This document shows, in pieces, positions 1 to 64,000 of a stretch of 64,000 nucleotides of DNA. The stretch spans positions 1-64,000 of the forward strand of contig CANMXP010000004.1 in NCBI GenBank assembly GCA_947501845.1. Reading direction: 5' to 3'. Made by a program: the position numbers and the translations under genes. This stretch comes from an uncultured Flavobacteriaceae bacterium. GTDB taxonomy: Bacteria > Bacteroidota > Bacteroidia > Flavobacteriales > Flavobacteriaceae. Position 1 is the first letter of the stretch, and every line of letters starts with the position of its first letter. A model generated the notes under the pieces. It did not search any database and was not told the origin of the DNA. It saw nothing but the letters and a program-made list of their open reading frames with translations.

Positions 1-1
1 A

Positions 2-415
2 GATCATTTATCTCCTCAAATATTAGAAAGTCAGGGAGATAAAAACAAAATACGAGCTTTTTTAATCGATAGGGATAGGCCTTTTGTAGAATTTGAAATG
101 GACGATTATTATGTTAAGGCCAGACTATATTCCAGACGAGGAAAAATAAAAGTGGACGAAGCACATGGCCTGATTTTAAAAACAGGAACAAATGAGTTTA
201 CAGTTTTAGGTAGTAGAGCCGTAGTAAGTTTCAGGCCAAAGACATCCAATGATGAAAAAGTAGGACTGGGTATAGTAAATGAGTATGTATATATGGATGG
301 TAAATGGAAAAAGGGCAGAATGTTAGCAGGTGATGAAACCAATAATGGACGAGGCGTTTTTCTTCCTGTTGAAGGTTATGGAATACAAGAAGCAGAAGTT
401 TATAAGTATAAATAA
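2..415 (+). CDS. C-terminal fragment of GH35-type beta-galactosidase-like protein (DUF5597 region)
   Basis: The reading frame is open to the left edge, so this is the last 137 residues of a longer protein whose start lies outside the window. The fragment contains IDRDRP-FVEFE, a GLILKTGTNEF stretch, VVSFRPK and a final GIQEAEVYKYK. I recognise this pattern as the beta-sandwich module (DUF5597) at the end of GH35 glycoside hydrolases. The catalytic barrel is not in view, so enzyme activity is inferred from the family. A DUF1349 protein and an FG-GAP lipoprotein follow on the same strand, which fits a polysaccharide-utilisation setting. The first ATG inside the fragment (98) is not a plausible start, because conserved sequence continues upstream of it. 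Confidence 0.6.
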   Translation, partial: DHLSPQILESQGDKNKIRAFLIDRDRPFVEFEMDDYYVKARLYSRRGKIKVDEAHGLILKTGTNEFTVLGSRAVVSFRPKTSNDEKVGLGIVNEYVYMDGKWKKGRMLAGDETNNGRGVFLPVEGYGIQEAEVYKYK

Positions 416-523
416 ATTTTGTTCAGTTTAAAAATATCTCAATGCAAGAATAATAAATGAAAAAATAAAGTAATTAATAAGAGTAAATGTTCCGTGAATA
501 ATTATTCCAGAATTTTAAAAATT

Positions 524-1165
524 ATGAAATACCTTTTTTTATCCTTAATATTAATAGTATCAAGTAGAGTAACTTCTCAGGAAAATCAAAATAACATAAA
601 AATAAATGGCATACCAGGAACACTTGAGTGGGTTATAGAACCTGATAGTTTTAATATAAACGAAGGAACAATCTCAATAACAGCGGGACCAGACACAGAT
701 ATGTTTTATGCACCTCATGGTAATTCCAAAACAAGTAACGTCCCCAAACTTTTATTTGCTCCAGATGATGATTTTATTTTTAGAGCTAAAGCCTATACAG
801 AACATAAATCCAGATGGGAAGCTGCAACGTTAGTAGTTTACATAAACGAAGATTATTGGGCAAAGTTATGTTTTGAAAACGAATCACGAACCAAAAACCG
901 AATGGTTAGTGTTGTTACTAATAAAATCTCTGATGATGCCTACTCCGATTATGTGATTGGGAAATCTGTATATATGAAAATTACTAAAGAAGGTAAACAA
1001 ATAGTTTTTTCATATTCTGAAGATAATAATAAATGGATTGATGTTCGCTATTTCAGATTAGACTCTGAAGAGCCTATAAGAATTGGGTTCTCTTCACAAT
1101 CACCTCACGGTAAAGGTTTAACTTCTGTTTTCTCTGAAATTAACTACAGTAAGGGGAAGAAATAG
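524..1165 (+). CDS. Secreted DUF1349 (concanavalin-like) domain protein
   Basis: The protein is about 213 residues. It has an N-terminal signal peptide (MKYLFLSLILIVSS, cleavage probably near VTS-QEN) followed by one DUF1349 beta-jelly-roll domain. Visible family features are the GTLEW opening, FYAP, the KSRWEAATLVVYINEDYWAKLCFEN core and a late IGFSSQSPHG. DUF1349 domains are predicted carbohydrate-binding or laminin-like folds, often attached to glycoside hydrolases. Here the domain stands alone as a periplasmic or secreted protein. A GTG at 494 would add ten residues, but the ATG at 524 puts the signal peptide at the N-terminus and is preferred. It lies 108 nt after the GH35-type gene on the same strand. 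Confidence 0.7.
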   Translation: MKYLFLSLILIVSSRVTSQENQNNIKINGIPGTLEWVIEPDSFNINEGTISITAGPDTDMFYAPHGNSKTSNVPKLLFAPDDDFIFRAKAYTEHKSRWEAATLVVYINEDYWAKLCFENESRTKNRMVSVVTNKISDDAYSDYVIGKSVYMKITKEGKQIVFSYSEDNNKWIDVRYFRLDSEEPIRIGFSSQSPHGKGLTSVFSEINYSKGKK

Positions 1166-1213
1166 CAGATTGAATCAATATTATTTTGGAAAAAAACTGT
1201 TGAAAAAAAAGAA

Positions 1214-1624
1214 ATGAAAAATAAAGTAATTATAGGAATAAGCGCTCTTACAATAATTATATACCTATTTAACCTATTTGTTGTGCAGCCTAAATCTGTT
1301 GCGAAACAATTAAAATCTGTTGCTCAAAATTTAAATGTAAAATGCCCAATTACTTTGGACCAAGTAGCTAAATTAGATAGTGTAGGTTCAATTTCCAATA
1401 AAAATTTTATATTCTATCAATCTCTTTACAGATTGCATAAAGGAGAAATTAATTTTGATTCTGTAAACCAAAATATACGCCCTAAATTAATAAAAGACAT
1501 AAAGAATAACCCCAATTTTAAAGCCTTTAAGAAAAACAATATAACAATAGATTATATTTTTCATGACATGTACGGAGAGTTTATAAATAAGCTGTCTTTT
1601 AAACCAGAAGTATATGGCAAATAA
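1214..1624 (+). CDS. Small membrane-anchored protein of unknown function
   Basis: I do not recognise this 136-residue protein. It has one hydrophobic segment near the N-terminus (residues about 5-25, IIGISALTIIIYLFNLF), then a lysine-rich, mostly hydrophilic tail with one Cys (NVKCPITLDQ). The predicted topology is N-terminal anchor with the tail outside the cytoplasm. Its 3' end overlaps the start of the FG-GAP lipoprotein gene by 11 nt, which suggests translational coupling and a shared role with it. Confidence 0.55.
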   Translation: MKNKVIIGISALTIIIYLFNLFVVQPKSVAKQLKSVAQNLNVKCPITLDQVAKLDSVGSISNKNFIFYQSLYRLHKGEINFDSVNQNIRPKLIKDIKNNPNFKAFKKNNITIDYIFHDMYGEFINKLSFKPEVYGK

Positions 1625-4600
1625 GTACTACTTTTTTTCTAAATTAATTATTGGCACTTTTTTAGTATTTTGTTCATGCTCTAAAACATCAAGTAACATT
1701 CCATCTACCCATCTCTTTTCTGTCATGCCTGCTGAAATAACTGGGATCGAATTTCAAAATAAAGTAGTAGAATCAGAAGCATTATATTATTATAAATATT
1801 TGTACATGTATATTGGCGGAGGTGTTGCTGCGGCCGATTTTAATAATGATGGTTTAGAAGATCTATTTTTTGTGTCTAACCTACATCAAAATAAAATATT
1901 TTTAAATAAAGGCAATTTTAAATTTGAAGATGTTACTGAAGTATCAGGAATGGACAAAACAGATGGTTTTAATACCGGAGTAACCATTGTAGATATAAAT
2001 AATGATGGATATTTAGACATTTATTTAAATAGGGCAGGTTGGTATGAAGATAATACCAAATTAGCCAACCAGCTTTATATAAACAATGGCGACCTTACGT
2101 TTACAGAAAAAGCAAACTCGTATGGCATAGATGATACCAGTAGGTCTATTGCATCAACCTTTTTTGATTATGATAAAGATGGTGATTTAGATTTATACAT
2201 CACCAATGCACCAGCTAGATTCGATATCTCTGGAATCATACTAGATCAAAAGAATGTTCAAAAACATCCATTAACAAAAACATTTAAAAGCAGTGATAAG
2301 CTATATAATAATGATGGTAAGGGGCATTTTAAAGACGTTTCTATTGCAGCTGGAATTTTACCAGAATTGGGATTTGGGCTTAATGCTCAAATAGGAGACC
2401 TTAATAACGATACTTGGCCAGATATTTATGTTTCTAATGATTTTGTTGGAGCCGATTTTGTATATATAAACAATCAAGATGGCACATTCACAGACAGGAG
2501 AGATGATTTGTTTAAACATATATCCTATTACAGCATGGGCAGCGATATTGCCGATATAAATAACGATGGGCTGCAGGATCTCATGGTGTTGGATATGGCT
2601 CCAGAAGACCATTTTAGATCCAAAACGACCATGGCCATGACTTCTATTGTTGAGTTTAACGAAATGGTTAAAAAAAATTATTACTATCAATATATGCATA
2701 ATACCATGCAACTAAATAATGGTAATGGGACCTATAGCGAAATAGCTCATATGAGTGGAGTTGCTAAGACCGATTGGAGCTGGTCTACGTTATTTGCAGA
2801 TTTTGATCTAGATGGTTTTAACGATATATATGTTACAAATGGTGTGTATAGGGATGTAGCAAATAAAGATATAATTAAAGAAATAGATGTATATATAGAA
2901 GAAAATAAAAATGAATTAGTAGGAAAAGAAATTCTTGAGTTAACGCAAAAATTACCACAACAAAAATTAACCAATTATATCTATAGAAATAAAGGCGATC
3001 TTACTTTCGAAAATAAAACAGGGGATTGGATTAAAGATAAAGAAAGTTTTTCTAATGGTGCCGTATATGCAGATTTAGATAATGATGGCGATTTAGACAT
3101 TGCTGTAAATAACTTAGATGATAACGCAACAATTTTAAGGAATAACTCCAGAGAATTAACAAAGCATCATTATTTACAATTTACGTTAATTGGCCCCTCA
3201 AAAAACAGGCAGGCCATTGGAGCTATAGTTAAAATAGAGGAAGAAAATGGGGATATACAAACACGTCAGGTAATGGGATCCAGAGGATTTTTATCTTCGG
3301 TTTCTCATAAATTACATTTTGGTTTAAAAGACAATAAAAAGGTCGCCAAGGTTACAATTCTTTGGGAAAATGGACAAACACAATATTTAAAAGATGTTGG
3401 TGTAAATCAAGATGTAACGGTTGTTTATAATCTAGATGATATAACGACTGTTAAAAAGGAACGGCAAAACCTTTTCTTTGAAGAAATACCCATACTACAT
3501 TCACATGTAGATTCTATATTTAATGATTTTAGTAAACAATTATTACTCCCTCATAAACTATCACAAACAGGACCAGCAGTGTCAAAAGCAGATGTTAATA
3601 ATGACGATTTGGAAGATATTTACATTGGGGGCGCTAGTAACATGCCAGGGAAATTGTTAATTGCCCAGAAAGACCACACGTTTAAAGAAGCCTATATCCC
3701 AGATTTTATTAATGACGCCAAATATGAAGATCTCAGTGCTACTTTTTTTGATGCTGATAATGATAATGATATGGATTTATATGTTGTAAGCGGAAGTTAT
3801 GAATTTGAAGAAAGGTCGGACTTGTTGCAGGATAGGCTGTATTTAAATAATGGAAAAGGCATTTTTAAACGTTCACTTTCAAGACTTCCTTCATTCAAAT
3901 CTTCAGGAGCGGTTGTAGTTGCTTCAGATTATGATAGTGATGGTGATCAGGACCTTTTTATAGGGAGCAGAGTCATTCCTGGAAAATACCCTTATGCACC
4001 AACCAGCTATTTACTGATAAATGATAACGGTAATTTTACAATTAAAACAAAAGAATTAGCACCTAAGTTAGAGAAAATTGGCATGGTGACATCGGCCGTT
4101 TGGAATGATATCGATAACGATAATGATATCGATTTAATCCTTACCGGTGAATGGATGGGAATAGAAATCTTTACCAATACCAAGGGGGAACTAACTAGAA
4201 GTAATTCGTATGCTACGCTTTCCTCAGCGACGGGGTGGTGGAACACTTTGCTTATTGCCGATGTGGATAATGATGGCGATAAAGATATTATAGGAGGGAA
4301 TTTAGGCCTAAACTATAAATTTCATGCTACAGAAAAAGAACCTTTTCATGTTTATACCAACGATTATGATAATAATGGAGTAGAAGATATTGTTCTGGCT
4401 GAATATTATAAAGATGTTCAAGTGCCCATTCGAGGCAAATCGTGCACAACGGAGCAAATACCAGCTTTAAAAGAAAAATTTTCAACCTATAATGCGTTTG
4501 CGAATGCAGGTATAAAAGATCTTTTTGGGAAACATTTAAATACCGCTTTACATTATGCGGTAACCGAATTTAGGTCTGGCATTTTTATTAATAAGGAGAA

Positions 4601-4934
4601 TCATTTTTTGTTTACTCCATTTTCTAATGAAGCTCAAATGTCCCCTGTGAATTCAATATTATTTGACGATTTTGATGGTGATTCAAAAAAAGACATCCTT
4701 TTAGCAGGAAATAATTACATGCCAGAAATAGAAACCACTAGGTCTGATGCTGGTAAAGGAGTATTTTATAAAGGGGATTCTAAAGGAGGTTTTACTTATA
4801 TAAGTAATACGGATACTGGTTTTTTTGCAGATAAAGACGTACGACATATGCTTTTATTAAAAACCGAAAAAACCAAACGTGTTTTTGTGGTAAATAACAA
4901 TACTAAACACCAATTATTCGATTTAAAAAAATGA
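1614..4934 (+). CDS. FG-GAP/VCBS repeat lipoprotein with ASPIC/UnbV domain (CRTAC1-like)
   Basis: This 1106-residue predicted lipoprotein has a signal and lipobox (LVFCSC, lipid on a Cys near residue 22). It carries about 14 EF-loop-like calcium motifs of the form DxNxDGxxD (for example DFNNDGLEDLFF, DINNDGYLDIYL, DLDNDGDLDIAV, DVDNDGDKDIIG). These are the signature of FG-GAP/VCBS beta-propeller blades. An ASPIC/UnbV module sits in the middle (QVMGSRGFLSSVSHKLHFGL ... VTILWENGQ), between two propeller blocks. Such proteins are common outer-membrane lipoproteins in Bacteroidota, often near SusCD-type loci; a binding or scaffolding role is inferred. The gene begins inside the preceding small gene. 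A repeat element follows immediately after the stop. Confidence 0.85.
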   Translation: MANKYYFFSKLIIGTFLVFCSCSKTSSNIPSTHLFSVMPAEITGIEFQNKVVESEALYYYKYLYMYIGGGVAAADFNNDGLEDLFFVSNLHQNKIFLNKGNFKFEDVTEVSGMDKTDGFNTGVTIVDINNDGYLDIYLNRAGWYEDNTKLANQLYINNGDLTFTEKANSYGIDDTSRSIASTFFDYDKDGDLDLYITNAPARFDISGIILDQKNVQKHPLTKTFKSSDKLYNNDGKGHFKDVSIAAGILPELGFGLNAQIGDLNNDTWPDIYVSNDFVGADFVYINNQDGTFTDRRDDLFKHISYYSMGSDIADINNDGLQDLMVLDMAPEDHFRSKTTMAMTSIVEFNEMVKKNYYYQYMHNTMQLNNGNGTYSEIAHMSGVAKTDWSWSTLFADFDLDGFNDIYVTNGVYRDVANKDIIKEIDVYIEENKNELVGKEILELTQKLPQQKLTNYIYRNKGDLTFENKTGDWIKDKESFSNGAVYADLDNDGDLDIAVNNLDDNATILRNNSRELTKHHYLQFTLIGPSKNRQAIGAIVKIEEENGDIQTRQVMGSRGFLSSVSHKLHFGLKDNKKVAKVTILWENGQTQYLKDVGVNQDVTVVYNLDDITTVKKERQNLFFEEIPILHSHVDSIFNDFSKQLLLPHKLSQTGPAVSKADVNNDDLEDIYIGGASNMPGKLLIAQKDHTFKEAYIPDFINDAKYEDLSATFFDADNDNDMDLYVVSGSYEFEERSDLLQDRLYLNNGKGIFKRSLSRLPSFKSSGAVVVASDYDSDGDQDLFIGSRVIPGKYPYAPTSYLLINDNGNFTIKTKELAPKLEKIGMVTSAVWNDIDNDNDIDLILTGEWMGIEIFTNTKGELTRSNSYATLSSATGWWNTLLIADVDNDGDKDIIGGNLGLNYKFHATEKEPFHVYTNDYDNNGVEDIVLAEYYKDVQVPIRGKSCTTEQIPALKEKFSTYNAFANAGIKDLFGKHLNTALHYAVTEFRSGIFINKENHFLFTPFSNEAQMSPVNSILFDDFDGDSKKDILLAGNNYMPEIETTRSDAGKGVFYKGDSKGGFTYISNTDTGFFADKDVRHMLLLKTEKTKRVFVVNNNTKHQLFDLKK

Positions 4935-5081
4935 GGGCTGTCTGAAAAGTGTCATTCAGAACGTAGTGAAGAATCTTTTTAAGAATTAAACATTTGTTTG
5001 TCAGAATGTTGAGGTTTTTCGATTTTAGCTTATGCTGAGCGTATTCGAAGTACTCAAAATGGCAAGGGTAATCACTTTTTT
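4934..5081. repeat. Degenerate REP/MITE-like intergenic element, copy 1
   Basis: The non-coding sequence after the FG-GAP gene starts with GGGCTGTCTGAAAAG. It then has a GTCATTCAGAACG-AGTGAAGAATCT segment and a later ATGCTGAGCG-ATTCGAAGTACTC segment. The arms are partly complementary. Related sequence occurs at 10461-10572 and 23194-23309 (outer CTGTCTrAAAA arm, inner GTCA-TyGAGCG arm). The right outer arm is eroded in this copy. It separates convergent genes. Confidence 0.5.
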
Positions 5082-5102
5082 TAACCTAGAAGTCACGTTA
5101 TT

Positions 5103-5402
5103 TTAAACCCAAATAGTAATTTCAATTTTTTTGTTGATTTCAAGACTCGATTTTTTTCTAATTTCAGCTTTAATTGGGAGCAGGTAATTTTCTGTTTTAG
5201 AGTCAAACCAAATAGCAGTATCCCATTTAAATTCTCCAATTTGAGCAAGGGTTTTCATTCTTCCCCAGCCTTCTTCTTGCCACTTAAGGTGCTCTCTTAT
5301 TTCTTTCGATATCATTTTGGGTAACGAAACAAAAAACCAGCCACCAGAGGAAGCATCTTTCCACATTTTAGTTGAAAATTCATATTTAATTTTACCGTCC
5401 AC
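5103..5402 (-). CDS. DUF1905 domain protein
   Basis: The 99-residue protein consists almost entirely of a DUF1905 fold. Visible motifs are GGWFFVSLPK, IREHLKWQEEGWGRMKTLAQIG, the TAIWFDSK strand and the final LPIKAEIRKK...ITIWV. DUF1905 is a small beta-barrel of unknown biochemical role, often fused or adjacent to YdeI/OmpD-associated domains. The start is GTG at 5402: an in-frame TAA lies five codons upstream and there is no ATG in that interval. It is probably monocistronic, since a 16-bp hairpin separates it from the SRPBCC gene upstream on the same strand. Confidence 0.7.
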   Translation of the reverse strand: MDGKIKYEFSTKMWKDASSGGWFFVSLPKMISKEIREHLKWQEEGWGRMKTLAQIGEFKWDTAIWFDSKTENYLLPIKAEIRKKSSLEINKKIEITIWV

Positions 5403-5514
5403 TTTTTCTGTAAATTATTTCAGTTATTGGTAATGACCGTTAACTTTTAATATGTCGTCTAATTTTGTACACAAAAAGTAGCAGATTTATGTCTATTCCT
5501 TTTCGTTTTGAAAC

Positions 5515-5566
5515 AAAGATAACAGAAATGGGCTAAACTTATAGTCTACTCATTTCTGTTATCTTT
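5515..5566 (-). terminator. Long hairpin downstream of the SRPBCC gene (putative terminator)
   Basis: There is a perfect 16-bp inverted repeat, AAAGATAACAGAAATG (5515-5530) pairing with CATTTCTGTTATCTTT (5551-5566), with a 20-nt loop. It lies 34 nt past the SRPBCC stop in the minus direction. The U-tract on the minus strand is weak (TTTG after the stem), so it may instead stabilise the 3' end or be a repeat remnant. Confidence 0.5.
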
Positions 5567-5599
5567 TGACTCGATTCTTTGTTAGGTTAGATAAAGTTT

Positions 5600-6052
5600 T
5601 TATGCTATTCCATGAGGGTTTCCTTTTCCTTTTTCAAGATAATTTTTTAAACTCTCTAAGAAATAGTTCCAACCTCCTTCACAAGCATTATAGCATTGGA
5701 ATTCTGGAGTAAGCCCCTCGTGAATAAAGTTGATTCTACTGCCTTGTTGAGTTGAAATGATTTCCCATTTAATCTCTGTTCCCACCCATTCATCTTTTTT
5801 AGTAAGTTCTTCAATATCAATAAAAGCTTTAGTTACTTTCCATGTAAGCTTTTTATTTTTATCAATTTCGGTCACTAGTATTTCTTTTACAGTTGTTTCT
5901 CCAAATCTGACACAAAGTTTAGAACTTAGCTTATTGGCAATGTTAGAATGAATGGTCCACCATTTATCAATTTCAGCTGTTATAGCTTCGAAAACCGAAT
6001 TAGGAGATACATTTACTTGTAATTGTTTTGAATAATCTGTTTTTGACATCAT
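5600..6052 (-). CDS. SRPBCC (AHSA1/START-like) protein
   Basis: The protein is 150 residues with a helix-grip SRPBCC fold of the Hsp90-ATPase-activator-homology type. Visible are the N-terminal QLQVNVSPNSVFEAITAEIDKWW, a central KLTWKVTKAF strand, a VGTEIKWEI strand and the C-terminal long helix GGWNYFLESLKNYLEKGKG. These proteins bind small hydrophobic ligands; the ligand here is unknown. Start choice is ambiguous between two adjacent ATG codons (6052 and 6049). It lies 69 nt downstream of the sigma factor gene on the same strand. This pairing with an ECF-like sigma factor recurs in bacteria and suggests co-regulation. Confidence 0.75.
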   Translation of the reverse strand: MMSKTDYSKQLQVNVSPNSVFEAITAEIDKWWTIHSNIANKLSSKLCVRFGETTVKEILVTEIDKNKKLTWKVTKAFIDIEELTKKDEWVGTEIKWEIISTQQGSRINFIHEGLTPEFQCYNACEGGWNYFLESLKNYLEKGKGNPHGIA

Positions 6053-6121
6053 TTTTAATTTTTGTTATCTATTCTTTAGACGACTGAGCTATAAAAAATG
6101 GTCGGATTTAAAATAAATTGA

Positions 6122-6937
6122 TTATTCTCCACAATCTTTATCTATTCTAGAATAGCTTTTGTTATTAGCAAAATCTGTTTGGTTAAGAAGAAAGTCATGT
6201 AATTCATGACTACTACTTTCTAAAGGATTAATTGCTTTCACTAACTGTGTTCTTAATGTGTAGAGTTTGGCATTATCAACACCTTTGTTTTTCGCTTTTA
6301 CCATTTCAAGTTTCGCGATTTTTTGTTGTGTATCTGCTTTGGTATTTCCACTATTACTCAATTCGGAGCATTTCCAACATGCACCTGTTTTATGAATTAA
6401 GATACAATCTTCGTTAAAAACTTGCTTCATCGTATTTCTACCGTTGTATAGAAGATGCTTTACACTCCCAATCGTTTTGTTTAATATTTGGGCAATTTCA
6501 ACAATTTTAAACTCATAAATGTCTGCCAGCATGATAGCAATTTGCCGTTCTATGGGCAGATACTTCATAACACAGGTAAAACAATAGTCTATATGATTTC
6601 TGATTTCAAATTTTCCCAAAGCATATAAACGCATTGTTTCATCTTGTGATTCAATTGAGTTTTTTATCGATTGACTACAGTTATCTTGTGCATATCTAGT
6701 CCATCTTTTTTGCGCCTTAAAATGATCTTTTATAAGATTGCTGGTAATGGCAAATAACCAAGTTTTAAAAGTTGATTTCCCGTTAAATGATTCAATATTT
6801 TTATAGGCCTTGATAAATGCTTCCTGGCATATGTCTTCAACATCCTCTGTGTTGGTTACAAGCCTATATATAAAAGATTTTAGGCTAGATTGGTTTTCCT
6901 TAAATAGTCTATTAAACTCAGATTCGGAGTATTTCAT
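6122..6937 (-). CDS. ECF-like RNA polymerase sigma factor with C-terminal Cys-containing extension
   Basis: This 271-residue sigma-70-family factor has region 2 at residues about 10-85 (SFIYRLVTNTEDVEDICQEA, then AYKNIESFNGKSTFKTWLFAI) and region 4 at about 120-175 (LPIERQIAIMLADIYEFKIVEIAQ, SVKHLLYNGR). It recognises promoter DNA with core RNA polymerase. It is longer than a minimal ECF factor (about 170-200 residues). The extra C-terminal part begins with HKTGACWKCSEL (a C-x2-C pair) and continues as a charged helical tail. No anti-sigma factor is adjacent; the downstream partner is the SRPBCC gene. The extension may be a built-in control domain, perhaps metal- or redox-responsive, by inference from the cysteines. 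Confidence 0.85.
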   Translation of the reverse strand: MKYSESEFNRLFKENQSSLKSFIYRLVTNTEDVEDICQEAFIKAYKNIESFNGKSTFKTWLFAITSNLIKDHFKAQKRWTRYAQDNCSQSIKNSIESQDETMRLYALGKFEIRNHIDYCFTCVMKYLPIERQIAIMLADIYEFKIVEIAQILNKTIGSVKHLLYNGRNTMKQVFNEDCILIHKTGACWKCSELSNSGNTKADTQQKIAKLEMVKAKNKGVDNAKLYTLRTQLVKAINPLESSSHELHDFLLNQTDFANNKSYSRIDKDCGE

Positions 6938-7055
6938 TTACTTGTTTCAAAATTTTGCTTAACATTAAATGTAAACATCTGTGCGTGTAGAAAGTCATTG
7001 ATCTTTAACAAGGCTTTCTTCGTTAAAAAAATGAAAATATACAACGTTTACATAG

Positions 7056-7706
7056 TTATGACATTAGTTTTTTTATAAATTGTAATAGTTTAGATTTGTT
7101 TCCACCTTTATTCCCAACTTTGTATTGAATCGATTCCAAGTTTTCATCAAAAACATAACCGTACAGGTTTTTGTAGTCTGTATCCATCCATCGAAGCATA
7201 CCAAGGCAATTTACTAAAACAGCTTGATTGATTAATTCTGTGAATTTTTCAGGTATCCAGCTAAACAATAGATCATTTTTTTTATCAATATAAAACCAAG
7301 TGTCTATAGGTGGTAAATCGTAGATGTCAATTAATCCTTTAGCTTCAACTTCCGAGGCACCATCAGTAACAGAACATTGATATTCTGACACTAAAATTCT
7401 TCCACTTACCTTATTATTAAACTTTTTAGTATTCTCTTTTTTAATTGATAATTGTTTGCGAAACAAATTTTCAACTATATCTGTGTAATATTGATCGTTA
7501 TTTAAATTCCACTTAACTAAAGTTAAATCTTCAATATCCGAATAACCAAATTGAGTAAATTCATAATCAAAAATTTGAGTTTTTCTGATGGTTGGGTTAA
7601 TTGTTCTTAAAATAGAAGCCAAACTTTTCGAAGAGTCCTGAATTTTATCATTACAATAGTTTTTTGTCAATTTTAAATTGGAAAGAAATTCTTTTTTGTC
7701 AATCAT
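7056..7706 (-). CDS. Hypothetical protein, unrecognised
   Basis: I do not recognise this 216-residue soluble protein. It lacks a signal peptide or membrane segment and is rich in Lys, Asn and Asp, with several Trp/Tyr-rich strands (KGLIDIYDLPPIDTWFYID, LFSWIPEKF). Codon use and AT content match the neighbours. It stands alone, with 118 nt and 122 nt of flanking non-coding DNA. The downstream gap contains an inverted ATGTAAAC/GTTTACAT pair (6969-6976 and 7045-7052). Confidence 0.5.
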   Translation of the reverse strand: MIDKKEFLSNLKLTKNYCNDKIQDSSKSLASILRTINPTIRKTQIFDYEFTQFGYSDIEDLTLVKWNLNNDQYYTDIVENLFRKQLSIKKENTKKFNNKVSGRILVSEYQCSVTDGASEVEAKGLIDIYDLPPIDTWFYIDKKNDLLFSWIPEKFTELINQAVLVNCLGMLRWMDTDYKNLYGYVFDENLESIQYKVGNKGGNKSKLLQFIKKLMS

Positions 7707-7828
7707 TTTTAATAATTAATTGCTCAACGATATAATAAAAGATATATAACCTTCATCTTCCTGCGTATTTATTTATAAATATATAGGCCTGTAAAGAGGG
7801 GGATTATTTTTATCATAATATCTAGAGG

Positions 7829-8665
7829 CTATTTCGAATCCTCGGTTACCATAGCTACAATTCTTAAAGGCGCTCCAGTACCGCCTTCTATTTTCATGGG
7901 CAAGGCAATTATTTCGAACCCATTTACAGGCAATTTATCCAGATTGGTTAGGTTTTCGAAAGCAGGAATACCTTTTTCAAGAAGTGCTACATGGCTTTTA
8001 AAATATTCAGATTGACCGTAATCAATACTAGGGGTATCAATACCAATGGCATTGATATTACGATTCTCAACCAGCCATTCTGCGGCTTCAGGAGAAAGTC
8101 CAGGGAAATGCAATAGCTTGACAGCATGTTCACCACGCTCATCCGTTCCTAGGTATTTAACCTTATCTGGGTAATACTTTGAAAAACCTGTTTGTATTAA
8201 GACAATACTCCCATCTGGAATTTTATTACCCTGACTTTTCTCCCAGGATTTAAAATCTTCTATGGTAACCAAATAATCTGGATTATTAAAGGCTTTAGAA
8301 TAGACATCAATCTTAATGGCATCCCCAATTAATTTTTCAAGGGGGATTTCATCTACTGTTTGTCCATTTTTTACAAAATGAATAGGAGCATCTATATGGG
8401 TGCCGCCATGCTCTGAGGTACAGAAGTTATTGGCAGAATAATAATAGCCTTTATTGGTTTGTCCCTTAAAAACGGTATCCAATTTAAATTCCTTAGAAGT
8501 TACCCAATAAATAGTTTTATCGGAGTAGCTATGTGACAGGTCAATAATCCTTTTTTTTAAGGTTTTGGGCTCACTTGTAGTACTAGTTTTTTCTTCTGGT
8601 TTTGGTTGGTTGTTACAAGCGATTAGAGTTAAAAATAATAAGGGGTATAAAACGGATATTTTCAT
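7829..8665 (-). CDS. Cyclase-family (kynurenine-formamidase-like) lipoprotein
   Basis: The 278-residue protein opens with a lipoprotein signal (MKISVLYPLLFLTLIAC, lipid Cys17) followed by a Lys/Glu/Thr-rich linker. The main domain is the PF04199 cyclase fold, carrying the metal-binding signature HGGTHIDAPIHF plus DLSHSYSDKTIYW and IGIDTPSIDYG. The family includes kynurenine formamidase and isatin hydrolase, which hydrolyse amide or lactam bonds with a divalent metal. The substrate cannot be told here. A membrane-anchored extracytoplasmic version is unusual for a tryptophan-degradation enzyme, and no other kynurenine genes are nearby. It follows the flavodoxin-like gene by 12 nt and is probably in one transcript with it. 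Confidence 0.8.
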   Translation of the reverse strand: MKISVLYPLLFLTLIACNNQPKPEEKTSTTSEPKTLKKRIIDLSHSYSDKTIYWVTSKEFKLDTVFKGQTNKGYYYSANNFCTSEHGGTHIDAPIHFVKNGQTVDEIPLEKLIGDAIKIDVYSKAFNNPDYLVTIEDFKSWEKSQGNKIPDGSIVLIQTGFSKYYPDKVKYLGTDERGEHAVKLLHFPGLSPEAAEWLVENRNINAIGIDTPSIDYGQSEYFKSHVALLEKGIPAFENLTNLDKLPVNGFEIIALPMKIEGGTGAPLRIVAMVTEDSK

Positions 8666-8677
8666 TTTTAATAGATT

Positions 8678-9436
8678 TTAGCGTTTATGTTCTGGGCTGT
8701 CAAAACCTGCTTTACATCCAGCTTGCCATTCATCTGGTAAATTACCATAAGCAGGCACGCCACCATGATCTTTAAGCATTCTTGCTAAATGCAAGCAATT
8801 CCAAACCAGGAAAGTAGTATTCCTATTTGTAAAATCATTTTCAGGGCCACCAGAATCTTTGTCCATATAAGAAGGTCCAGGGCCAGCTTCTCCCATCCAA
8901 CCTGCATCAGCCTGTGGCGGAACGGTATACCCTATGTGAGATAGTGAAAATAATATATTCATCGCACAATGCTTAACACCATCTTCATTTCCTGTAATTA
9001 ATGTGGCACCTACTTTTCCATAATCTCTGTACTGTCCTTTGGCATTAAATTGATGCGTATAGCCATACATGCGCTCAAGTGTTCTGTTGCAGACCGATGA
9101 TTTTTCTCCTAACCATACCGATGTACAAAGGATAAGGATGTCACATGCATCCACCTCTTTTTGTATAATTGGCCAATCGTCTTTATCCCATTCTGGGGTT
9201 TCAGACATATCTAGGCCTAAACCAGCAGGTATATCATAATCTACAGGTCTAATAATCTTCGTAGAAGCACCGTTGGCTTCAAATATTTTTTGCGCCACTT
9301 TTATAAGTCCTTCGGTATGAGAAAGCACAGATGTTCTGTTTAATGTACAATTTAGGAACAATACTTTTAAATCATCATATTTAGCAGGCGGTTGCCCGCA
9401 ATGTTTTTCGGTCATGTTTTTTAGTTGCTCACTCAT
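8678..9436 (-). CDS. Flavodoxin-fold NAD(P)H-dependent FMN reductase
   Basis: The 252-residue protein has a flavodoxin/FMN-reductase Rossmann-like fold. Visible are VLFLNCTLNRTS at the FMN phosphate site, a GLIKVAQKIFEANG helix, ACDILILCTSVWLGEKSSVCNR (the family P/VxW-G loop region) and GATLITGNEDGVKHCA. It probably reduces a quinone, azo compound or other small molecule with NAD(P)H. The C-terminus is longer than in minimal reductases (GGVPAYGNLPDEWQAGC). It is the first gene of a short minus-strand pair with the cyclase lipoprotein. It is divergent from the SDR gene across a 254-nt gap that probably holds both promoters. Confidence 0.75.
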   Translation of the reverse strand: MSEQLKNMTEKHCGQPPAKYDDLKVLFLNCTLNRTSVLSHTEGLIKVAQKIFEANGASTKIIRPVDYDIPAGLGLDMSETPEWDKDDWPIIQKEVDACDILILCTSVWLGEKSSVCNRTLERMYGYTHQFNAKGQYRDYGKVGATLITGNEDGVKHCAMNILFSLSHIGYTVPPQADAGWMGEAGPGPSYMDKDSGGPENDFTNRNTTFLVWNCLHLARMLKDHGGVPAYGNLPDEWQAGCKAGFDSPEHKR

Positions 9437-9690
9437 TGTTTTGAAGTTTTGTTTAGGCCTACTCTAAATCGGTTTTCGGCTTTCCCAGTTCATTTGGATT
9501 ACTATTTAAAATGGTTTTTATGGAACGTATATGATTACCTATAAATATAAAGTTTTTTTGATTAATATAAAACTGCTTTTGTATGTGGTAATGCACTGTT
9601 TCTCAAAATTACCATTCTTTATCCTTTTATGTCAGTTAGTTGATATAATACCTGTTTTATTTTTGCTGTATTAATTTAAAATATAAAAAA

Positions 9691-10440
9691 ATGAGCAAAA
9701 GAGCATTAATAATAGGAGGGAGTAGTGGTATTGGAAGAGCCACTGCCGAAAATTTACTAAGTGAAGGAGTTGAAGTACATGTGGTTGGAACAAATGATAA
9801 TAAACTTGAAGCTTTTAAGGCTGAAGCTAATTCAAATTTGTTTACACACAAGATCAATATCACAGATAAACAAGAAGTAGAAAGTTTAAAAGAAACCATC
9901 ACTACATTTGATAATTTAGATTATCTGGTTAATGCATCTGGTATTTTTGGACCTAAGTCATTTTTAGAACATACCGAAGCCGACTACGATTCTTATTTAG
10001 ATTTAAATAGAGGGTTCTTTTTTATAACGCAAGCAGCAGCTAAAAAAATGTCCGAAACGTCTGGTGGTGCCATTGTAAATGTAGGTTCTATGTGGGCAAA
10101 ACAGTCGGTAAAAGCGACGCCATCTTCGGCTTATTCCATGCAAAAAGCAGGATTACATAGTTTAACACAACATTTGGCTATGGAATTGGCAGATCATAAA
10201 ATTAGAGTGAATGCCGTGTCTCCTGCGGTTGTTGAAACACCTGTTTACGAAAGTGTTTTTGGAGGTAAAGAAGAAGCTCATAATGCACTTCAAAACTTTC
10301 ACGGATTTCACCCTATAGGTAGAAATGGAAAGGCACAAGATGTCGCAGATACTATTTCGTTTTTATTATCTGATAAAGCATCATGGGTAACAGGTGCTAT
10401 CTGGGATACCGATGGTGGCGTTATGTCTGGTAGAAACTAA
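9691..10440 (+). CDS. Short-chain dehydrogenase/reductase (SDR)
   Basis: This is a classical SDR of 249 residues. The nucleotide-binding motif GGSSGIG sits at the N-terminus, NASG follows in the NNAG position, a catalytic Ser lies in VNVGSM, and the catalytic pair is Tyr148-x3-Lys152 (AYSMQKAG). The end [13 protein letters not shown] is typical. It should oxidise or reduce an alcohol/carbonyl with NAD(P)(H); the substrate is unknown. ATG at 9691 follows an A-rich leader. It heads a plus-strand group with the AhpD-like, FAD oxidoreductase and AraC genes, separated from them by a repeat element. Confidence 0.88.
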
Positions 10441-10460
10441 AATAAATATAAAATTTTAAT

Positions 10461-10572
10461 AAGATTGTTTAAAAGGTAATTTGTCGGGTTGTGTATTTTG
10501 ATAAGTACTGAATTGAGCGGGTAGCTGAAGTGCTCAATACGACATTAGATCTATTTTTTAGACAGTCTTTTT
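10461..10572. repeat. REP/MITE-like intergenic element, copy 2 (terminator-like outer stem)
   Basis: The outer arms AAGATTGTTTAAAA (10461-10474) and TTTTTTAGACAGTCTT (around 10553-10568) pair imperfectly and are followed by a short T-run. The inner part holds TTGTCGGG and TTGAGCGGGTAGCTGAAGTGCTCAATACGACA, an inner palindrome around GAGC/GCTC. Its architecture matches the elements at 4934 and 23194. Its position between the SDR and AhpD-like genes could attenuate transcription. Confidence 0.5.
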
Positions 10573-10593
10573 ATTTAAAAAATACTTTTGATT

Positions 10594-10896
10594 ATGTACG
10601 ATATGAATAACCTAAAAAAATTAGGTACATTAGGGAAATATTCAGAAAATGCCATGGAAGCATTTCAATCTTTAGATAAAGAAGCATTAGCAGATGGTGC
10701 TATTCCCAAAAAATATAAAGAATTAATAGCCATAGCAGTTGCTTTAACAACGCAGTGCCCTTATTGTCTTGAAATTCACAAAAAACATGCTATTGAGGCT
10801 GGAGCGACCCAAGAAGAGTTGGCAGAAGTTACTTTTGTTGCTGCTGCATTGAGAGCTGGAGCAGCTGTTGTTCATGGTACACATTTGATGCGCTAA
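10594..10896 (+). CDS. Carboxymuconolactone decarboxylase / AhpD-like protein
   Basis: The protein is about 100 residues of the CMD/AhpD fold, with the redox motif CPYC followed by LEIHKKHAIEAGATQEEL. This C-x2-C...H arrangement is the AhpD-type active site for thiol-disulfide or peroxide chemistry, and is absent in true decarboxylases. Helical repeats AEVTFVAAALRAGAAVVHGTHL close the domain. The longest frame starts at a TTG (10588), but ATG at 10594 (MYDMNN) or 10603 is more likely. Its stop is 5 nt before the FAD oxidoreductase start, so the two are probably co-translated. Confidence 0.82.
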   Translation: MYDMNNLKKLGTLGKYSENAMEAFQSLDKEALADGAIPKKYKELIAIAVALTTQCPYCLEIHKKHAIEAGATQEELAEVTFVAAALRAGAAVVHGTHLMR

Positions 10897-10901
10897 TTTT
10901 A

Positions 10902-11951
10902 ATGAAAATAAAACACTCAAAATATATCATTATTGGAGCTGGTTTATCTGGCTTAACAACGGCCTATAAGTTTAAAAAAGCAGGAGAGAATGATTTTCTT
11001 ATTTTAGAAGGACGTTCCCAATTGGGAGGAAGAATAAACACTTATAAAGGCATAGAGTTGGGGGCTACTTGGTTTCAAGAGCATCATACATATTTAAACA
11101 CTTTATTGGAAGCATTAAATGTGCAAAATTTTCCTCAGTATACCAAAGGCCAAAGTGTCCTGGTGTTTAACTCCATGGCGCCTGCTCATTATTTTGAAGT
11201 GGATAAAAATACACCATCAGCTAGTAGAATAGCAGGTGGTTCTATGGCTTTAATTGAAAAAATATCAGGATTATTAAAAGATAAAATTGTACTTGATTCC
11301 AAAGTAATTGAATTTATAGACCATAAAAATAAAATTGTTTTAAATACCGATAAGCATGTTACATATTCGGCCGAAAAAGTCATTGTAACGGTACCTCCAA
11401 AATTAACATCCACATTAAAGTTTATACCAGAACTGCCTAAGCTCTTTATAGAAACAATGAAGCAAACACATACATGGATGAGCAATGCTATTAAAGTGGG
11501 GTTAACTTTTGATACACCGTTTTGGAGGGACAATAAGTTTTCTGGCACAGTAATAGGTCAAATTGGACCAGTAACTGAGTTATATGACCATTGTTCTGTA
11601 AATGATAAAATTTATGCCTTAAAAGGATTTGTAAATGAGGGATTAAGAGATACATCTCGAGAGGATAGAAAAGAACGTGTTTTAAGTTATTTGGAATCTT
11701 ATTTAGGAAAAGAAGTTAGAATGTATACTAATTATTTCGAGAAAGATTGGTCTCAGGATCATTTTACTTCATGTGAAAATTTAAAGTCGGTTTATATGAG
11801 TCCGCGTTATGGAAATGAACTATTCAATAAATTTTATATGCAGGGCAAACTGTTCTTTTCTGGTACAGAAACTTCGCCTGTTCATGGTGGGTATTTGGAT
11901 GGTGCTGTATATAGCGGATTAAGAGTAGCAGAACGCATTCTCGATAATTAG
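10902..11951 (+). CDS. FAD-dependent amine-oxidase-family oxidoreductase
   Basis: The 349-residue protein has an N-terminal dinucleotide-binding site (YIIIGAGLSGLTTAYKF, then LILEGRSQLGGRINTY), the classical amine-oxidase/phytoene-desaturase pattern. The GG-R-doublet and the C-terminal FAD contact (LFFSGTETSPVHGGYLDGAVYSGLRVAERIL) are both present. It is shorter than typical monoamine oxidases (about 450-500 residues), mainly in the substrate domain, so the substrate cannot be predicted. It follows the AhpD-like gene by 5 nt and precedes the AraC gene by 32 nt, which indicates one transcription unit. Confidence 0.82.
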   Translation: MKIKHSKYIIIGAGLSGLTTAYKFKKAGENDFLILEGRSQLGGRINTYKGIELGATWFQEHHTYLNTLLEALNVQNFPQYTKGQSVLVFNSMAPAHYFEVDKNTPSASRIAGGSMALIEKISGLLKDKIVLDSKVIEFIDHKNKIVLNTDKHVTYSAEKVIVTVPPKLTSTLKFIPELPKLFIETMKQTHTWMSNAIKVGLTFDTPFWRDNKFSGTVIGQIGPVTELYDHCSVNDKIYALKGFVNEGLRDTSREDRKERVLSYLESYLGKEVRMYTNYFEKDWSQDHFTSCENLKSVYMSPRYGNELFNKFYMQGKLFFSGTETSPVHGGYLDGAVYSGLRVAERILDN

Positions 11952-11983
11952 CTTAACTTTGATGTTAAAGATTATTAAGTATT

Positions 11984-12868
11984 GTGGATAAGAACACAGT
12001 AAAAATAGAGCAATATCATCTTCATAAGGGACATCCTGAAAAACTTCAATTCGAAGTTTATAACTTGAAAGATTATTTAGAAACCAGTGGTGTACATGCA
12101 CAATTGCCTCACTCGCATAGTTTTTATCAAATTTTATGGGTCTATAATGAAGGCGGTGTTCATTTTATAGATTTTGATGCACATCCTGTAAAAGCGAATT
12201 CTATATTCTTTATTTCTAAAAATCAAATTCATTATTTTGATAAAAATGCCAATCATGAAGGGGTTCTTATCCATTTTAATGAAAGCTTTTTAATGCAGTC
12301 TGATGTCGATATATTTCTTAAATACAATGTGTTTAATAATCAGGGCAAACCTTGTTATTGCATTACTGATGATATTATTGATTTAGCAAATTCATACATT
12401 AATCTTATTAAAAAAGAGAAAGCTAAAGCAACTGGTTTTGGTCATCAGCAGGTAATTAGGTATTTGCTAAAGTCATTGCTTATTGTTTTAGAAAGAGCAC
12501 ACCGCCAGAATGATGAAGAAAATATTCATTTAACCAAGCAATACGAACTACAGTATTTACAATTTAGAGAGTTGATAGAACAGCATTATAACAAAAATTA
12601 TACGGTTAGCGACTATGCCGGTTTATTGCATATTTCATCTAAGACGCTAACAACAATCACAAAGGCAGTCACAACAAAACCACCTTCGGCACTAATATCA
12701 GAGCGCATTATTCTAGAAGCAGAACGTTTATTAGCTTTTACTTCGTTAAAAATTAATGAAATAGCTTACGAATTAGGGTTTGAAGATGCATCATATTTTG
12801 TAAAGTATTTTAAAAGACATCTTAAAAAATCGCCAACTCAATATAGAGCGTTAATACTTAATTCCTAG
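11984..12868 (+). CDS. AraC-family transcriptional regulator
   Basis: The 294-residue regulator has an N-terminal cupin-type sensing domain (HAQLPHSHSFYQILWVYNEG, FFISKNQIHYF) and a C-terminal double helix-turn-helix. The second HTH reads INEIAYELGFEDASYFVKYFKRHLKKSPTQYR, the AraC signature. The start is GTG at 11984; no in-frame ATG lies close by. As the last gene of the SDR-AhpD-FAD oxidoreductase group it is the obvious candidate to control that group and the divergent flavodoxin/cyclase pair. Its 3' end converges on the cbb3 cluster with only 30 nt between, containing short TACTTAAT repeats. Confidence 0.9.
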   Translation: MDKNTVKIEQYHLHKGHPEKLQFEVYNLKDYLETSGVHAQLPHSHSFYQILWVYNEGGVHFIDFDAHPVKANSIFFISKNQIHYFDKNANHEGVLIHFNESFLMQSDVDIFLKYNVFNNQGKPCYCITDDIIDLANSYINLIKKEKAKATGFGHQQVIRYLLKSLLIVLERAHRQNDEENIHLTKQYELQYLQFRELIEQHYNKNYTVSDYAGLLHISSKTLTTITKAVTTKPPSALISERIILEAERLLAFTSLKINEIAYELGFEDASYFVKYFKRHLKKSPTQYRALILNS

Positions 12869-12898
12869 TACTTAATACTTACTACTTAATTCTTATTT

Positions 12899-13600
12899 CT
12901 AATGACACTCAATACTACTAGAGATACTGTCTATTACAGGAGCAGGAGATAAGTAGGGGATTCCAAGGCCTAAACCACGAATAATAAAAAGCAGACCAAT
13001 ACATACTACAAAAACAGGAATTGCTTTTTGTATTTTTTGTCTGGCTGTTCCTTTTAAAAAGTTGCTAAAGTAGATGGCTGAAGTCATTAAAGGTATAGTT
13101 CCTAAACCAAAAGTAGCCATGTAAAAACTTCCTTTTAATGTGTCTCCACCTGCAATTGCTCCAAACAAAGCCATATAAACAAGACCACAGGGTAAAAAAC
13201 CGTTTAAGAAGCCAATAGTTAAAAAAGTATCGCTTGTTTTCTTTTTTAAAGCACTGCCTAGGGCAGATTTTACTTTCGAGATAAGCTTGTAAATAGGTTT
13301 TGAAATGTTGTATTTATTGAATGTTTTTTGTGGAATTAAAACAATTAAAATCATTAAAATACCAGTTATAATAGACAGTTGCTGTTGGAATCCAAAAATA
13401 TATAAACTTTTACCAATAAGCCCAAAAACCAAACCAATAATGCTGTAAGCCAGTAACCTACCGAGATGGTAAATGGTAATTTGAGATACTTTTTTGTAAG
13501 CATTCGTTCGGTCTAAAGGAAGCATAAAAGCAATGGGACCACACATCCCCAGACAGTGAAAGCTTCCTAAAAGGCCTAATATAAATGCAGAAAGTAGCAT
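12899..13600 (-). CDS. Sulfite exporter TauE/SafE / DsbD_2-type membrane protein of the cbb3 cluster
   Basis: The protein is 233 residues with about six membrane helices. It starts with AFILGLLGSFHCLGMCGPIAFML, the HC-x2-MCGP motif typical of the DsbD_2/TauE-SafE proteins found at the end of Bacteroidota cbb3 clusters. A second FLPCGLVYMALFGA segment carries another PCG. The Cys/His/Met-rich first helix suggests copper or thiol handling during oxidase maturation; this is inference from motif and place. It starts 2 nt after the fixH stop, so it is the last gene of the operon. The C-terminus has CH as its final pair. Confidence 0.75.
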   Translation of the reverse strand: MLLSAFILGLLGSFHCLGMCGPIAFMLPLDRTNAYKKVSQITIYHLGRLLAYSIIGLVFGLIGKSLYIFGFQQQLSIITGILMILIVLIPQKTFNKYNISKPIYKLISKVKSALGSALKKKTSDTFLTIGFLNGFLPCGLVYMALFGAIAGGDTLKGSFYMATFGLGTIPLMTSAIYFSNFLKGTARQKIQKAIPVFVVCIGLLFIIRGLGLGIPYLSPAPVIDSISSSIECH

Positions 13601-13602
13601 GT

Positions 13603-14049
13603 TTAATAATTAATAGATTCTTTAAATAAATAAGAAATTCCATTATATTGCCAATCAATTTTAATGTTCCAACGACCATCTACCAAACGATTGTCAGGTA
13701 TGAGCAAAATGGGTTTAGATAATGATATAGCAGTATCAAAATCTAGATGTTTGTTAGATGGTCTGTATAGGAACACTTTTCCTGTAACTTTGTTAATGTC
13801 TATAGCTTTAGGGAATTGAATAATTAAACCTTCAGCTGTTTTCTTATATGTAATATTTTCTTTTAAATTTTTAGCATTTTTTAGTTTATCAATATCTTTT
13901 TGATAAGCTAGTTCTTCGGCATAATAATCCTCTGTAACTAAATCATGATTGTATGCATCATCTACATTCATGGTAATAATGAAGTACATTATAAAACTTA
14001 TAAAACCTATGAATGCTATAACTATTCCTGTTCCCCAATTTATTTTCAT
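13603..14049 (-). CDS. ccoH: FixH/CcoH-family cbb3 oxidase assembly protein
   Basis: The 148-residue protein has one N-terminal membrane helix (WGTGIVIAFIGFISFIMYFIITM) and a periplasmic beta-sandwich domain of the FixH type. The motif DAYNHDLVTEDYYAEELAYQKDIDKL after the helix is characteristic of Bacteroidota FixH. CcoH helps assemble or stabilise the cbb3 oxidase. Its ATG overlaps the stop of the GNAT/YoaP gene by 4 nt (14046-14049), so translation is coupled. Confidence 0.85.
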   Translation of the reverse strand: MKINWGTGIVIAFIGFISFIMYFIITMNVDDAYNHDLVTEDYYAEELAYQKDIDKLKNAKNLKENITYKKTAEGLIIQFPKAIDINKVTGKVFLYRPSNKHLDFDTAISLSKPILLIPDNRLVDGRWNIKIDWQYNGISYLFKESINY

Positions 14050-14864
14050 GATTTTGTGTTTTTTATCATTCTGGATTTATTATCAGAATTTAATTTTAAT
14101 GCTTTTTCCACAACCTTATCATATCTAGAATCCATACAAACACTAATATCTGTGGTTATAAATTTGCCATTATAAAATAGACTAAAAATTGTTGCTGGAC
14201 TTGGTGCCTTTTGAGCTTCTTTTATAGATTCTAACTTAATTATCTTAAGTGGTATCTTTCTGTTTTTAGCCGTTTCTATTAAAGAATTTTTTGAATGGAA
14301 TTCCGCAAAGGGACACCGATTTGAATAATAAACAACAATACCATTTTTTTCAGAGCATTCACCGCTTTTAACAGATGGATTAAAAACAGGTGAAACAGCT
14401 TTTTTTGTTATTTTTTTTGCCAAAAGGCTAAATCCGCTTGAAATTCTTTCTACCTCTTCAAAACCTTGATTGAGAAACCATTTTGTATCGCTCATAAAGT
14501 GAAACTTCTTGGTGCCAACAACGGCTACTAAACCGTCTTTATGTTGGTTTTTTGCATCTTCAATAGCAGTGTCTAATAATGCCTTTCCATATCCATGGCG
14601 CTTATATTTTCCAGATACCCAGAAGCAATTAATATTTATATAGTTTTCGGCTTTAATAGGAATCCAAGCCTTTTCTGCTGGTCCATACTCTATGAATACT
14701 TTTGCTCTTTCATCAATTTTGCGAAAAATATACCCATTATTAAACTCTTTGGTTAGCCAATCTTTTTTAGCTTGATAACTATCAGCACATTTTTTATCGG
14801 AAATTGCACAGCAAATATGCTCTGCTGAAATATTGTCCGAATTTAAATTGATTAACTGTTTCAT
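14046..14864 (-). CDS. GNAT acetyltransferase with C-terminal YoaP-like domain
   Basis: The 272-residue protein has two parts. Residues about 1-155 form a GNAT N-acetyltransferase (ININCFWVSGKYKRHGYGKALLDTAIEDA, the RxxGxG/A acetyl-CoA loop, here KRHGYGKAL). Residues about 175-255 match the YoaP-like C-terminal domain (IVVYYSNRCPFAEF, then PSPATIFSLFYNGKFITTDI). Several Cys residues cluster near the N-terminus (HICCAISDKKCADS). The acetyl acceptor is unknown. The gene lies between ccoG and ccoH, 6 nt after one and overlapping the other by 4 nt. It is therefore in the cbb3 maturation operon although it is not a standard part of it. Confidence 0.78.
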   Translation of the reverse strand: MKQLINLNSDNISAEHICCAISDKKCADSYQAKKDWLTKEFNNGYIFRKIDERAKVFIEYGPAEKAWIPIKAENYININCFWVSGKYKRHGYGKALLDTAIEDAKNQHKDGLVAVVGTKKFHFMSDTKWFLNQGFEEVERISSGFSLLAKKITKKAVSPVFNPSVKSGECSEKNGIVVYYSNRCPFAEFHSKNSLIETAKNRKIPLKIIKLESIKEAQKAPSPATIFSLFYNGKFITTDISVCMDSRYDKVVEKALKLNSDNKSRMIKNTKS

Positions 14865-14870
14865 TTTAAT

Positions 14871-16295
14871 TTACTTATAACTTCTAGGGCCTAAAAAGTT
14901 GGCCGTTGTCGTTTCAATTAATTTATCACTGGCGTAAACGCCTATTCTTATTTTGTTTCTATCACCTGTTAGAGCCGAGTTATTAATCTCTATGAATAAC
15001 GTACCTTCTGAAATTCCTTGACTTGGTACGACAAAGCTATTATGAGTAGCTACCAGTTTCAAAACTCCTTTATGAGACATTAGTTTAAAACTAACATTGT
15101 CAATGTCTTTCGTCGTTTTATTAACTAATTTATAGGTAAATACATTACTAATAATATTATTTTCTTTATGCTCGTATAATTGTCCAGGTAGTCTTAAAAC
15201 ATTGGCTTCAACATCATTTCTTAAGAATAGCATACCAATTAATATACCAATCATAATGGTTAGAACTGCGATATAACCTTTCATTCTTGCAGTTAGCTTA
15301 AAAGGCGTTTTCTTTTCTATATTTTCTTCGCTGGCATAACGAATTAATCCTTTTGGTAAATTGATGCTTTCCATGATATGGTCACATTCATCAATACAAG
15401 CCGTACAGTTTACACATTCTAATTGTGTGCCGTTTCTAATATCTATGCCTGTGGGACATACATTAACACATTGAAAACAGTCGATACAGTCGCCATGACC
15501 TAAAGCATTTCTATCTTCATTTTTTCTGATTTTTTTTCTGCCACTTTCACCCTCACCACGTTTGTGATCATAAGCAACAACAACAGATTTTGTATCCAAA
15601 AGTACACCCTGTAACCTTCCGTAAGGGCAAGCAATAATACATACTTGTTCTCTGAACCATGCAAACACAAAGTAAAATACAGCTGTAAAGATTAACAGTG
15701 AAATCAAGGTATTTACATGATTAAAAGGACCGTCTACAACATATTGAATTAGCTGATCGCTCCCAATTAAATAGGCCAAGAATACATTAGCGATTAAAAA
15801 GGATATCACAGTAAAAATCAAAAATTTAAGTCCTTTTTTTCTAATTTTTTCTGCATGCCATGGTTGCTTTGATAGGCGGATTTGCTTGCCTCTATCTCCT
15901 TCTATCCAATATTCTATTCTGCGGAATACCATTTCCATAAAAATAGTTTGCGGACAAATCCACCCACAGAAAATACGACCAAAAGCCACTGTAAACAACG
16001 TGATGAAAATCACACCGATTAACATGGAAATGACAAACAAGTGAAAGTCTTGTGGCCAAAATGGAAACCCAAAAATATTAAAGCGACGTTCTAAAATATT
16101 AAACAATAAAAACTGATTCCCACCTACTTTAATAAAAGGGGATAGTAATAAAAATGCAAGTAACCCATAACTAACCCATTTTCGGTATTTATAAAATCTT
16201 CCGCTAGGTTTTTTGGGAAATACCCAGGCACGTTTGCCCGCTTCGGTAACCGTGCCTATAGAATCTCTGAATATTTCATTTTCTGGGGTTTCCAA
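14871..16295 (-). CDS. ccoG: Cytochrome c oxidase accessory protein CcoG (RdxA/FixG)
   Basis: The 474-residue polytopic ferredoxin-type protein has about five membrane helices. It carries CGWICPQTIFMEMVFRRIE and CIIACPYGRLQGVLLD, then two 4Fe-4S motifs (CIDCFQCVNVCP, and CVNCTACIDECDH). A C-terminal periplasmic FixG-type Ig domain follows. CcoG is implicated in copper reduction for cbb3 CuB assembly. The order ccoG-GNAT-ccoH-TauE/SafE runs on without promoter-size gaps. It is separated from ccoP by 65 nt that hold a GACCTGTT hairpin. Confidence 0.93.
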   Translation of the reverse strand: METPENEIFRDSIGTVTEAGKRAWVFPKKPSGRFYKYRKWVSYGLLAFLLLSPFIKVGGNQFLLFNILERRFNIFGFPFWPQDFHLFVISMLIGVIFITLFTVAFGRIFCGWICPQTIFMEMVFRRIEYWIEGDRGKQIRLSKQPWHAEKIRKKGLKFLIFTVISFLIANVFLAYLIGSDQLIQYVVDGPFNHVNTLISLLIFTAVFYFVFAWFREQVCIIACPYGRLQGVLLDTKSVVVAYDHKRGEGESGRKKIRKNEDRNALGHGDCIDCFQCVNVCPTGIDIRNGTQLECVNCTACIDECDHIMESINLPKGLIRYASEENIEKKTPFKLTARMKGYIAVLTIMIGILIGMLFLRNDVEANVLRLPGQLYEHKENNIISNVFTYKLVNKTTKDIDNVSFKLMSHKGVLKLVATHNSFVVPSQGISEGTLFIEINNSALTGDRNKIRIGVYASDKLIETTTANFLGPRSYK

Positions 16296-16310
16296 TATTT
16301 TTAGATTTTA

Positions 16311-16344
16311 GACCTGTTAGGTTTTATAAATCACCCAACAGGTC
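16311..16344. repeat. GACCTGTT inverted repeat between ccoP and ccoG
   Basis: GACCTGTTAGGT (16311-16322) pairs with ACCCAACAGGTC (16333-16344) apart from one mismatch, leaving a 10-nt loop. The stem has no U-tract, so it is more likely an RNA-processing or attenuation hairpin, or a dispersed palindrome, than a full terminator. Confidence 0.5.
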
Positions 16345-16360
16345 TTTCATTCAACTTAGT

Positions 16361-17299
16361 TTAGTTAATAGTTTGCGTTGAATCTATAGTAATCTCATTA
16401 ACATTATCAGCTGGTGTTTCTGCATTTTTGTCTAGCCAAATATCTCCCTCTGGAGCTTTTGGGTTAGCAGGTATTGTGCCTTGTAATGTTAAAACATAAC
16501 TTGCTACTTGTGCTATTTGTAAGGGTTTCAATTGTTGTTTCCAGGCAATCATACCTTTTCCAGAACGCCCTCCTTCAGAGACTGTTTTAAAAACATTCTT
16601 TATACCGCCTCCCAAAATCCAGTTTTGATCTGTTAAATTAGGACCAATACCGCCGCCTCCATCTGCCATGTGGCAAGCAACACAATTGGTTTCGAAAATA
16701 GATTTCCCTGCACTTAATTCTGCTGCTTCAGTAAGCAGGGTTACTGTATTTATATCTACTAAATTTTTAGCCGTTTTTTTATAAGCTTCTATGGCGGTTC
16801 TTGCTTCTGCCAATTCGGTTTCTAACTCATCAATTTGATTGTCTCCATCAAAAACATGATACTTTAATAGATAAACCGCTGCGAAAACTATAGAAATATA
16901 AAAGCCATATAACCACCACGGTGGCAGGTTATTATCCAGTTCTTTTATGCCATCGTAATTGTGATCTAAAATAATTTCTCCTTCTTCCTCAAGAGGCTTT
17001 TGACCAAGAAGTTTTTTGTAGATATTTTTTAACCAAGGAAATTCAAATGTTTTCTCTTTTTCTGCTAAATAGCGAGCTTTAGCATCATCATCTAGCTTTT
17101 TAAATAGTATACTTTCTAATACATTGCCAATGGCTTCTATAGCAATTAATATTAAAAGTACTAAGGTTAGAAAAAGTATCACTATTGGATATTCAATAAA
17201 TGCTGGCTTTTCTCCAGAGTCTACAAAAAATTCTATAAGTCCAAAAATGATGAAAAGTATAACAGGGATTCTTACCCAGGCTGGAATTGATTTTTTCAT
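16361..17299 (-). CDS. ccoP: cbb3-type cytochrome c oxidase subunit CcoP, mono-haem
   Basis: The 312-residue protein has N-terminal membrane helices and an intermediate CcoP-type helix (PPWWLYGFYISIVFAAVYLLKYHVF). It ends in one cytochrome c domain with a single haem site C206-VAC-H210, an axial Met in KGMIAWKQQL and GIGPNLTDQNW. Proteobacterial CcoP has two haems; the second C-x2-C-H motif is absent here. It carries electrons to the CcoNO catalytic subunit. Its start overlaps ccoQ by 4 nt (17296-17299). A coiled-coil-like segment (LETELAEARTAIEAYKK) precedes the haem domain. Confidence 0.92.
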   Translation of the reverse strand: MKKSIPAWVRIPVILFIIFGLIEFFVDSGEKPAFIEYPIVILFLTLVLLILIAIEAIGNVLESILFKKLDDDAKARYLAEKEKTFEFPWLKNIYKKLLGQKPLEEEGEIILDHNYDGIKELDNNLPPWWLYGFYISIVFAAVYLLKYHVFDGDNQIDELETELAEARTAIEAYKKTAKNLVDINTVTLLTEAAELSAGKSIFETNCVACHMADGGGGIGPNLTDQNWILGGGIKNVFKTVSEGGRSGKGMIAWKQQLKPLQIAQVASYVLTLQGTIPANPKAPEGDIWLDKNAETPADNVNEITIDSTQTIN

Positions 17300-17481
17300 T
17301 TGACTTCGTTTTGGTTATTATCTAATGGAATATTGCTTACAGTTTTTATATAGTCTTTTTTAGCAGTGATTACCCACCAAAAAAGAGCTACAAAAAAGAT
17401 AAAAAAGATGAGTAAAGAGATCATCGGATAAATTTCGATGCCTGTAATACTCTCCATATGGTTTTTTACAAATTTTAACAT
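17296..17481 (-). CDS. ccoQ: Small cbb3 oxidase subunit CcoQ-like
   Basis: This 61-residue protein has one membrane helix (MISLLIFFIFFVALFWWVITAKKDYI) and a short charged tail. Size, topology and place between ccoNO and ccoP identify it as the CcoQ-type subunit. The sequence itself is too short to prove homology. It starts 17 nt after ccoNO and overlaps ccoP by 4 nt. Confidence 0.8.
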   Translation of the reverse strand: MLKFVKNHMESITGIEIYPMISLLIFFIFFVALFWWVITAKKDYIKTVSNIPLDNNQNEVK

Positions 17482-17498
17482 ACGTTCTGTTTTGATGG

Positions 17499-19694
17499 TT
17501 ATTTTTGTGCTGTTTTTTCTACTTTAATATCGGTGCCCAAACGTTGTAAATAGGCTATCAATGCTACAATTTCTCTGTTTTTCATTTCAACAAAGTCTTC
17601 GCCATTTTCGGTAGCATATTTTTTATCGGCTTCATAAGTACTAGCAAAATCAGGATCAGTATATAGGTTTTGTTCTATTTGAGTACCTTGTGCTAGCATA
17701 TGTTCCTGTGCATTGGCAATGTCTTCTTCGGTATAAGGAACTCCTAGTGATACCATTGCTTTCATTTTTGCTTCTGTCATAGATTTATCCAGCTTACTAC
17801 TGCTACCAGTAATTAACCAAGGGTAACGTGGCATAATAGATCCAGATGATGTACTTTGTGGGTCGTACATATGGTTAAAATGCCAATTGTCGGAGTATTT
17901 ACCACCCAATCTATGTAAATCAGGACCTGTACGTTTACTACCCCAAAGGAAAGGATGATCGTAAACAAATTCGCCTGCTTTAGAATATTCGCCATACCGT
18001 TCTACTTCACTTCTAAAAGGTCGAATCATTTGAGAGTGACAACCCACACAGCCTTCTCGAATGTATATATCGCGCCCTTCTAATTCTAAAGGCGTATATG
18101 GTTTTATACTGGCTATGGTAGGAATATTAGATTTCACCATAATAGTTGGTACAATTTGAATGATTCCCCCAATTAAAATAGCAACTGTTGCTAAAAGTGT
18201 TAATTGAACAGGTCTACGTTCTAACCAAGTGTGCCATCCTTCACTTGCTGTACGTTTTTTGGTAACACGTTCTAATGCTGGTGCTTCAGCTAATTCATTT
18301 TCAACTTTACTACCTTGTTTAATAGTTACAATAACATTATAAACCATGATGAGCATCCCAGTAATAAAAAGTGTTCCTCCTATAGCACGCATCCAATACA
18401 TTGGGATAATTTCTGTTACGGTTTCTAAGAAGTTACCATACACTAATGTGCCATCTGGATTAAATTGTTTCCACATGCTTGCTTGTGTAAACCCAGCGAC
18501 ATACATAGGCAATGCATACATAATGATACCGAGTGTACCAATCCAGAAATGCAGATTAGCTAACCCAATAGAGAATAGTTTTGTTTTAAAAAGTCTAGGC
18601 ACCAACCAATATATCATACCAAAGGTTAAAAACCCATTCCATGCTAAAGCACCTACGTGTACGTGGGCAATAATCCAATCTGTAAAGTGAGCAATAGCAT
18701 TAACATTTTTTAGTGAAAGCGTTGGCCCTTCAAAGGTTGCCATACCATAGCCTGTAATGGCCACTACCATAAACTTTAAAACAGGATCGGTACGTACTTT
18801 GTCCCAAGCACCTCTTAAGGTTAAAAGGCCGTTTATCATACCACCCCATGATGGCATTAATAACATCACAGAAAAAGCAACACCTAAGTTTTGTGCCCAT
18901 TCTGGTAATGCAGTATATAATAAGTGGTGAGGTCCTGCCCAGATGTATATAAAGATTAATGACCAGAAGTGAACAATAGATAATCTATATGAATAAACAG
19001 GACGGTTTGCTGCTTTTGGGATGAAATAATACATGAGTCCTAAAAACGGTGTAGTTAAAAAGAATGCTACTGCATTATGCCCATACCACCATTGTACCAG
19101 AGCATCTTGTACGCCAGCATACACCGAGTAACTTTTTAATGCACTAACAGGTAATTCTAAACTATTGAAAATGTGAAGCACGGCAACAGTAACAAAAGTT
19201 GCTATATAAAACCAAATAGCAACATACAAATGGCGCTGTCTTCTTTTTAAAATAGTACCAATTAAATTCCATCCAAATACAACCCAAACAAGGGCAATAG
19301 CAATATCAAAAGGCCACTCTAATTCGGCATATTCTTTAGATGTCGTATAGCCTAAAGGCAATGTGATTGCTGCACCTACGATAATAAGTTGCCAGCCCCA
19401 AAAGTTAATTTTACTTAAAGTATCATTAAACATTCTAGCCTTTAGTAAGCGTTGTGTAGAGTAGTAAACTCCAGCAAAAATGGCATTACCAACAAAAGCA
19501 AAAATAACGGCATTAGTATGTAATGGTCTCAGACGGCCAAAACTAAGCCATGAAATACCATCGGTTAGATTAGGGAATAAAAACATAAATGCGAGTAGTA
19601 GTCCTACCAACATCCCCACAACGCCCCAAAGCATGGTGGCATATATGAAATTTTTAACGATTTTATTATCGTAATGAAATTGCTGCATTTCCAT
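17499..19694 (-). CDS. ccoNO: Fused cbb3 cytochrome c oxidase subunits CcoN-CcoO
   Basis: The 731-residue fusion comprises CcoN (residues about 1-475) and CcoO (about 500-731). CcoN has about 12 membrane helices, haem and CuB ligands in [46 protein letters not shown] and [16 protein letters not shown]. CcoO shows one anchor helix and the haem c motif C549-VGC-H ([21 protein letters not shown]), then [16 protein letters not shown]. Together they form the oxygen-reducing core and its first electron entry point. The fusion is normal in Bacteroidota but absent in Proteobacteria. The gene is 11 nt downstream of ccoS and shares its promoter at about 19.9 kb. Confidence 0.96.
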
Positions 19695-19705
19695 AGTTCT
19701 ATGTG

Positions 19706-19891
19706 TTAATCTTTTTTGGTTAGTATTGTTTTATTGGAATTGTCTTTAACGAGTTCATCTTCAAATAGCATTCTTACCGAAGGTGTATAACTATCATCAT
19801 ACTGTCCTTTTTTTACAGCCATAATAAAGGCTATAAAGAAACCAACAGCTACAATAATGCTTATAGCTAATAAAACATAAATAACACTCAT
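19706..19891 (-). CDS. ccoS: cbb3 oxidase assembly protein CcoS
   Basis: The 61-residue protein has one N-terminal helix ([33 protein letters not shown]) and the CcoS pattern [17 protein letters not shown]. CcoS is needed for insertion of haem/CuB into the cbb3 oxidase. It is the first gene of the structural operon and sits just downstream of a Fnr-type box and promoter. Confidence 0.9.
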
Positions 19892-19911
19892 ACCTACTTG
19901 AAGTTACGGTT

Positions 19912-19955
19912 CAAAATTACTGTCATATCTATTGTCAAAAAATGACTTTTATCAT
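19912..19955 (-). promoter_or_regulatory. Fnr-type box and promoter of ccoS-ccoNOQP
   Basis: On the minus strand a box ATGAT-AAAA-GTCAT (19955-19942; TGAT/GTCA half-sites with 4-bp spacer) precedes a TAATTTTG -7 element (19919-19912). The TA-n2-TTTG pattern is the Bacteroidota -7 consensus. The box centre is 29.5 bp upstream of the first base of the -7 element, so the box would be near -41 relative to a start at about 19908. The same distance occurs at ccoI and pflB. Confidence 0.7.
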
Positions 19956-20012
19956 GTTCTATTCTTTATTTCCTTTTCCTGGTACTTTCCATAGGAATAG
20001 GAGTTGTTTTGT

Positions 20013-22394
20013 TTAATCAGTATCTAAGCCCTTTCCAATAATATTTGTTGCAATGGTTGTAAAGGCAACAATACTAATGGAACTAAGTGGCATCAATATA
20101 GCAGCTACAACTGGTGCTAACTGACCCGTTACTGCAAAATAAAGTCCGATAATGTTATATATAAATGAGAGTACAAAACTCCATTTGATAATTTTTATAG
20201 CAGATTTAGATATTTTTATATAATTAAATAGTTGCTTGAATTTTGAAGCGTCTAAAATAGCATCGCAGGCAGGAGAAAAAATATTTACATTTTCTGAAAT
20301 GGCAATGCCTACATCACTCTGTGCTAATGCTCCAGCATCATTTAGTCCATCACCAACCATTAATACACGAGCACCTTCGTTTTGGTGGTATTTAATATAT
20401 TCGAGCTTGTCTTCTGGTTTTTGATTGAAAAGTAACTTTGTTTTTGTTGGTAACAGTTTTGTTAAGTTATCTCTTTCTCCTGCATTATCACCAGAAAGAA
20501 TTACGAGATCGTATTCTTTTTTAAGGATGTTGAAAAGTTGGGAAATTCCTTTTCTGTAAGCATTATAAAATGTAAACTTGCCTTTGTATTGATTGTTGGT
20601 ACTCACATGAACGGTTGTATTTAATGTTGCTGTATCACTTGTATGACCAACAAAAGGAGCAGACCCTATTTTTATATTGTGGTCTTTATATTTTGCTTCT
20701 ATGCCTTTTCCTAAAAATTCTTCATAAGTATCTAGGGTAAGAATATCATGTTTGTTTAAGATGCTATACAGCGACCTGCTTAATGGATGATTAGACCCTC
20801 GTAATGTACTTTTTAGCAAGTTTTCTTCATCTAAAGAAAGCTGAGTGCCTTCATAATTTATGGATGTTTCTTTATTGGCAGTTATAGTACCTGTTTTATC
20901 AAAAATAATGGTGTTTATTTTGGCTAATTGTTCAATAACACTGGCATTTTTTAAGTAGAATTTTTTCTTTCCCAATATCCGTAAGATGTTCCCAAATGTA
21001 AAAGGAGCAGATAGGGCAATCGCACAAGGGCATGCAATAATTAATACCGAAGTAAAAACATTTAATGCTTTGCTTGAATCCGTTAATAGCCAAAAAGAAG
21101 TCGCAATTAATGCAATTGATAAAATGGCAATCGTAAAACGCTTACTAATACTATTGGTAATATTTGTAAAGGATTGTGCTTTGTCTTTTTTAAACACATC
21201 GTTACTCCAAAGTTGTGTTAAATAGCTTTGTTCTACCGATTTTAATACATCGACCTCAATACTGCCATCCAGTTGTTTTCCGCCTGCAAACAGTTTATCA
21301 CCAGATTGTTTCGATACCATTTTAGATTCACCAGTTACAAAACTATAATCTATATGAGCGGTGCCTTTTATTAAGACACAATCAACAGGAATGAGTTCCT
21401 CGTTTCTAATGAGTAATCGGTCACCTTTTTTAATGTCATACACCTGTATGGACTCTTCTTCGCCTGCTGCTGTTATTTTTGTTATTCCAATGGGGAAATA
21501 CGACTTGTAATCGCGTTCAAAAGATAAAAACGTATATGTTTTTTGCTGAAAAAATTTTCCTAGCAATAAAAAGAATATAAGACCTGTTAAGCTGTCAAAA
21601 AAGCCCGAACCTGCATCGAAAATAATTTCGGTAGTGCTTCTAACAAATAATACTAAAACACCTAAAGCAATAGGAACATCAATATTTAGAATTTTAGAAC
21701 GAAGTCCTTTAAAGGCTGAAACAAAATAATCTTGTGCAGAATAAAAAACAACAGGAAGCGAAAAGAAAAACATAAGCCATCTGAAAAGATGTTTATATTT
21801 TTCTATCCAAAAACCATCTACTTGAAAATATTCTGGAAACGATAAAAACATAACATTTCCAAAAGCGAAACCAGCAATTCCCAATTTGTATATTAAGGAG
21901 CGGTCCACATGCTTTTTGCCTACACTGTAGTCATCTAAACTTATAAAAGGCTCATAGCCAATACTGCTTAATAATGCAACCAGATTTTTTAAAGTAAGCG
22001 ATTCACTATTGAAAGTGATTCGAACATTTTTTTTACCAAAATTAACTATTGATGTGCTTATTGACGGATTTAGTTTGTTTAAGTTTTCTAAAATCCAGAT
22101 GCAAGAACTGCAATGAATATGTGGAATATATAACGTTACTATTTGAGTATCGTCGTTGTTAAATTCTAATAATTGCTCAACAATTTTAGTATTATCTAAA
22201 AAGTTGTATTTGCCCTCAATGTCTTTTGGAGTAGCTCCTGGAGCCTGTTGCAAGTCGTAGTAACAGGTTAAATCGTTTGCAGAAAAAATTTCATAAACAG
22301 TCTTACAACCATTACAACAAAATGATTTATCATCAAATATAATTGTAGAAGAAGTAGCATCTAACCCACAATGAAAACATGTGTTGTTGCCCAT
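20013..22394 (-). CDS. ccoI: Copper-translocating P-type ATPase CcoI (FixI)
   Basis: This is a roughly 793-residue P1B ATPase. It has an N-terminal Zn-finger-like segment (CFHCGLD ... FCCNGCKTVYE), an HMA domain with HCSSCIW, then membrane helices. The ion-path motif is CPC (LIIACPCAIALSAP), the phosphorylation site is FDKTGTIT, and the hinge is GDGLNDAGALAQSDVGIAI. It exports copper for cbb3 maturation. A longer frame extends to 22442. However, the promoter geometry puts a -7 element inside that extension, and MGNNTCFHCG at 22394 matches how CcoI proteins begin, so I chose 22394. It is transcribed divergently from the Crp/Fnr gene. Confidence 0.92.
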   Translation of the reverse strand: MGNNTCFHCGLDATSSTIIFDDKSFCCNGCKTVYEIFSANDLTCYYDLQQAPGATPKDIEGKYNFLDNTKIVEQLLEFNNDDTQIVTLYIPHIHCSSCIWILENLNKLNPSISTSIVNFGKKNVRITFNSESLTLKNLVALLSSIGYEPFISLDDYSVGKKHVDRSLIYKLGIAGFAFGNVMFLSFPEYFQVDGFWIEKYKHLFRWLMFFFSLPVVFYSAQDYFVSAFKGLRSKILNIDVPIALGVLVLFVRSTTEIIFDAGSGFFDSLTGLIFFLLLGKFFQQKTYTFLSFERDYKSYFPIGITKITAAGEEESIQVYDIKKGDRLLIRNEELIPVDCVLIKGTAHIDYSFVTGESKMVSKQSGDKLFAGGKQLDGSIEVDVLKSVEQSYLTQLWSNDVFKKDKAQSFTNITNSISKRFTIAILSIALIATSFWLLTDSSKALNVFTSVLIIACPCAIALSAPFTFGNILRILGKKKFYLKNASVIEQLAKINTIIFDKTGTITANKETSINYEGTQLSLDEENLLKSTLRGSNHPLSRSLYSILNKHDILTLDTYEEFLGKGIEAKYKDHNIKIGSAPFVGHTSDTATLNTTVHVSTNNQYKGKFTFYNAYRKGISQLFNILKKEYDLVILSGDNAGERDNLTKLLPTKTKLLFNQKPEDKLEYIKYHQNEGARVLMVGDGLNDAGALAQSDVGIAISENVNIFSPACDAILDASKFKQLFNYIKISKSAIKIIKWSFVLSFIYNIIGLYFAVTGQLAPVVAAILMPLSSISIVAFTTIATNIIGKGLDTD

Positions 22395-22420
22395 TATTAT
22401 TTGCTCATTTATACCTGAAA

Positions 22421-22464
22421 CAAAAGTCATAAATGATTTCACTTTATAATATGATAATTGTCAT
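22421..22464 (-). promoter_or_regulatory. Fnr-type box and promoter of ccoI in the ccoI/fnr divergent region
   Basis: The near-palindrome ATGAT-AATT-GTCAT (22451-22464) lies between ccoI and the Crp/Fnr gene. On the minus strand a GACTTTTG element (22428-22421) matches TAnnTTTG at all but the first base. It starts 29.5 bp from the box centre, exactly as at ccoS and pflB. Transcription would start near 22417, giving a 23-nt leader to the ATG at 22394. No equally placed -7 element is seen for the plus-strand regulator. Confidence 0.6.
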
Positions 22465-22500
22465 GTTTTATTTATTTTTACGGAACTTCAATTATTTGTT

Positions 22501-23178
22501 ATGGGTAAATGTGAACAGTGCATTATCAAGCAGTTTAACTCACTTAAGTCATTGACTAAGGATGAGTTGGTACGTATTTCTAATTGTAAAACCTCTTACA
22601 CTATAAAAAAGGGAACTGTTATTTTTGAAGAAGGAGAAGCAGTAAATGGCGTGTATTGTGTTAAAGATGGTATCTGTAAGCTTTCAAAATTAAGTGAAAA
22701 CGGGAAAGACCAGATCGTAAAAATGGTTGTAAAAGGTCAATTACTTGGGCAGCGTTCTCTGGTAAGCGATGAGAATTCCAATTTACAGGCAACAGCTTTA
22801 AATGATATGGAAGTTTGTTTTATTCCTAAAAGTGAAATTATTGCTGATTTACAGAAAAACCCAAAGTTTTCATATGATGTGTTGAAGGATATGGCACACG
22901 ATTTAAAAGAGGCAGATGATATCATAGTCAACATGGCTCAAAAATCTGTAAGGCAACGTCTAGCTGAAACTTTAATACATATACATAATAGTTTTGGGAT
23001 TAATCCAGATGGTACACTTAGTGTTCTGCTATCCCGTGAAGATTTTGCTAATATAGTGGGTACGGCTACAGAATCTGCTATACGGGTACTATCTCAATTT
23101 AAGAAGGAAGGACTCATTTCTACTATTGGAAAACAAATTAAGATTGAAAATATTGAAGGACTGAAACGCATAGAATAA
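22501..23178 (+). CDS. fnr: Crp/Fnr-family regulator, putative oxygen sensor
   Basis: The 225-residue regulator has an N-terminal cyclic-nucleotide-type beta-roll and a C-terminal winged HTH (LSREDFANIVGTATESAIRVLSQFKKEGLI). The recognition helix keeps the Glu and Arg of the Fnr E-x3-R pattern. Cysteines lie at 4, 7, 29, 53, 59 and 106. C4-x2-C7 resembles the Fnr cluster motif and Cys106 (EVCFIP) aligns with E. coli Cys122, but the third ligand is not at the usual short spacing. It is likely to bind the TGAY-N4-RTCA boxes found in this window. It sits divergent from ccoI, the usual place for an Fnr regulating cbb3 genes. Confidence 0.85.
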   Translation: MGKCEQCIIKQFNSLKSLTKDELVRISNCKTSYTIKKGTVIFEEGEAVNGVYCVKDGICKLSKLSENGKDQIVKMVVKGQLLGQRSLVSDENSNLQATALNDMEVCFIPKSEIIADLQKNPKFSYDVLKDMAHDLKEADDIIVNMAQKSVRQRLAETLIHIHNSFGINPDGTLSVLLSREDFANIVGTATESAIRVLSQFKKEGLISTIGKQIKIENIEGLKRIE

Positions 23179-23193
23179 TTATAATAAAGTAAA

Positions 23194-23309
23194 AAAAGTC
23201 TGAAAAATATAATTTTTGTCAGTTCGAGCGCAATCGAGAATTAAAAGAGCTCTTTTTAAAAAGGTTTCAACTACGCTCAATCTGACATTTACTTTTAGGA
23301 CTTCTTTTT
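23194..23309. repeat. REP/MITE-like intergenic element, copy 3
   Basis: The outer arms are AAAAGTCTGAAAA (left) and TTTTAGGACTTCTTTTT (right). The inner arms are GTCAGTTCGAGCG (23218-23230) and CTACGCTCAATCTGAC (around 23271-23285), and the middle is palindromic (AAAAGAGCTCTTTTT). It lies between convergent fnr and S9-peptidase genes and could serve as a bidirectional terminator. The same layout recurs at 4934 and 10461. Confidence 0.55.
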
Positions 23310-23311
23310 AT

Positions 23312-25258
23312 TTAGTTCGTTGTTTCTGCTTCTATTTCTTTTACTGGAATTTCACCATCTACAGGAGCATTTTCTTTTTTAAGATACTTGTCTAAAAACT
23401 TAAGAATACTACTATAAGCTTCAATTTGATTTTCTTTCTTAATAAAACCATGTCCTTCATCTTCAAATAAAACGTATTCTACAGGAACACCATTTTTACG
23501 AACACCAGCAACGATTTCGTCAGATTCTACCTGTAAAACCCTAGGATCTGTAGCACCCTGCAAAACAATTAATGGCTTGGTTACTTTATCGGTGTGAAAT
23601 AAAGGTGATATTCTATGAAGTCTTATAGAATCTGCTGTATGGGGATTCCCTAATTCTTTATAAAGGGCATCTTTAAAAGATTCCCACCACGGAGGAATAC
23701 TTTTAAGCGTACGAATCCAGTTTGTAACCCCAAATAAATTAACGCCTACAGCAAACTCTTCTGGCGTATAGGTTAAAGCAGCCATGGTCATGTAACCGCC
23801 ATAAGATCCACCCATAATACCAATTTTACTAGCATCGATTTCTGGTTGTGTAGCTAGCCAATTTTTACCTTCTACACAATCTTGTAAATCTTTTTCACCA
23901 TGATTAAGGTCATCCATTTGATAAAATGTTTTACCATAGCCACTACTTCCACGATTGTTTACAGCCAAAACAGCGTAGCCGTGATTTACAAGGTATTGTG
24001 TTAGAGAACTAAAGTTTTGCCTGCTTTGTCCACCTGGACCACCATGCACTAAAACAAGCGCAGGTACTTTATTTTCGGCAGATGCCTGATGCGGTAAATA
24101 ATAAATGGCAGGAATTTCTAAATCATCAAAAGATTTATATCGAATGACTTTAGCAGTAACTAAATGATTGACGTCTATATCTTTATTAAGCACATTGGTA
24201 AGCTGATGCTGTTCTTTGTTTGCAAGGTTATATGTGTATAGGTTTGAAGGACTATTAGAGCCACCAACATACATACGCATCATGGTTTCATCTCTTGAAA
24301 TACCAACACTGGTTATACTGCCGTTTTGAAAATTAGGAACTTCCAGATTTTTACCTGATGCTATATCTAGTATTTCTATGGCATTTTTGGCATCCTCATT
24401 TATAAAACTTACCATGTATTTCTCATTGTGAGTAAAATAAATACCATTTATATCCCAAGGTCTTTCCAAAACCTTTTCCTTTTCACCAGTTGCAATATTA
24501 TATTTCATAACATACGAAAACTCGGCACCATCATCTGTTGTATAGTAAAGAGTTTCACTGCTTAAAGAGAAATCCTGAGCAGAATTACCACTTTGATTTT
24601 CGTTTATTTTAGTAAGTGATTTATCAGTTCTATTATAAATAAAAATATCACTATCGTTTGTGTTTATCACTTTACTTAAGGCTAAGAGGTTTTTATCACT
24701 AGAAATAGCATTAAAATTATAACCTTCATCATTTTGGTAAATGAGTTCGGAATCCATATTCTCGATGGTCATTTCATAAACGTCCATATAACGTTTATCT
24801 CTTTTATTAGAGCCGTATAAAAAACTCTTTCCGTCGTGAGACCAACCATAAAAGGAAGCTCTAGCCTCTTTATCTGGCGTTAGTTCTGTTATAGAGCTAT
24901 CAATATCACGCAAATATAAATGATATATTTCATCGCCATTGTTATCGGCTCTGTACAGCATACGTTCATCATTTGGAAAATAAGAAATGCCAAAAATTGA
25001 TGAAGAATCTGAAGCCGTTATAGCCGTAAATTCACCACCTGTTGTAGGAACTGTGTACATATTATAAATCCCAGATCGGTTACTGGAGACTAATAATTTT
25101 GATTTGTCTGGAGAAAAACTTCCTCCACCTACAGCTTCATTATCCATGAACTGTTCGATCGTATACGCTTTTAAATTAAGAGCGACTTCTTTGGTTTGTT
25201 TCTCCTTTTTACAAGAGAAAAACAAAACTAGAAGGACTAAGGTTACCAGTTTATTCAT
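23312..25258 (-). CDS. S9-family serine peptidase (prolyl-oligopeptidase/DPP-like) lipoprotein
   Basis: The 648-residue protein has a lipoprotein signal (MNKLVTLVLLVLFFSC, lipid Cys16), a TolB/WD-like beta-propeller (about 45-365) and a C-terminal alpha/beta-hydrolase domain. The nucleophile is Ser485 in GIMGGSYGGYMT. The acid is likely Asp in VLQGATDPRV and the His is in EDEGHGF. The substrate is probably short peptides. The propeller contains the repeated SDHDGKSF/SPDKSKLLV-type blades. It is 2 nt downstream of the BNR-propeller gene, so the two are co-transcribed and probably both act outside the inner membrane. Confidence 0.9.
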   Translation of the reverse strand: MNKLVTLVLLVLFFSCKKEKQTKEVALNLKAYTIEQFMDNEAVGGGSFSPDKSKLLVSSNRSGIYNMYTVPTTGGEFTAITASDSSSIFGISYFPNDERMLYRADNNGDEIYHLYLRDIDSSITELTPDKEARASFYGWSHDGKSFLYGSNKRDKRYMDVYEMTIENMDSELIYQNDEGYNFNAISSDKNLLALSKVINTNDSDIFIYNRTDKSLTKINENQSGNSAQDFSLSSETLYYTTDDGAEFSYVMKYNIATGEKEKVLERPWDINGIYFTHNEKYMVSFINEDAKNAIEILDIASGKNLEVPNFQNGSITSVGISRDETMMRMYVGGSNSPSNLYTYNLANKEQHQLTNVLNKDIDVNHLVTAKVIRYKSFDDLEIPAIYYLPHQASAENKVPALVLVHGGPGGQSRQNFSSLTQYLVNHGYAVLAVNNRGSSGYGKTFYQMDDLNHGEKDLQDCVEGKNWLATQPEIDASKIGIMGGSYGGYMTMAALTYTPEEFAVGVNLFGVTNWIRTLKSIPPWWESFKDALYKELGNPHTADSIRLHRISPLFHTDKVTKPLIVLQGATDPRVLQVESDEIVAGVRKNGVPVEYVLFEDEGHGFIKKENQIEAYSSILKFLDKYLKKENAPVDGEIPVKEIEAETTN

Positions 25259-25260
25259 AT

Positions 25261-28200
25261 CTAATTGGTTTTAAATGATTTTACGTCTTTAAATGGGGAT
25301 AATTTTATATTTTCTACTGAATTTTTGTAGGTTTTCCATTCTTTATCAAAAAATGCATTTGTTTTATCAAGCCCATGTTTTAAGGCTTCTTTGGCATGTT
25401 TTATTAAGGTGGTTTCTGTTGAGGTTAACCCATTTTGTCTGGATTTAATATAGCCATTTGCTGAATTTATTCGTTGATTAATAGTGATTTCTGGATTACG
25501 GGTAATCCCTTGTCTTTTGTCTTCTTTTCCTAAAAACAGGTTAATAATCGTATCAATATCCTTAATAATATCGTTTGAGGCCTTTATTTGATCTTTGTAT
25601 AACGCTTTGTCTAATTTTTTTAAATCAGATTGATACTTTTTGGCAATTTGTTTGCTTTCGGCCAATTGCCTTACAGCATCTGCCATGGTCTGTATCATGC
25701 TTTCAATAACTTTTGAAGCATTGTACACCTCATTGATGGCGCTGTCTGATTTATTTAAACGTGGATCGTTTCTAACAGTAATCATTTCTTCCGAGGTTTG
25801 GTCTCCAAAATTCAATACTATTTTATAGGTACCTGGTTTTACTTTAACGCCTCCAGGCTCATTTTTATTTTTGCTAATTTTTCTAGAAGCTCTATTTGGT
25901 CCCTTTTCATTTAAATACCAAGTCCATTTATGTATTCCCGTTTCTTTAGGTGCTTTTCGCTTCAATGTTCTTATTAAACGGTCTCCGTCATAAATTTTCA
26001 TAATTAATGAATCCCATTTGACTACATTTTTATCATCACCCTGAACTTGTTTCTGGGGCTCGTCATCTTTTTCATCATCATCATCATTTTCAGTGGAAGA
26101 TTCTTTTTTATCAATGGTTACATAATAAGATATTCGTGCACCAGATTTTCTGTTTTTTCCATGATATATTGCATCGGCACCAAAGCGGGTACCAGTTGGT
26201 TGTTGATAAGCTGCAAGGTAGGCTGTAGGTGGTTGAAATAGTTTTAGTTTTCGATTGAATATATCCTGGTTTTTTGCCATAGCCCGTAATGGACGAATAT
26301 CGTCTAAAACCCAAGCTGCACGACCAAAAGTTCCAATAATTAAGTCATGCTCTCGTTGGTGAATAACTAAATCTTTTACAGGAACCGTAGGGAAGCCTTC
26401 GGTCCATTTAGTCCATTTATTTCCTGCATCTAATGATATATATAAACCATCGTCGGTACCTAAAAATAATAGATTAGCGTTCTTGGGATCTTCTATTATC
26501 GACAATGTATAGCTTTTTACATCCTTGTCATCAACGATACGCTGCCATGTTTTACCATAATTTTTAGTTTTGTAAGCATAAGGCGTGTAGTTAAAACGTC
26601 TATAATCATTAGCTATTAAAAGTGCTTCTCCTTTATTTTTATTAGATGCTTTTATTTGCGGAATCCAACTCCCAGAAGGTAAGCCTTTAATATTTTTTGT
26701 AACATCGATATAAGTCTGTCCACCATTTTGAGTCATATGAACACGACCATCATCTGTACCAATCCAAAACATATCTTTTTCCAGGGGAGAGGGTTCAATA
26801 ACTAAAATAGTACAGTAGTTTTCTGCCCCTGTAGCATCCATTGTTAATCCACCGCTTTCGTTTTGTTTCTGTTTTTCTGGATCATTTGTTGTTAAATCTT
26901 TAGAAATAATTTCCCATGTTAAGCCTTTGTCGGTAGATTTATGAACAAATTGGCTCCCAAAATAGATAGTACTGGAATTGAAAGGATCAATATTAATAGC
27001 AGAATTCCAATTAAATCTGAGTTTTACATTAGGATCTGGGTGCGTCGGTTTTACGGTATAATTATTTCCAGTTTCAGAATCGTATCTACTTACAAAACCT
27101 TGTTGGCTCATAGACCAGCCAAATCGGGAATTTTCTTTGTCTGGAACCACATCAAAGCCATCACCAAAACTTATTTCCTGCCAGTAAGAGTTTCTAATGC
27201 CTTGTGAACGCCATACATAAGCAGGTCCTTTCCATGAACCATTGTCCTGCATGCCTCCATAAACATTATAAGGAATATCATTATCTATATTAATATGATA
27301 AAATTGTGCTACGGGTAGATTGCCTATAAATCGCCAAGTTTTACCACCATCTTTCGTAATATTTAATCCACCATCATTACCATCTATCATAAAATCTCCA
27401 TTGTTTGGATGTATCCACCAGGCATGGTGATCTGGATGAATACCATTATTAGCTCCATACGCAGGCATAAGCTGCGAAAAATTCTTTCCACCATCTTCAC
27501 TAACATTTACATAGGTATATATACTGTAAAGCCGATTTTCATTTTGTGGATCTACGTAGATTTCGGAATAGTAGAAAGGACGATTGCCAATACCGCTTTT
27601 ACCATTTATTTTTTTCCATTTAAAACCGCCATCTTCGCTTTTATAGAGTGCATTCTTTTTAGCTTCAACAAGTGCATAAATAGTATTGGGTTTGTTTGCG
27701 GCAATGGCAATGCCTATGCGACCTAGATTCCCTTTGGGTAAACCATCTTCGTCACTTAGTCTTTTCCAGGTTTCTCCTCCATCATGTGTGATATGCAATC
27801 CAGAGCCTTCTCCTCCCGAATTAAAAAACCATGGGTCACGTTTATGTTCCCACATAGCAGCGATGAGTTTATTTGGATTTGTTGGATCCATAACCAAATC
27901 GGCTGCTCCAGTTTTATTATTTATAAATAATATTTTATTCCATGTTTTACCGCCATCGGTTGTTTTATAAACGCCACGTTCTGGGTGGATACCCCAGGGA
28001 GATCCAATAGCAGCAACATACACGGTATTGGGATTTGTTGGATCAATAACAACACGGTGTATATGGCGTGTTTTTTCTAAACCCATTAGCACCCAATTTT
28101 TACCGCCATCTAATGATTTATAAATACCATAACCGCCATTTAAGCTATTTCTCGGGTTTCCTTCACCTGTTCCAGCCCAAATAACACTAGGGTTAGATTG

Positions 28201-28479
28201 TTGAATGGCAACAGCACCAATAGAAGCTGTAATTTCATTGTCGAAAACAGGTTGCCATTTAATACCTCCAGAAGTTGATTTCCATAAACCTCCCGAAGCT
28301 GTACCCACATACATGATATCTGGATTGATATGTACTACGTCAATGGCCGTAACGCGACCAGACATGCCACCTGGACCTATGTTCCGCGGCTGCATGTTTT
28401 TTAATAAGTCCATTGAAAATTCTTGTGGTAGTACTGAGGTTGATACGAATAGCATCAAGAGGCAAAGCGTTTGTTTCAT
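25261..28479 (-). CDS. Secreted BNR/VPS10-type beta-propeller protein (sialidase-like fold)
   Basis: The 1072-residue protein has a signal peptide (MKQTLCLLMLFVSTSVLPQ). It carries many Asp-box/BNR blades of the form S-x-DGGKTW (for example KSLDGGKNWVLM, KTTDGGKTWNKI, HITHDGGETWKRL, NISEDGGKNF). These make one or two beta-propellers (about 30-730). A Asp/Glu-rich low-complexity insert follows, then a beta-domain and a helical tail rich in Lys. The family is annotated as glycosyl hydrolase or WD40/YVTN/BNR-like, but no catalytic residue is clear. It precedes the S9 peptidase by 2 nt, a pairing that suggests joint action on extracellular peptides. No T9SS tail is present. Confidence 0.82.
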   Translation of the reverse strand: MKQTLCLLMLFVSTSVLPQEFSMDLLKNMQPRNIGPGGMSGRVTAIDVVHINPDIMYVGTASGGLWKSTSGGIKWQPVFDNEITASIGAVAIQQSNPSVIWAGTGEGNPRNSLNGGYGIYKSLDGGKNWVLMGLEKTRHIHRVVIDPTNPNTVYVAAIGSPWGIHPERGVYKTTDGGKTWNKILFINNKTGAADLVMDPTNPNKLIAAMWEHKRDPWFFNSGGEGSGLHITHDGGETWKRLSDEDGLPKGNLGRIGIAIAANKPNTIYALVEAKKNALYKSEDGGFKWKKINGKSGIGNRPFYYSEIYVDPQNENRLYSIYTYVNVSEDGGKNFSQLMPAYGANNGIHPDHHAWWIHPNNGDFMIDGNDGGLNITKDGGKTWRFIGNLPVAQFYHINIDNDIPYNVYGGMQDNGSWKGPAYVWRSQGIRNSYWQEISFGDGFDVVPDKENSRFGWSMSQQGFVSRYDSETGNNYTVKPTHPDPNVKLRFNWNSAINIDPFNSSTIYFGSQFVHKSTDKGLTWEIISKDLTTNDPEKQKQNESGGLTMDATGAENYCTILVIEPSPLEKDMFWIGTDDGRVHMTQNGGQTYIDVTKNIKGLPSGSWIPQIKASNKNKGEALLIANDYRRFNYTPYAYKTKNYGKTWQRIVDDKDVKSYTLSIIEDPKNANLLFLGTDDGLYISLDAGNKWTKWTEGFPTVPVKDLVIHQREHDLIIGTFGRAAWVLDDIRPLRAMAKNQDIFNRKLKLFQPPTAYLAAYQQPTGTRFGADAIYHGKNRKSGARISYYVTIDKKESSTENDDDDEKDDEPQKQVQGDDKNVVKWDSLIMKIYDGDRLIRTLKRKAPKETGIHKWTWYLNEKGPNRASRKISKNKNEPGGVKVKPGTYKIVLNFGDQTSEEMITVRNDPRLNKSDSAINEVYNASKVIESMIQTMADAVRQLAESKQIAKKYQSDLKKLDKALYKDQIKASNDIIKDIDTIINLFLGKEDKRQGITRNPEITINQRINSANGYIKSRQNGLTSTETTLIKHAKEALKHGLDKTNAFFDKEWKTYKNSVENIKLSPFKDVKSFKTN

Positions 28480-28584
28480 TTAATGATTTGATTAGTTTTA
28501 ATAAAGGTAAGAAAAACTTATCGTGAGAATCTTAATGAGATGTTAATATAGTATTTTAGAAAAATATAGTATTTTTATAGAGCT

Positions 28585-29715
28585 ATGAAATATGATAAAC
28601 CCATAAGAAAAGGATTTGTATTTAAAAAATATGAAATACCTTATCAGTCTCCTTTCGATAGAATTTTTGAAGTTTTTAAAGAGCTCATCACGCACACTTC
28701 GGGTGATTTTGATGAAGCGATAGATTGGTTACGAGAATTGGATAAGGAGTATAAGCTGAGTACGGACGATTATACTATTGACGATTTTATTGACGATTTG
28801 AAAAAGAAAGGCTATATCAGAGAGGAAATTGATCCAGATGGTAATGGCAGCATGGCGATTACTGCAAAAACCGAGCGTGCTATTCGTCAGCAAGCTCTAG
28901 ATCATATTTTCGGAAAAATTAAACGTAGCGGACAAGGAAATCATAAAAGCAAAAGTACAGGGATAGGGGACGAGCATACAGGAGATTTTAGAAATTATCA
29001 ATTTGGTGATGCTCTAGATAAAGTATCGATGACCGAAAGTTTAAAAAATGCTCAGATCAATCATGGTATTGGAGACTTTAACCTATCTGAAGAAGATTTA
29101 GTCGTTGAGGAGACACTCCATAAATCGCAGATGAGTACTGTTTTAATGATTGATATTAGTCATAGTATGATACTTTATGGTGAAGATCGAATTACACCAG
29201 CCAAGAGAGTAGCCATGGCATTAGCAGAATTGATTACAACTCGTTATCCAAAAGATACTTTAGATATTTTAGTGTTTGGAAACGATGCGTGGCAAGTTGA
29301 AATTAAAGATTTACCCTATTTAAAGGTAGGACCATATCATACTAATACTGTAGCTGGTTTACAATTAGCTATGGATTTACTTCGAAGAAAAAGAAATACT
29401 AATAAACAAATTTTTATGATTACCGATGGGAAACCAAGTTGTTTGCGTTTGCCAGATGGGCAATACTATAAAAACAGTAATGGATTGGATAGACATATTG
29501 TAAATAAGTGCTATGCGATGGCGCAACAGGCTAGACGTTTGCATATTCCTATTACAACATTTATGATCGCACAAGATAGTTATTTAATGCAGTTTGTAAG
29601 AGAGTTTACGTATGCTAACCAAGGAAAAGCATTTTACACAGGATTGAAAGGGTTAGGAGACATGATTTTTGAAGATTACGAAACAAATAGGAAAAAAAGA
29701 ATTAGAGGCAGCTAA
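28585..29715 (+). CDS. VWA-domain protein of a MoxR/ChlI-type AAA+ pair
   Basis: The 376-residue protein has a von Willebrand A domain with an intact metal site. D190-x-S192-x-S194 lies in MIDISHSM, a Thr in HTNTVAGL and an Asp in MITDGKPS. The N-terminal third is charged and helical. It lacks membrane segments and so acts in the cytoplasm. VWA proteins work with MoxR/magnesium-chelatase-like AAA+ ATPases to remodel protein complexes, and the partner ATPase is at 30530. Here the VWA gene is first and a decayed nuclease gene plus two repeats separate the pair. The target is unknown. Confidence 0.85.
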   Translation: MKYDKPIRKGFVFKKYEIPYQSPFDRIFEVFKELITHTSGDFDEAIDWLRELDKEYKLSTDDYTIDDFIDDLKKKGYIREEIDPDGNGSMAITAKTERAIRQQALDHIFGKIKRSGQGNHKSKSTGIGDEHTGDFRNYQFGDALDKVSMTESLKNAQINHGIGDFNLSEEDLVVEETLHKSQMSTVLMIDISHSMILYGEDRITPAKRVAMALAELITTRYPKDTLDILVFGNDAWQVEIKDLPYLKVGPYHTNTVAGLQLAMDLLRRKRNTNKQIFMITDGKPSCLRLPDGQYYKNSNGLDRHIVNKCYAMAQQARRLHIPITTFMIAQDSYLMQFVREFTYANQGKAFYTGLKGLGDMIFEDYETNRKKRIRGS

Positions 29716-29783
29716 AAACGAAACCAGAGGGTTCAGATGGGTTTGAAAATGTTAAAAAACACCTCTTTCTTTCATTTTTTTAT

Positions 29784-29958
29784 TAAAATTGAAATTCATT
29801 CTCCTCTTTAATTAAAGAGGAGAACAGTAATAATAAAGCTAAAGGCTCATTAGGAGGAAGTATATTAAAGAGTAATGATTAGAAATATAAATAGAACTTG
29901 CTCCTCCCTTATTTTTTGAGGGAGGAGGATTCTGATAACTATCGAGATTCGGAGGGTT
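29784..29958. repeat. Two-hairpin intergenic element, copy A
   Basis: The element has a perfect palindrome CTCCTCTTTAA/TTAAAGAGGAG at 29801-29822. About 80 nt later comes a second hairpin, CTCCTCCCTTA/GAGGGAGGAG (29901-29927), and then the tail ATTCGGAGGGTT (29947-29958). Element B at 30345-30516 repeats all three parts in the same order and orientation. The tail ends 12 nt before the ATG of the DUF559 pseudogene. Confidence 0.7.
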
Positions 29959-29970
29959 AAAAACACTAAA

Positions 29971-30332
29971 ATGAAAGAAAAAATTCATTCATTAAAATAT
30001 TTAAAAGGAAAGAGAGCAGAATTAAGAAAATCTTTAACCCCAGCCGAAGCCTTTTTATGGAAACACTTAAAAGGAAGGCAGTTCGAGGGGAGAAAATTTA
30101 ACAGACAACATAGTATAGAGAATTACTATAGTTGATTTTTATTGTGCCAAAGAAAAGCTAATCATTGAATTGGATGGTGAGGTTCATAATAATGAATGGG
30201 CTCAAGAGAAGGATCGTGAAAGGACAAAATATTTAACAGGATTGGGGGTACACGGTAATCAGATTTGAAAATAAGATGATATTTGAAAATTTAGCTTCCG
30301 TTTTTATGGAGATAAAAGAGCATTTTAAATAA
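29971..30332 (+). pseudogene. DUF559 (PD-(D/E)xK nuclease-like) gene with two frameshifts
   Basis: Conceptual translation from ATG 29971 gives KRAELRKSLTPAEAFLWKHL and FEGRKFNRQHSIENYY, then a stop near 30133. A +1 shift there continues as VDFYCAKEKLIIELDGEVH, the DUF559 core with the likely catalytic DFYC..E.D pattern. A second shift in a G-run (30243-30248) restores VIRFENKMIFENLASVF and a stop at 30332. The full product would be about 119 residues, typical for DUF559 proteins related to Vsr-type endonucleases. Both shifts are single-base, the second in a homopolymer, so recent decay or a sequencing error is possible. It lies between repeat copies A and B. Confidence 0.8.
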
Positions 30333-30344
30333 AACATCACTCTC

Positions 30345-30516
30345 TTCCGATTTCAATAAAATCGGAATTCATCTCCTCTTCAATTAAAGAGGAGAATGGT
30401 AAAAGTTAAACAATGAAACTAATAAAAGAGTAAAGGATTAACTAAAAAAAAATAAAACTTGTTCCTCTCTTAATTTTGAGGGAGGTGGATTTTTCAAAAG
30501 AAAAATTCGGAGGGTT
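30345..30516. repeat. Two-hairpin intergenic element, copy B
   Basis: CTCCTCTTCAA/TTAAAGAGGAG (30373-30394) is followed by a second hairpin CCTCTCTTAA/TTGAGGGAGG (30464-30485) and the tail ATTCGGAGGGTT (30505-30516). It is a direct-repeat partner of copy A across the DUF559 pseudogene. Its purine-rich tail ends 13 nt before the ATG of the AAA+ gene at 30530, so it supplies that gene's leader. Confidence 0.7.
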
Positions 30517-30529
30517 TAAAAAAGTATAT

Positions 30530-31996
30530 ATGAAAATAGAAAATATAAAAACACTAGGCGACTTAAAAAAGTCAGGTTACCAATCAAAATCGATTAAAGA
30601 TGAATTGAGAGAAAACCTCATTCAGAAAATAAAAAATAAAGAAACAACTTTTGAAGGTGTTCATGGTTATGAAAATACCGTGATACCTGAGTTAGAACGA
30701 GCTATTTTATCTCGTCATAATATCAATCTTTTAGGGTTGCGAGGGCAGGCAAAAACCCGTTTGGCCCGTTTGATGTTAAATTTATTGGACGAATATATTC
30801 CCTATGTAGAAGGTTCAGAAATTAACGATGACCCGCTACAACCTATTTCAAGGTTTGCAGTTGAACTAATAAAGGAAAAAGGGGATGATACGCCTATTTC
30901 CTGGCTACATAGGGATGAGCGTTTTGCAGAAAAACTGGCAACCCCTGATGTTACAGTAGCTGATATTATTGGGGATGTAGACCCTATTAAAGCAGCCAAT
31001 CTAAAATTGAGTTATGCTGATGATAGAGTGATTCATTACGGTATGATACCAAGAGCTAATCGTTGTATTTTTGTCATTAATGAGCTACCCGATTTACAAG
31101 CTAGAATCCAAGTAGCCTTATTCAATATTTTACAAGAAGGCGATATTCAGATTAGAGGGTTTAAATTGCGATTACCATTGAATATTCAGTTTTTATTCAC
31201 AGCCAATCCAGAAGATTATACCAATAGAGGAAGCATTGTAACACCATTAAAGGATAGAATCGGTTCTCAAATTTTAACGCATTACCCTATAGATATTGAA
31301 ACAGCTCGATTAATAACAGAACAGGAAGCTAAGTTGGTTGAAGGACAGAAACAAACTGTTTTGATTCCAGATTTAGCTAGAGATTTATTAGAACAGATCG
31401 TATTTGAGGCTCGTGAAAATGATTTTATTGATGCCAAAAGTGGTGTAAGTGCTCGATTGAGTATTACCGCCTTAGAAAATTTGTTAAGTACTGCCGAACG
31501 TAGGGCTTTGATATCAGGTGATAAAATCACCATGTTACGTTTAAGCGACTTTGTTGGCATTATTCCATCTATTACAGGAAAAGTAGAATTGGTTTATGAA
31601 GGTGAGCAGGAAGGAGCTGCTGTAGTTGCTTATAATTTGATAGGCGAAGCTGTTAAAAGTTTGTTTGGTGAATTTTTTCCAAAACTTGAAAAATTAAAGA
31701 AACAAGAAGAAGAAACTCCATATGATGATATTATATCTTGGTTTTTTAATCAGAAAGATGGTTTTGAGTTGTTAGATGACCTACGTGATAAAGCGTATAG
31801 AGATTTAATCGACTCTATTACGCCTTTAGATGATTTGTTAGCAGAATATCAACCCAATTTATCAAAACCAGACAGCTATTTTGTAAAAGAATTTGTGCTT
31901 TGGGCCTTGGTAGAATTTAAACAATTAAGCAAGCAGCGATTTACCGAAGGGATTCAATTTAAGGATCCTTACGGGAGTTTTATAAGTGGGATTTAA
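30530..31996 (+). CDS. MoxR/ChlI-type AAA+ ATPase
   Basis: The protein is about 488 residues of the magnesium-chelatase-subunit-I/MoxR clade. The Walker A is GLRGQAKT (residues about 69-76), with Ala instead of Gly before the Lys. Walker B is IFVINELPDL with Asn in place of the usual first Asp. Sensor 1 is FLFTANPEDYTNRG. These variants look family-typical rather than lesions. A C-terminal helical domain follows. A TTG at 30476 opens a longer frame, but ATG 30530 (MKIENIKTLG) is the credible start. It probably works with the VWA protein encoded upstream. Confidence 0.85.
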   Translation: MKIENIKTLGDLKKSGYQSKSIKDELRENLIQKIKNKETTFEGVHGYENTVIPELERAILSRHNINLLGLRGQAKTRLARLMLNLLDEYIPYVEGSEINDDPLQPISRFAVELIKEKGDDTPISWLHRDERFAEKLATPDVTVADIIGDVDPIKAANLKLSYADDRVIHYGMIPRANRCIFVINELPDLQARIQVALFNILQEGDIQIRGFKLRLPLNIQFLFTANPEDYTNRGSIVTPLKDRIGSQILTHYPIDIETARLITEQEAKLVEGQKQTVLIPDLARDLLEQIVFEARENDFIDAKSGVSARLSITALENLLSTAERRALISGDKITMLRLSDFVGIIPSITGKVELVYEGEQEGAAVVAYNLIGEAVKSLFGEFFPKLEKLKKQEEETPYDDIISWFFNQKDGFELLDDLRDKAYRDLIDSITPLDDLLAEYQPNLSKPDSYFVKEFVLWALVEFKQLSKQRFTEGIQFKDPYGSFISGI

Positions 31997-32068
31997 TTTA
32001 ACAATTTCATAAAATCTGCCTTAGGGAGGTATTACGTATATTCTAAATATATAATAAAAAACCTACTT

Positions 32069-33463
32069 ATGAACAGACGTTATCTTACACCCGTTTACCT
32101 TTTACTTTTATTGATTAATTTTTCTAATGCTCAGATTTCGGAAGTGAGTTTTCTGAATAGGGATTATGATTATGGCATACAGCCAACAAATATTCAAGCC
32201 AATGATTTATATGATGTTTATGTGGCGTGGCGAAATGCTTTTGCAACTCCTTGCTCGAACGGGAGATATAGAATAAAATTTGATACACCTACCGAAACAG
32301 TTTCAGAGGGTGTAGCTTATGGGATGTTATTGTCTGCTTACGCAAATGATAAAGAACTTTTTGATGGCTTATGGCTTTATTACAAGGATTTTTCTAATGC
32401 AAACGGTGTCATGAACTGGAAAATAGACGGTTGTTCTACCGTTATAGGAGACAATGGTGCTACCGATGCCGAGTTAGATGCTGCAATAGCCCTAATAGTA
32501 GCAGAAAAACGTTGGGGGAATACTGGTGCTATAAATTATCAAAATGATGCAAAAACTTTGATAGCAGCCATAAAAAACCATGAAGTTGAAGCAAATACAA
32601 ATACTTTAAAACCAGGTGATGCTTGGGGCGGAAGTGCTAATACAAATCCATCATATTTCGCGACAGGTTATTTTAGAGTATTTGGAGAGTATACAAATGA
32701 TACAACATTTTGGAATGCCGTTGCCGATAAAAGTTACGATGTTATAAATGCAAACTTATCTAAGCAAAGTGCGGCTTATAATTTGGTGTCAGATTGGTGT
32801 GAAGCAGATGGTGATTATTCGGCTATAGTACCCTGGGCTTATGATGAAGGGAAATCGTATTACTATGATGCAGCGAGAACGCCATGGCGAATTGCTATAG
32901 ATTATGTGTGGCATGGCCATTCTAAAGCATTAGATTATTCGGTTTTATGTAATAACTTCGTAACAGATAAAGGTGGTTTTAACCAAATTTACCCTGGTTA
33001 CAATCAAGCAGGTGTTGCCATAAATACTTCTTATAAGGATCCAACATTTACAGGAGCTTATGCCACAGCGGCCATGTCTTCTAGCGCCCAAAGTTTTGTG
33101 AATAGTGGTTATGCCGAATTAAAAAATCAATCGACCAGCGCTTACTTTGGCGCTACATTGAGAGCTATTTATATGTTTGCACTTTCGGGTAATGCTTATA
33201 ACCCATTAAAAGAACCTGTTTTGAGCGTTCCCGAATTGGATAACTATACTTTTCAAATATACCCTAATCCAACTTCAGATTACTTGTTTGTAGATTTTAA
33301 AACCTCAAAACCAAAAACAATTAGCCTGTATTCAGTTAATGGCAAAAAGTTGTTGAGTAAATCTATTGAGACCTCAGAGATAAAATTAGATATTAGTCAT
33401 TTAAATAGCGGGATCTATCTTTTAAATATTGATGAGGAAAATTTTAGGGTTGTTAAATTATAG
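32069..33463 (+). CDS. Secreted GH8 glycoside hydrolase with T9SS sorting tail
   Basis: The 464-residue protein has a signal peptide (cut near NFSNAQ) and a GH8 (alpha/alpha)6 barrel. The general acid Glu80 is in TVSEGVAYGML and Asp133 in ATDAELDAAIAL. GH8 enzymes are endo-glucanases, chitosanases, licheninases or reducing-end xylanases; sequence reading cannot choose. The last roughly 75 residues (FQIYPNPTSDYLFVDF ... LNSGIYLLNI) form a type A T9SS sorting domain, so the enzyme is exported and attached at the cell surface or released. It is preceded by a 72-nt gap after the AAA+ gene. Confidence 0.92.
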   Translation: MNRRYLTPVYLLLLLINFSNAQISEVSFLNRDYDYGIQPTNIQANDLYDVYVAWRNAFATPCSNGRYRIKFDTPTETVSEGVAYGMLLSAYANDKELFDGLWLYYKDFSNANGVMNWKIDGCSTVIGDNGATDAELDAAIALIVAEKRWGNTGAINYQNDAKTLIAAIKNHEVEANTNTLKPGDAWGGSANTNPSYFATGYFRVFGEYTNDTTFWNAVADKSYDVINANLSKQSAAYNLVSDWCEADGDYSAIVPWAYDEGKSYYYDAARTPWRIAIDYVWHGHSKALDYSVLCNNFVTDKGGFNQIYPGYNQAGVAINTSYKDPTFTGAYATAAMSSSAQSFVNSGYAELKNQSTSAYFGATLRAIYMFALSGNAYNPLKEPVLSVPELDNYTFQIYPNPTSDYLFVDFKTSKPKTISLYSVNGKKLLSKSIETSEIKLDISHLNSGIYLLNIDEENFRVVKL

Positions 33464-33680
33464 TTTGTTTATCAGTCAAAGATAAAGAACTACTTAAAAC
33501 TTATCATTTCTTATATATCACTTTATTTTCTTATGTAATGAACATTTTATATACCTAAAATGAATTATATACTTAACTGGGCTAACTATGAATAAAGTAA
33601 TTTAGTATTTACTTTGAATACGCATTATCATTGATAGAATTAGTTAGTGCATAAGGAAATTCAAGGCTAAAATTAAAATA

Positions 33681-36674
33681 ATGAAAAAAATAAAAAAAGT
33701 ACAACTGTTTATTGCATTTTTTGCACTACTGTTTAGTTTGCATGTTAATTCGCAAACAGAATTATATATATCCCCAAATGGTGATGATAGTAATGATGGA
33801 TCAATTGATAATCCATTAGCTACACTTGCATCAGCTGTAGATAAGTCTATTGTAATTGGAGCAAATACAATTTGGGTCAAAGAAGGAACTTATTCTTTTG
33901 ATCAAAGAATAAATCTGACCTCACAGCATTCGGGTCTGAAAATTAGTGGGTATCAGGATGATAAAGTTGTTTTTGATGGAGGTACGAGTATTGATCCAAA
34001 TAATTTTTCTTTAGTAGAGGATGACTTATCAGGTCGCATTCAGAGCAGTGCAGTTAATAAATTGTATTCCGCTCAGATTGAGAATTCAGAATTAATTAAC
34101 CTACTTAAAGATCCAAACACATTAATTTCATTTAATGATAAGGCTTTGAATATAGCCAGGTTTCCTAATGAAGGATTTGCCGTTTTTAGAAAGGAACAAG
34201 TCATTATTGGGAATGAGAGCGTGAATACAACAGGGACTTATGAAGATCCTAAAGGTCCAGTTTTTAAACTCCGAAGTCATACATATAATATTGATGCTTG
34301 GGAAAATGAAATTATAAGGAATAAAAAGGTGCAAATGAAAGGGTACACTTCTGCACTTTGGTTAAATGAAACTGCATCGATTGCAACAGTAAAATCTAAT
34401 GGAGATTATATCCGACTAGTAAGTGGTACAAGATATGGCATTGAAGATAGAGAGGTAAACCGACTTAAAAAAGTTTATTTCACTAATATTATTTATGAAC
34501 TTGACGCGCCAGGAGAATGGTTTTTTGATGAAATAGACAATAAGTTATATATTTATCCAACTTCGCCCATTACGTCAAATTCAAAAATTTCTCTCTGGAC
34601 AGGTACAGAATTTATTTATATTGATAGTGCGAGCAATATAACAATTGAGAAGCTTCAGATACAAAATTTAGGAAGAAAATTGACAGGGGGAGATGGAGCA
34701 ATAAATGTTAGAAATAATTGCTCTTATATAAAAATAGCAGGTATAGTATTTAGAAATGTTTCCAACATGACTTCAATTAACTTTTGGAATGAAACATCTA
34801 ATAGTATAATAAGAAGTTGTGATTTTATAGATTCTGATGGTGTAAGATTCTATGGAGGAAGTTATGATAATAATTCTGTAGAGATTGGTAATAATATTAT
34901 GGAAAATTGTCATTATACCGTGATCGATAGAAAAGATTTTTATGCTAAAACCTGTGCAATAAAAGGAGTTGGAAATACATTTAAAAATAACCTAATTCAT
35001 AATACAAATGGTCAACCTTTTACCTTTTACGGGTTAGATCATGTAATTGAAAAAAATGAAGTTTTTAATACAGGAGTAGAAGAAGGAGATGGAGGTTCTA
35101 TGTATGGCGGGAATGGATTATTTACATTTAATAATACATTTAAGCATAATTTTTATCATCATATGATGACTTTTCCTGGAGATCCTCTAGGTAGATCAGG
35201 AATTCATTTTGACGATTGGGATGCTGGTGATCTCACACATGAAAACGTGTTTTATAGAGGTGGCCAAAACGGGATAAAAATGGGTACTGGTGGCCAACAT
35301 AAAATTCACCGTAATATTGTTATGGGCAGTGACCATGGTATTAAAAATTCAAATAGATTAATTGACGACCCAATATATGCAGATGTATATAATGACTGTA
35401 TGGACTTTCTTGTTAATGATCCTGAAAGTTCTAACAAAAAAAATTATATTGGTAGGGCATTAAAGGTTGTTGGAATAAATGGTTGGCAAAGTGGGTTGAC
35501 CATAGATAATTGGATTGATCGTATAGACCCATTTTGGGAAAATCGTTATCCGCGCTTTTCTCAATTGATGAATGATTATTTCACAAATAAAAAGATGCTT
35601 CCTTACGGTTGTGATTTTAGTGAAAATTATTTCTATGATAATAATGATAATTTTGACAGCCCAACAGGGATTCCTAATACGGAGAGTAGTACCGATATTA
35701 GTCTAGGAATATTTACAGATCCAAATGTTTTGGACTTTAGTTATAATGGCTCCCAGCCAGCAAGTTATCCTAATATCCCATTTAGTCAAATTGGCTTATA
35801 CGAAGACGAGTATAGATGTGATGTCCCTGATAAAAATACGTATAGAAAAGCTGTAAAGGATTATTTTGCAGATAGATTGGTTTTTCAAGAGCCTTATGAT
35901 GATGCTACTGTAAATGAATTAACATATTTTAATTCTGGTAAGGTCGCGTATGAAACGGTTTCTTGTCTTAGTGCTTATGTTGGAGATGATAGTTATACAG
36001 TAAAAGTAACTGGAGAAACCTGCGTAGATAAAGCTAATGGAAAAATAAAAATTCAAGCAAAAAATGAAGGCACTTATGTTGCAAACCTTAGTGGTGGTGC
36101 CGATATTAATTTTACTAGTGAATGGATTATAGAGAATTTGGTTGTGGGCACCTACAACTTGTGTATAACGAATACAGAAAATAGTATCACCCAATGTTAT
36201 GATTTAGAAATAGAAGGAGGAACCTCTGTCACTGGGAAAACATATACAAGTTCAAAGCAAGTAGCTATTGAGATTGTAAAAGGGACATTGCCTTTTGAAG
36301 TGTTTGTAAATAACGAAAGAGTTTTACAAACATCATCTCCTTCCTTTTCTGTTAATGCAGAATATGGTGATGTTATAGAAGTAAAAACAAGTGTTGTTTG
36401 CGAGGGGGTACTCACTAAGACAATGGATGGCATAATTTCAGTATTACCAAACCCAACAAAAGGAGATTTTACTATAGCAGCTTTACCTTTGTCGCTTAAA
36501 AATGTAACCATAGAGATTTACAATGTATATTCACAATTAGTTTTATCAAAAGTTTATCAGGTTAATAACGGTAGAGTGCAATTAGGAATAAATGAAACAC
36601 CAGCAGGTATTTACTTTGCATCTATAAAGATGGGTAATAAAAAGCCAAAAATTCTAAAAATAATAAAGGAATAA
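33681..36674 (+). CDS. Large secreted right-handed beta-helix protein with T9SS tail
   Basis: The 997-residue protein has a signal peptide (cleavage after VNSQ). It opens with TELYISPNGDDSNDGS-DNPLATL and a WVKEGTYSF repeat. This is the N-terminal signature of DUF1565/pectate-lyase-like parallel beta-helices. The long middle contains many N-rich coils (GNNIMENCHYTVIDR, ENNFYDNNDN-type). The last roughly 80 residues (VLPNPTKGDFTIAALP ... ETPAGIYFASIKMGN) are a type A T9SS sorting domain. A polysaccharide lyase or binding role is inferred from fold and from the GH8 neighbour 217 nt upstream. No catalytic residues can be assigned. Confidence 0.82.
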   Translation: MKKIKKVQLFIAFFALLFSLHVNSQTELYISPNGDDSNDGSIDNPLATLASAVDKSIVIGANTIWVKEGTYSFDQRINLTSQHSGLKISGYQDDKVVFDGGTSIDPNNFSLVEDDLSGRIQSSAVNKLYSAQIENSELINLLKDPNTLISFNDKALNIARFPNEGFAVFRKEQVIIGNESVNTTGTYEDPKGPVFKLRSHTYNIDAWENEIIRNKKVQMKGYTSALWLNETASIATVKSNGDYIRLVSGTRYGIEDREVNRLKKVYFTNIIYELDAPGEWFFDEIDNKLYIYPTSPITSNSKISLWTGTEFIYIDSASNITIEKLQIQNLGRKLTGGDGAINVRNNCSYIKIAGIVFRNVSNMTSINFWNETSNSIIRSCDFIDSDGVRFYGGSYDNNSVEIGNNIMENCHYTVIDRKDFYAKTCAIKGVGNTFKNNLIHNTNGQPFTFYGLDHVIEKNEVFNTGVEEGDGGSMYGGNGLFTFNNTFKHNFYHHMMTFPGDPLGRSGIHFDDWDAGDLTHENVFYRGGQNGIKMGTGGQHKIHRNIVMGSDHGIKNSNRLIDDPIYADVYNDCMDFLVNDPESSNKKNYIGRALKVVGINGWQSGLTIDNWIDRIDPFWENRYPRFSQLMNDYFTNKKMLPYGCDFSENYFYDNNDNFDSPTGIPNTESSTDISLGIFTDPNVLDFSYNGSQPASYPNIPFSQIGLYEDEYRCDVPDKNTYRKAVKDYFADRLVFQEPYDDATVNELTYFNSGKVAYETVSCLSAYVGDDSYTVKVTGETCVDKANGKIKIQAKNEGTYVANLSGGADINFTSEWIIENLVVGTYNLCITNTENSITQCYDLEIEGGTSVTGKTYTSSKQVAIEIVKGTLPFEVFVNNERVLQTSSPSFSVNAEYGDVIEVKTSVVCEGVLTKTMDGIISVLPNPTKGDFTIAALPLSLKNVTIEIYNVYSQLVLSKVYQVNNGRVQLGINETPAGIYFASIKMGNKKPKILKIIKE

Positions 36675-36723
36675 AAATATTTATTATATAGACTCTGTAA
36701 TATTCTCTAAGGGAGTTTTCTGA

Positions 36724-36764
36724 TTTGTAGCAAGTCCAGCCACTAGATCTGGACTTGCTACAAA
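36724..36764. repeat. Perfect 16-bp palindrome between convergent genes
   Basis: TTTGTAGCAAGTCCAG (36724-36739) is exactly complementary to CTGGACTTGCTACAAA (36749-36764) around a 9-nt loop. It has no long T-run, so it is either a strong bidirectional stop signal or a REP-like dispersed palindrome. It sits between the beta-helix and the YdeI-like genes. Confidence 0.7.
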
Positions 36765-36894
36765 TAAATTATATTATGATGTTTTATTTCCAATACATTT
36801 TACAGCAAAGTATACAAAAAAGAGAAGCATTTACTGGCTTAATGTGATTTTTAATTTATTTTACGAACTGAACTTGGCTAATCAAGTTTTGAAT

Positions 36895-37467
36895 TTACCA
36901 ATTGCCTCTATCCTTGATATTGGCCTCACATAATTTTATGATTTCCGCAATGCGCTTTTGTTTAGTTTCTTCTCTTTTAGCTTGATTCAGCCAATATAAA
37001 TAACCTTTTTTATATGAATGCGCAAAATTATTGTAGTTTTTAAAGGCTATAGGGTTCTTATCAAATTCCAATTGAAGAGCTTCAGGGATGATGCCTTTTT
37101 CTACATCATCTAGAGCCGTCCAGCTTCCGTTTTTCTTTCCAATTTCAATAATTTTAAGACCACTTTCGTGCATTAAATTATTGGCAGTTAACTCTTTTAT
37201 GTACCTTTTATTCAGGGAGCTCCATACGCTTTTTTGTTTCCTTGGAGTAAAGCGTTGCCGACGCTTACCACCTCCTAAGCCTTTTACAGTGGAATCTATC
37301 CAACCATAGCAAAGTGCTACCTTTACGGCTTCTTCCCATCGCATGGACGGCTTTTTAGTTTCTACTTTATAAAGAATGATGTAAATCCCTTTAGAGGTAT
37401 CATGGTTTTCATGTAGCCAGTCACGCCATTCCCCATCTGTCTTAAAGTATAGTTCTGTAGTTTCCAA
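36895..37467 (-). CDS. YdeI/OmpD-associated family protein
   Basis: The 190-residue protein has the YdeI pattern: FKTDGEWRDWLHENHDTSKG, a WEEAVKVALCYGWIDS segment, RQRFTPRKQKSVWSSLNKRYI, and the C-terminal YLYWLNQAKREETKQKRI. The family is linked to bacteriocin or peptide resistance in some bacteria; the mechanism is unclear. Its start is 5 nt after the stop of the M1 peptidase gene, on the same strand, so it is probably expressed from that transcript. Confidence 0.85.
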   Translation of the reverse strand: METTELYFKTDGEWRDWLHENHDTSKGIYIILYKVETKKPSMRWEEAVKVALCYGWIDSTVKGLGGGKRRQRFTPRKQKSVWSSLNKRYIKELTANNLMHESGLKIIEIGKKNGSWTALDDVEKGIIPEALQLEFDKNPIAFKNYNNFAHSYKKGYLYWLNQAKREETKQKRIAEIIKLCEANIKDRGNW

Positions 37468-37472
37468 TTTTA

Positions 37473-39137
37473 TTAGAGTTTATTTACTTCAATATAAAAA
37501 TCACGGTCTACTTCAAAAGACATAATTTTTAATTCTGTAGTTATTGTTTTCCAGTCAGATTTTGGAAAGAGCCATTGGTTATATCCATTAATACTAACTT
37601 GAACGGGCATATCAAATTTATCAACAATATTTGTCCAACGATATCTCAATTCATTATTTTTAATGGTATACTCAAGTGTTGGAATTTTTGTTGTTCTAAG
37701 ATATTGATTAAAAAACTCACTGAGATCGATACCTGTTTTTTTACTTAAATAGTTTTCGATTTGTTGTGTTGTTACTGTTTGGTGAAAAAAGTCTTTATTT
37801 AACCCGCGTAAAATTTGGCGCCATTTTTCATCATCCTCAATAAGTTGTCTCAGAGTATGCAGCATGTTGGCGCCTTTAAAATACATGTCACTAGAACCAC
37901 CATTATTAACATTATAATGTCCAATCAAAGGTCTATCGTTCAAAATATTTCTTCGTGTACCAATAACATATTCAGCAGCAGCTTCTTTACCATAATAGTA
38001 ATCCAAAAATAGGTTTTCAGAATAGGTCGTAAAACTTTCATGTATCCACATGTCCGCCATATCTTTATTGGTAATGTTATTGGCAAACCATTCGTGGCCA
38101 GATTCATGTACAATAATAAAATCGAATTTTAAACCCCATCCCGTACCAGATAAATCACTGCCTAAATAGCCTTTTTTATATTGATTGCCGTAAGTTACAC
38201 AGCTTTGGTGTTCCATGCCTAAATAGGGGACTTCCACCAGTTTAAAGCTATCTGCATAAAAGGGGTACTGACCAAACCAGTGCTCGAAAGCTTTCATCAT
38301 TTTAGGAGCATCTTTAAAATGTTCTTTGGCTTTGTCTAAGTTATCTTTTAAAACATAATAATTCAGATCCAAGCGTCCCCCTTGTCCATTATAAACCTCA
38401 GAGAAATTAACATAGTCCCCAATATTTATATTGACTCCGTAATTATTTATAGGGTTTTTAACAAACCAGCTGTATGTTTTTGAATCTGTATATTGTTCTA
38501 CACGTCTTAATCTGCCATTAGAAATATTCATCAAACCTTTAGGAACATTAACGCTAATAAGCATGCTATCTACTTCATCATACATATGATCTTTGCAAGG
38601 CCACCATACACTAGCACCTAAACCCTGGCAAGACGATGCTATAAAATGATTTCCATTTTGGTCTTTTTTCCATGAAATTCCACCATCCCAAGGTGCTCTA
38701 ACTGCTTCTTTAGGAGTGCCTTCATAATGAACTTCAATGGTGTTTACAGTACCTGTTTTTTGCTTTTCAAGTAGGTTTATAAAATGAGCATTACCATCAT
38801 GTTTTATGTTTAGTTCTTTACCATTTTGAATGGCTTTGGTTAGGTTTAATGGCGTTTGTAAATCAATTTGCATTACCGAATAATCTTCTAAAACAGTATA
38901 ATGAATCGTATTTTTTCCTGAAATAAATTTTTTATCAGGATCTACTTTAATATCCAAATGATAAAAGTTTAAATCCCACCAAGAGCGTTCTGGAGTTATA
39001 GAACCTCTTAAAGTATCCTGTCTTGTGAAATTGTTTTTCTCTGAAAGTATGTCTTGAGCACTCAAAGAAACGCACGAAATTATTGAAAAAAAGAGTAGTA
39101 GATGTAAACGATCGAACATTATTTTTACTTTGTCCAA
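37473..39137 (-). CDS. M1-family metallopeptidase, secreted
   Basis: The 554-residue protein has a signal peptide (ending SLSAQ) and an M1 aminopeptidase module. The zinc motif H344-ESG-H348 (VHESGHEWFANN) and the distal Glu in WIHESFTTYSEN are present, and the substrate loop is LGMEHQSCVTYGN in place of GxMEN. The N-terminal beta-domain opens with WWDLNFYHLDIKVDPDKKFISG. It cleaves N-terminal residues from peptides in the periplasm or outside. A start at 39119 (MFDRLHLLLF) would also give a valid signal peptide. It lies 49 nt downstream of the M28 gene. Confidence 0.9.
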   Translation of the reverse strand: MDKVKIMFDRLHLLLFFSIISCVSLSAQDILSEKNNFTRQDTLRGSITPERSWWDLNFYHLDIKVDPDKKFISGKNTIHYTVLEDYSVMQIDLQTPLNLTKAIQNGKELNIKHDGNAHFINLLEKQKTGTVNTIEVHYEGTPKEAVRAPWDGGISWKKDQNGNHFIASSCQGLGASVWWPCKDHMYDEVDSMLISVNVPKGLMNISNGRLRRVEQYTDSKTYSWFVKNPINNYGVNINIGDYVNFSEVYNGQGGRLDLNYYVLKDNLDKAKEHFKDAPKMMKAFEHWFGQYPFYADSFKLVEVPYLGMEHQSCVTYGNQYKKGYLGSDLSGTGWGLKFDFIIVHESGHEWFANNITNKDMADMWIHESFTTYSENLFLDYYYGKEAAAEYVIGTRRNILNDRPLIGHYNVNNGGSSDMYFKGANMLHTLRQLIEDDEKWRQILRGLNKDFFHQTVTTQQIENYLSKKTGIDLSEFFNQYLRTTKIPTLEYTIKNNELRYRWTNIVDKFDMPVQVSINGYNQWLFPKSDWKTITTELKIMSFEVDRDFYIEVNKL

Positions 39138-39186
39138 AATTAAATAAAAAGGTTCTTAATAGTTTGTTAATGTTTTAATTTGAGAT

Positions 39187-40521
39187 TTAATCTCTAAAAA
39201 CTTTATTAGGAAATACAACAACACTTTCGAATTCGCTTTCACTAACAGAAGCTATTCCGAAAAAATAATTATCAATAATAATACCATCTAGTGTGAATTC
39301 TGAAACATCTCCAACATATCTACTATGATTCCAAGTGGCAGAAGTGGTAGCTCTCCAATAAATTTTATAACCTTTAGCTCCATCGATTTTTTTCCATTTA
39401 AATTTTACAGAAGGTTCTACAATGCCTCCAATACTAACATTTTTTGGAGCTGGAGGAGCAGAAGCTAAACTAGCCATGTTTATAGCGTTTACAGAGGTAA
39501 GCTTTTTTGCATAATCGAAATTCACATGTTCAATTACATCACCATATTTTATGCCATTTTCTTCACGAATATCTTGATGTTGCTGTGTGTAATTTTCATG
39601 AGCTTCCATGATACGAATACCAGCATAACCTAAATCGTTAAAAGGACGATGATGGCCCCCACGACCAAATCTGTCTAACCTGTATATCATCATAGGATTC
39701 ATTTCTGGCATATATGCTTTTGTGGTTTTATAAACATAACGTGCCAATTGACGAGAAATACCGTCTACTTCACCTCCATAAAATCTGCGGAGTACCCTTT
39801 CTCGCTCTGTTTCATTTGGAGGAACAGGTTCGGAAAATATTCTAAAGGTTCTATTATCAATCACACCATCAACACCTTTAATATTGCCTATCATATCATT
39901 GTTGAAAATTCCAATAATGTCCCATTTTTTTTCTTGGGCGTATTTAGCTAATCCAGCACCACCAAAAAGGCCTTGTTCTTCACCAGATAATCCTACATAA
40001 ATGATGCTACTATCAAATTTATATTTAGATAAAACTCTGGCAGCTTCAATAGTCCCAGCCATACCAGAAGCATTGTCATTTGCTCCAGGAGCATCCGTAG
40101 TAAAATCCATGGTATTGCTGGCACGGGAATCAATATCACCACTCATAATTATATAACGATTGGGATATTTAGTACCCTTTTGGATAGCTATAACATTAAC
40201 CACCCAGGCATCATGAGGCACACGATCATTATTTTTTTTGGTAACAAAATCTTTTTGAAAAAAGACATTCAGACAATTATTACAGTCTTTTGATATGGTT
40301 TCAAATTCTGATTTTATCCATCGTCTCGCAGCTCCTATACCTCTGGTGTTCGAAATAGTGTCACTAAAAGTATTTCTTGTTCCAAAATTTACTAATGTTT
40401 GAATATCTTGCTTAATACGTTCTGATGAAACAGTGTTAATAATATCATACAGTAGTTCGTTGGTCTGTGCAGATAATAGCGAACTAAAAAAAAGCAATAA
40501 GCTTATAATGGTTAGTTTCAT
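39187..40521 (-). CDS. M28-family zinc metallopeptidase with C-terminal Fn3-like domain
   Basis: The 444-residue protein has a signal peptide (MKLTIISLLLFFSSLLSAQ). The M28 core shows IIMSGDIDSRAS (first zinc ligands), APGANDNASGMAGTIEAARVL, and GLSGEEQGLFGGAGLAKYA with the catalytic Glu pair. The last roughly 90 residues look like a fibronectin-III domain (GAKGYKIYWRATTSATWNHSRY). The usual first ligand motif HYD appears as GDID here, a detail that could alter zinc binding. It is the promoter-proximal gene of the M28-M1-YdeI group. Confidence 0.88.
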   Translation of the reverse strand: MKLTIISLLLFFSSLLSAQTNELLYDIINTVSSERIKQDIQTLVNFGTRNTFSDTISNTRGIGAARRWIKSEFETISKDCNNCLNVFFQKDFVTKKNNDRVPHDAWVVNVIAIQKGTKYPNRYIIMSGDIDSRASNTMDFTTDAPGANDNASGMAGTIEAARVLSKYKFDSSIIYVGLSGEEQGLFGGAGLAKYAQEKKWDIIGIFNNDMIGNIKGVDGVIDNRTFRIFSEPVPPNETERERVLRRFYGGEVDGISRQLARYVYKTTKAYMPEMNPMMIYRLDRFGRGGHHRPFNDLGYAGIRIMEAHENYTQQHQDIREENGIKYGDVIEHVNFDYAKKLTSVNAINMASLASAPPAPKNVSIGGIVEPSVKFKWKKIDGAKGYKIYWRATTSATWNHSRYVGDVSEFTLDGIIIDNYFFGIASVSESEFESVVVFPNKVFRD

Positions 40522-40594
40522 ATTTTATCTAATTTATTTAGTATAATTAAGGTTTGGAATAACTAGATTTAAAAGATACAGTAACGAGAAATAT

Positions 40595-40637
40595 AAAAAA
40601 AATAAAAGCGCCTCGAAAATAAATTCTAAGCGCTTTT
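40595..40637 (-). terminator. Rho-independent terminator of the fad operon
   Basis: On the minus strand AAAAGCGC pairs with GCGCTTTT (40637-40630 with 40611-40604) across an 18-nt loop, followed by a T-rich run (40603-40595). It lies 35 nt beyond the acyl-CoA dehydrogenase stop. Confidence 0.75.
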
Positions 40638-40671
40638 AAAATTGAGTTAGTCACAAATTATGTCATTTATA

Positions 40672-42483
40672 CTAAAAACAGTATTTATTTTCTTTAATTA
40701 CTTTTTCGGCAATAATATGCCTTAATTCAATGATGTTTGGCATGTTAACATATTTAATATAGCGCTTTAGCCCCATAAGCATCATGCGTTGCTCATCACC
40801 AGTAGAAAATGAAATGATGGAATGTTTACCAGCAGTTTCAATAACATCAATTGCATGGAATAAGTTTAGTTTTGCCATGGCTATTTGCTCTTTAGCATGG
40901 TCTTCACCTTCTTTTTTGGCTATTTTCTCTGCACGGAGAATGGCAGATTCAGCCAAATAGATCTGAATTAATATATCTGAAGCAGCCAACATTAATTGTT
41001 GTTGTTCTTCAATTTTTTCACCGTATTTCTGTAAAGCGGCTCCAGCTACCATCAAGAAGAGTTTTTTTAGATTCTTTATGATATTTTTTTCTTCAGAAAA
41101 TAATTCAGAATAATCAGGGACATCAAAAGATGGAATGCCTACCAATTCATCTTTAACTGCCATGGCAGGTGTTAGTACATCTACATGACCTTTCATGGCT
41201 TTTTTAATAAGCATACCTATTGAAAGCATTCTATTTATTTCATTAGTACCTTCGTAAATTCTTGCTATACGGGCATCTCTCCAAGCGGATTCAATAGGCG
41301 TTTCTTCAGAAAATCCCATGCCTCCAAATATTTGAATACCTTCATCTGTACACCTTTGTGTGTACTCTGAAACGGCGACTTTTAAAATAGAACATTCAAT
41401 AGCATATTCTTCAACACCTTTTAGTTCTGCTTCTTGGTGTGTGTCCTTACCATTATGCTTTCTAAGTTCAATACGATCTTCAATATTTTTTGCAGCTCTA
41501 TAACTAGCGGCTTCACCAACCCAACAGTTGGTTGCCATTTCTGCTATTTTTTGGCGGATAGCTCCAAAACTAGAAATAGGTGTTTTAAATTGAATACGCT
41601 CATTAGCATATTTAACAGATTCCGTAATGGTGCGTCTTTGAGCATCCAAACATGCAGCTGCTAATTTAATTCTTCCTACGTTTAACGCATTCATAGCTAT
41701 TTTAAAGCCATTTCCCCTTGTGGATAACATATTTTCAATAGGAACAACAGTATCATTAAAGAATACTTGCCTTGTTGACGATGCACGAATCCCTAGTTTG
41801 TGTTCCTCTTCACCCATGGTAATACCATTTGGGTTTTCTTGGTCATATTCAACAATAAATCCTGTAATATTTTTATCATCTTCAATACGTGCAAAAACAA
41901 TCATCAAACTACAGAAACCAGCATTAGAAATCCACATTTTTTGTCCAGTAATGCTATAACTTTTTCCGTCAGCAGCGAGTACTGCTTTTGTTTTACCAGA
42001 ATTGGCATCACTACCAGCACTAGGTTCTGTTAAACAATAGGCGCCAAACCATTCTCCCGAAGCTAGTTTAGGAACATATTTTTGCTTCTGCTCTTCAGTA
42101 CCATAAAGTGTAATTGGCATGGTTCCTATACCTGTATGAGCACCAAACGCTGTACTAAAAGAGCCAGTAGCTCCAGAAATATAATCACAAACCAGCATGG
42201 TATCTACAAAGCCCATACCCATACCACCGTATTCTGCAGGGACGGAAACACTTAAAAACCCGAGCTCTCCAGCTTTTTGCATACACGATTCTGTTAAGGC
42301 ATAATCCTTTTTTTCAAATTGTGCTTTTTTTGACCAAACTTCTCTATCGACAAATTCGGTTACAGCTTCTTTCATCATTAACTGGTCCTCATTAAAATCT
42401 TCGGGGGTGAATATATCTTGACAATTGGTTTCTTTTACTAAGAATTGTCCGCCGCGTAAAATATCTTTTTCTGTTGCTTCCAT
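40672..42483 (-). CDS. fadE: Acyl-CoA dehydrogenase (FadE-type)
   Basis: The 603-residue flavoprotein carries out the first step of fatty-acid beta-oxidation. It has the N-terminal helical domain (FVDREVWSKKAQFEKK), the acyl-CoA dehydrogenase signatures GAYCLTEPSAGSDANSGKTKA (FAD binding) and SNAGFCSLMIVFARIE, and RDARIARIYEGTNEINRML. It is about 200 residues longer than short-chain dehydrogenases, with an extra C-terminal helical domain, as in the Bacillus FadE type. It is the last gene of marR-fadN-fadA-fadE. A two-hairpin element lies directly before its start. Confidence 0.92.
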   Translation of the reverse strand: MEATEKDILRGGQFLVKETNCQDIFTPEDFNEDQLMMKEAVTEFVDREVWSKKAQFEKKDYALTESCMQKAGELGFLSVSVPAEYGGMGMGFVDTMLVCDYISGATGSFSTAFGAHTGIGTMPITLYGTEEQKQKYVPKLASGEWFGAYCLTEPSAGSDANSGKTKAVLAADGKSYSITGQKMWISNAGFCSLMIVFARIEDDKNITGFIVEYDQENPNGITMGEEEHKLGIRASSTRQVFFNDTVVPIENMLSTRGNGFKIAMNALNVGRIKLAAACLDAQRRTITESVKYANERIQFKTPISSFGAIRQKIAEMATNCWVGEAASYRAAKNIEDRIELRKHNGKDTHQEAELKGVEEYAIECSILKVAVSEYTQRCTDEGIQIFGGMGFSEETPIESAWRDARIARIYEGTNEINRMLSIGMLIKKAMKGHVDVLTPAMAVKDELVGIPSFDVPDYSELFSEEKNIIKNLKKLFLMVAGAALQKYGEKIEEQQQLMLAASDILIQIYLAESAILRAEKIAKKEGEDHAKEQIAMAKLNLFHAIDVIETAGKHSIISFSTGDEQRMMLMGLKRYIKYVNMPNIIELRHIIAEKVIKENKYCF

Positions 42484-42487
42484 TTTT

Positions 42488-42586
42488 CCTAACCCTAACC
42501 CTTTCCAAAGGAAAGAGAACTTGTGGGTGCTTTTTAATTAATAATTTATTTTCAATTGTTCCTCCCTTTAGGGGAGGTTAGGTGGG
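42488..42586. repeat. Two-hairpin intergenic element, copy C (upstream of fadE)
   Basis: In the minus direction ACCTCCCCTAAAGGGAGG (42578-42561) is followed after about 45 nt by CTTTCCTTTGGAAAG (42515-42501) and the tail GGGTTAGGGTTAGG (42501-42488). The tail ends 4 nt before the fadE ATG at 42483. The layout (two C/G-rich hairpins, then a purine-rich tail next to a start codon) matches copies A, B and D. Confidence 0.6.
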
Positions 42587-42590
42587 ACTT

Positions 42591-43781
42591 CTAATTTAAA
42601 AACTCGAAAATCCCACAAGCGCCTTGACCAGTACCTACGCACATAGTGACAGCACCATATTTTCCTTTCATATCGCGTTTACGCATTTCATCAAATAACT
42701 GTACGGACAATTTAGCCCCTGTACAACCAAGAGGGTGCCCTAGCGCTATGGCACCTCCATTCACATTTATAATATCTGGGTTGAGGTTTAACTCTCTAAT
42801 AACAGCTAGAGATTGCGATGCAAATGCTTCATTTAATTCGATGAGCTCTAAATCCGATTGCTGTAAACCTGCTTGTTTTAATGCTTTTGGAATGGCTTTT
42901 ACAGGGCCAATACCCATAATACGTGGCTCAACACCAGCGGCTGCATAGTTTACTAAGCGTGCAATAGGCTCTAGGTTTAGTTCTTTTACCATGTCTTCAC
43001 TCATAACCATAACAAAAGCTGCTCCATCACTCATTTGGGAAGAGTTTCCTGCAGTTACGCTACCGCCAGCTGCAAATACTGCTCGTAATTTTGCTAAAGC
43101 TTCTTTGTTGGTTCCTGCACGAGGTCCTTCATCTTTTGATACGGTATATGATTTAGTGGCTTTCTTTCCGTTTGCATCTATATAAGTTTGTTCCACTTCT
43201 ATAGGGACAATTTGATCTTGAAAACGGTTTTCTGCTTGTGCTTTTAAAGCTTTCATATGCGAATTATAAGCAAATTCATCTTGGTCTTCACGAGATACTT
43301 TAAACTGATTTGCAACTGCTTCAGCTGTATTTCCCATGCCCCAATAATAATCCTCATGCCCAGCTTTTACTATGTCGTAATTTAGCTCTGGTTTAAAACC
43401 TGTCATAGGTACAGCACTCATACTTTCTGCACCTCCAGCAATAATACAATCGGCCATTCCAGATTGAATTTTTGCTGTTGCGATACCAATGGTTTCAATA
43501 CCCGATGAGCAAAAACGATTTACAGTAACTCCTGGAATATCAACACTGTTTAATCCCATCAAAGAGATGAGACGTGCCATGTTTAAACCTTGAGACCCTT
43601 CGGGCATGGCATTCCCAACAATCACGTCATCAATACGGGTTTTGTCTAATTGCGGCAATTCTTTCATCATGAATTGAATGGTTTCTGCAGCCAGTTCATC
43701 AGTTCTTTTAAAGCGAAATACACCTTTAGGAGCTTTCCCAACGGCTGTTCTGTATGCTTTTACGATATATGCTTGTTTCAT
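42591..43781 (-). CDS. fadA: Acetyl-CoA acyltransferase (3-ketoacyl-CoA thiolase)
   Basis: The 396-residue thiolase has the nucleophile Cys in VNRFCSSGIETI, the catalytic His in NVNGGAIALGHPLGCTG, and the second Cys in GTGQGACGIFEFLN near the C-terminus. It cleaves 3-ketoacyl-CoA to acetyl-CoA and a shortened acyl-CoA. It lies between fadN and fadE, separated from both by two-hairpin elements rather than by overlapping ends. Confidence 0.95.
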   Translation of the reverse strand: MKQAYIVKAYRTAVGKAPKGVFRFKRTDELAAETIQFMMKELPQLDKTRIDDVIVGNAMPEGSQGLNMARLISLMGLNSVDIPGVTVNRFCSSGIETIGIATAKIQSGMADCIIAGGAESMSAVPMTGFKPELNYDIVKAGHEDYYWGMGNTAEAVANQFKVSREDQDEFAYNSHMKALKAQAENRFQDQIVPIEVEQTYIDANGKKATKSYTVSKDEGPRAGTNKEALAKLRAVFAAGGSVTAGNSSQMSDGAAFVMVMSEDMVKELNLEPIARLVNYAAAGVEPRIMGIGPVKAIPKALKQAGLQQSDLELIELNEAFASQSLAVIRELNLNPDIINVNGGAIALGHPLGCTGAKLSVQLFDEMRKRDMKGKYGAVTMCVGTGQGACGIFEFLN

Positions 43782-43782
43782 T

Positions 43783-43889
43783 CCTCTCCCTAACCCTCTC
43801 CAAAGGAGAGGGAATTGTCACGGGTTTGTTTTTAGTTATACATTATATTTATCTTATATTTTGGTGCCTTCCCTTAGGGGAGGTTGGGG
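43783..43889. repeat. Two-hairpin intergenic element, copy D (upstream of fadA)
   Basis: In the minus direction CCTCCCCTAAGGGAAGG (43883-43867) is followed after about 55 nt by CCCTCTCCTTTGGAGAGGG (43812-43794) and the tail TTAGGGAGAGG (43793-43783). The tail abuts the fadA ATG at 43781. It resembles copy C closely and copies A/B in architecture. Confidence 0.65.
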
Positions 43890-43892
43890 ATT

Positions 43893-46301
43893 TTAGTTTC
43901 TAAGCGCTTTCCCCGTCTTCAACATATGCTGTATCCGTTCTAATGTTTTACGCTCCGTACATAAACTTAAGAAAGCTTCACGCTCTAGGTCTAATAAATA
44001 TTGCTCAGTAACTAGAGTAGGTTCTGATAAATCACCTCCTGCCATCACGTAGGCTAATTTGTTTGCTATTTTATGGTCATGTTCACTTATATAATTTGCA
44101 GCTTCCATAGAATCGGTTCCAACTAAAAACATGCCTAAAGCTTGTTTACCTAGCACTTTAACATCTTTACGTTTAACGGGTTGTGTATAACCAGCATCTG
44201 CCATTAACTTAGCATGCGCTTTTGCTGTGGCTATTTGCCTGTCTTTATTAATAACGACAATGTCTTTTCCTTTTTGAAGTACCCCCATATCGAAAGCTTC
44301 ATAGGCAGATGTTGCTACTTTTGCCATACCTATAGTTAAAAAGTATTCTTGTAGCGTATTTAACTCTACATCACCTTTTCTAAACGTATCTGAAGCCCTT
44401 AAAGCCATTTCTTTGGATCCAGCTCCACCAGGAATAACACCAACTCCAAACTCAACTAAGCCAATATAAGTTTCAGCGGCAGCGACTACCTTATCGGCGT
44501 GCATAGATAATTCGCAGGCACCTCCTAAAGACATGCCATGTGGTGCCGAAATGGTTGGGATAGACGAGTAGCGCATACGCATCATGGTATCTTGAAAATA
44601 CTTGATTGCAGCATTAAGCTCGTCATATTCCTGTTCTACGGCCATCATGAATATCATACCAATATTGGCGCCAACTGAGAAATTGGCGCCTTGGTTACCA
44701 ACAATTAATCCCCGATATTCTTTTTCAGCCAAATCAATGGCTTTATTAAGTCCTGCTAAAACATCTCCTCCAATGGTATTCATTTTAGATTGGAATTCGC
44801 AATTTAATATGCCATCTCCTAAATCTTCTATGACTACACCAGAGTTTTTAAATACTTCATTTGATGTTCTTATATTATCTAAGATGATGAAAGCATCCTG
44901 ACCTGGTATTTTTTCTTGTGTTTTCTTCGGAATATGGTAAGTATATGTCGCACCTTCTTTAACAGAGTAGAATGACTTACTTCCCGCATTTAACATATCG
45001 TTTACCCAAGATGCAGGTGCTAAACCTTCGGCTTCCATCATTTTAATACCTTCTTTCACACCAATGGCATCCCAAATTTGGAAAGGTCCATGTTCCCAAC
45101 CAAAACCAGCTTTCATGGCATCATCAATCTTATATAAATCATCTGTTATTTCGGGAATACGATTAGAAACGTAGGCGAATAAGGCGGTGAAGCTTTTTCT
45201 ATAAAATTCTCCTGCTTTATCCTTGCCAGAAACCAGTATTTTAAACCGATCTACAACCTTATCAATAGGTTTAGTAAGTTCTAAGGTCGCAAATTTCGCT
45301 TTTTTCGCAGAACGGTATTCTAAGGTGTTCAAATCTAAGGATAGAATTTCTTTTTTACCTTCGGCAGACACCGTTTTTTTATAAAATCCTTGTCCAGTTT
45401 TGCTCCCTAACCATTTATTTCCCATCATGGTATCGATGAAATCTGGTAGTTTAAAAAGCTCTAAACGTTCATCTTCTTTACAGTTTTCTGCAATGCCGTT
45501 TGCTACATGTACTAAAGTGTCTAATCCAACAACATCAACGGTCCTAAATGTTGCAGATTTTGGTCGGCCAATAACAGGCCCCGATAATTTATCAACTTCC
45601 TCAATAGTTAATCCCATATCTTTAACGGTATGGAATAAACTCATAATACTAAAGATACCAATACGATTTCCAATAAAGGCAGGTGTGTCTTTTGCAACTA
45701 CAGATGTTTTACCTAGAAATTGCTCACCATATCCATTAAGGAATTCTAAAACCGAATCATCGGTTTTTGGTCCAGGAATAATTTCGAATAACTTTAAGTA
45801 ACGTGCAGGATTAAAAAAGTGTGTTCCGCAGAAATGTTTCTGAAAATCTTCACTTCTCCCATCACTCATAAACTTAATGGGAATACCAGACGTATTACTA
45901 GTAATTAAAGTACCTGGAGTTCTATGTTTTTCTAACGATTCAAAAACTTGCTGCTTTATATCTAACCGTTCAACCACTACTTCCATAATCCAATCAGCGT
46001 CAGCAACTTTTGCAATATCATCTTTCAGATTACCAGTCGTAATACGATTTGCAAATTTAGGGTGATAAATTGGGGAAGGCTTTGATTTTAACGATGCAGC
46101 AAGAGCATTGTTAACCAATCTGTTTCGTACGCTTTTATCTTCAAGTGTTAAACCTTTAGATTGCTCTTTATCATTTAGTTCTCTTGGAACTATGTCAAGT
46201 AATAAAACATCTACGCCTATATTAGCGAAATGGCATGCGATACCACTTCCCATAATACCTGAGCCAATAATGGCCACTTTTTTTATTCTACGTTTGCTCA
46301 T
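43893..46301 (-). CDS. fadN: 3-hydroxyacyl-CoA dehydrogenase / enoyl-CoA hydratase (FadN-type)
   Basis: The 802-residue bifunctional enzyme has the dehydrogenase first: Rossmann GSGIMGSGIACHFANIGVDV (residues about 10-30), HFFNPARYLKLFEIIPG with the catalytic His, and a C-terminal HAD region. The enoyl-CoA hydratase domain (about 510-700, SAPHGMSLGGACELSMHADKV with the oxyanion loop, then GLVEFGVGVIPGGAGS) comes second. This order is the FadN type, opposite to E. coli FadB. It catalyses hydration and NAD-dependent oxidation in beta-oxidation. The order fadN-fadA-fadE matches the Bacillus operon. It starts 9 nt after marR. Confidence 0.92.
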   Translation of the reverse strand: MSKRRIKKVAIIGSGIMGSGIACHFANIGVDVLLLDIVPRELNDKEQSKGLTLEDKSVRNRLVNNALAASLKSKPSPIYHPKFANRITTGNLKDDIAKVADADWIMEVVVERLDIKQQVFESLEKHRTPGTLITSNTSGIPIKFMSDGRSEDFQKHFCGTHFFNPARYLKLFEIIPGPKTDDSVLEFLNGYGEQFLGKTSVVAKDTPAFIGNRIGIFSIMSLFHTVKDMGLTIEEVDKLSGPVIGRPKSATFRTVDVVGLDTLVHVANGIAENCKEDERLELFKLPDFIDTMMGNKWLGSKTGQGFYKKTVSAEGKKEILSLDLNTLEYRSAKKAKFATLELTKPIDKVVDRFKILVSGKDKAGEFYRKSFTALFAYVSNRIPEITDDLYKIDDAMKAGFGWEHGPFQIWDAIGVKEGIKMMEAEGLAPASWVNDMLNAGSKSFYSVKEGATYTYHIPKKTQEKIPGQDAFIILDNIRTSNEVFKNSGVVIEDLGDGILNCEFQSKMNTIGGDVLAGLNKAIDLAEKEYRGLIVGNQGANFSVGANIGMIFMMAVEQEYDELNAAIKYFQDTMMRMRYSSIPTISAPHGMSLGGACELSMHADKVVAAAETYIGLVEFGVGVIPGGAGSKEMALRASDTFRKGDVELNTLQEYFLTIGMAKVATSAYEAFDMGVLQKGKDIVVINKDRQIATAKAHAKLMADAGYTQPVKRKDVKVLGKQALGMFLVGTDSMEAANYISEHDHKIANKLAYVMAGGDLSEPTLVTEQYLLDLEREAFLSLCTERKTLERIQHMLKTGKALRN

Positions 46302-46310
46302 TTTATACGA

Positions 46311-46754
46311 CTAATCGTTTTGATTATATATTTTTTTGTTTGTCACCAGTTCATTAATAACTTCAGCGACTTCGTAAAAATTGTTTATCTTTTCTTCAGA
46401 AATATTATTCCTAATAGTTTCATTAAATGTTAAAACTTTATCTCTTGAATATGTTCTTTTCTCAAGACCAAATTCTGTGAGAGAAATAATAACACCACGA
46501 CCATCTTTTGGATTGGGTTTACGTTCAATGAGTCCTTTAGATTCCATAGTTTTCAATATTCTTGACAAACTTGTGGCTTCCATCCCCATTTTAGGTCCTA
46601 AAGCGGTTGATGGTGTTCCTTTTTCTGGATCTATACTCAATAAAGTAAAGCCCGTTGCCATAGTACTATCAAATTTTGCAGCCTCTTCATTATACATTTT
46701 TTGTACTGCAAGCCATGTTGTCCTTAGTATATAGTCAATTGTTTTATCTTTCAT
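46311..46754 (-). CDS. MarR-family transcriptional regulator
   Basis: The 147-residue winged-helix regulator shows PKMGMEATSLSRILKTMESKGLIERKPNPKDGRGVIISLTEFG, the recognition helix plus wing with the DxR motif. Flanking helices form the dimer interface. It is the first gene of the fad operon (9 nt before fadN). A perfect palindrome in its own promoter suggests it represses itself and the operon, probably released by acyl-CoA. Confidence 0.9.
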   Translation of the reverse strand: MKDKTIDYILRTTWLAVQKMYNEEAAKFDSTMATGFTLLSIDPEKGTPSTALGPKMGMEATSLSRILKTMESKGLIERKPNPKDGRGVIISLTEFGLEKRTYSRDKVLTFNETIRNNISEEKINNFYEVAEVINELVTNKKIYNQND

Positions 46755-46771
46755 AATATCTGGTTGGTGAC

Positions 46772-46810
46772 CAAAGATATGAAAAATTTATTATGCACGC
46801 ATAATAAATT
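46772..46810 (-). promoter_or_regulatory. Putative MarR operator and fad promoter
   Basis: AATTTATTATGC (46785-46796) and GCATAATAAATT (46799-46810) form a perfect 12-bp inverted repeat with a 2-bp centre. A -7 element TATCTTTG (46779-46772, minus strand) begins 6 nt downstream. The operator thus covers the -33 region, a repressor position. Transcription would start near 46768, with a 14-nt leader to the marR ATG. Confidence 0.7.
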
Positions 46811-46866
46811 GTATAAAAATTAACACATTTTAGTTGAGAGAGTATTGAAAATGTGTCACATGATTT

Positions 46867-48642
46867 TTAAAGTTCTGGCCTGTAGATTTTTTCTATTAAA
46901 TCTACATATTTAGCCTTAATCACTTTTCTTTTCATTTTCATTGTAGGCGTTAAGTGGCCAGCATCAATTGACCAGATATCTGGGGTTATTTCGAATTTTT
47001 TAATCTGTTCCCACTTACCAAAGTTTTTATTGGCATCGTCAATTTCTTCTTGAATACGTTCCAATAACTGTGGGTTGGTAATGATGTCGTTTTTAGATTG
47101 GAAGGTTATGTTGTGTCGTCTTCCCCATTCTTCAACAAATTCGAAATTAAGTTGGATTAATGCGGCAGGCATTTTTTCGCCTTCTCCAATAATCATTATT
47201 TGTTCAATAAATCTTGATTGTTTAAATTGATTCTCCAATAGGGCAGGAGCTACATATTTACCACCAGATGTTTTGAACATTTCTTTTTTACGATCGGTAA
47301 TTTTTAAGAAGTTGTCATCATCAACTTCTCCAATATCACCTGTATGGAAATAATTTTCAGTCATTACCTCCTTTGTTTTTTCTAAATCCTTATAATAACC
47401 AAGCATGATATTTGGACCTTTAACTAAAATTTCTCCATCATCTGCTATTTTAACTTCAACATTATCAATAATCCGACCAACGGTTCCAATTTTAATGCCT
47501 CTATTAAAGGGACAATTTACAGAAACTACGGGAGATGTTTCTGTTAATCCATATCCTTCGAGTATTTCCATTTTGGCAGCAGAAAACACCCTGATTAATC
47601 GCTGTTGTAATGCAGCACTTCCAGATACCAAAGTGTTAATATTTCCTCCTAAAGCATCTCGCCATTTATTGAAAATAAGTTTATTTGCTATTTTTAATTG
47701 AAATTCATACCACCATCCGTTCTTGCCATAAGGCTCATGTTTTAAGCCTAAGTTTACTGCCCAAAAAAACAATATCTTTTTTATGCCTTTTAATTCTGCT
47801 CCTTTAGCAATTATTTTATCGTACATTTTTTCATAAAGCCTAGGAACAGCAGTCATGATATGCGGTTTAATTTCTTTTAAGTTATCACTTATGGTTTCGA
47901 TACTCTCTGCAAAATATATTTCAATACCACAATATTGGTACAAGTACAATATCATTCTTTCAAAAACATGGCATATCGGCAAGAAGCTTAATGCTTTAGA
48001 TTTACCTGTTTCTAAAGGGACTCTAGACATGCTGTCCAGAACATTTGATACCAAGTTGTTATGAGATAGCATAACGCCTTTTGGCTTACCAGTGGTACCC
48101 GATGTATATATTATAGTCGCTAAATCATTAGGATTAACAGCTTCTTTTCTAGAATCAACTTCACTTTGATTGCCAGTATCTTCACCTAATTTTAAAACTT
48201 CTTTCCAATTGCTTTCACCATTAATATCATTAAAAGTGTATACGCCTTTAAGCTTTGTATTGCTTTTAATAGCATTGAGTTTCTCCAAAACCTCTACATC
48301 TGAAACAAAACAATAAATGGCCTCAGAATGATTTAAAATATATTCATAATCTTCTGCAGCTATCGTTGGATAAATTGGGACATTTTGCGCACCAATTTGA
48401 AGAATTCCTATATCTAAAACATTCCATTCGGTTCTATTTGTTGAAGAAATTACAGCAATCTTATCATTTAATTGAACCCCCAAACGTAATAACCCTCTAC
48501 TAATAGCATTGGCTTGGTTAATATATTCTTGAGTCGAAATAGAATGCCATTCACCATTATACTTAGAAGTGAATGCTTTATCTAAATTATAAGTTTCTAA
48601 CTGATAATAGGGAAAATCAAAAATTCTTGTAACGTTTGCCAT
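46867..48642 (-). CDS. Long-chain fatty-acid CoA ligase (AMP-forming)
   Basis: The 591-residue adenylate-forming enzyme has the P-loop-like motif IIYTSGTTGKPKGVMLSHNN, then EGYGLTETSP, the YFHTGDIGEVD hinge and ITDRKKEMFKTSGGKYVAP. It activates fatty acids to acyl-CoA and feeds the downstream fadNAE enzymes. It ends 112 nt before marR and is transcribed from its own promoter. The C-terminal lysine is in MKMKRKVIK. It is in the group often named FadD or FAA1-like. Confidence 0.9.
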   Translation of the reverse strand: MANVTRIFDFPYYQLETYNLDKAFTSKYNGEWHSISTQEYINQANAISRGLLRLGVQLNDKIAVISSTNRTEWNVLDIGILQIGAQNVPIYPTIAAEDYEYILNHSEAIYCFVSDVEVLEKLNAIKSNTKLKGVYTFNDINGESNWKEVLKLGEDTGNQSEVDSRKEAVNPNDLATIIYTSGTTGKPKGVMLSHNNLVSNVLDSMSRVPLETGKSKALSFLPICHVFERMILYLYQYCGIEIYFAESIETISDNLKEIKPHIMTAVPRLYEKMYDKIIAKGAELKGIKKILFFWAVNLGLKHEPYGKNGWWYEFQLKIANKLIFNKWRDALGGNINTLVSGSAALQQRLIRVFSAAKMEILEGYGLTETSPVVSVNCPFNRGIKIGTVGRIIDNVEVKIADDGEILVKGPNIMLGYYKDLEKTKEVMTENYFHTGDIGEVDDDNFLKITDRKKEMFKTSGGKYVAPALLENQFKQSRFIEQIMIIGEGEKMPAALIQLNFEFVEEWGRRHNITFQSKNDIITNPQLLERIQEEIDDANKNFGKWEQIKKFEITPDIWSIDAGHLTPTMKMKRKVIKAKYVDLIEKIYRPEL

Positions 48643-48997
48643 TTGCTATAGTTTCTTGTATTGCAAAATATGAAATTAAAAAGGATTTTCAAATTGAACT
48701 TGAAAATAGAATTCTATAGAACGGTTTATGAATACTTTAGAAAACATATTTATTGATTTCTAAATTTGGGGTATTGTATTTCACTATTTATTGCGAATTA
48801 ACTTGAATAATTTGATTTTTTTTTAATAATTATGAAAATCACATCTAATTATTCATAATAAATAACAAAATCACATGAAATTCATGTCTTTATTAAATTA
48901 TTATATAAACAAAGCTTAAAAGTTTGTGTATTTCATTTTTTTAAAGGTGTTACTCAAACGTTTTCGTTGAAAAATCAATAAAAAAATCGTGGGTTTA
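48643..48997. other. Gene-free AT-rich stretch between the acyl-CoA ligase and pflB
   Basis: The 355 nt are very AT-rich. Apart from the promoter of the minus-strand ligase near 48.65-48.7 kb, which I cannot pin down, I see no gene, RNA gene or clear repeat. The pflB promoter begins at its right end. Confidence 0.5.
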
Positions 48998-49041
48998 CTG
49001 ACAATTGTCAGCTTTATAGTTGCATCCAGTATATAACTTTG
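48998..49041 (+). promoter_or_regulatory. Fnr-type box and promoter of pflB
   Basis: A perfect 14-bp palindrome CTGACAATTGTCAG (48998-49011) contains TGAC-AATT-GTCA. A -7 element TAACTTTG lies at 49034-49041. The palindrome centre is 29.5 bp before the first base of the -7 element, as at ccoS and ccoI. The start would be near 49045, placing the box at about -41 and leaving a 47-nt leader. No good -33 TTG is seen, as expected for an activator-dependent promoter. Confidence 0.8.
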
Positions 49042-49091
49042 AAATAGTAAAACAAACATGATTATATAAAATATTAATAAAAATAAAAACA

Positions 49092-51317
49092 ATGGAAGTA
49101 AAACAATTTAACTACGGAATTTGGACTGAAAAAGTCAATGTAAGAGATTTTGTTATTAATAACATTACTCCTTATCATGGAACATCAGAATTTTTGGTTG
49201 GCCCAAGTACAAGAACTCAAGAATTATGGGAAGTATGCAAACAAGCTACTAAGGAAGAACGACAAAACAATGGTGTGCGTTCTATAGATACTGAAACAAT
49301 CTCGACAGTTAGTGCCTTCAAGGCAGGGTATATTGATAGAGACAATGAAGTTATTGTAGGATTGCAAACAGATGAATTATTAAAACGGACCATGAAACCT
49401 TTTGGAGGTTTTAAAGTAGTTCAAAAAGCGTTATCGGAACATGGCGTAAAACCTAATGATGCCTTAACGGAATTATTTTCAAAATATGTTAAAACTCATA
49501 ATGATGGTGTTTTTGATGCCTATAATGCAGAAATTAAAAAATACCGTTCATTAGGTTTCCTAACAGGGTTACCAGATAACTACGCTCGTGGTAGAATAAT
49601 TGGTGATTACAGACGTGTGGCTTTATACGGAATAGACTTCTTAATTAAATCTAAACAAGAAGATTTAGCAAATATAGAAGGTCCAATGAGTGATGCCGTT
49701 ATTCGTTTGCGAGAAGAAGTTTCTGAGCAAATAAAAGCATTGAAAGAAATGATTGAATTAGGTGCTAAATATGATTTAGACTTAACGCGTCCTGCTGAAA
49801 ATGCAAAAGAAGCTGTACAATGGACATACATGGCATACTTAGCTGCTGTAAAAGAGCAAGATGGAGCAGCCATGTCTTTAGGTAATGTATCTACATTTTT
49901 AGATATCTATATTGAAAATGATTTACAAGAAGGTCTTATAACTGAAGAAGAAGCTCAGGAATATATCGATCAATTTGTTATGAAACTTCGTATGGTACGT
50001 CATTTAAGAATGAGTGCTTATGATGAAATTTTTGCTGGCGATCCAACCTGGGTAACTGAAGCTATTGGCGGTATGTTTGAAGATGGGAGAACTAAGGTTA
50101 CTAAAACGTCTTTCCGTTTCTTAAACACATTATATAACTTAGGGCCTTCTCCAGAACCAAATATGACAATTCTTTGGTCTGAAGAGCTGCCGCAAAATTT
50201 TAAAGATTTTTGTGCTAAAGTATCTATTGATACATCATCAATTCAATTTGAAAATGACGCATTAATGAGAGTGAGCAGAGGATCTGATGATTACGGAATA
50301 GCATGTTGTGTATCTCACCAGGCGTTGGGAAAATCAATTCAGTTCTTTGGAGCACGTACCAACTTAGCTAAAACATTATTATTAGCTATTAACGGAGGGC
50401 GTTGTGAAATAACAGGAACTCAAATGGTAGATGGTATAGAACCTTGCGATTGTGAGTATTTAGATTTCGATAAAGTCATGGCTAATTTCAAAATAGCCAT
50501 GAAAGAAGTAGCACGTGTTTATAATGATTCTATGAACATTATTCACTACATGCACGATAAATATTATTACGAAAAAGCTCAAATGGCATTAATTGATACA
50601 AATCCAAGTATTAATATTGCTTACGGTATAGCAGGTTTATCAATTGTAGCAGATTCATTGTCTGCCATTAAATATGCTAAGGTTAAACCTATTAGAAATG
50701 AAGAAGGGTTAACTGTTGATTTTAAAATAGAAGGTGATTTTCCATACTATGGTAATGATGATGATAGAGTAGATGTATTAGCCGCTAATGCAGTTGCAGA
50801 TTTTAATGATGAGTTAAAGGAATTGGCAGTTTATAAAGATGCTGAGCCAACTATGTCTGTATTAACCATTACATCTAATGTGGTATATGGAAAGAAAACA
50901 GGAGCAACACCAGATGGTAGAGCAAAAGGCATTCCTTTTGCACCAGGTGCTAATCCTATGCACGGTCGCGATTCTCAAGGAGCCATCGCATCGTTGAACT
51001 CAGTAGCTAAAATAGATTATAAAGATTCTCAGGATGGTATTTCAAATACATTCTCAATAGTACCAAAATCTTTAGGAGCTAATGATGAAGATAGAATTGA
51101 AAATTTAGCAACTATTTTAGATGGTTATTTCTCTAAAAATGCACAACATATTAATATTAATGTGTTGAATAAAGAGACGTTGATTGATGCTATGGATCAC
51201 CCAGAAGAATATCCACAATTAACAATTCGTGTGTCTGGTTATGCTGTTAATTTTGTAAGATTAACTAAAGAGCAGCAACTAGAAGTTATTACACGTTCTT
51301 TCCACGAATCCATGTAG
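49092..51317 (+). CDS. pflB: Pyruvate formate-lyase (formate acetyltransferase)
   Basis: The 741-residue glycyl-radical enzyme has the active-site pair Cys405-Cys406 (GIACCVSHQ) and the radical Gly716 in RVSGYAVNF. Length and both motifs match the anaerobic PflB. It converts pyruvate and CoA to acetyl-CoA and formate without oxygen. Its activating enzyme follows at 51365 and an OFA-family carrier after that. The Fnr-type box upstream explains how expression would be limited to low oxygen. Confidence 0.96.
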
Positions 51318-51342
51318 TTTTATTAATATTTTTAAGTATCTG

Positions 51343-51367
51343 CAAAAGAAGTATCATACTTCTTTTG
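51343..51367 (+). other. Hairpin between pflB and pflA covering the pflA start codon
   Basis: CAAAAGAAGTA (51343-51353) pairs perfectly with TACTTCTTTTG (51357-51367) around a 3-nt loop. The last three bases of the stem are the TTG (51365-51367) that is the only usable in-frame start upstream of the conserved region of pflA. The stem would keep that codon paired unless it is melted. Confidence 0.6.
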
Positions 51368-52144
51368 TGGATACTAAATTTAAAAAATTATCCTATCAAA
51401 ACAGAAGAAAACATATTAAGAGTACACTCTATTGAATCCTTTGGAACACATGATGGCCCGGGAATTCGAATGGTTATATTTTTACAAGGGTGTAAATTAA
51501 AATGTCTGTATTGTCATAACCCAGATACCATTCAAACATCTGGAGGTACTTTATATCATATTGAGGAGTTGGTGCAGATGGCGGTAAAGGAAAAAGCCTA
51601 TTTTGGTAAAAAAGGAGGGGTTACAGTATCTGGTGGAGAACCTTTATTACAATCCAAAGAATTAGTCCCTTTCTTTAAAAGATTAAAAGAGGAAGGTATT
51701 CATACGAATATTGATACGAATGGTAGAATACTGAATCATTTCACAGAAGATTTATTAGATACCTACGCAGATTTAGTCATGTTGGATATTAAGCATATGA
51801 CGGAGGAAGGTTATGAAGCCATAACGGGAATGCGTAATAAAGAAACTGCTTTTAATTTTGCCAAGCATAGAGAAGCATCAGGAAAAAAAATGTGGTTGCG
51901 ATATGTACTCATACCAGAAATTACTAATAAACCTGAGCTTTTACACCAAATGGGAGCGTGTTTTAAAGATTATAAAACTATTGAAAAGATTGAGTTGCAA
52001 CCCTATCACAAACTAGGGATTCATAAGTGGGAAGCTTTAGGTTGGGATTATAAACTGAAGGAAGTACGTGAAAATACAGAAGAAGAGATAGATGCAGCAG
52101 TCGAGATTTTAAAAAATTATTTTAAAGAAGTTAAAGTAAATTAA
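51365..52144 (+). CDS. pflA: Pyruvate formate-lyase-activating enzyme (radical SAM)
   Basis: The 259-residue radical SAM protein has the cluster motif Cys43-x3-Cys47-x2-Cys50 (GCKLKCLYCHNP). It then shows GGVTVSGGEPLLQ (SAM-binding GGE) and the preceding SIESFGTHDGPGIR typical of PflA. It puts the glycyl radical on PflB. There is no ATG before the conserved start (RVHSIESFG), so TTG at 51365 is the best choice; it sits in a hairpin stem. It is 47 nt after pflB. Confidence 0.93.
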   Translation: MWILNLKNYPIKTEENILRVHSIESFGTHDGPGIRMVIFLQGCKLKCLYCHNPDTIQTSGGTLYHIEELVQMAVKEKAYFGKKGGVTVSGGEPLLQSKELVPFFKRLKEEGIHTNIDTNGRILNHFTEDLLDTYADLVMLDIKHMTEEGYEAITGMRNKETAFNFAKHREASGKKMWLRYVLIPEITNKPELLHQMGACFKDYKTIEKIELQPYHKLGIHKWEALGWDYKLKEVRENTEEEIDAAVEILKNYFKEVKVN

Positions 52145-52182
52145 AAAGTGTTGTTGGTTATCGACACTTAAATATAAATATT

Positions 52183-53439
52183 ATGCAAACACAAAAACTT
52201 AAAAACCGTTGGTTAATAGCTGCTTCAGCAGTTGGGATACATATTTCAATTGGGTCTGTTTATGCTTATTCTGTAATGACCAACCCTGTAAAAGATATTT
52301 TTGATGTTGATGGTAGTGTTATAAAATGGGCATTTAAAATTGCTATTTTATTATTGGGGCTATCGGCAGCATTTTTAGGTAGATGGGTAGAGAAAGTAGG
52401 ACCTAAAGTAAGTGGTACAACAGCGGGATTGTTTTATGGCATTGGTATTTTAGGTTCTGGATTAGCCGTACAATTTGAATCATTAATCCTCTTTTATTTA
52501 TGCTACGGCGTTATTGGTGGTATTGGATTAGGCCTTGGATATATTACACCAGTAAGTACCTTGGTGAAATGGTTTCCAGACAGACGTGGTCTAGCGACAG
52601 GAATGGCTATTATGGGATTTGGTTTTGCTGCCTTAATTTTTGGACCAGTGATGCAATCGCTTTTTGACGCTGTTGGTGTATCTAACGCTTTTTACGTTTT
52701 AGGCGTTATATACATGATATTAATATTGTCTTCTGCTAGATATATTGAAAGACCACCAGAAGGTTATATGCCAGAAGGTTTTAAACCAGGAGAAGGAAAA
52801 ACTATAAAAGCAGACATGGCCAATATAGATGCGAATGCTTCATTAAAAACGGCACGTTTTTATTACATCTGGATTATGATGTTTATTAATATTGCTTGTG
52901 GTATTGCCATTATATCTGCTGCAAGCCCAATGATGCAAGAAAAACTTAATTACACACCTATGGAAGCAGCTGCCATAGTGGGATTAATAGGAGTGTTTAA
53001 TGGTTTGGGTAGGATTATGTGGTCTAGTCTTTCAGATTATTTAGGGCGTGCGAATACTTATATTATATTCTTTGCTTTTCAAATTCTGGCTTTCTTTTTC
53101 TTACCAAAAATTTCAATGGAACTAGCTTTTTTAATCGTTCTGTTTACAGTTATCACTATGTATGGCGGAGGTTTTGCTACATTGCCAGCATTTTTGGGTG
53201 ATTTATTCGGAACCAAACAATTAGGAGCAATACATGGTATGGTATTAGCAGCTTGGGGGTTAGCTGGAGTTGTAGGCCCTACAATTTATGATGTTGTTAA
53301 AAATGCGACAGGATCATTAGATGCTACCTTAGAAGTCTTCGCAGGACTATTTGTTATTGCATTAATTGTATCATTATTAATGAAACGAACCGTAAATCAA
53401 GCCTATAAAAAAATAAATGAGAAACTAAATTTTGCTTAA
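52183..53439 (+). CDS. OFA-family MFS transporter (oxalate/formate antiporter-like)
   Basis: The 418-residue MFS carrier has about 12 membrane helices. Visible are SVYAYSVMTNPVKDIF, the loop WFPDRRGLATGMAIMGFG of OFA members and SDYLGRANTYI between the halves. Family members exchange oxalate, formate, lactate or related acids. Next to pflBA, formate or another fermentation acid is the natural candidate, by context only. It starts 38 nt after pflA and ends at a clear terminator. Confidence 0.85.
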   Translation: MQTQKLKNRWLIAASAVGIHISIGSVYAYSVMTNPVKDIFDVDGSVIKWAFKIAILLLGLSAAFLGRWVEKVGPKVSGTTAGLFYGIGILGSGLAVQFESLILFYLCYGVIGGIGLGLGYITPVSTLVKWFPDRRGLATGMAIMGFGFAALIFGPVMQSLFDAVGVSNAFYVLGVIYMILILSSARYIERPPEGYMPEGFKPGEGKTIKADMANIDANASLKTARFYYIWIMMFINIACGIAIISAASPMMQEKLNYTPMEAAAIVGLIGVFNGLGRIMWSSLSDYLGRANTYIIFFAFQILAFFFLPKISMELAFLIVLFTVITMYGGGFATLPAFLGDLFGTKQLGAIHGMVLAAWGLAGVVGPTIYDVVKNATGSLDATLEVFAGLFVIALIVSLLMKRTVNQAYKKINEKLNFA

Positions 53440-53465
53440 TAGCATTGTTTTTTGTTTTAGTCGAG

Positions 53466-53500
53466 AAAAGCCCTTTCAAACTAACCTGAAAGGGCTTTTT
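53466..53500 (+). terminator. Rho-independent terminator of pflBA-OFA
   Basis: AAAAGCCCTTTCA (53466-53478) and TGAAAGGGCTTTT (53487-53499) form a perfect 13-bp stem with an 8-nt loop and a T-run at the end. It lies 27 nt after the transporter stop. Confidence 0.9.
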
Positions 53501-53642
53501 GACGAGTATCTAGCATTCACAAAAGCTTTCGATCAAGAAGAAACTTCATTTTACTTTCCATAAAGGTAACAATCACGAATAAACTAAGTTGTGCCAAATT
53601 CAGGATTCTTAATAAAATGATTTTAGCTAAACTATTGCAGAT

Positions 53643-54401
53643 CTAATTCATTAAAGTTGATATAACATCAATAAAGTCATCTTTTTTGGAACGTGAAATA
53701 CTTACTGTATCATTATTGTTCATAATGATATAACCGCCGTCTGACTTAATGTATTTTTTCACTTCCTTAAGATTGATTAGAAAACTATTATGAACTCTCA
53801 TAAAATCTTGTTCTAACAATAAGTTTTCATATTCTTTTAAGTGTTTGCTTACTAAAATTTTTTCAGATTTTTTTAGAATAAACGCTGTATAAGAGCCTTC
53901 GGCTTTACAGTAAATAATATCATTTACGTTTATAAATTCAAAACCATCAGAAGTCGCTAAACAAATTTTATTGAGTTTAGGCTTTTGTTGCTTAAGGTTT
54001 AACATAAGGGTTTCTAATTGCTTCTTATAAACTTCCTGATTTTTCTTAATACGAGCTTTTTCGACAGCTTTTTGCAGCTCCTCTAGATCTATAGGCTTTA
54101 AAAGATAATCTAGAGAACTAAATTTCACTGCTTTGATTGCATATTGTTCAAAAGCCGTAGTAAAAATAACTTCAAAATTAAGGAGAGATACTTGATTTAA
54201 TACATCAAAACCTGTACCAGTTTGTAGTTCTATATCCAAGAAAACGACATCAGGCTTTAATGACTTTATAATACTTACAGCTTCATCAACAGAACTAGCC
54301 ATTTCTACAATTTCAATATCTACGCAAAATTCTATTAAAAGATTTTTAAGGGTTTCTCTACTGTGTTTTTCATCTTCTACAATAACGGCTCTTAAACTCA
54401 T
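53643..54401 (-). CDS. LytTR-family response regulator
   Basis: The 252-residue regulator has a receiver domain with phospho-acceptor Asp56 (VVFLDIELQTG), the acidic pair Glu9-Asp10-Glu11 and a conserved Lys in LLKPI. A LytTR DNA-binding domain (about 145-245) follows: NVNDIIYCKAEGSYTAFIL, KEYENLLLEQDFMRVHNSFLINLK. It lies 10 nt downstream of a matching histidine kinase gene. LytTR proteins usually bind paired direct repeats, and a candidate pair is at 58671-58701. Confidence 0.92.
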   Translation of the reverse strand: MSLRAVIVEDEKHSRETLKNLLIEFCVDIEIVEMASSVDEAVSIIKSLKPDVVFLDIELQTGTGFDVLNQVSLLNFEVIFTTAFEQYAIKAVKFSSLDYLLKPIDLEELQKAVEKARIKKNQEVYKKQLETLMLNLKQQKPKLNKICLATSDGFEFINVNDIIYCKAEGSYTAFILKKSEKILVSKHLKEYENLLLEQDFMRVHNSFLINLKEVKKYIKSDGGYIIMNNNDTVSISRSKKDDFIDVISTLMN

Positions 54402-54411
54402 AACTAACTAT

Positions 54412-56280
54412 TTATATTGGAATTTTAACAATAACTTTTGTTCCTAAAGAATTGCCTTCATTATCTTTTTTATCTATTATCTTAATATGCTTTACATTGG
54501 TATCTTTCAATTTATTTAAAGATCTTAATCGTTCTTGGGTTACTTCTACACCTCTGGATCTATGTATAGATTCTTTTTTAGAAGTGATTTGTCTCCCTAT
54601 ACCATTATCATCAATCTCACAAATAATAAAATCATCGTCTTTTTTATAAGTTATACTAAGTTTTTTATCATGACCTTTTTTGTTAAGAAGCCCATGTATA
54701 ATAGCATTTTCAACAAAAGGCTGTACAATTAATGCGGGTATTTCAATAGCTTTCGTATCTACATCGTTATCAATATTAATAGTATAATTAAAAGTAGCAT
54801 TAAAACGGAGAGACTCTAATTCCAGATAGTCATTCAGCATATTAATTTCATCTTCAAGAAGCGCATTTGTTTCTATAGAACCTTCGAGTATATTACGCGT
54901 TAATCTACTAAATTTTGATAAATATTTTAAAGCAGAAATTCTATCGTTACTCGTTATTAAATTTTGAATAGAACTTAACGAGTTGAATATAAAATGTGGA
55001 TTTATTTGTGCGCGTAACGCTTGAGTTTTATTTGTAAAAGCTTCTTTTTGATAGTGCAATTTTTCATTTTGCTCTAAAAAGACTTTGTATGTTAACCCAT
55101 AAGCAAATATTATAATATCTAAAGCACACCCAATCATTAAATAATAGCGGCTATTCAAGTCTAGAAGTGCAGATCCTCTGGTGTGATAAAAATGAGCAAT
55201 GGTTCCTATTAAAAAGAAAAATAAGCCATAAACAATAAAATATACGAGTTTGTTTTTACCATTGAAAATTAAATAAATTAAACCAGCAGTTGAAGATGCA
55301 ATTAAAGTGAGGCGTTCCATATTTATAATATAAATATGACCAATAAAGAATTCATAATATAGAAAAGTAGTATCCAAAACAAAAACGAGTATTTGAAGTA
55401 CTAACATAAATTTTAAGAGTCGCTGTATAATGGGATAATCAATTTTTGTTTTTAAATAAAACATAACAAAAAAGATGTATGCCGAATTAATGAACATTTG
55501 CACAACCTCGTAAAACCAATATTTAAGAAGTAGATTATCTCCAAATAATACCTCGTATATCTTTAACTCATAACCACTTATAAGTACAAGTAGCCAAAAG
55601 ACATATAACGAATAAAATAGAAATTCTAATTGTTTTAGATATATAAAGAATGCTAGGGTTAGTAAAACCATAATAACGCATATTCCTGAAAAAACATACA
55701 TGGGAAGTAGAGACTTTGTTTCGCTCCATGTGGAATAATCCTTATTTAAAGTATGTTTAGCATGGCTTATGTAACTAAACTCCCAATCTTTTGGGTATTC
55801 TCTTGAGATCACTTTTTTTACTTTTAAATAAAGAAATCTATTTTGAAAAAGTGACGTGGAAGAAAAAGACACTTCAGAATGAAATTTCACTAACTGTACT
55901 TCTTTGTCTGCTTCAAATTGACCAATAATTTTATTGGAAATAGAATCATTATTTAAATTATAAAGTTTACCATAGCCAAAATTTCCAAATTTTAAATACC
56001 ATAAACTATCAGTTTTTATAGCACTAAGAGCCTCTTTAAAATCTAATTTAATCCAATAGGTGTCTTTAGGAAGCGTTTTGTCTACAAATAATTTTGGATC
56101 TTGAAAAGACGCATTGGAATGCAATATGGTGTTGATTGATAGTGTATCATCTATAGTCTTTAAAATGGTAAATGGTATAGAAGCAGTATTTTTGTTATTA
56201 ATTTGTTGTGCATAGCTGTTAAAGAATATACTAAGGGCAAGTAAAGTGAGTGGTGATATTTTATTTAAAAGCTTAAACAT
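54412..56280 (-). CDS. 7TMR-DISM sensor histidine kinase (HisKA_7-like/PF06580)
   Basis: The 622-residue protein has a signal peptide, an extracytoplasmic sensing domain (7TMR-DISMED2-type, about 25-185) and seven membrane helices (about 190-400). The C-terminal kinase region follows with phospho-acceptor His429 (INPHFIFNSLSSIQ). The ATPase has an N-box QPFVENAIIHG and G-box CEIDDNGIG. All needed residues are present. It presumably phosphorylates the LytTR regulator encoded 10 nt downstream. The ligand of the sensing domain is unknown. Confidence 0.9.
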   Translation of the reverse strand: MFKLLNKISPLTLLALSIFFNSYAQQINNKNTASIPFTILKTIDDTLSINTILHSNASFQDPKLFVDKTLPKDTYWIKLDFKEALSAIKTDSLWYLKFGNFGYGKLYNLNNDSISNKIIGQFEADKEVQLVKFHSEVSFSSTSLFQNRFLYLKVKKVISREYPKDWEFSYISHAKHTLNKDYSTWSETKSLLPMYVFSGICVIMVLLTLAFFIYLKQLEFLFYSLYVFWLLVLISGYELKIYEVLFGDNLLLKYWFYEVVQMFINSAYIFFVMFYLKTKIDYPIIQRLLKFMLVLQILVFVLDTTFLYYEFFIGHIYIINMERLTLIASSTAGLIYLIFNGKNKLVYFIVYGLFFFLIGTIAHFYHTRGSALLDLNSRYYLMIGCALDIIIFAYGLTYKVFLEQNEKLHYQKEAFTNKTQALRAQINPHFIFNSLSSIQNLITSNDRISALKYLSKFSRLTRNILEGSIETNALLEDEINMLNDYLELESLRFNATFNYTINIDNDVDTKAIEIPALIVQPFVENAIIHGLLNKKGHDKKLSITYKKDDDFIICEIDDNGIGRQITSKKESIHRSRGVEVTQERLRSLNKLKDTNVKHIKIIDKKDNEGNSLGTKVIVKIPI

Positions 56281-56283
56281 GAT

Positions 56284-56943
56284 CTATAATAAGTTTGGTA
56301 AACTTAATAATATCTTTCCGCTATTTGAGTCAGCTTGTGTTTTAAAAGATATATTTTTTACAATACTATATTTTTTCACTTTGTTGAGTAGTCGTATTTG
56401 ATCCTGCCATTCTACCATACATTTCCTATATTCAGGGGTGTAATCTATTATTTTTTCTGAGTTTGTTTCATATTTCTGTATAACTTCCACACATACATTC
56501 TTTTCACAAATATTAAAAGATGTTTTAATACTATAATTTTTATACTGATTGAACACGGTATGTTCAATAATGTTTTCGAACAAATTTTGAAGAATAAAAG
56601 AAGGGATCGCAGCTTCGATATTTTTAGAACCTTCTTCAATAACTATTTCGTATTCAAACTGATTATTATAGCGGAGCTTTTGTAATTTTAAATACCATTG
56701 TAACATGGCTATTTCATCTTTTAAATGTACAGTTTCTTTTTCAATGTGATTTAGATAAAAACGGATAAGCTTACTAAAAATGGAGAAATACTCTAAAGCG
56801 AGTCGTTTGTTTTCACTAGTAATAAAATATTGAATGGCATTTAATGCATTAAATACGAAGTGAGGATTCATTTGCGAATTAAATGCCTTTAATTTTAAAG
56901 CAATCATTTCTTGTTTGACACTTAAAAGAGTTTCTTCTGGCAT
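56284..56943 (-). CDS. Degenerate histidine-kinase-like protein (PF06580 without G-box)
   Basis: The 219-residue soluble protein has the kinase dimerisation/phospho-acceptor segment at its very start (MNPHFVFNALNAIQYFITSE, His28) and a partial N-box (LQNLFENIIEHTV). The DxGxG G-box that binds ATP is missing: the region reads CVEVIQKYETNSEKIID. It has no sensor or membrane helix. It could be a phosphotransfer or docking partner of the neighbouring kinase, or a decaying kinase. It sits 3 nt before the intact kinase gene on the same strand, so the two share a transcript. The reading frame is intact. Confidence 0.75.
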   Translation of the reverse strand: MPEETLLSVKQEMIALKLKAFNSQMNPHFVFNALNAIQYFITSENKRLALEYFSIFSKLIRFYLNHIEKETVHLKDEIAMLQWYLKLQKLRYNNQFEYEIVIEEGSKNIEAAIPSFILQNLFENIIEHTVFNQYKNYSIKTSFNICEKNVCVEVIQKYETNSEKIIDYTPEYRKCMVEWQDQIRLLNKVKKYSIVKNISFKTQADSNSGKILLSLPNLL

Positions 56944-57007
56944 ATCATTTTTATGTTTTTATTATTGGTAGATTTGAGTTTTCGGAGCTATAGAGGTTAG
57001 TTATTTG

Positions 57008-57445
57008 TTAGTCTTCTTTTATTACAAAAGGAACATCGCTTATTAGTTTCCAATTATGAGACTCGTCCATTAGTAAGACTATTAGAGAAACAAAAGTCAT
57101 TTTCTTTCCTTTTAATGTTACTTTTGCCATAGCAGTAGTGCCATTTAAAAGTATTTCATGGATGGTTAAGGTTCTATTGTCTCCACCTAGTTCTTTTGAT
57201 TTTATTTTTTCTAAATAAACGGATTTAGACATAATATTTACTGTACTAGCTCCAAATAAACGATTTATTATAAGTCTATAGTCATCGTCTAAATAGGTTG
57301 CTAATGTCTTGTGATCATTTTGATCACCAGTTTTAACGAAAGCAATAATAGTTGTTTTGATTTTTTCAATATTATTTTCTTGAGAAAACCCTGTTGTGCT
57401 ACTAAATAAGCTTATTATCATTATTATTAAAATTGAATATTTCAT
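57008..57445 (-). CDS. Secreted lumazine-binding/NTF2-like small protein
   Basis: The 145-residue protein has a signal peptide (MKYSILIIMIISLFSSTTGFSQ) and an NTF2/SnoaL-like domain of the Lumbin_2 type. Evidence is the IKTTIIAFVKTGDQNDHKTL helix, LDDDYRLIINRL and the strand SLIVLLMDESHNWKLIS. No catalytic residue is apparent. It is 64 nt upstream of the degenerate kinase on the same strand. Confidence 0.65.
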   Translation of the reverse strand: MKYSILIIMIISLFSSTTGFSQENNIEKIKTTIIAFVKTGDQNDHKTLATYLDDDYRLIINRLFGASTVNIMSKSVYLEKIKSKELGGDNRTLTIHEILLNGTTAMAKVTLKGKKMTFVSLIVLLMDESHNWKLISDVPFVIKED

Positions 57446-57481
57446 CTGTTTATATATACAAGTAGAAGGAATATTGATAGT

Positions 57482-57522
57482 TAAACCACATTGACTCTTC
57501 CCTCAATTAGAGCCAATGTGGT
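57482..57522 (-). terminator. Putative terminator of the lipoprotein gene at 57548
   Basis: ACCACATTGACTCT (57485-57498) pairs with AGAGCCAATGTGGT (57509-57522) with a single mismatch/GU, loop 10 nt. On the minus strand the stem is followed by TTTAAC. It lies 25 nt past the stop. Confidence 0.65.
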
Positions 57523-57547
57523 AGGAAAATAATTAACTAATATTAAG

Positions 57548-58537
57548 CTATACTTTAACTACATCTGTTACTAGAATATCAATTTCCAGATGTGAGTCTA
57601 CTCCAATGTTTAAATATTTTTTCACTTGGAAAACTCCTGTTCTATTGTCATCTGTTCTAAAAAAGTAACGCATTGGCCCATTATCAACACCAGTAGCTTT
57701 TTGTTCGTTGGCATTAAAATCTAATTCATCAAACTTGCTTATTACATTATGGGCATCAAAAATGCCATACTCAGAATCTAAAGCTAGTTCGTATGGTTCG
57801 TTCTTAGCTCTTTTAAACTTAGTAGTTGATCTATGGTCAAAATTTTGAACGATATCTTTTGGTATAGTTATATACGGTGAAGACAAATAAAATCCATCGT
57901 ATTTATTGTAGGAAAAAACAGCTGCAATAGATTTTCCAGAATCTTTAACGCCATTATAGCCAATACTAGCAATAGAATTACCATTAATGTAAAGGTAAAA
58001 AGGTATGGTATCACTATTGTTGTAAGGGACTATATTTGATAGTGTTATGGTTGTTTTTATCATTTGCATTTCTGCCCTAGCTTGAGCAAAATCTAAAGTA
58101 TATGTTTTGTTGTTTACATCTGTTACAACAGCTTTAAAGTTTAGTTTATGATTTAAATCTTTTTCTTTTAAATTATAATTCAGGTTGTAAATTTGTGTGT
58201 TACTATTAGCATTATAATTAGGATGATTAGTATCAATTGTTTCATATTCTGTTTCATTACCATCTACAACTTTGCTAATTACTAATGATTTAAAACCATC
58301 GGGAGCTACTGCCTTGATAGAATGGGTAAGTACACCATTTTCGGGACTTCCAATAATTCCTAGTTGGACGTCTTTACTACCACTTTCCAATGTTAATGTT
58401 GGAGGTGTTTCTTTTAATATTTCTTCTTCTTGTAAGGCTGGACCGTCATCTTTGCTACAACTTATTAATGATGTTATGACTAAAGCCAGATAACCGATTA
58501 CTACAATACTTAATAAATAAGGACTTAATTTTTTCAT
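57548..58537 (-). CDS. Putative lipoprotein of unknown function
   Basis: The 329-residue protein has a signal with lipobox LISC (Cys about 27) followed by SKDDGPALQEEE, a typical Bacteroidota lipoprotein export region. The rest is beta-rich and alternates polar and hydrophobic residues (Ig-like or surface domain). I do not recognise a family. It is divergent from the T9SS/S74 pair; a -7 element (TACGTTTG, 58574-58567 on the minus strand) gives a promoter for it. Confidence 0.6.
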   Translation of the reverse strand: MKKLSPYLLSIVVIGYLALVITSLISCSKDDGPALQEEEILKETPPTLTLESGSKDVQLGIIGSPENGVLTHSIKAVAPDGFKSLVISKVVDGNETEYETIDTNHPNYNANSNTQIYNLNYNLKEKDLNHKLNFKAVVTDVNNKTYTLDFAQARAEMQMIKTTITLSNIVPYNNSDTIPFYLYINGNSIASIGYNGVKDSGKSIAAVFSYNKYDGFYLSSPYITIPKDIVQNFDHRSTTKFKRAKNEPYELALDSEYGIFDAHNVISKFDELDFNANEQKATGVDNGPMRYFFRTDDNRTGVFQVKKYLNIGVDSHLEIDILVTDVVKV

Positions 58538-58566
58538 GATATTTTTTGTTTAAAATTTTGATGGTA

Positions 58567-58574
58567 CAAACGTA
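58567..58574 (-). promoter_or_regulatory. -7 promoter element of the lipoprotein gene
   Basis: TACGTTTG read on the minus strand matches TAnnTTTG. Transcription from about 58563 gives a leader of about 26 nt to the ATG at 58537. A TTG about 15 bp further upstream is a weak -33 candidate. Confidence 0.5.
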
Positions 58575-58670
58575 AAACACAATGAGAGGCAAAAATTATC
58601 ACAATTGACAAATGGCAATTAAGAGTTGATAGTTTGCATGATTTACTTTAACATCTTAATAGACTTCTAT

Positions 58671-58736
58671 TTATCAATTGAATCTACCCAATTATCAATT
58701 GCAAAAAAATAAACGGTTTAGGCTGTAATAAGTTTG
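58671..58736 (+). promoter_or_regulatory. Direct-repeat operator and promoter of the T9SS/S74 genes (putative LytTR site)
   Basis: TTATCAATTG occurs at 58671-58680 and again at 58692-58701, exactly 21 bp apart (two helical turns). A -7 element TAAGTTTG is at 58729-58736, 28 nt after the second copy. LytTR regulators such as AgrA bind pairs of about 9-bp direct repeats spaced by about 12 bp, the same period. A LytTR gene lies at 53643-54401. The ATG of the downstream gene is at 58765. Confidence 0.5.
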
Positions 58737-58764
58737 CGTGGTATTAATTATAAAATAATAGACC

Positions 58765-59259
58765 ATGAAAAAAATATTACTGCTGTTTACTATTGTTTTT
58801 GTATCTCTAGAAATGCAGGGGCAATCTATATCAAAACAAGTTCTGGCTGGTTTAGGTAAATCTATAACCAATGGCGTGTATACATTAAATTTTACTGTGG
58901 GAGAACCAATAATAGGGATGGTTCAAAATGGAGAAGTCATTCAACAAGGTTTCTGGGGTTCGATATTTAATGACGATACATTAAATGTAACAACATTAAT
59001 TGATGATCCCAATGAAATTAGTGTGTTTCCAAATCCTGTTATAGATTATATCCAAATTAAATATAAACTACAAGATCCTAAAAATTATACGGTGTGTCTT
59101 TTTGATATAGGAGGGAAAGAAGTGTTAAATATCCAAAAAAACATACTGAATAAACACATACAAATTAATATGAGAAACTTAGTAGATGGTACATATTTAC
59201 TGGTAATCGCAGGTAAATCATCAAACTACAATAAATCATTTAAAATTATAAAAAAGTAA
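58765..59259 (+). CDS. Small T9SS-sorted secreted protein
   Basis: The 164-residue protein has a signal peptide (ending LEMQGQ), a short N-terminal module (NFTVGEPIIGMVQNGEVIQQGFW) and a type A T9SS sorting tail (VFPNPVIDYIQIKY ... LVDGTYLLVIAGKSS). The first module is a common companion of repeat-rich surface proteins in Flavobacteriia. It is 5 nt before the S74 gene, so both are co-expressed and probably act as a pair at the cell surface. Confidence 0.82.
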   Translation: MKKILLLFTIVFVSLEMQGQSISKQVLAGLGKSITNGVYTLNFTVGEPIIGMVQNGEVIQQGFWGSIFNDDTLNVTTLIDDPNEISVFPNPVIDYIQIKYKLQDPKNYTVCLFDIGGKEVLNIQKNILNKHIQINMRNLVDGTYLLVIAGKSSNYNKSFKIIKK

Positions 59260-59264
59260 AAGTC

Positions 59265-61553
59265 ATGAAAACAGTTTTACAACAATTAAAATATAAAGTA
59301 TTTATAATTATTGCTTTAATGAGCCTAGCTGCTTTTTCGCAGCAAGGTATAAACTATCAGGGAATAGCAAGAGATGCTAATGGTGGTTTACTAACAGATA
59401 CAGAAATTACGTTAGAACTTAGTATTCTAAAAAGTACAGTTGATGGGGGTGTTATATATGGGGAAATAGATACTGTGATGACAGATGTTAATGGTGTTTT
59501 TTCATTAGTTATTGGAAATGGGCAACCAGTTAAAGGCGTTTTTACAGATATAGACTGGGCAGAAGATAAACATTTTTTAAGCGTCGCTTTAAATGGTACA
59601 GCGATTGGAGTGACAGAGTTTATGGGGGTGCCTTATGCGCAAGCTTTAGGTAAATGGCAGGCACATAAAAATGGTGTTACTGCTAAGGGCACGGGAGGTT
59701 CAATTTACGTAGGAGAGAATGCAGGAGAAAATGATAATTTTACAGATAATCACAATATTGGTTTAGGTGAAAATGCCTTGCAAAGAAACAGTGAAGGTTC
59801 CGATAATATAGCATTAGGACTGGAATCCTTAAGGTTTAATATACTTGGGATTCAAAATACAGCTATAGGTAATCAAGCCTTATTTAATAACTCCGAAGGC
59901 CATAGAAATACAGCTATTGGCAAATCGGCACTATTTTCAAATACTAATGGTTCTAATAATATTGCCAATGGCTATACGGCATTATATACTAATACTTCTG
60001 GCTCTAATAACATGGCGAATGGTTATAGAGCATTATATAATAATACTGAGGGTGAGAATAATATAGCCAATGGTTATACAGCGCTATATACTAATACCTC
60101 AGGATCTAATAATATAGCAAGTGGTTATCAGGCTCTTTTTAATAGTAACGTTGGAAACAGTAATATTGCTTTAGGGTATTCTACACTCTTTTCGAATACA
60201 GAAGGAAATTCAAATATAGCTATAGGGACCATGGCTTTACATTCTAACACGACTGGAAGCTCTAATATAGCTAATGGGTATAATGCCTTGTCGAAGAATA
60301 CTGAAGGAGATTTTAATATAGCACAAGGTCATTACGCTTTATTTTCTAATACTACAGGATCTAATAATGTAGCAAACGGAAAAGGGGCATTAAGCAGAAA
60401 TATAAATGGGAGTAATAATATAGCCAATGGTTCAGCAGCATTAAGCAGAAATGTAACAGGAAGTAGTAATATAGCCAATGGTTTAGAAGCATTATTTAAT
60501 AATACTGAAGGGCATGATAATATTGCTAGTGGGGCTCGAGCTTTATATTCAAATGTAGGTGGAGGAAATAATATAGCTTTTGGGAATTCATCTTTAACTT
60601 CTAATAAATATGCGAATTATAATATTGCTATCGGAACTAATTCGATGAAAGATAAAACTTTTGGTAATAGTAATGTCGCAATAGGGTTTGCTGCTGCGGA
60701 GTCTAATACTACTGGTAGTTATAATGTGGGAGTTGGAGATCTTACACTTCATTCAAACATAACAGGAAGCGGTAATGTAGCTATTGGTAGATCAGCAGGG
60801 AGATTGTCGTTGGGGAGTAATAATGTTTTTATAGGGTATAAGGCAGGTTATAATGAAACAGGAAGCAACAAGCTTTATATTAATAATGATATAAGTGAGT
60901 ATCCATTAATTTATGGGGATTTTGAAACTAGTGAAGTAAGTTTTAATGCTAATGTAGGTATTGGTATAAAAGAACCAGCAACATCTCTACATGTCCGGTT
61001 TGGGAATGATGCAAATTTAGATAGTGGTTCGGGGTATTTGTTATTAGGAGAAGAAGCTTATAACAATTTGGTTTTGGACTCGAATGAAATACAAGCTCGT
61101 GAGAATGGTGTTGCATCTACTCTTTTTCTCCAAAAAGAAGGAGGTAGTTTAAAAATAGGGGGTGAGGTTTACGTTGATAATAGTATTGTACATGCATCAG
61201 ATAAAAGATTAAAACGAGATATAGAAGATATATCTTATGGTTTAAAAGAGATACTACAATTGCAGCCTGCACAATATTATTGGAAAGGGAAAACACAAGA
61301 TTATAAATCGTTAGGTTTAATTGCTCAAGATGTAGAAGAAGTCATTAAAAATATTGTTACCTATAATAAAGATATAGATAGGTATGGTGTGAGTTATATA
61401 GAATTAATTCCGGTGTTAATTAAAGCGATACAGGATCAACAGAAAATAATTGATTCTCAGATTAAAATAAATCAAGAAAAGGAATCACAATTAAAAGTAT
61501 TTGAAACTAGATTGTCTGCTTTAGAAGCATCTCATAAGTCCAATCTTAATTAG
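59265..61553 (+). CDS. Repeat-rich surface protein with S74 intramolecular chaperone domain
   Basis: The 762-residue protein has a signal (MKTVLQQLKYKVFIIIALMSLAAFSQ), a beta-domain (about 27-160), 21 tandem 17-residue repeats (about 164-520) and a linker. The C-terminal peptidase S74 domain starts at ASDKRLKRDIEDI and continues LQPAQYYWKGKTQDYKSLGLIAQDVEEVI. A coiled coil closes the chain (IKAIQDQQKIIDSQIKIN). S74 domains trimerise and self-cleave in phage tail fibres and adhesins. The repeats resemble trimeric-adhesin/YadA head rolls. It lacks a T9SS tail; its partner 5 nt upstream has one. The role is likely adhesion, by inference. Confidence 0.85.
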   Translation: MKTVLQQLKYKVFIIIALMSLAAFSQQGINYQGIARDANGGLLTDTEITLELSILKSTVDGGVIYGEIDTVMTDVNGVFSLVIGNGQPVKGVFTDIDWAEDKHFLSVALNGTAIGVTEFMGVPYAQALGKWQAHKNGVTAKGTGGSIYVGENAGENDNFTDNHNIGLGENALQRNSEGSDNIALGLESLRFNILGIQNTAIGNQALFNNSEGHRNTAIGKSALFSNTNGSNNIANGYTALYTNTSGSNNMANGYRALYNNTEGENNIANGYTALYTNTSGSNNIASGYQALFNSNVGNSNIALGYSTLFSNTEGNSNIAIGTMALHSNTTGSSNIANGYNALSKNTEGDFNIAQGHYALFSNTTGSNNVANGKGALSRNINGSNNIANGSAALSRNVTGSSNIANGLEALFNNTEGHDNIASGARALYSNVGGGNNIAFGNSSLTSNKYANYNIAIGTNSMKDKTFGNSNVAIGFAAAESNTTGSYNVGVGDLTLHSNITGSGNVAIGRSAGRLSLGSNNVFIGYKAGYNETGSNKLYINNDISEYPLIYGDFETSEVSFNANVGIGIKEPATSLHVRFGNDANLDSGSGYLLLGEEAYNNLVLDSNEIQARENGVASTLFLQKEGGSLKIGGEVYVDNSIVHASDKRLKRDIEDISYGLKEILQLQPAQYYWKGKTQDYKSLGLIAQDVEEVIKNIVTYNKDIDRYGVSYIELIPVLIKAIQDQQKIIDSQIKINQEKESQLKVFETRLSALEASHKSNLN
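59754..60870 (+). repeat. Tandem 17-residue (51-nt) coding repeats
   Basis: Within the S74 gene the unit N-I-A-x-G-x-x-A-L-x-x-N-T-x-G-x-N occurs 21 times in register from 59754 to 60821, plus a partial unit to about 60870. One unit is a residue short. The period of 51 nt keeps the frame. Identical copies (for example NIANGYTALYTNTSGSN twice) imply recent duplication. Confidence 0.9.
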
Positions 61554-61634
61554 AATTAAGGGTTAGTTTATCAAAAGAGTCTGTTTGAAAAGAGATATGT
61601 GATTTAATGGTAGTATCTCAGCAAGTGTGTAAAT

Positions 61635-61671
61635 AAAAAATATCGAGGGTTACAACCCTCGATATTTTTTT
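61635..61671. terminator. Bidirectional terminator between S74 gene and purL
   Basis: TATCGAGGGTT (61641-61651) and AACCCTCGATA (61654-61664) form a perfect 11-bp stem with a 2-nt centre, preceded by A6 and followed by T7. It suits both strands between the convergent genes. Confidence 0.85.
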
Positions 61672-61738
61672 GATTAATTTTAAATTTTATAAAGAATCTC
61701 TAAAAAATCAAGTTCATAATAATCTTCAAGTCGCTTTT

Positions 61739-64000
61739 TTACAGAGATTTTTTTTCTATCCATTCCCTAACATTCACAAAAGCTTCTAACCAAGGTGAGA
61801 CTTCATCTTGTCGTCCATCTGGATAGTTTGCCCAATTCCACTGGAATGTAGAACGTTCTATATGTGGCATAGTTACTAAATGTCTTCCTGTTTTATCACA
61901 CATCATAGCCGTATTAAAATCTGATCCATTTGGATTGTGTGGATACCCTTCGTAACCATATTTAGCAACAATATGATATTTATCTTCAGTGTATGGTAAA
62001 TCAAATTTTCCTTCACCGTGAGAAATCCAAACACCTAAAGTACTTCCTGCTAATGTTGAAAGCATTACCGAATTGTTTTCTTGAATTTTAACCGATGTAA
62101 ATGAACTTTCGTGTTTGTGTGAATCATTATGGCGCATTTTACCATGTATTTCATGATCTGGATTTATCTCTTCAAGTTCCATAAACAATTGACAACCATT
62201 ACAAATCCCAACCGATAAAGTATCTTCTCTATCAAAGAAATTTTGAATGGTTTTTTTTGCCTTTTCATTATATTTTATTGCACCTGCCCAACCTTTGGCA
62301 GATCCTAATACATCAGAATTACTAAATCCACCAACGGCACCTAAAAACTGAATGTCTTCAAGGGTTTCCCGACCAGAAATTAAATCGGTCATATGTACAT
62401 CTTTTACATCAAAACCAGCTAAATACATGGCATTTGCCATTTCGCGCTCCGAATTACTGCCCTTTTCACGAAGTATGGCTGCTTTTGGCCTTTTACCACT
62501 AATTTCTGGTAATTTCCCAGTAAATTGTTTTGGGAATGTATATTGAAGTGGTTGATTTTTATAATTGTTGAATCTATCTTCTGCTAAATTATTTGCTGTT
62601 TGTTTTTGGTCTAGTAAGAACGATGTTTTATACCAAACATCACGTAATCTAGAAACCGTCATTATGAAAACGTCTCTATCATTAATAACACTTAAGGTAT
62701 CACTCTCTGTTACTTCTCCAATATTATGGAATTCAATATTAGCTTCTGTTAAAACAGATTCAATAGAAGCGTCTTTAGATTGAATGACAATCCCTGAATT
62801 TTCAGCAAATAATATTTTGAACGAATCTTTTTCGTTTAAAGAAGATAAATCTAATTCAGCACCCGTATTCACATCAGCAAAACACATTTCTAAAAGTGTA
62901 GTAATCAATCCACCAGAAGCGACATCGTGTCCAGCAACAATTTTCTCGTCTCTTATTAAGTTTTGAATGGTATTGAATACGTTTTTAACGTAAGTAGCAT
63001 CTTTTACAAGTGGTGTTTCATTACCAATTTTATTAACTATCTGTGCAAATGAACTTCCTCCTAATTTAAAATCATCCTGAGAGATATTGATATAATAAAT
63101 ATTACCACCATTTTTCTTGAAAACAGGCTCAACAATTTTATTTATATCGTTACAATTCGCACCTGCCGAAATAATAACCGTACCTGGAGAAATAACTTCT
63201 TCATTCGGATATTTTTGTTTCATTGAAAGCGAATCTTTCCCTGTAGGCACATTGATTCCTAAATCAATTGAAAATTCTGAAATTGCTTTTACTGCTTCAT
63301 ATAAACGGGCATCTTCACCGTCATTTTTACAAGGCCACATCCAGTTTGCTGATAATGAAACTGATTGTAATCCATCTTTTAAAGGCGCCCAGATGATGTT
63401 GGTAAGAGCTTCAGTAATAGAATTTCTACTTCCAGCAATAGGGTTAATCAATCCAGAAATAGGGGAGTGTCCAATAGAGGTTGCGATACCTTCTTTTCCC
63501 TTGTAATCTAATGCCATAACCCCTACATTATTTAAAGGCAATTGTAATGGGCCCGCACATTGTTGCTTAGCAACTTTTCCACCAACACATCTATCCACCT
63601 TATTTGTTAACCAGTCTTTACATGCTACGGCTTCTAATTGCAGTACTTGGTCTAAGTAATCGTAAAAATTATTAACATTATAACTTACATCACTATATAT
63701 CCTGTTAACCGTTTTATCGGTCATGATTGTTTTAGGAGAGCTTCCAAACATATCTTCCATGGCTAAATCCATGGGTTTGTTACCTTTGGTTTTAGATTGA
63801 AATGTAAATCGGTCATCTCCTGTAACATCTCCAACGGTGTACATTGGTGAGCGTTCGCGATCTGCAATTTTATGAAGTGTTTCTAAATGTTGTTCTCCAA
63901 TAACCAGTCCCATGCGTTCTTGAGATTCATTACCAATAATTTCTTTATCAGAAAGCGTAGGGTCTCCAACAGGTAGCGCATCTAAATCTATTTTTCCGCC
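61739..64000 (-). CDS. purL: Phosphoribosylformylglycinamidine synthase, C-terminal part (5' end cut off)
   Basis: The frame is open to the right edge: the codons before 63913 (GGKIDLDALPVGDPTLSDKEIIGNESQER) continue it, so the visible 753 residues are the C-terminal portion of a roughly 1,200-residue PurL. They include an ATP-grasp-like AIR-synthase region (SGGLITTLLEMCFADV) and a C-terminal glutamine amidotransferase with the nucleophile Cys in GICNGCQLFMELEEI and the His/Glu in MPHIERSTFQWN. It makes FGAM from FGAR, glutamine and ATP in purine synthesis. The large one-chain form is the Gram-negative type. Confidence 0.95.
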   Translation of the reverse strand, partial: GGKIDLDALPVGDPTLSDKEIIGNESQERMGLVIGEQHLETLHKIADRERSPMYTVGDVTGDDRFTFQSKTKGNKPMDLAMEDMFGSSPKTIMTDKTVNRIYSDVSYNVNNFYDYLDQVLQLEAVACKDWLTNKVDRCVGGKVAKQQCAGPLQLPLNNVGVMALDYKGKEGIATSIGHSPISGLINPIAGSRNSITEALTNIIWAPLKDGLQSVSLSANWMWPCKNDGEDARLYEAVKAISEFSIDLGINVPTGKDSLSMKQKYPNEEVISPGTVIISAGANCNDINKIVEPVFKKNGGNIYYINISQDDFKLGGSSFAQIVNKIGNETPLVKDATYVKNVFNTIQNLIRDEKIVAGHDVASGGLITTLLEMCFADVNTGAELDLSSLNEKDSFKILFAENSGIVIQSKDASIESVLTEANIEFHNIGEVTESDTLSVINDRDVFIMTVSRLRDVWYKTSFLLDQKQTANNLAEDRFNNYKNQPLQYTFPKQFTGKLPEISGKRPKAAILREKGSNSEREMANAMYLAGFDVKDVHMTDLISGRETLEDIQFLGAVGGFSNSDVLGSAKGWAGAIKYNEKAKKTIQNFFDREDTLSVGICNGCQLFMELEEINPDHEIHGKMRHNDSHKHESSFTSVKIQENNSVMLSTLAGSTLGVWISHGEGKFDLPYTEDKYHIVAKYGYEGYPHNPNGSDFNTAMMCDKTGRHLVTMPHIERSTFQWNWANYPDGRQDEVSPWLEAFVNVREWIEKKSL

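Follow-up and report, generated by a model that had tools for sequence, protein, structure and literature searches.

Does the promoter layout shared by three separate loci of a marine flavobacterium reflect one low-oxygen regulon, and which protein reads it? The window analysed here, a stretch of 64,000 nucleotides from an uncultured Flavobacteriaceae bacterium, holds Fnr-type boxes before ccoS, ccoI and pflB and, beside ccoI, a gene for a Crp/Fnr-type regulator (the 22501 regulator). The relevant features are given below, with transcription starts predicted by placing the -7 element at -12 to -5, the position published for a flavobacterium in PMC9723704.

14871..16295, minus strand: ccoG (TIGR02745)
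16361..17299, minus strand: probable ccoP, the CxxCH cytochrome subunit of the ccoS-ccoNO operon (position and sequence)
17499..19694, minus strand: ccoN/ccoO, fused cbb3 oxidase subunit I/II (NF011053)
19706..19891, minus strand: ccoS, 61 aa (TIGR00847)
19912..19919, minus strand: -7 element TAATTTTG of the ccoS promoter, predicted start about 19907
19943..19954, minus strand: Fnr-type box TGATAAAAGTCA before ccoS-ccoNO (sequence and recurrence in relatives)
20013..22394, minus strand: heavy-metal P-type ATPase, CcoI by context (TIGR01494 above cut-off)
22421..22428, minus strand: -7 element GACTTTTG of ccoI, first T replaced, predicted start about 22416
22452..22463, minus strand: Fnr-type box TGACAATTATCA of the ccoI promoter, complement TGATAATTGTCA on the plus strand (sequence and relatives)
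22473..22480, plus strand: TATTTTTA, candidate -7 element of the regulator gene, 9 bp from the ccoI box
22501..23178, plus strand: Crp/Fnr-type regulator, 225 aa, candidate Fe-S O2 sensor (PF00027 and HTH_Crp_2)
48999..49010, plus strand: Fnr-type box TGACAATTGTCA before pflB (sequence and other pflB loci)
49034..49041, plus strand: -7 element TAACTTTG of pflB, predicted start about 49046
49092..51317, plus strand: pflB, formate C-acetyltransferase (TIGR01255)
51365..52144, plus strand: pflA, PFL-activating enzyme (TIGR02493)

The three -7 octamers (TAATTTTG, GACTTTTG and TAACTTTG) begin exactly 23 bp past their boxes, and the equal spacing on which the initial annotation was built, 29.5 bp from box centre to the first base of the -7 element, holds at all three. 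The ccoS and pflB elements are perfect TAnnTTTG and that of ccoI has G for the first T, so the annotation's wording 'TAnnTTTG-like' is apt. The window contains 10 box positions (20 orientations), and only the cco and pfl three have a -7 element matching at least 5 of 6 bases at a gap of 23 bp. Starts had been expected at about 19908, 22417 and 49045, each at most 1 bp from the position predicted here, and with the -7 element at -12 to -5 the box centre falls at -41.5. The ATG of ccoI lies at 22392-22394 and the listed GTG start at 22442 falls within the promoter; in the family scan, copper and heavy-metal subfamily models match the CcoI ATPase only below their cut-offs.

Using TGAYN4RTCA-N23-TAnnTTTG as search pattern and its reverse as control, we found 10 exact copies in the bacterium's own genome against one for the control. 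With gaps of 8-38 bp admitted there are 25 matches (reversed control 18), 10 of them at gap 23, three at 24 and at most two at any other gap. None of the 10 copies at gap 23 lies inside an open reading frame of at least 100 aa, although three of them begin on the TGA stop codon of the upstream gene and another runs into the end of the longest frame called on the opposite strand; 10 of the 15 matches at other gaps fall inside frames of at least 60 aa. PFL, Pta-AckA, HemN and NosZ are known targets of FNR-like regulators, and the genes downstream of the exact own-genome sites include pflB, ccoS-ccoN, pta-ackA, hemN and the nosZ cluster, a set that spans the low-oxygen, anaerobic respiration and fermentation functions of an FNR regulon. 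Family matches are absent for the proteins of two of the 10 target genes. One-mismatch sites number 43 (control 14) and include ccoI and a nap-type operon. The connection between cbb3 respiration and the pfl genes that had been proposed from the window is supported by target identification in the own genome, and it extends to pta-ackA, hemN and nos.

The scan of 60 Flavobacteriaceae genomes gave 503 gap-23 sites against 9 for the reversed control. This is a 25-fold preference over the mean of 20.15 sites per gap at 20 other gaps, and 56 of the 60 genomes have at least one site. A strict gap of 23 is nevertheless rejected, as neighbouring gaps are also used: among the 150 matches listed, 75 are at gap 23, 16 at 24 and 8 at 22, with a further 10 at gap 32 and 7 at gap 15. 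Five genomes with no Fnr-like match, or a single weak one (E 6e-5), have one site in total. The 38 genomes with an ortholog of the 22501 regulator average 9.7 sites, and the 17 of 60 without a close ortholog average 7.9, the latter group having been set by hand (it includes G153, which has a truncated ortholog, and G131 and G150, each with a 41% relative). The Mann-Whitney p value for the site counts, 1.4e-4, ignores relatedness and rests on the five genomes, none of which has a CcoNO match above 40% identity, so that lack of the regulator and lack of its targets are confounded. Some genomes have few sites despite an ortholog (two in G136; three in each of G125, G134 and G152).

The same layout recurs at the ccoI, ccoS and pflB loci of relatives, which are related and not independent. 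Box, N23 and a -7 element (5 or 6 of 6) precede ccoS in 67 of the 68 relatives with a ccoS match, and the 68th (L138) also has the box layout. In 66 of 80 relatives a ccoI box with gap 23 sits immediately before the regulator, a number that rises to 75 when the search follows ccoI (L130 and L131 have gap 22 instead); of 67 relatives with a gap-23 box, none has T as the opening base of the ccoI -7 element. At pflB, a perfect box, N23 and TAnnTTTG are found at 8 of 12 loci, our own included.

Could the equal spacing be an effect of chance or composition in an AT-rich genome? At 33% G+C and with a loose six-base -7 consensus, single matches come cheaply, but the reversed controls gave 1 and 9 against 10 and 503 sites, genomes without Fnr-like proteins have few sites and the layout recurs in relatives. 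The reversed-pattern and other-gap controls rule out chance spacing, leaving this explanation a negligible probability. Class II placement, as first assigned to the three boxes, is borne out by the own-genome and family statistics, by the loci of relatives and by the -7 position given in PMC9723704. The gap-23 excess, the near-absence of sites where Fnr-like proteins are lacking and the -41.5 centre together make it very probable that the boxes constitute an FNR-type low-oxygen regulon. That the three boxes in the window are class II operators of this Flavobacteriaceae regulon, working by the whole mechanism proposed below, we consider likely.

The box of this family is mostly ATGAY-N4-RTCAT, not TTGAT-N4-ATCAA as for E. 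coli FNR. The TGA-N6-TCA core palindrome of class II FNR-type promoters is present, the outer half-site T of the E. coli box does not predominate in the family sites, and the flanking base rules out an E. coli-type FNR box. On the 3' side the adjoining base is T in 98, A in 15, C in 13 and G in 11 of 137 sites, taken from the 150 matches listed (503 in total) after leaving out 11 rows from the same-genus genome and two of G145. On the 5' side it is A in 6, T in 2 and C in 2 of the 10 own sites, and A in all ccoI- and ccoS-type sites, which were chosen for a perfect box and near-perfect -7 element, so that conservation of box and -7 element there is by construction and only the unselected flanking bases and linker are informative.

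The 22501 regulator combines a cNMP-binding fold with a Crp-type helix-turn-helix (model pLDDT 90.7). Among many Crp-fold matches, Foldseek places P. gingivalis 2gau at rank 1 (TM 0.87) and A. fischeri FNR 5e44 at rank 17 (TM 0.81), and the best NCBI family is Fnr (NF008365), with 94.4 bits below the cut-off of 228. The cluster ligands of FNR are C20, C23, C29 and C122. C4, C7, C53 and C106 of the regulator are invariant across the alignment (137/137 sequences); C4, C7 and C106 align with the A. fischeri FNR cysteines, so that three of the four cluster cysteines, the equivalents of C20, C23 and C122, are kept. The C29 equivalent is N, S or T and never cysteine in the same 137 sequences, and Fe-S binding is therefore putative. 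The invariance of C53 together with the loss of C29 suggests a swapped Fe-S ligand. C53 and C106 both lie in predicted beta strands of the structure model, which we take to be neighbouring strands of the Crp jelly roll. The recognition helix reads TESxIR in 127 of 137 sequences.

In the mechanism we propose, a Crp/Fnr dimer sitting on ATGAY-N4-RTCAT, with its centre at -41.5, would activate the housekeeping RNA polymerase bound at TAnnTTTG (-12 to -5). It would turn on the high-affinity cbb3 oxidase (ccoS-ccoN, ccoI), the formate and acetate fermentation genes pflB-pflA and pta-ackA, hemN for oxygen-independent heme synthesis, and nos for N2O reduction. In the own genome the 22501 regulator, rather than a sibling, would be the likely main reader, active at low O2 via a putative labile Fe-S cluster with C4, C7 and C106 (FNR C20, C23 and C122) and C53 in place of C29 as ligands. 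Read on the plus strand, the ccoI box also covers the promoter of the regulator itself, centred at about -27.5, from where it should repress the regulator gene. A regulator-facing -7-like element 9 bp from the ccoI box is present in 56 of 68 relatives. The idea of a conserved autoregulatory box at the regulator is weakened, as the box goes with ccoI once genes separate the two (L118, L125-L129, L132, L139 and L140). FNR is a repressor at some promoters, and the -27.5 placement is a repressing position, which fits the notion that the box is a repressor operator overlapping the promoter at a fixed place by happenstance. A repressor would, however, tolerate many positions, whereas 503 sites lie at -41.5 against some 20 per other gap, and we regard this reading as very improbable.

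The link to the 22501 regulator, marked in the initial annotation as inference, stays at that level. The regulator adjoins ccoI in 69 of 80 relatives and its recognition residues are plausible, but boxes persist in genomes without a close ortholog, which average 7.9 sites; 13 of the 14 cbb3-bearing ones keep the cco box. The 22501 protein is thus not needed for the layout, a single-regulator model is rejected, and the regulator is probably not the only reader, with other Fnr-like proteins probably reading the boxes too. A further-reaching version holds that boxes and class II spacing are real, that the 22501 regulator is minor and that other Crp/Fnr proteins are the main readers, in which case the signal may be nitrate/NO or phosphorylation instead of O2 sensed by the 22501 protein. 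The candidates would be a nap-linked Fnr in the own genome and receiver-domain Fnr fusions in relatives. Besides the sites in the 17 ortholog-less genomes, this version draws on a second own-genome Fnr with CxxCx4C that adjoins the nap-type cluster, and on the fusions themselves. All four fusion proteins scanned contain Response_reg, cNMP_binding and HTH_Crp_2, and in the 14 that were aligned the E..IR recognition residues are retained and the four-cysteine set is missing, save for one C at position 7. Of 14 fusion loci, 11 have a box after the stop codon; five of the 14 (G137, G144, G126, G155 and G061) were picked for an already seen adjacent box, and among the 9 others the count is 6. Yet none of the six matches in the own genome is a frame of about 350 aa, the adjacency of ccoI and the 22501 regulator is widespread, and site counts are slightly higher where the ortholog is present (9.7 versus 7.9). 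We find this version doubtful and keep the 22501 regulator as the likely main reader. Chances are about even that Flavobacteriaceae have a re-wired FNR sensor (an oxygen-labile cluster on an N-terminal CxxC, C53 and C106) and that one code is common to the Fe-S FNR, the classical-type nap-linked FNR and the receiver-Fnr fusions; if so, oxygen, nitrogen oxide and kinase signals would converge on the same promoters.

FNR, FnrL and Anr of Proteobacteria act from class II sites at -41.5 on targets such as pfl, hemN, cbb3 and nos. The flavobacterial system resembles them in its predicted Crp-fold dimer, TGA..TCA core, -41.5 centre and similar targets, and in the three aligned cluster cysteines. It differs in the outer box base (mostly A/T here, T/A there), the promoter element (-7 TAnnTTTG rather than -10 TATAAT), the absent C29 ligand with C53 invariant instead, and the recognition helix (E..IR rather than E..SR). 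Fnr of Bacillus subtilis and B. cereus is likewise FNR-type with a ligand set different from that of E. coli, described for B. subtilis as three C-terminal cysteines and an aspartate (PMC3520743), whereas the CxxC of the 22501 regulator is N-terminal and C53 and C106 fall in predicted beta strands. Sigma-A promoters of Flavobacterium psychrophilum carry TAnnTTTG at -12 to -5, the same -7 element as the boxed promoters here, and its cbb3 oxidase and heme synthesis genes are raised at low O2 (PMC9723704); the passages of that paper on these promoters and genes name no Fnr regulon, and its main text has 0 occurrences of 'crp'. In an anammox microbiome, CRP/FNR homologs of Flavobacteriales under cycling oxygen, which may or may not belong to the family described here, are put in the MalR group with predicted carbon sensing, the four FNR cysteines serving as the mark of FNR (PMC8510549).

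The layout serves as a one-line code for predicting low-oxygen promoters directly from a genome, among them the promoter ahead of a Sec-dependent N2O reductase cluster, and its fixed form across the family opens a little-studied low-oxygen control network to direct tests. The analysis also singles out four residues by which a new arrangement of Fe-S ligands within the Crp/Fnr superfamily could be tested. Two of the own sites, L006 and L008, are preceded by T and begin at the stop codon of a further Crp-like gene; they may answer to those neighbouring genes.

The three Fnr-type boxes (TGAYN4RTCA) lie in the window exactly as the initial annotation wrote them:

19943-19954, minus strand: Fnr-type box before ccoS-ccoNO-(ccoP)-ccoG
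22452-22463, minus strand: Fnr-type box before ccoI
48999-49010, plus strand: Fnr-type box before pflB-pflA

Each is followed after a gap of 23 bp by a TAnnTTTG-like -7 octamer, TAATTTTG at ccoS, GACTTTTG at ccoI and TAACTTTG at pflB, and box centre and first -7 base are 29.5 bp apart at all three loci, the equal distance that the annotation had stressed. A report on Flavobacterium psychrophilum places the TAnnTTTG box at -12 to -5 (PMC9723704). Transferred to the window, this puts the box centres at -41.5 and predicts starts at 19907 (ccoS), 22416 (ccoI) and 49046 (pflB), where about 19908, 22417 and 49045 had been proposed. Crp/Fnr activators of class II bind at -41.5. The putative ccoP is labelled from position and sequence, and ccoI, a P-type ATPase gene, is named by context; its longest ORF begins at GTG 22442 (-), within the promoter, and translation probably begins at ATG 22394 (-). 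By eye, 52183-53439 (+), 3' of pflA, encodes a transporter of the major-facilitator type, with formate or a similar acid as its possible export substrate.

The layout is real and general and, judged from sequence, reads as a class II regulon of the FNR type that has features particular to this lineage. The genome scan suggested in the annotation, for TGAYN4RTCA-N23-TAnnTTTG, gave 10 exact matches vs 1 for the reversed pattern in the 5.37 Mb of the window's own genome. Gaps 8-38 together gave 25 matches vs 18 in the reversed control; gap 23 contributed 10 of the 25 and gap 24 three, and no further gap exceeded two. With ORFs counted from 100 aa upward, none of the 10 gap-23 sites lies within one, and three start on the stop codon of the preceding gene; with ORFs counted from 60 aa upward, 10 of the 15 other-gap matches do lie within one. 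Across 60 family genomes, gap 23 accounted for 503 matches vs 403 over 20 other gaps (20.15 each); the reversed pattern matched 9 times at gap 23 and 259 times over the 21 gaps together. Among the 150 matches listed from these genomes, 75 had gap 23, 16 gap 24, ten gap 32 and eight gap 22. These counts against controls, together with the F. psychrophilum -7 position, support the class II placement. Order-wide, 72 of 118 genomes hold at least one match.

The same arrangement recurs in relatives. In 66 of 80 named relatives the 22501 regulator (a Crp/Fnr-type protein, 22501..23178 (+), adjoining ccoI) has directly upstream of it a perfect box that faces ccoI at gap 23; the remaining 14 comprise one mismatched box (locus L083), two at gap 22 (L130, L131) and 11 loci where ccoI is not beside the regulator. 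Displaced ccoI has a box in front in nine of these 11; at L110 no box was found before it, and at L124 a search for ccoI gave no match. Of 68 loci where ccoS was matched, 67 carry its box, five of the 67 with TATTTTTA in place of a perfect -7; L138, missed in this survey, showed its site in a separate alignment. pflB occurs in 12 of the 60 family genomes, with perfect box, gap and -7 at eight loci; L156 keeps the gap but its box is degenerate, and at L158, L159 and L160 no box that reached threshold had a -7 23 bp away. A ccoI box at gap 23 occurs in 67 relatives, and in none of them does the -7 start with T. Sites in the ccoI- and ccoS-type alignments were selected on box and -7, so that conservation there is by construction; the unselected flanks, A before the box and T after it, are invariant, and the linker varies, averaging 0.6-0.8 bits.

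In 56 of 68 relatives the ccoI box also has, on its regulator-facing side, the best TAnnTTTR element at a distance of 9 bp. Relative to the regulator the box would then stand near -27.5, a position from which it would be expected to block polymerase. Where ccoI has moved away the regulator has no box, so the regulator-facing role appears to be an optional by-product.

Exact sites in the own genome precede the following:

pflB
ccoS
pta-ackA (L036)
hemN (L039)
a cytochrome c gene opening a nosZ cluster (L032)
a thioredoxin-like protein gene
a GH2 glycosidase gene
an NAD-binding protein gene
two protein genes without family match

NosZ of the L032 cluster matches TIGR04246, the Sec-dependent type. 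Allowing one mismatch gave 43 sites (the ten exact ones included) vs 14 in the control, so about a third may be noise. Inspection of 30 of the 43 found ccoI, a molybdopterin-oxidoreductase (nap-type) operon, a universal stress protein and a malate/lactate dehydrogenase among the one-mismatch targets, and some sites within ORFs. A Rrf2-like regulator gene, recognised by eye (L032:6203-6703 (-)), diverges from the nos cluster; the single box between them has a -7 at gap 23 toward nos (L001) and at gap 24 toward the Rrf2-like gene (L011).

The 22501 protein is a Crp/Fnr protein; its best NCBI model is Fnr, at 94.4 bits, below the cut-off of 228. Among the records matched, the closest named one, from Flavivirga algicola, has a regulator 100% identical over 225 aa, and that species' ccoS box is one base off the window's; the window's genome is Flavobacteriaceae. 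C4, C7, C53 and C106 are invariant in 137 sequences (and in a set of 64), and C29 and C59 vary in the 137. In an alignment with Aliivibrio fischeri FNR, the counterparts of C4, C7 and C106 are C20, C23 and C122; FNR C29 aligns with N13 and C53 with a non-cysteine. The structure model (pLDDT 90.7) predicts C53 in strand 50-56 and C106 in strand 103-109. A sibling Fnr beside a nap-type cluster makes the opposite choice: it has an N-terminal CxxCx4C, keeps the C106 equivalent and carries Phe at position 53. Of all the observations this exchange of cysteines, found in a single sibling, most strongly suggests that C53 is a ligand.

Boxes at ccoS, ccoI and pflB support the proposed link between cbb3 respiration and formate fermentation; the 22501 regulator is a candidate reader, but 17 genomes without a close ortholog of it still average 7.9 sites vs 9.7 in 38 with one. 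Five further family genomes, four without an Fnr-like match and one (G147) with a match at E 6e-5, have 1, 0, 0, 0 and 0 sites, and none yielded a CcoNO match above 40% identity, which argues that regulator and targets were lost together. A fused CcoNO (at least 77%) occurs in 14 of these 22 ortholog-less genomes, all 14 from the 17. Box and gap 23 are kept before it in 13 of the 14, six with TTTA for TTTG; in G148 none was found there. Thirteen of the 14 have Crp/Fnr matches in open frames of at least 350 aa, and all four such proteins scanned are fusions of receiver, cNMP and Crp-HTH domains. The other candidate readers are:

L218-L231 (relatives), e.g. L220:1371-2414: receiver-domain Crp/Fnr fusions
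L033:4666-5424 (own genome): second Fnr-like regulator with CxxCx4C, beside the nap-type cluster

The 14 aligned receiver fusions share the same Glu..Ile-Arg helix residues and are without the four-cysteine set, except for one cysteine at position 7. A box lies directly 3' of the fusion gene in 11 of 14 loci, five of the 14 having been picked for having a box; in both cases scanned, the next gene codes for a universal stress protein. The simplest reading would be that several sensors share one operator code. Near the second Fnr-like regulator, the moeA promoter and its box are set at gap 24 (L010); among the matches listed, several genera have gap-24 sites that end in TATATTTG.

The E. coli FNR half-site is TTGAT. 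Among the matches listed, the box at 137 family sites is followed by T (98 sites), A (15), C (13) or G (11), and the base before it at the ten own sites is A in six, T in two and C in two. With A before and T after predominating, most half-sites of the family read ATGAY, the outer base being mostly A here vs T in E. coli. The recognition helix of 22501-type regulators reads TESxIR in 127 of 137 sequences, with close variants in the rest; compared with VETISR of FNR, Glu and Arg are kept and Ser is replaced, and we infer that this replacement may be linked to the changed outer base. Two own sites (L006:1501-1543 and L008:1501-1543) have T before the box and begin at the TGA stop codon of an upstream Crp-like gene, which was recognised by eye in one case and by search match in the other; they may answer to these local Crp-like regulators instead.
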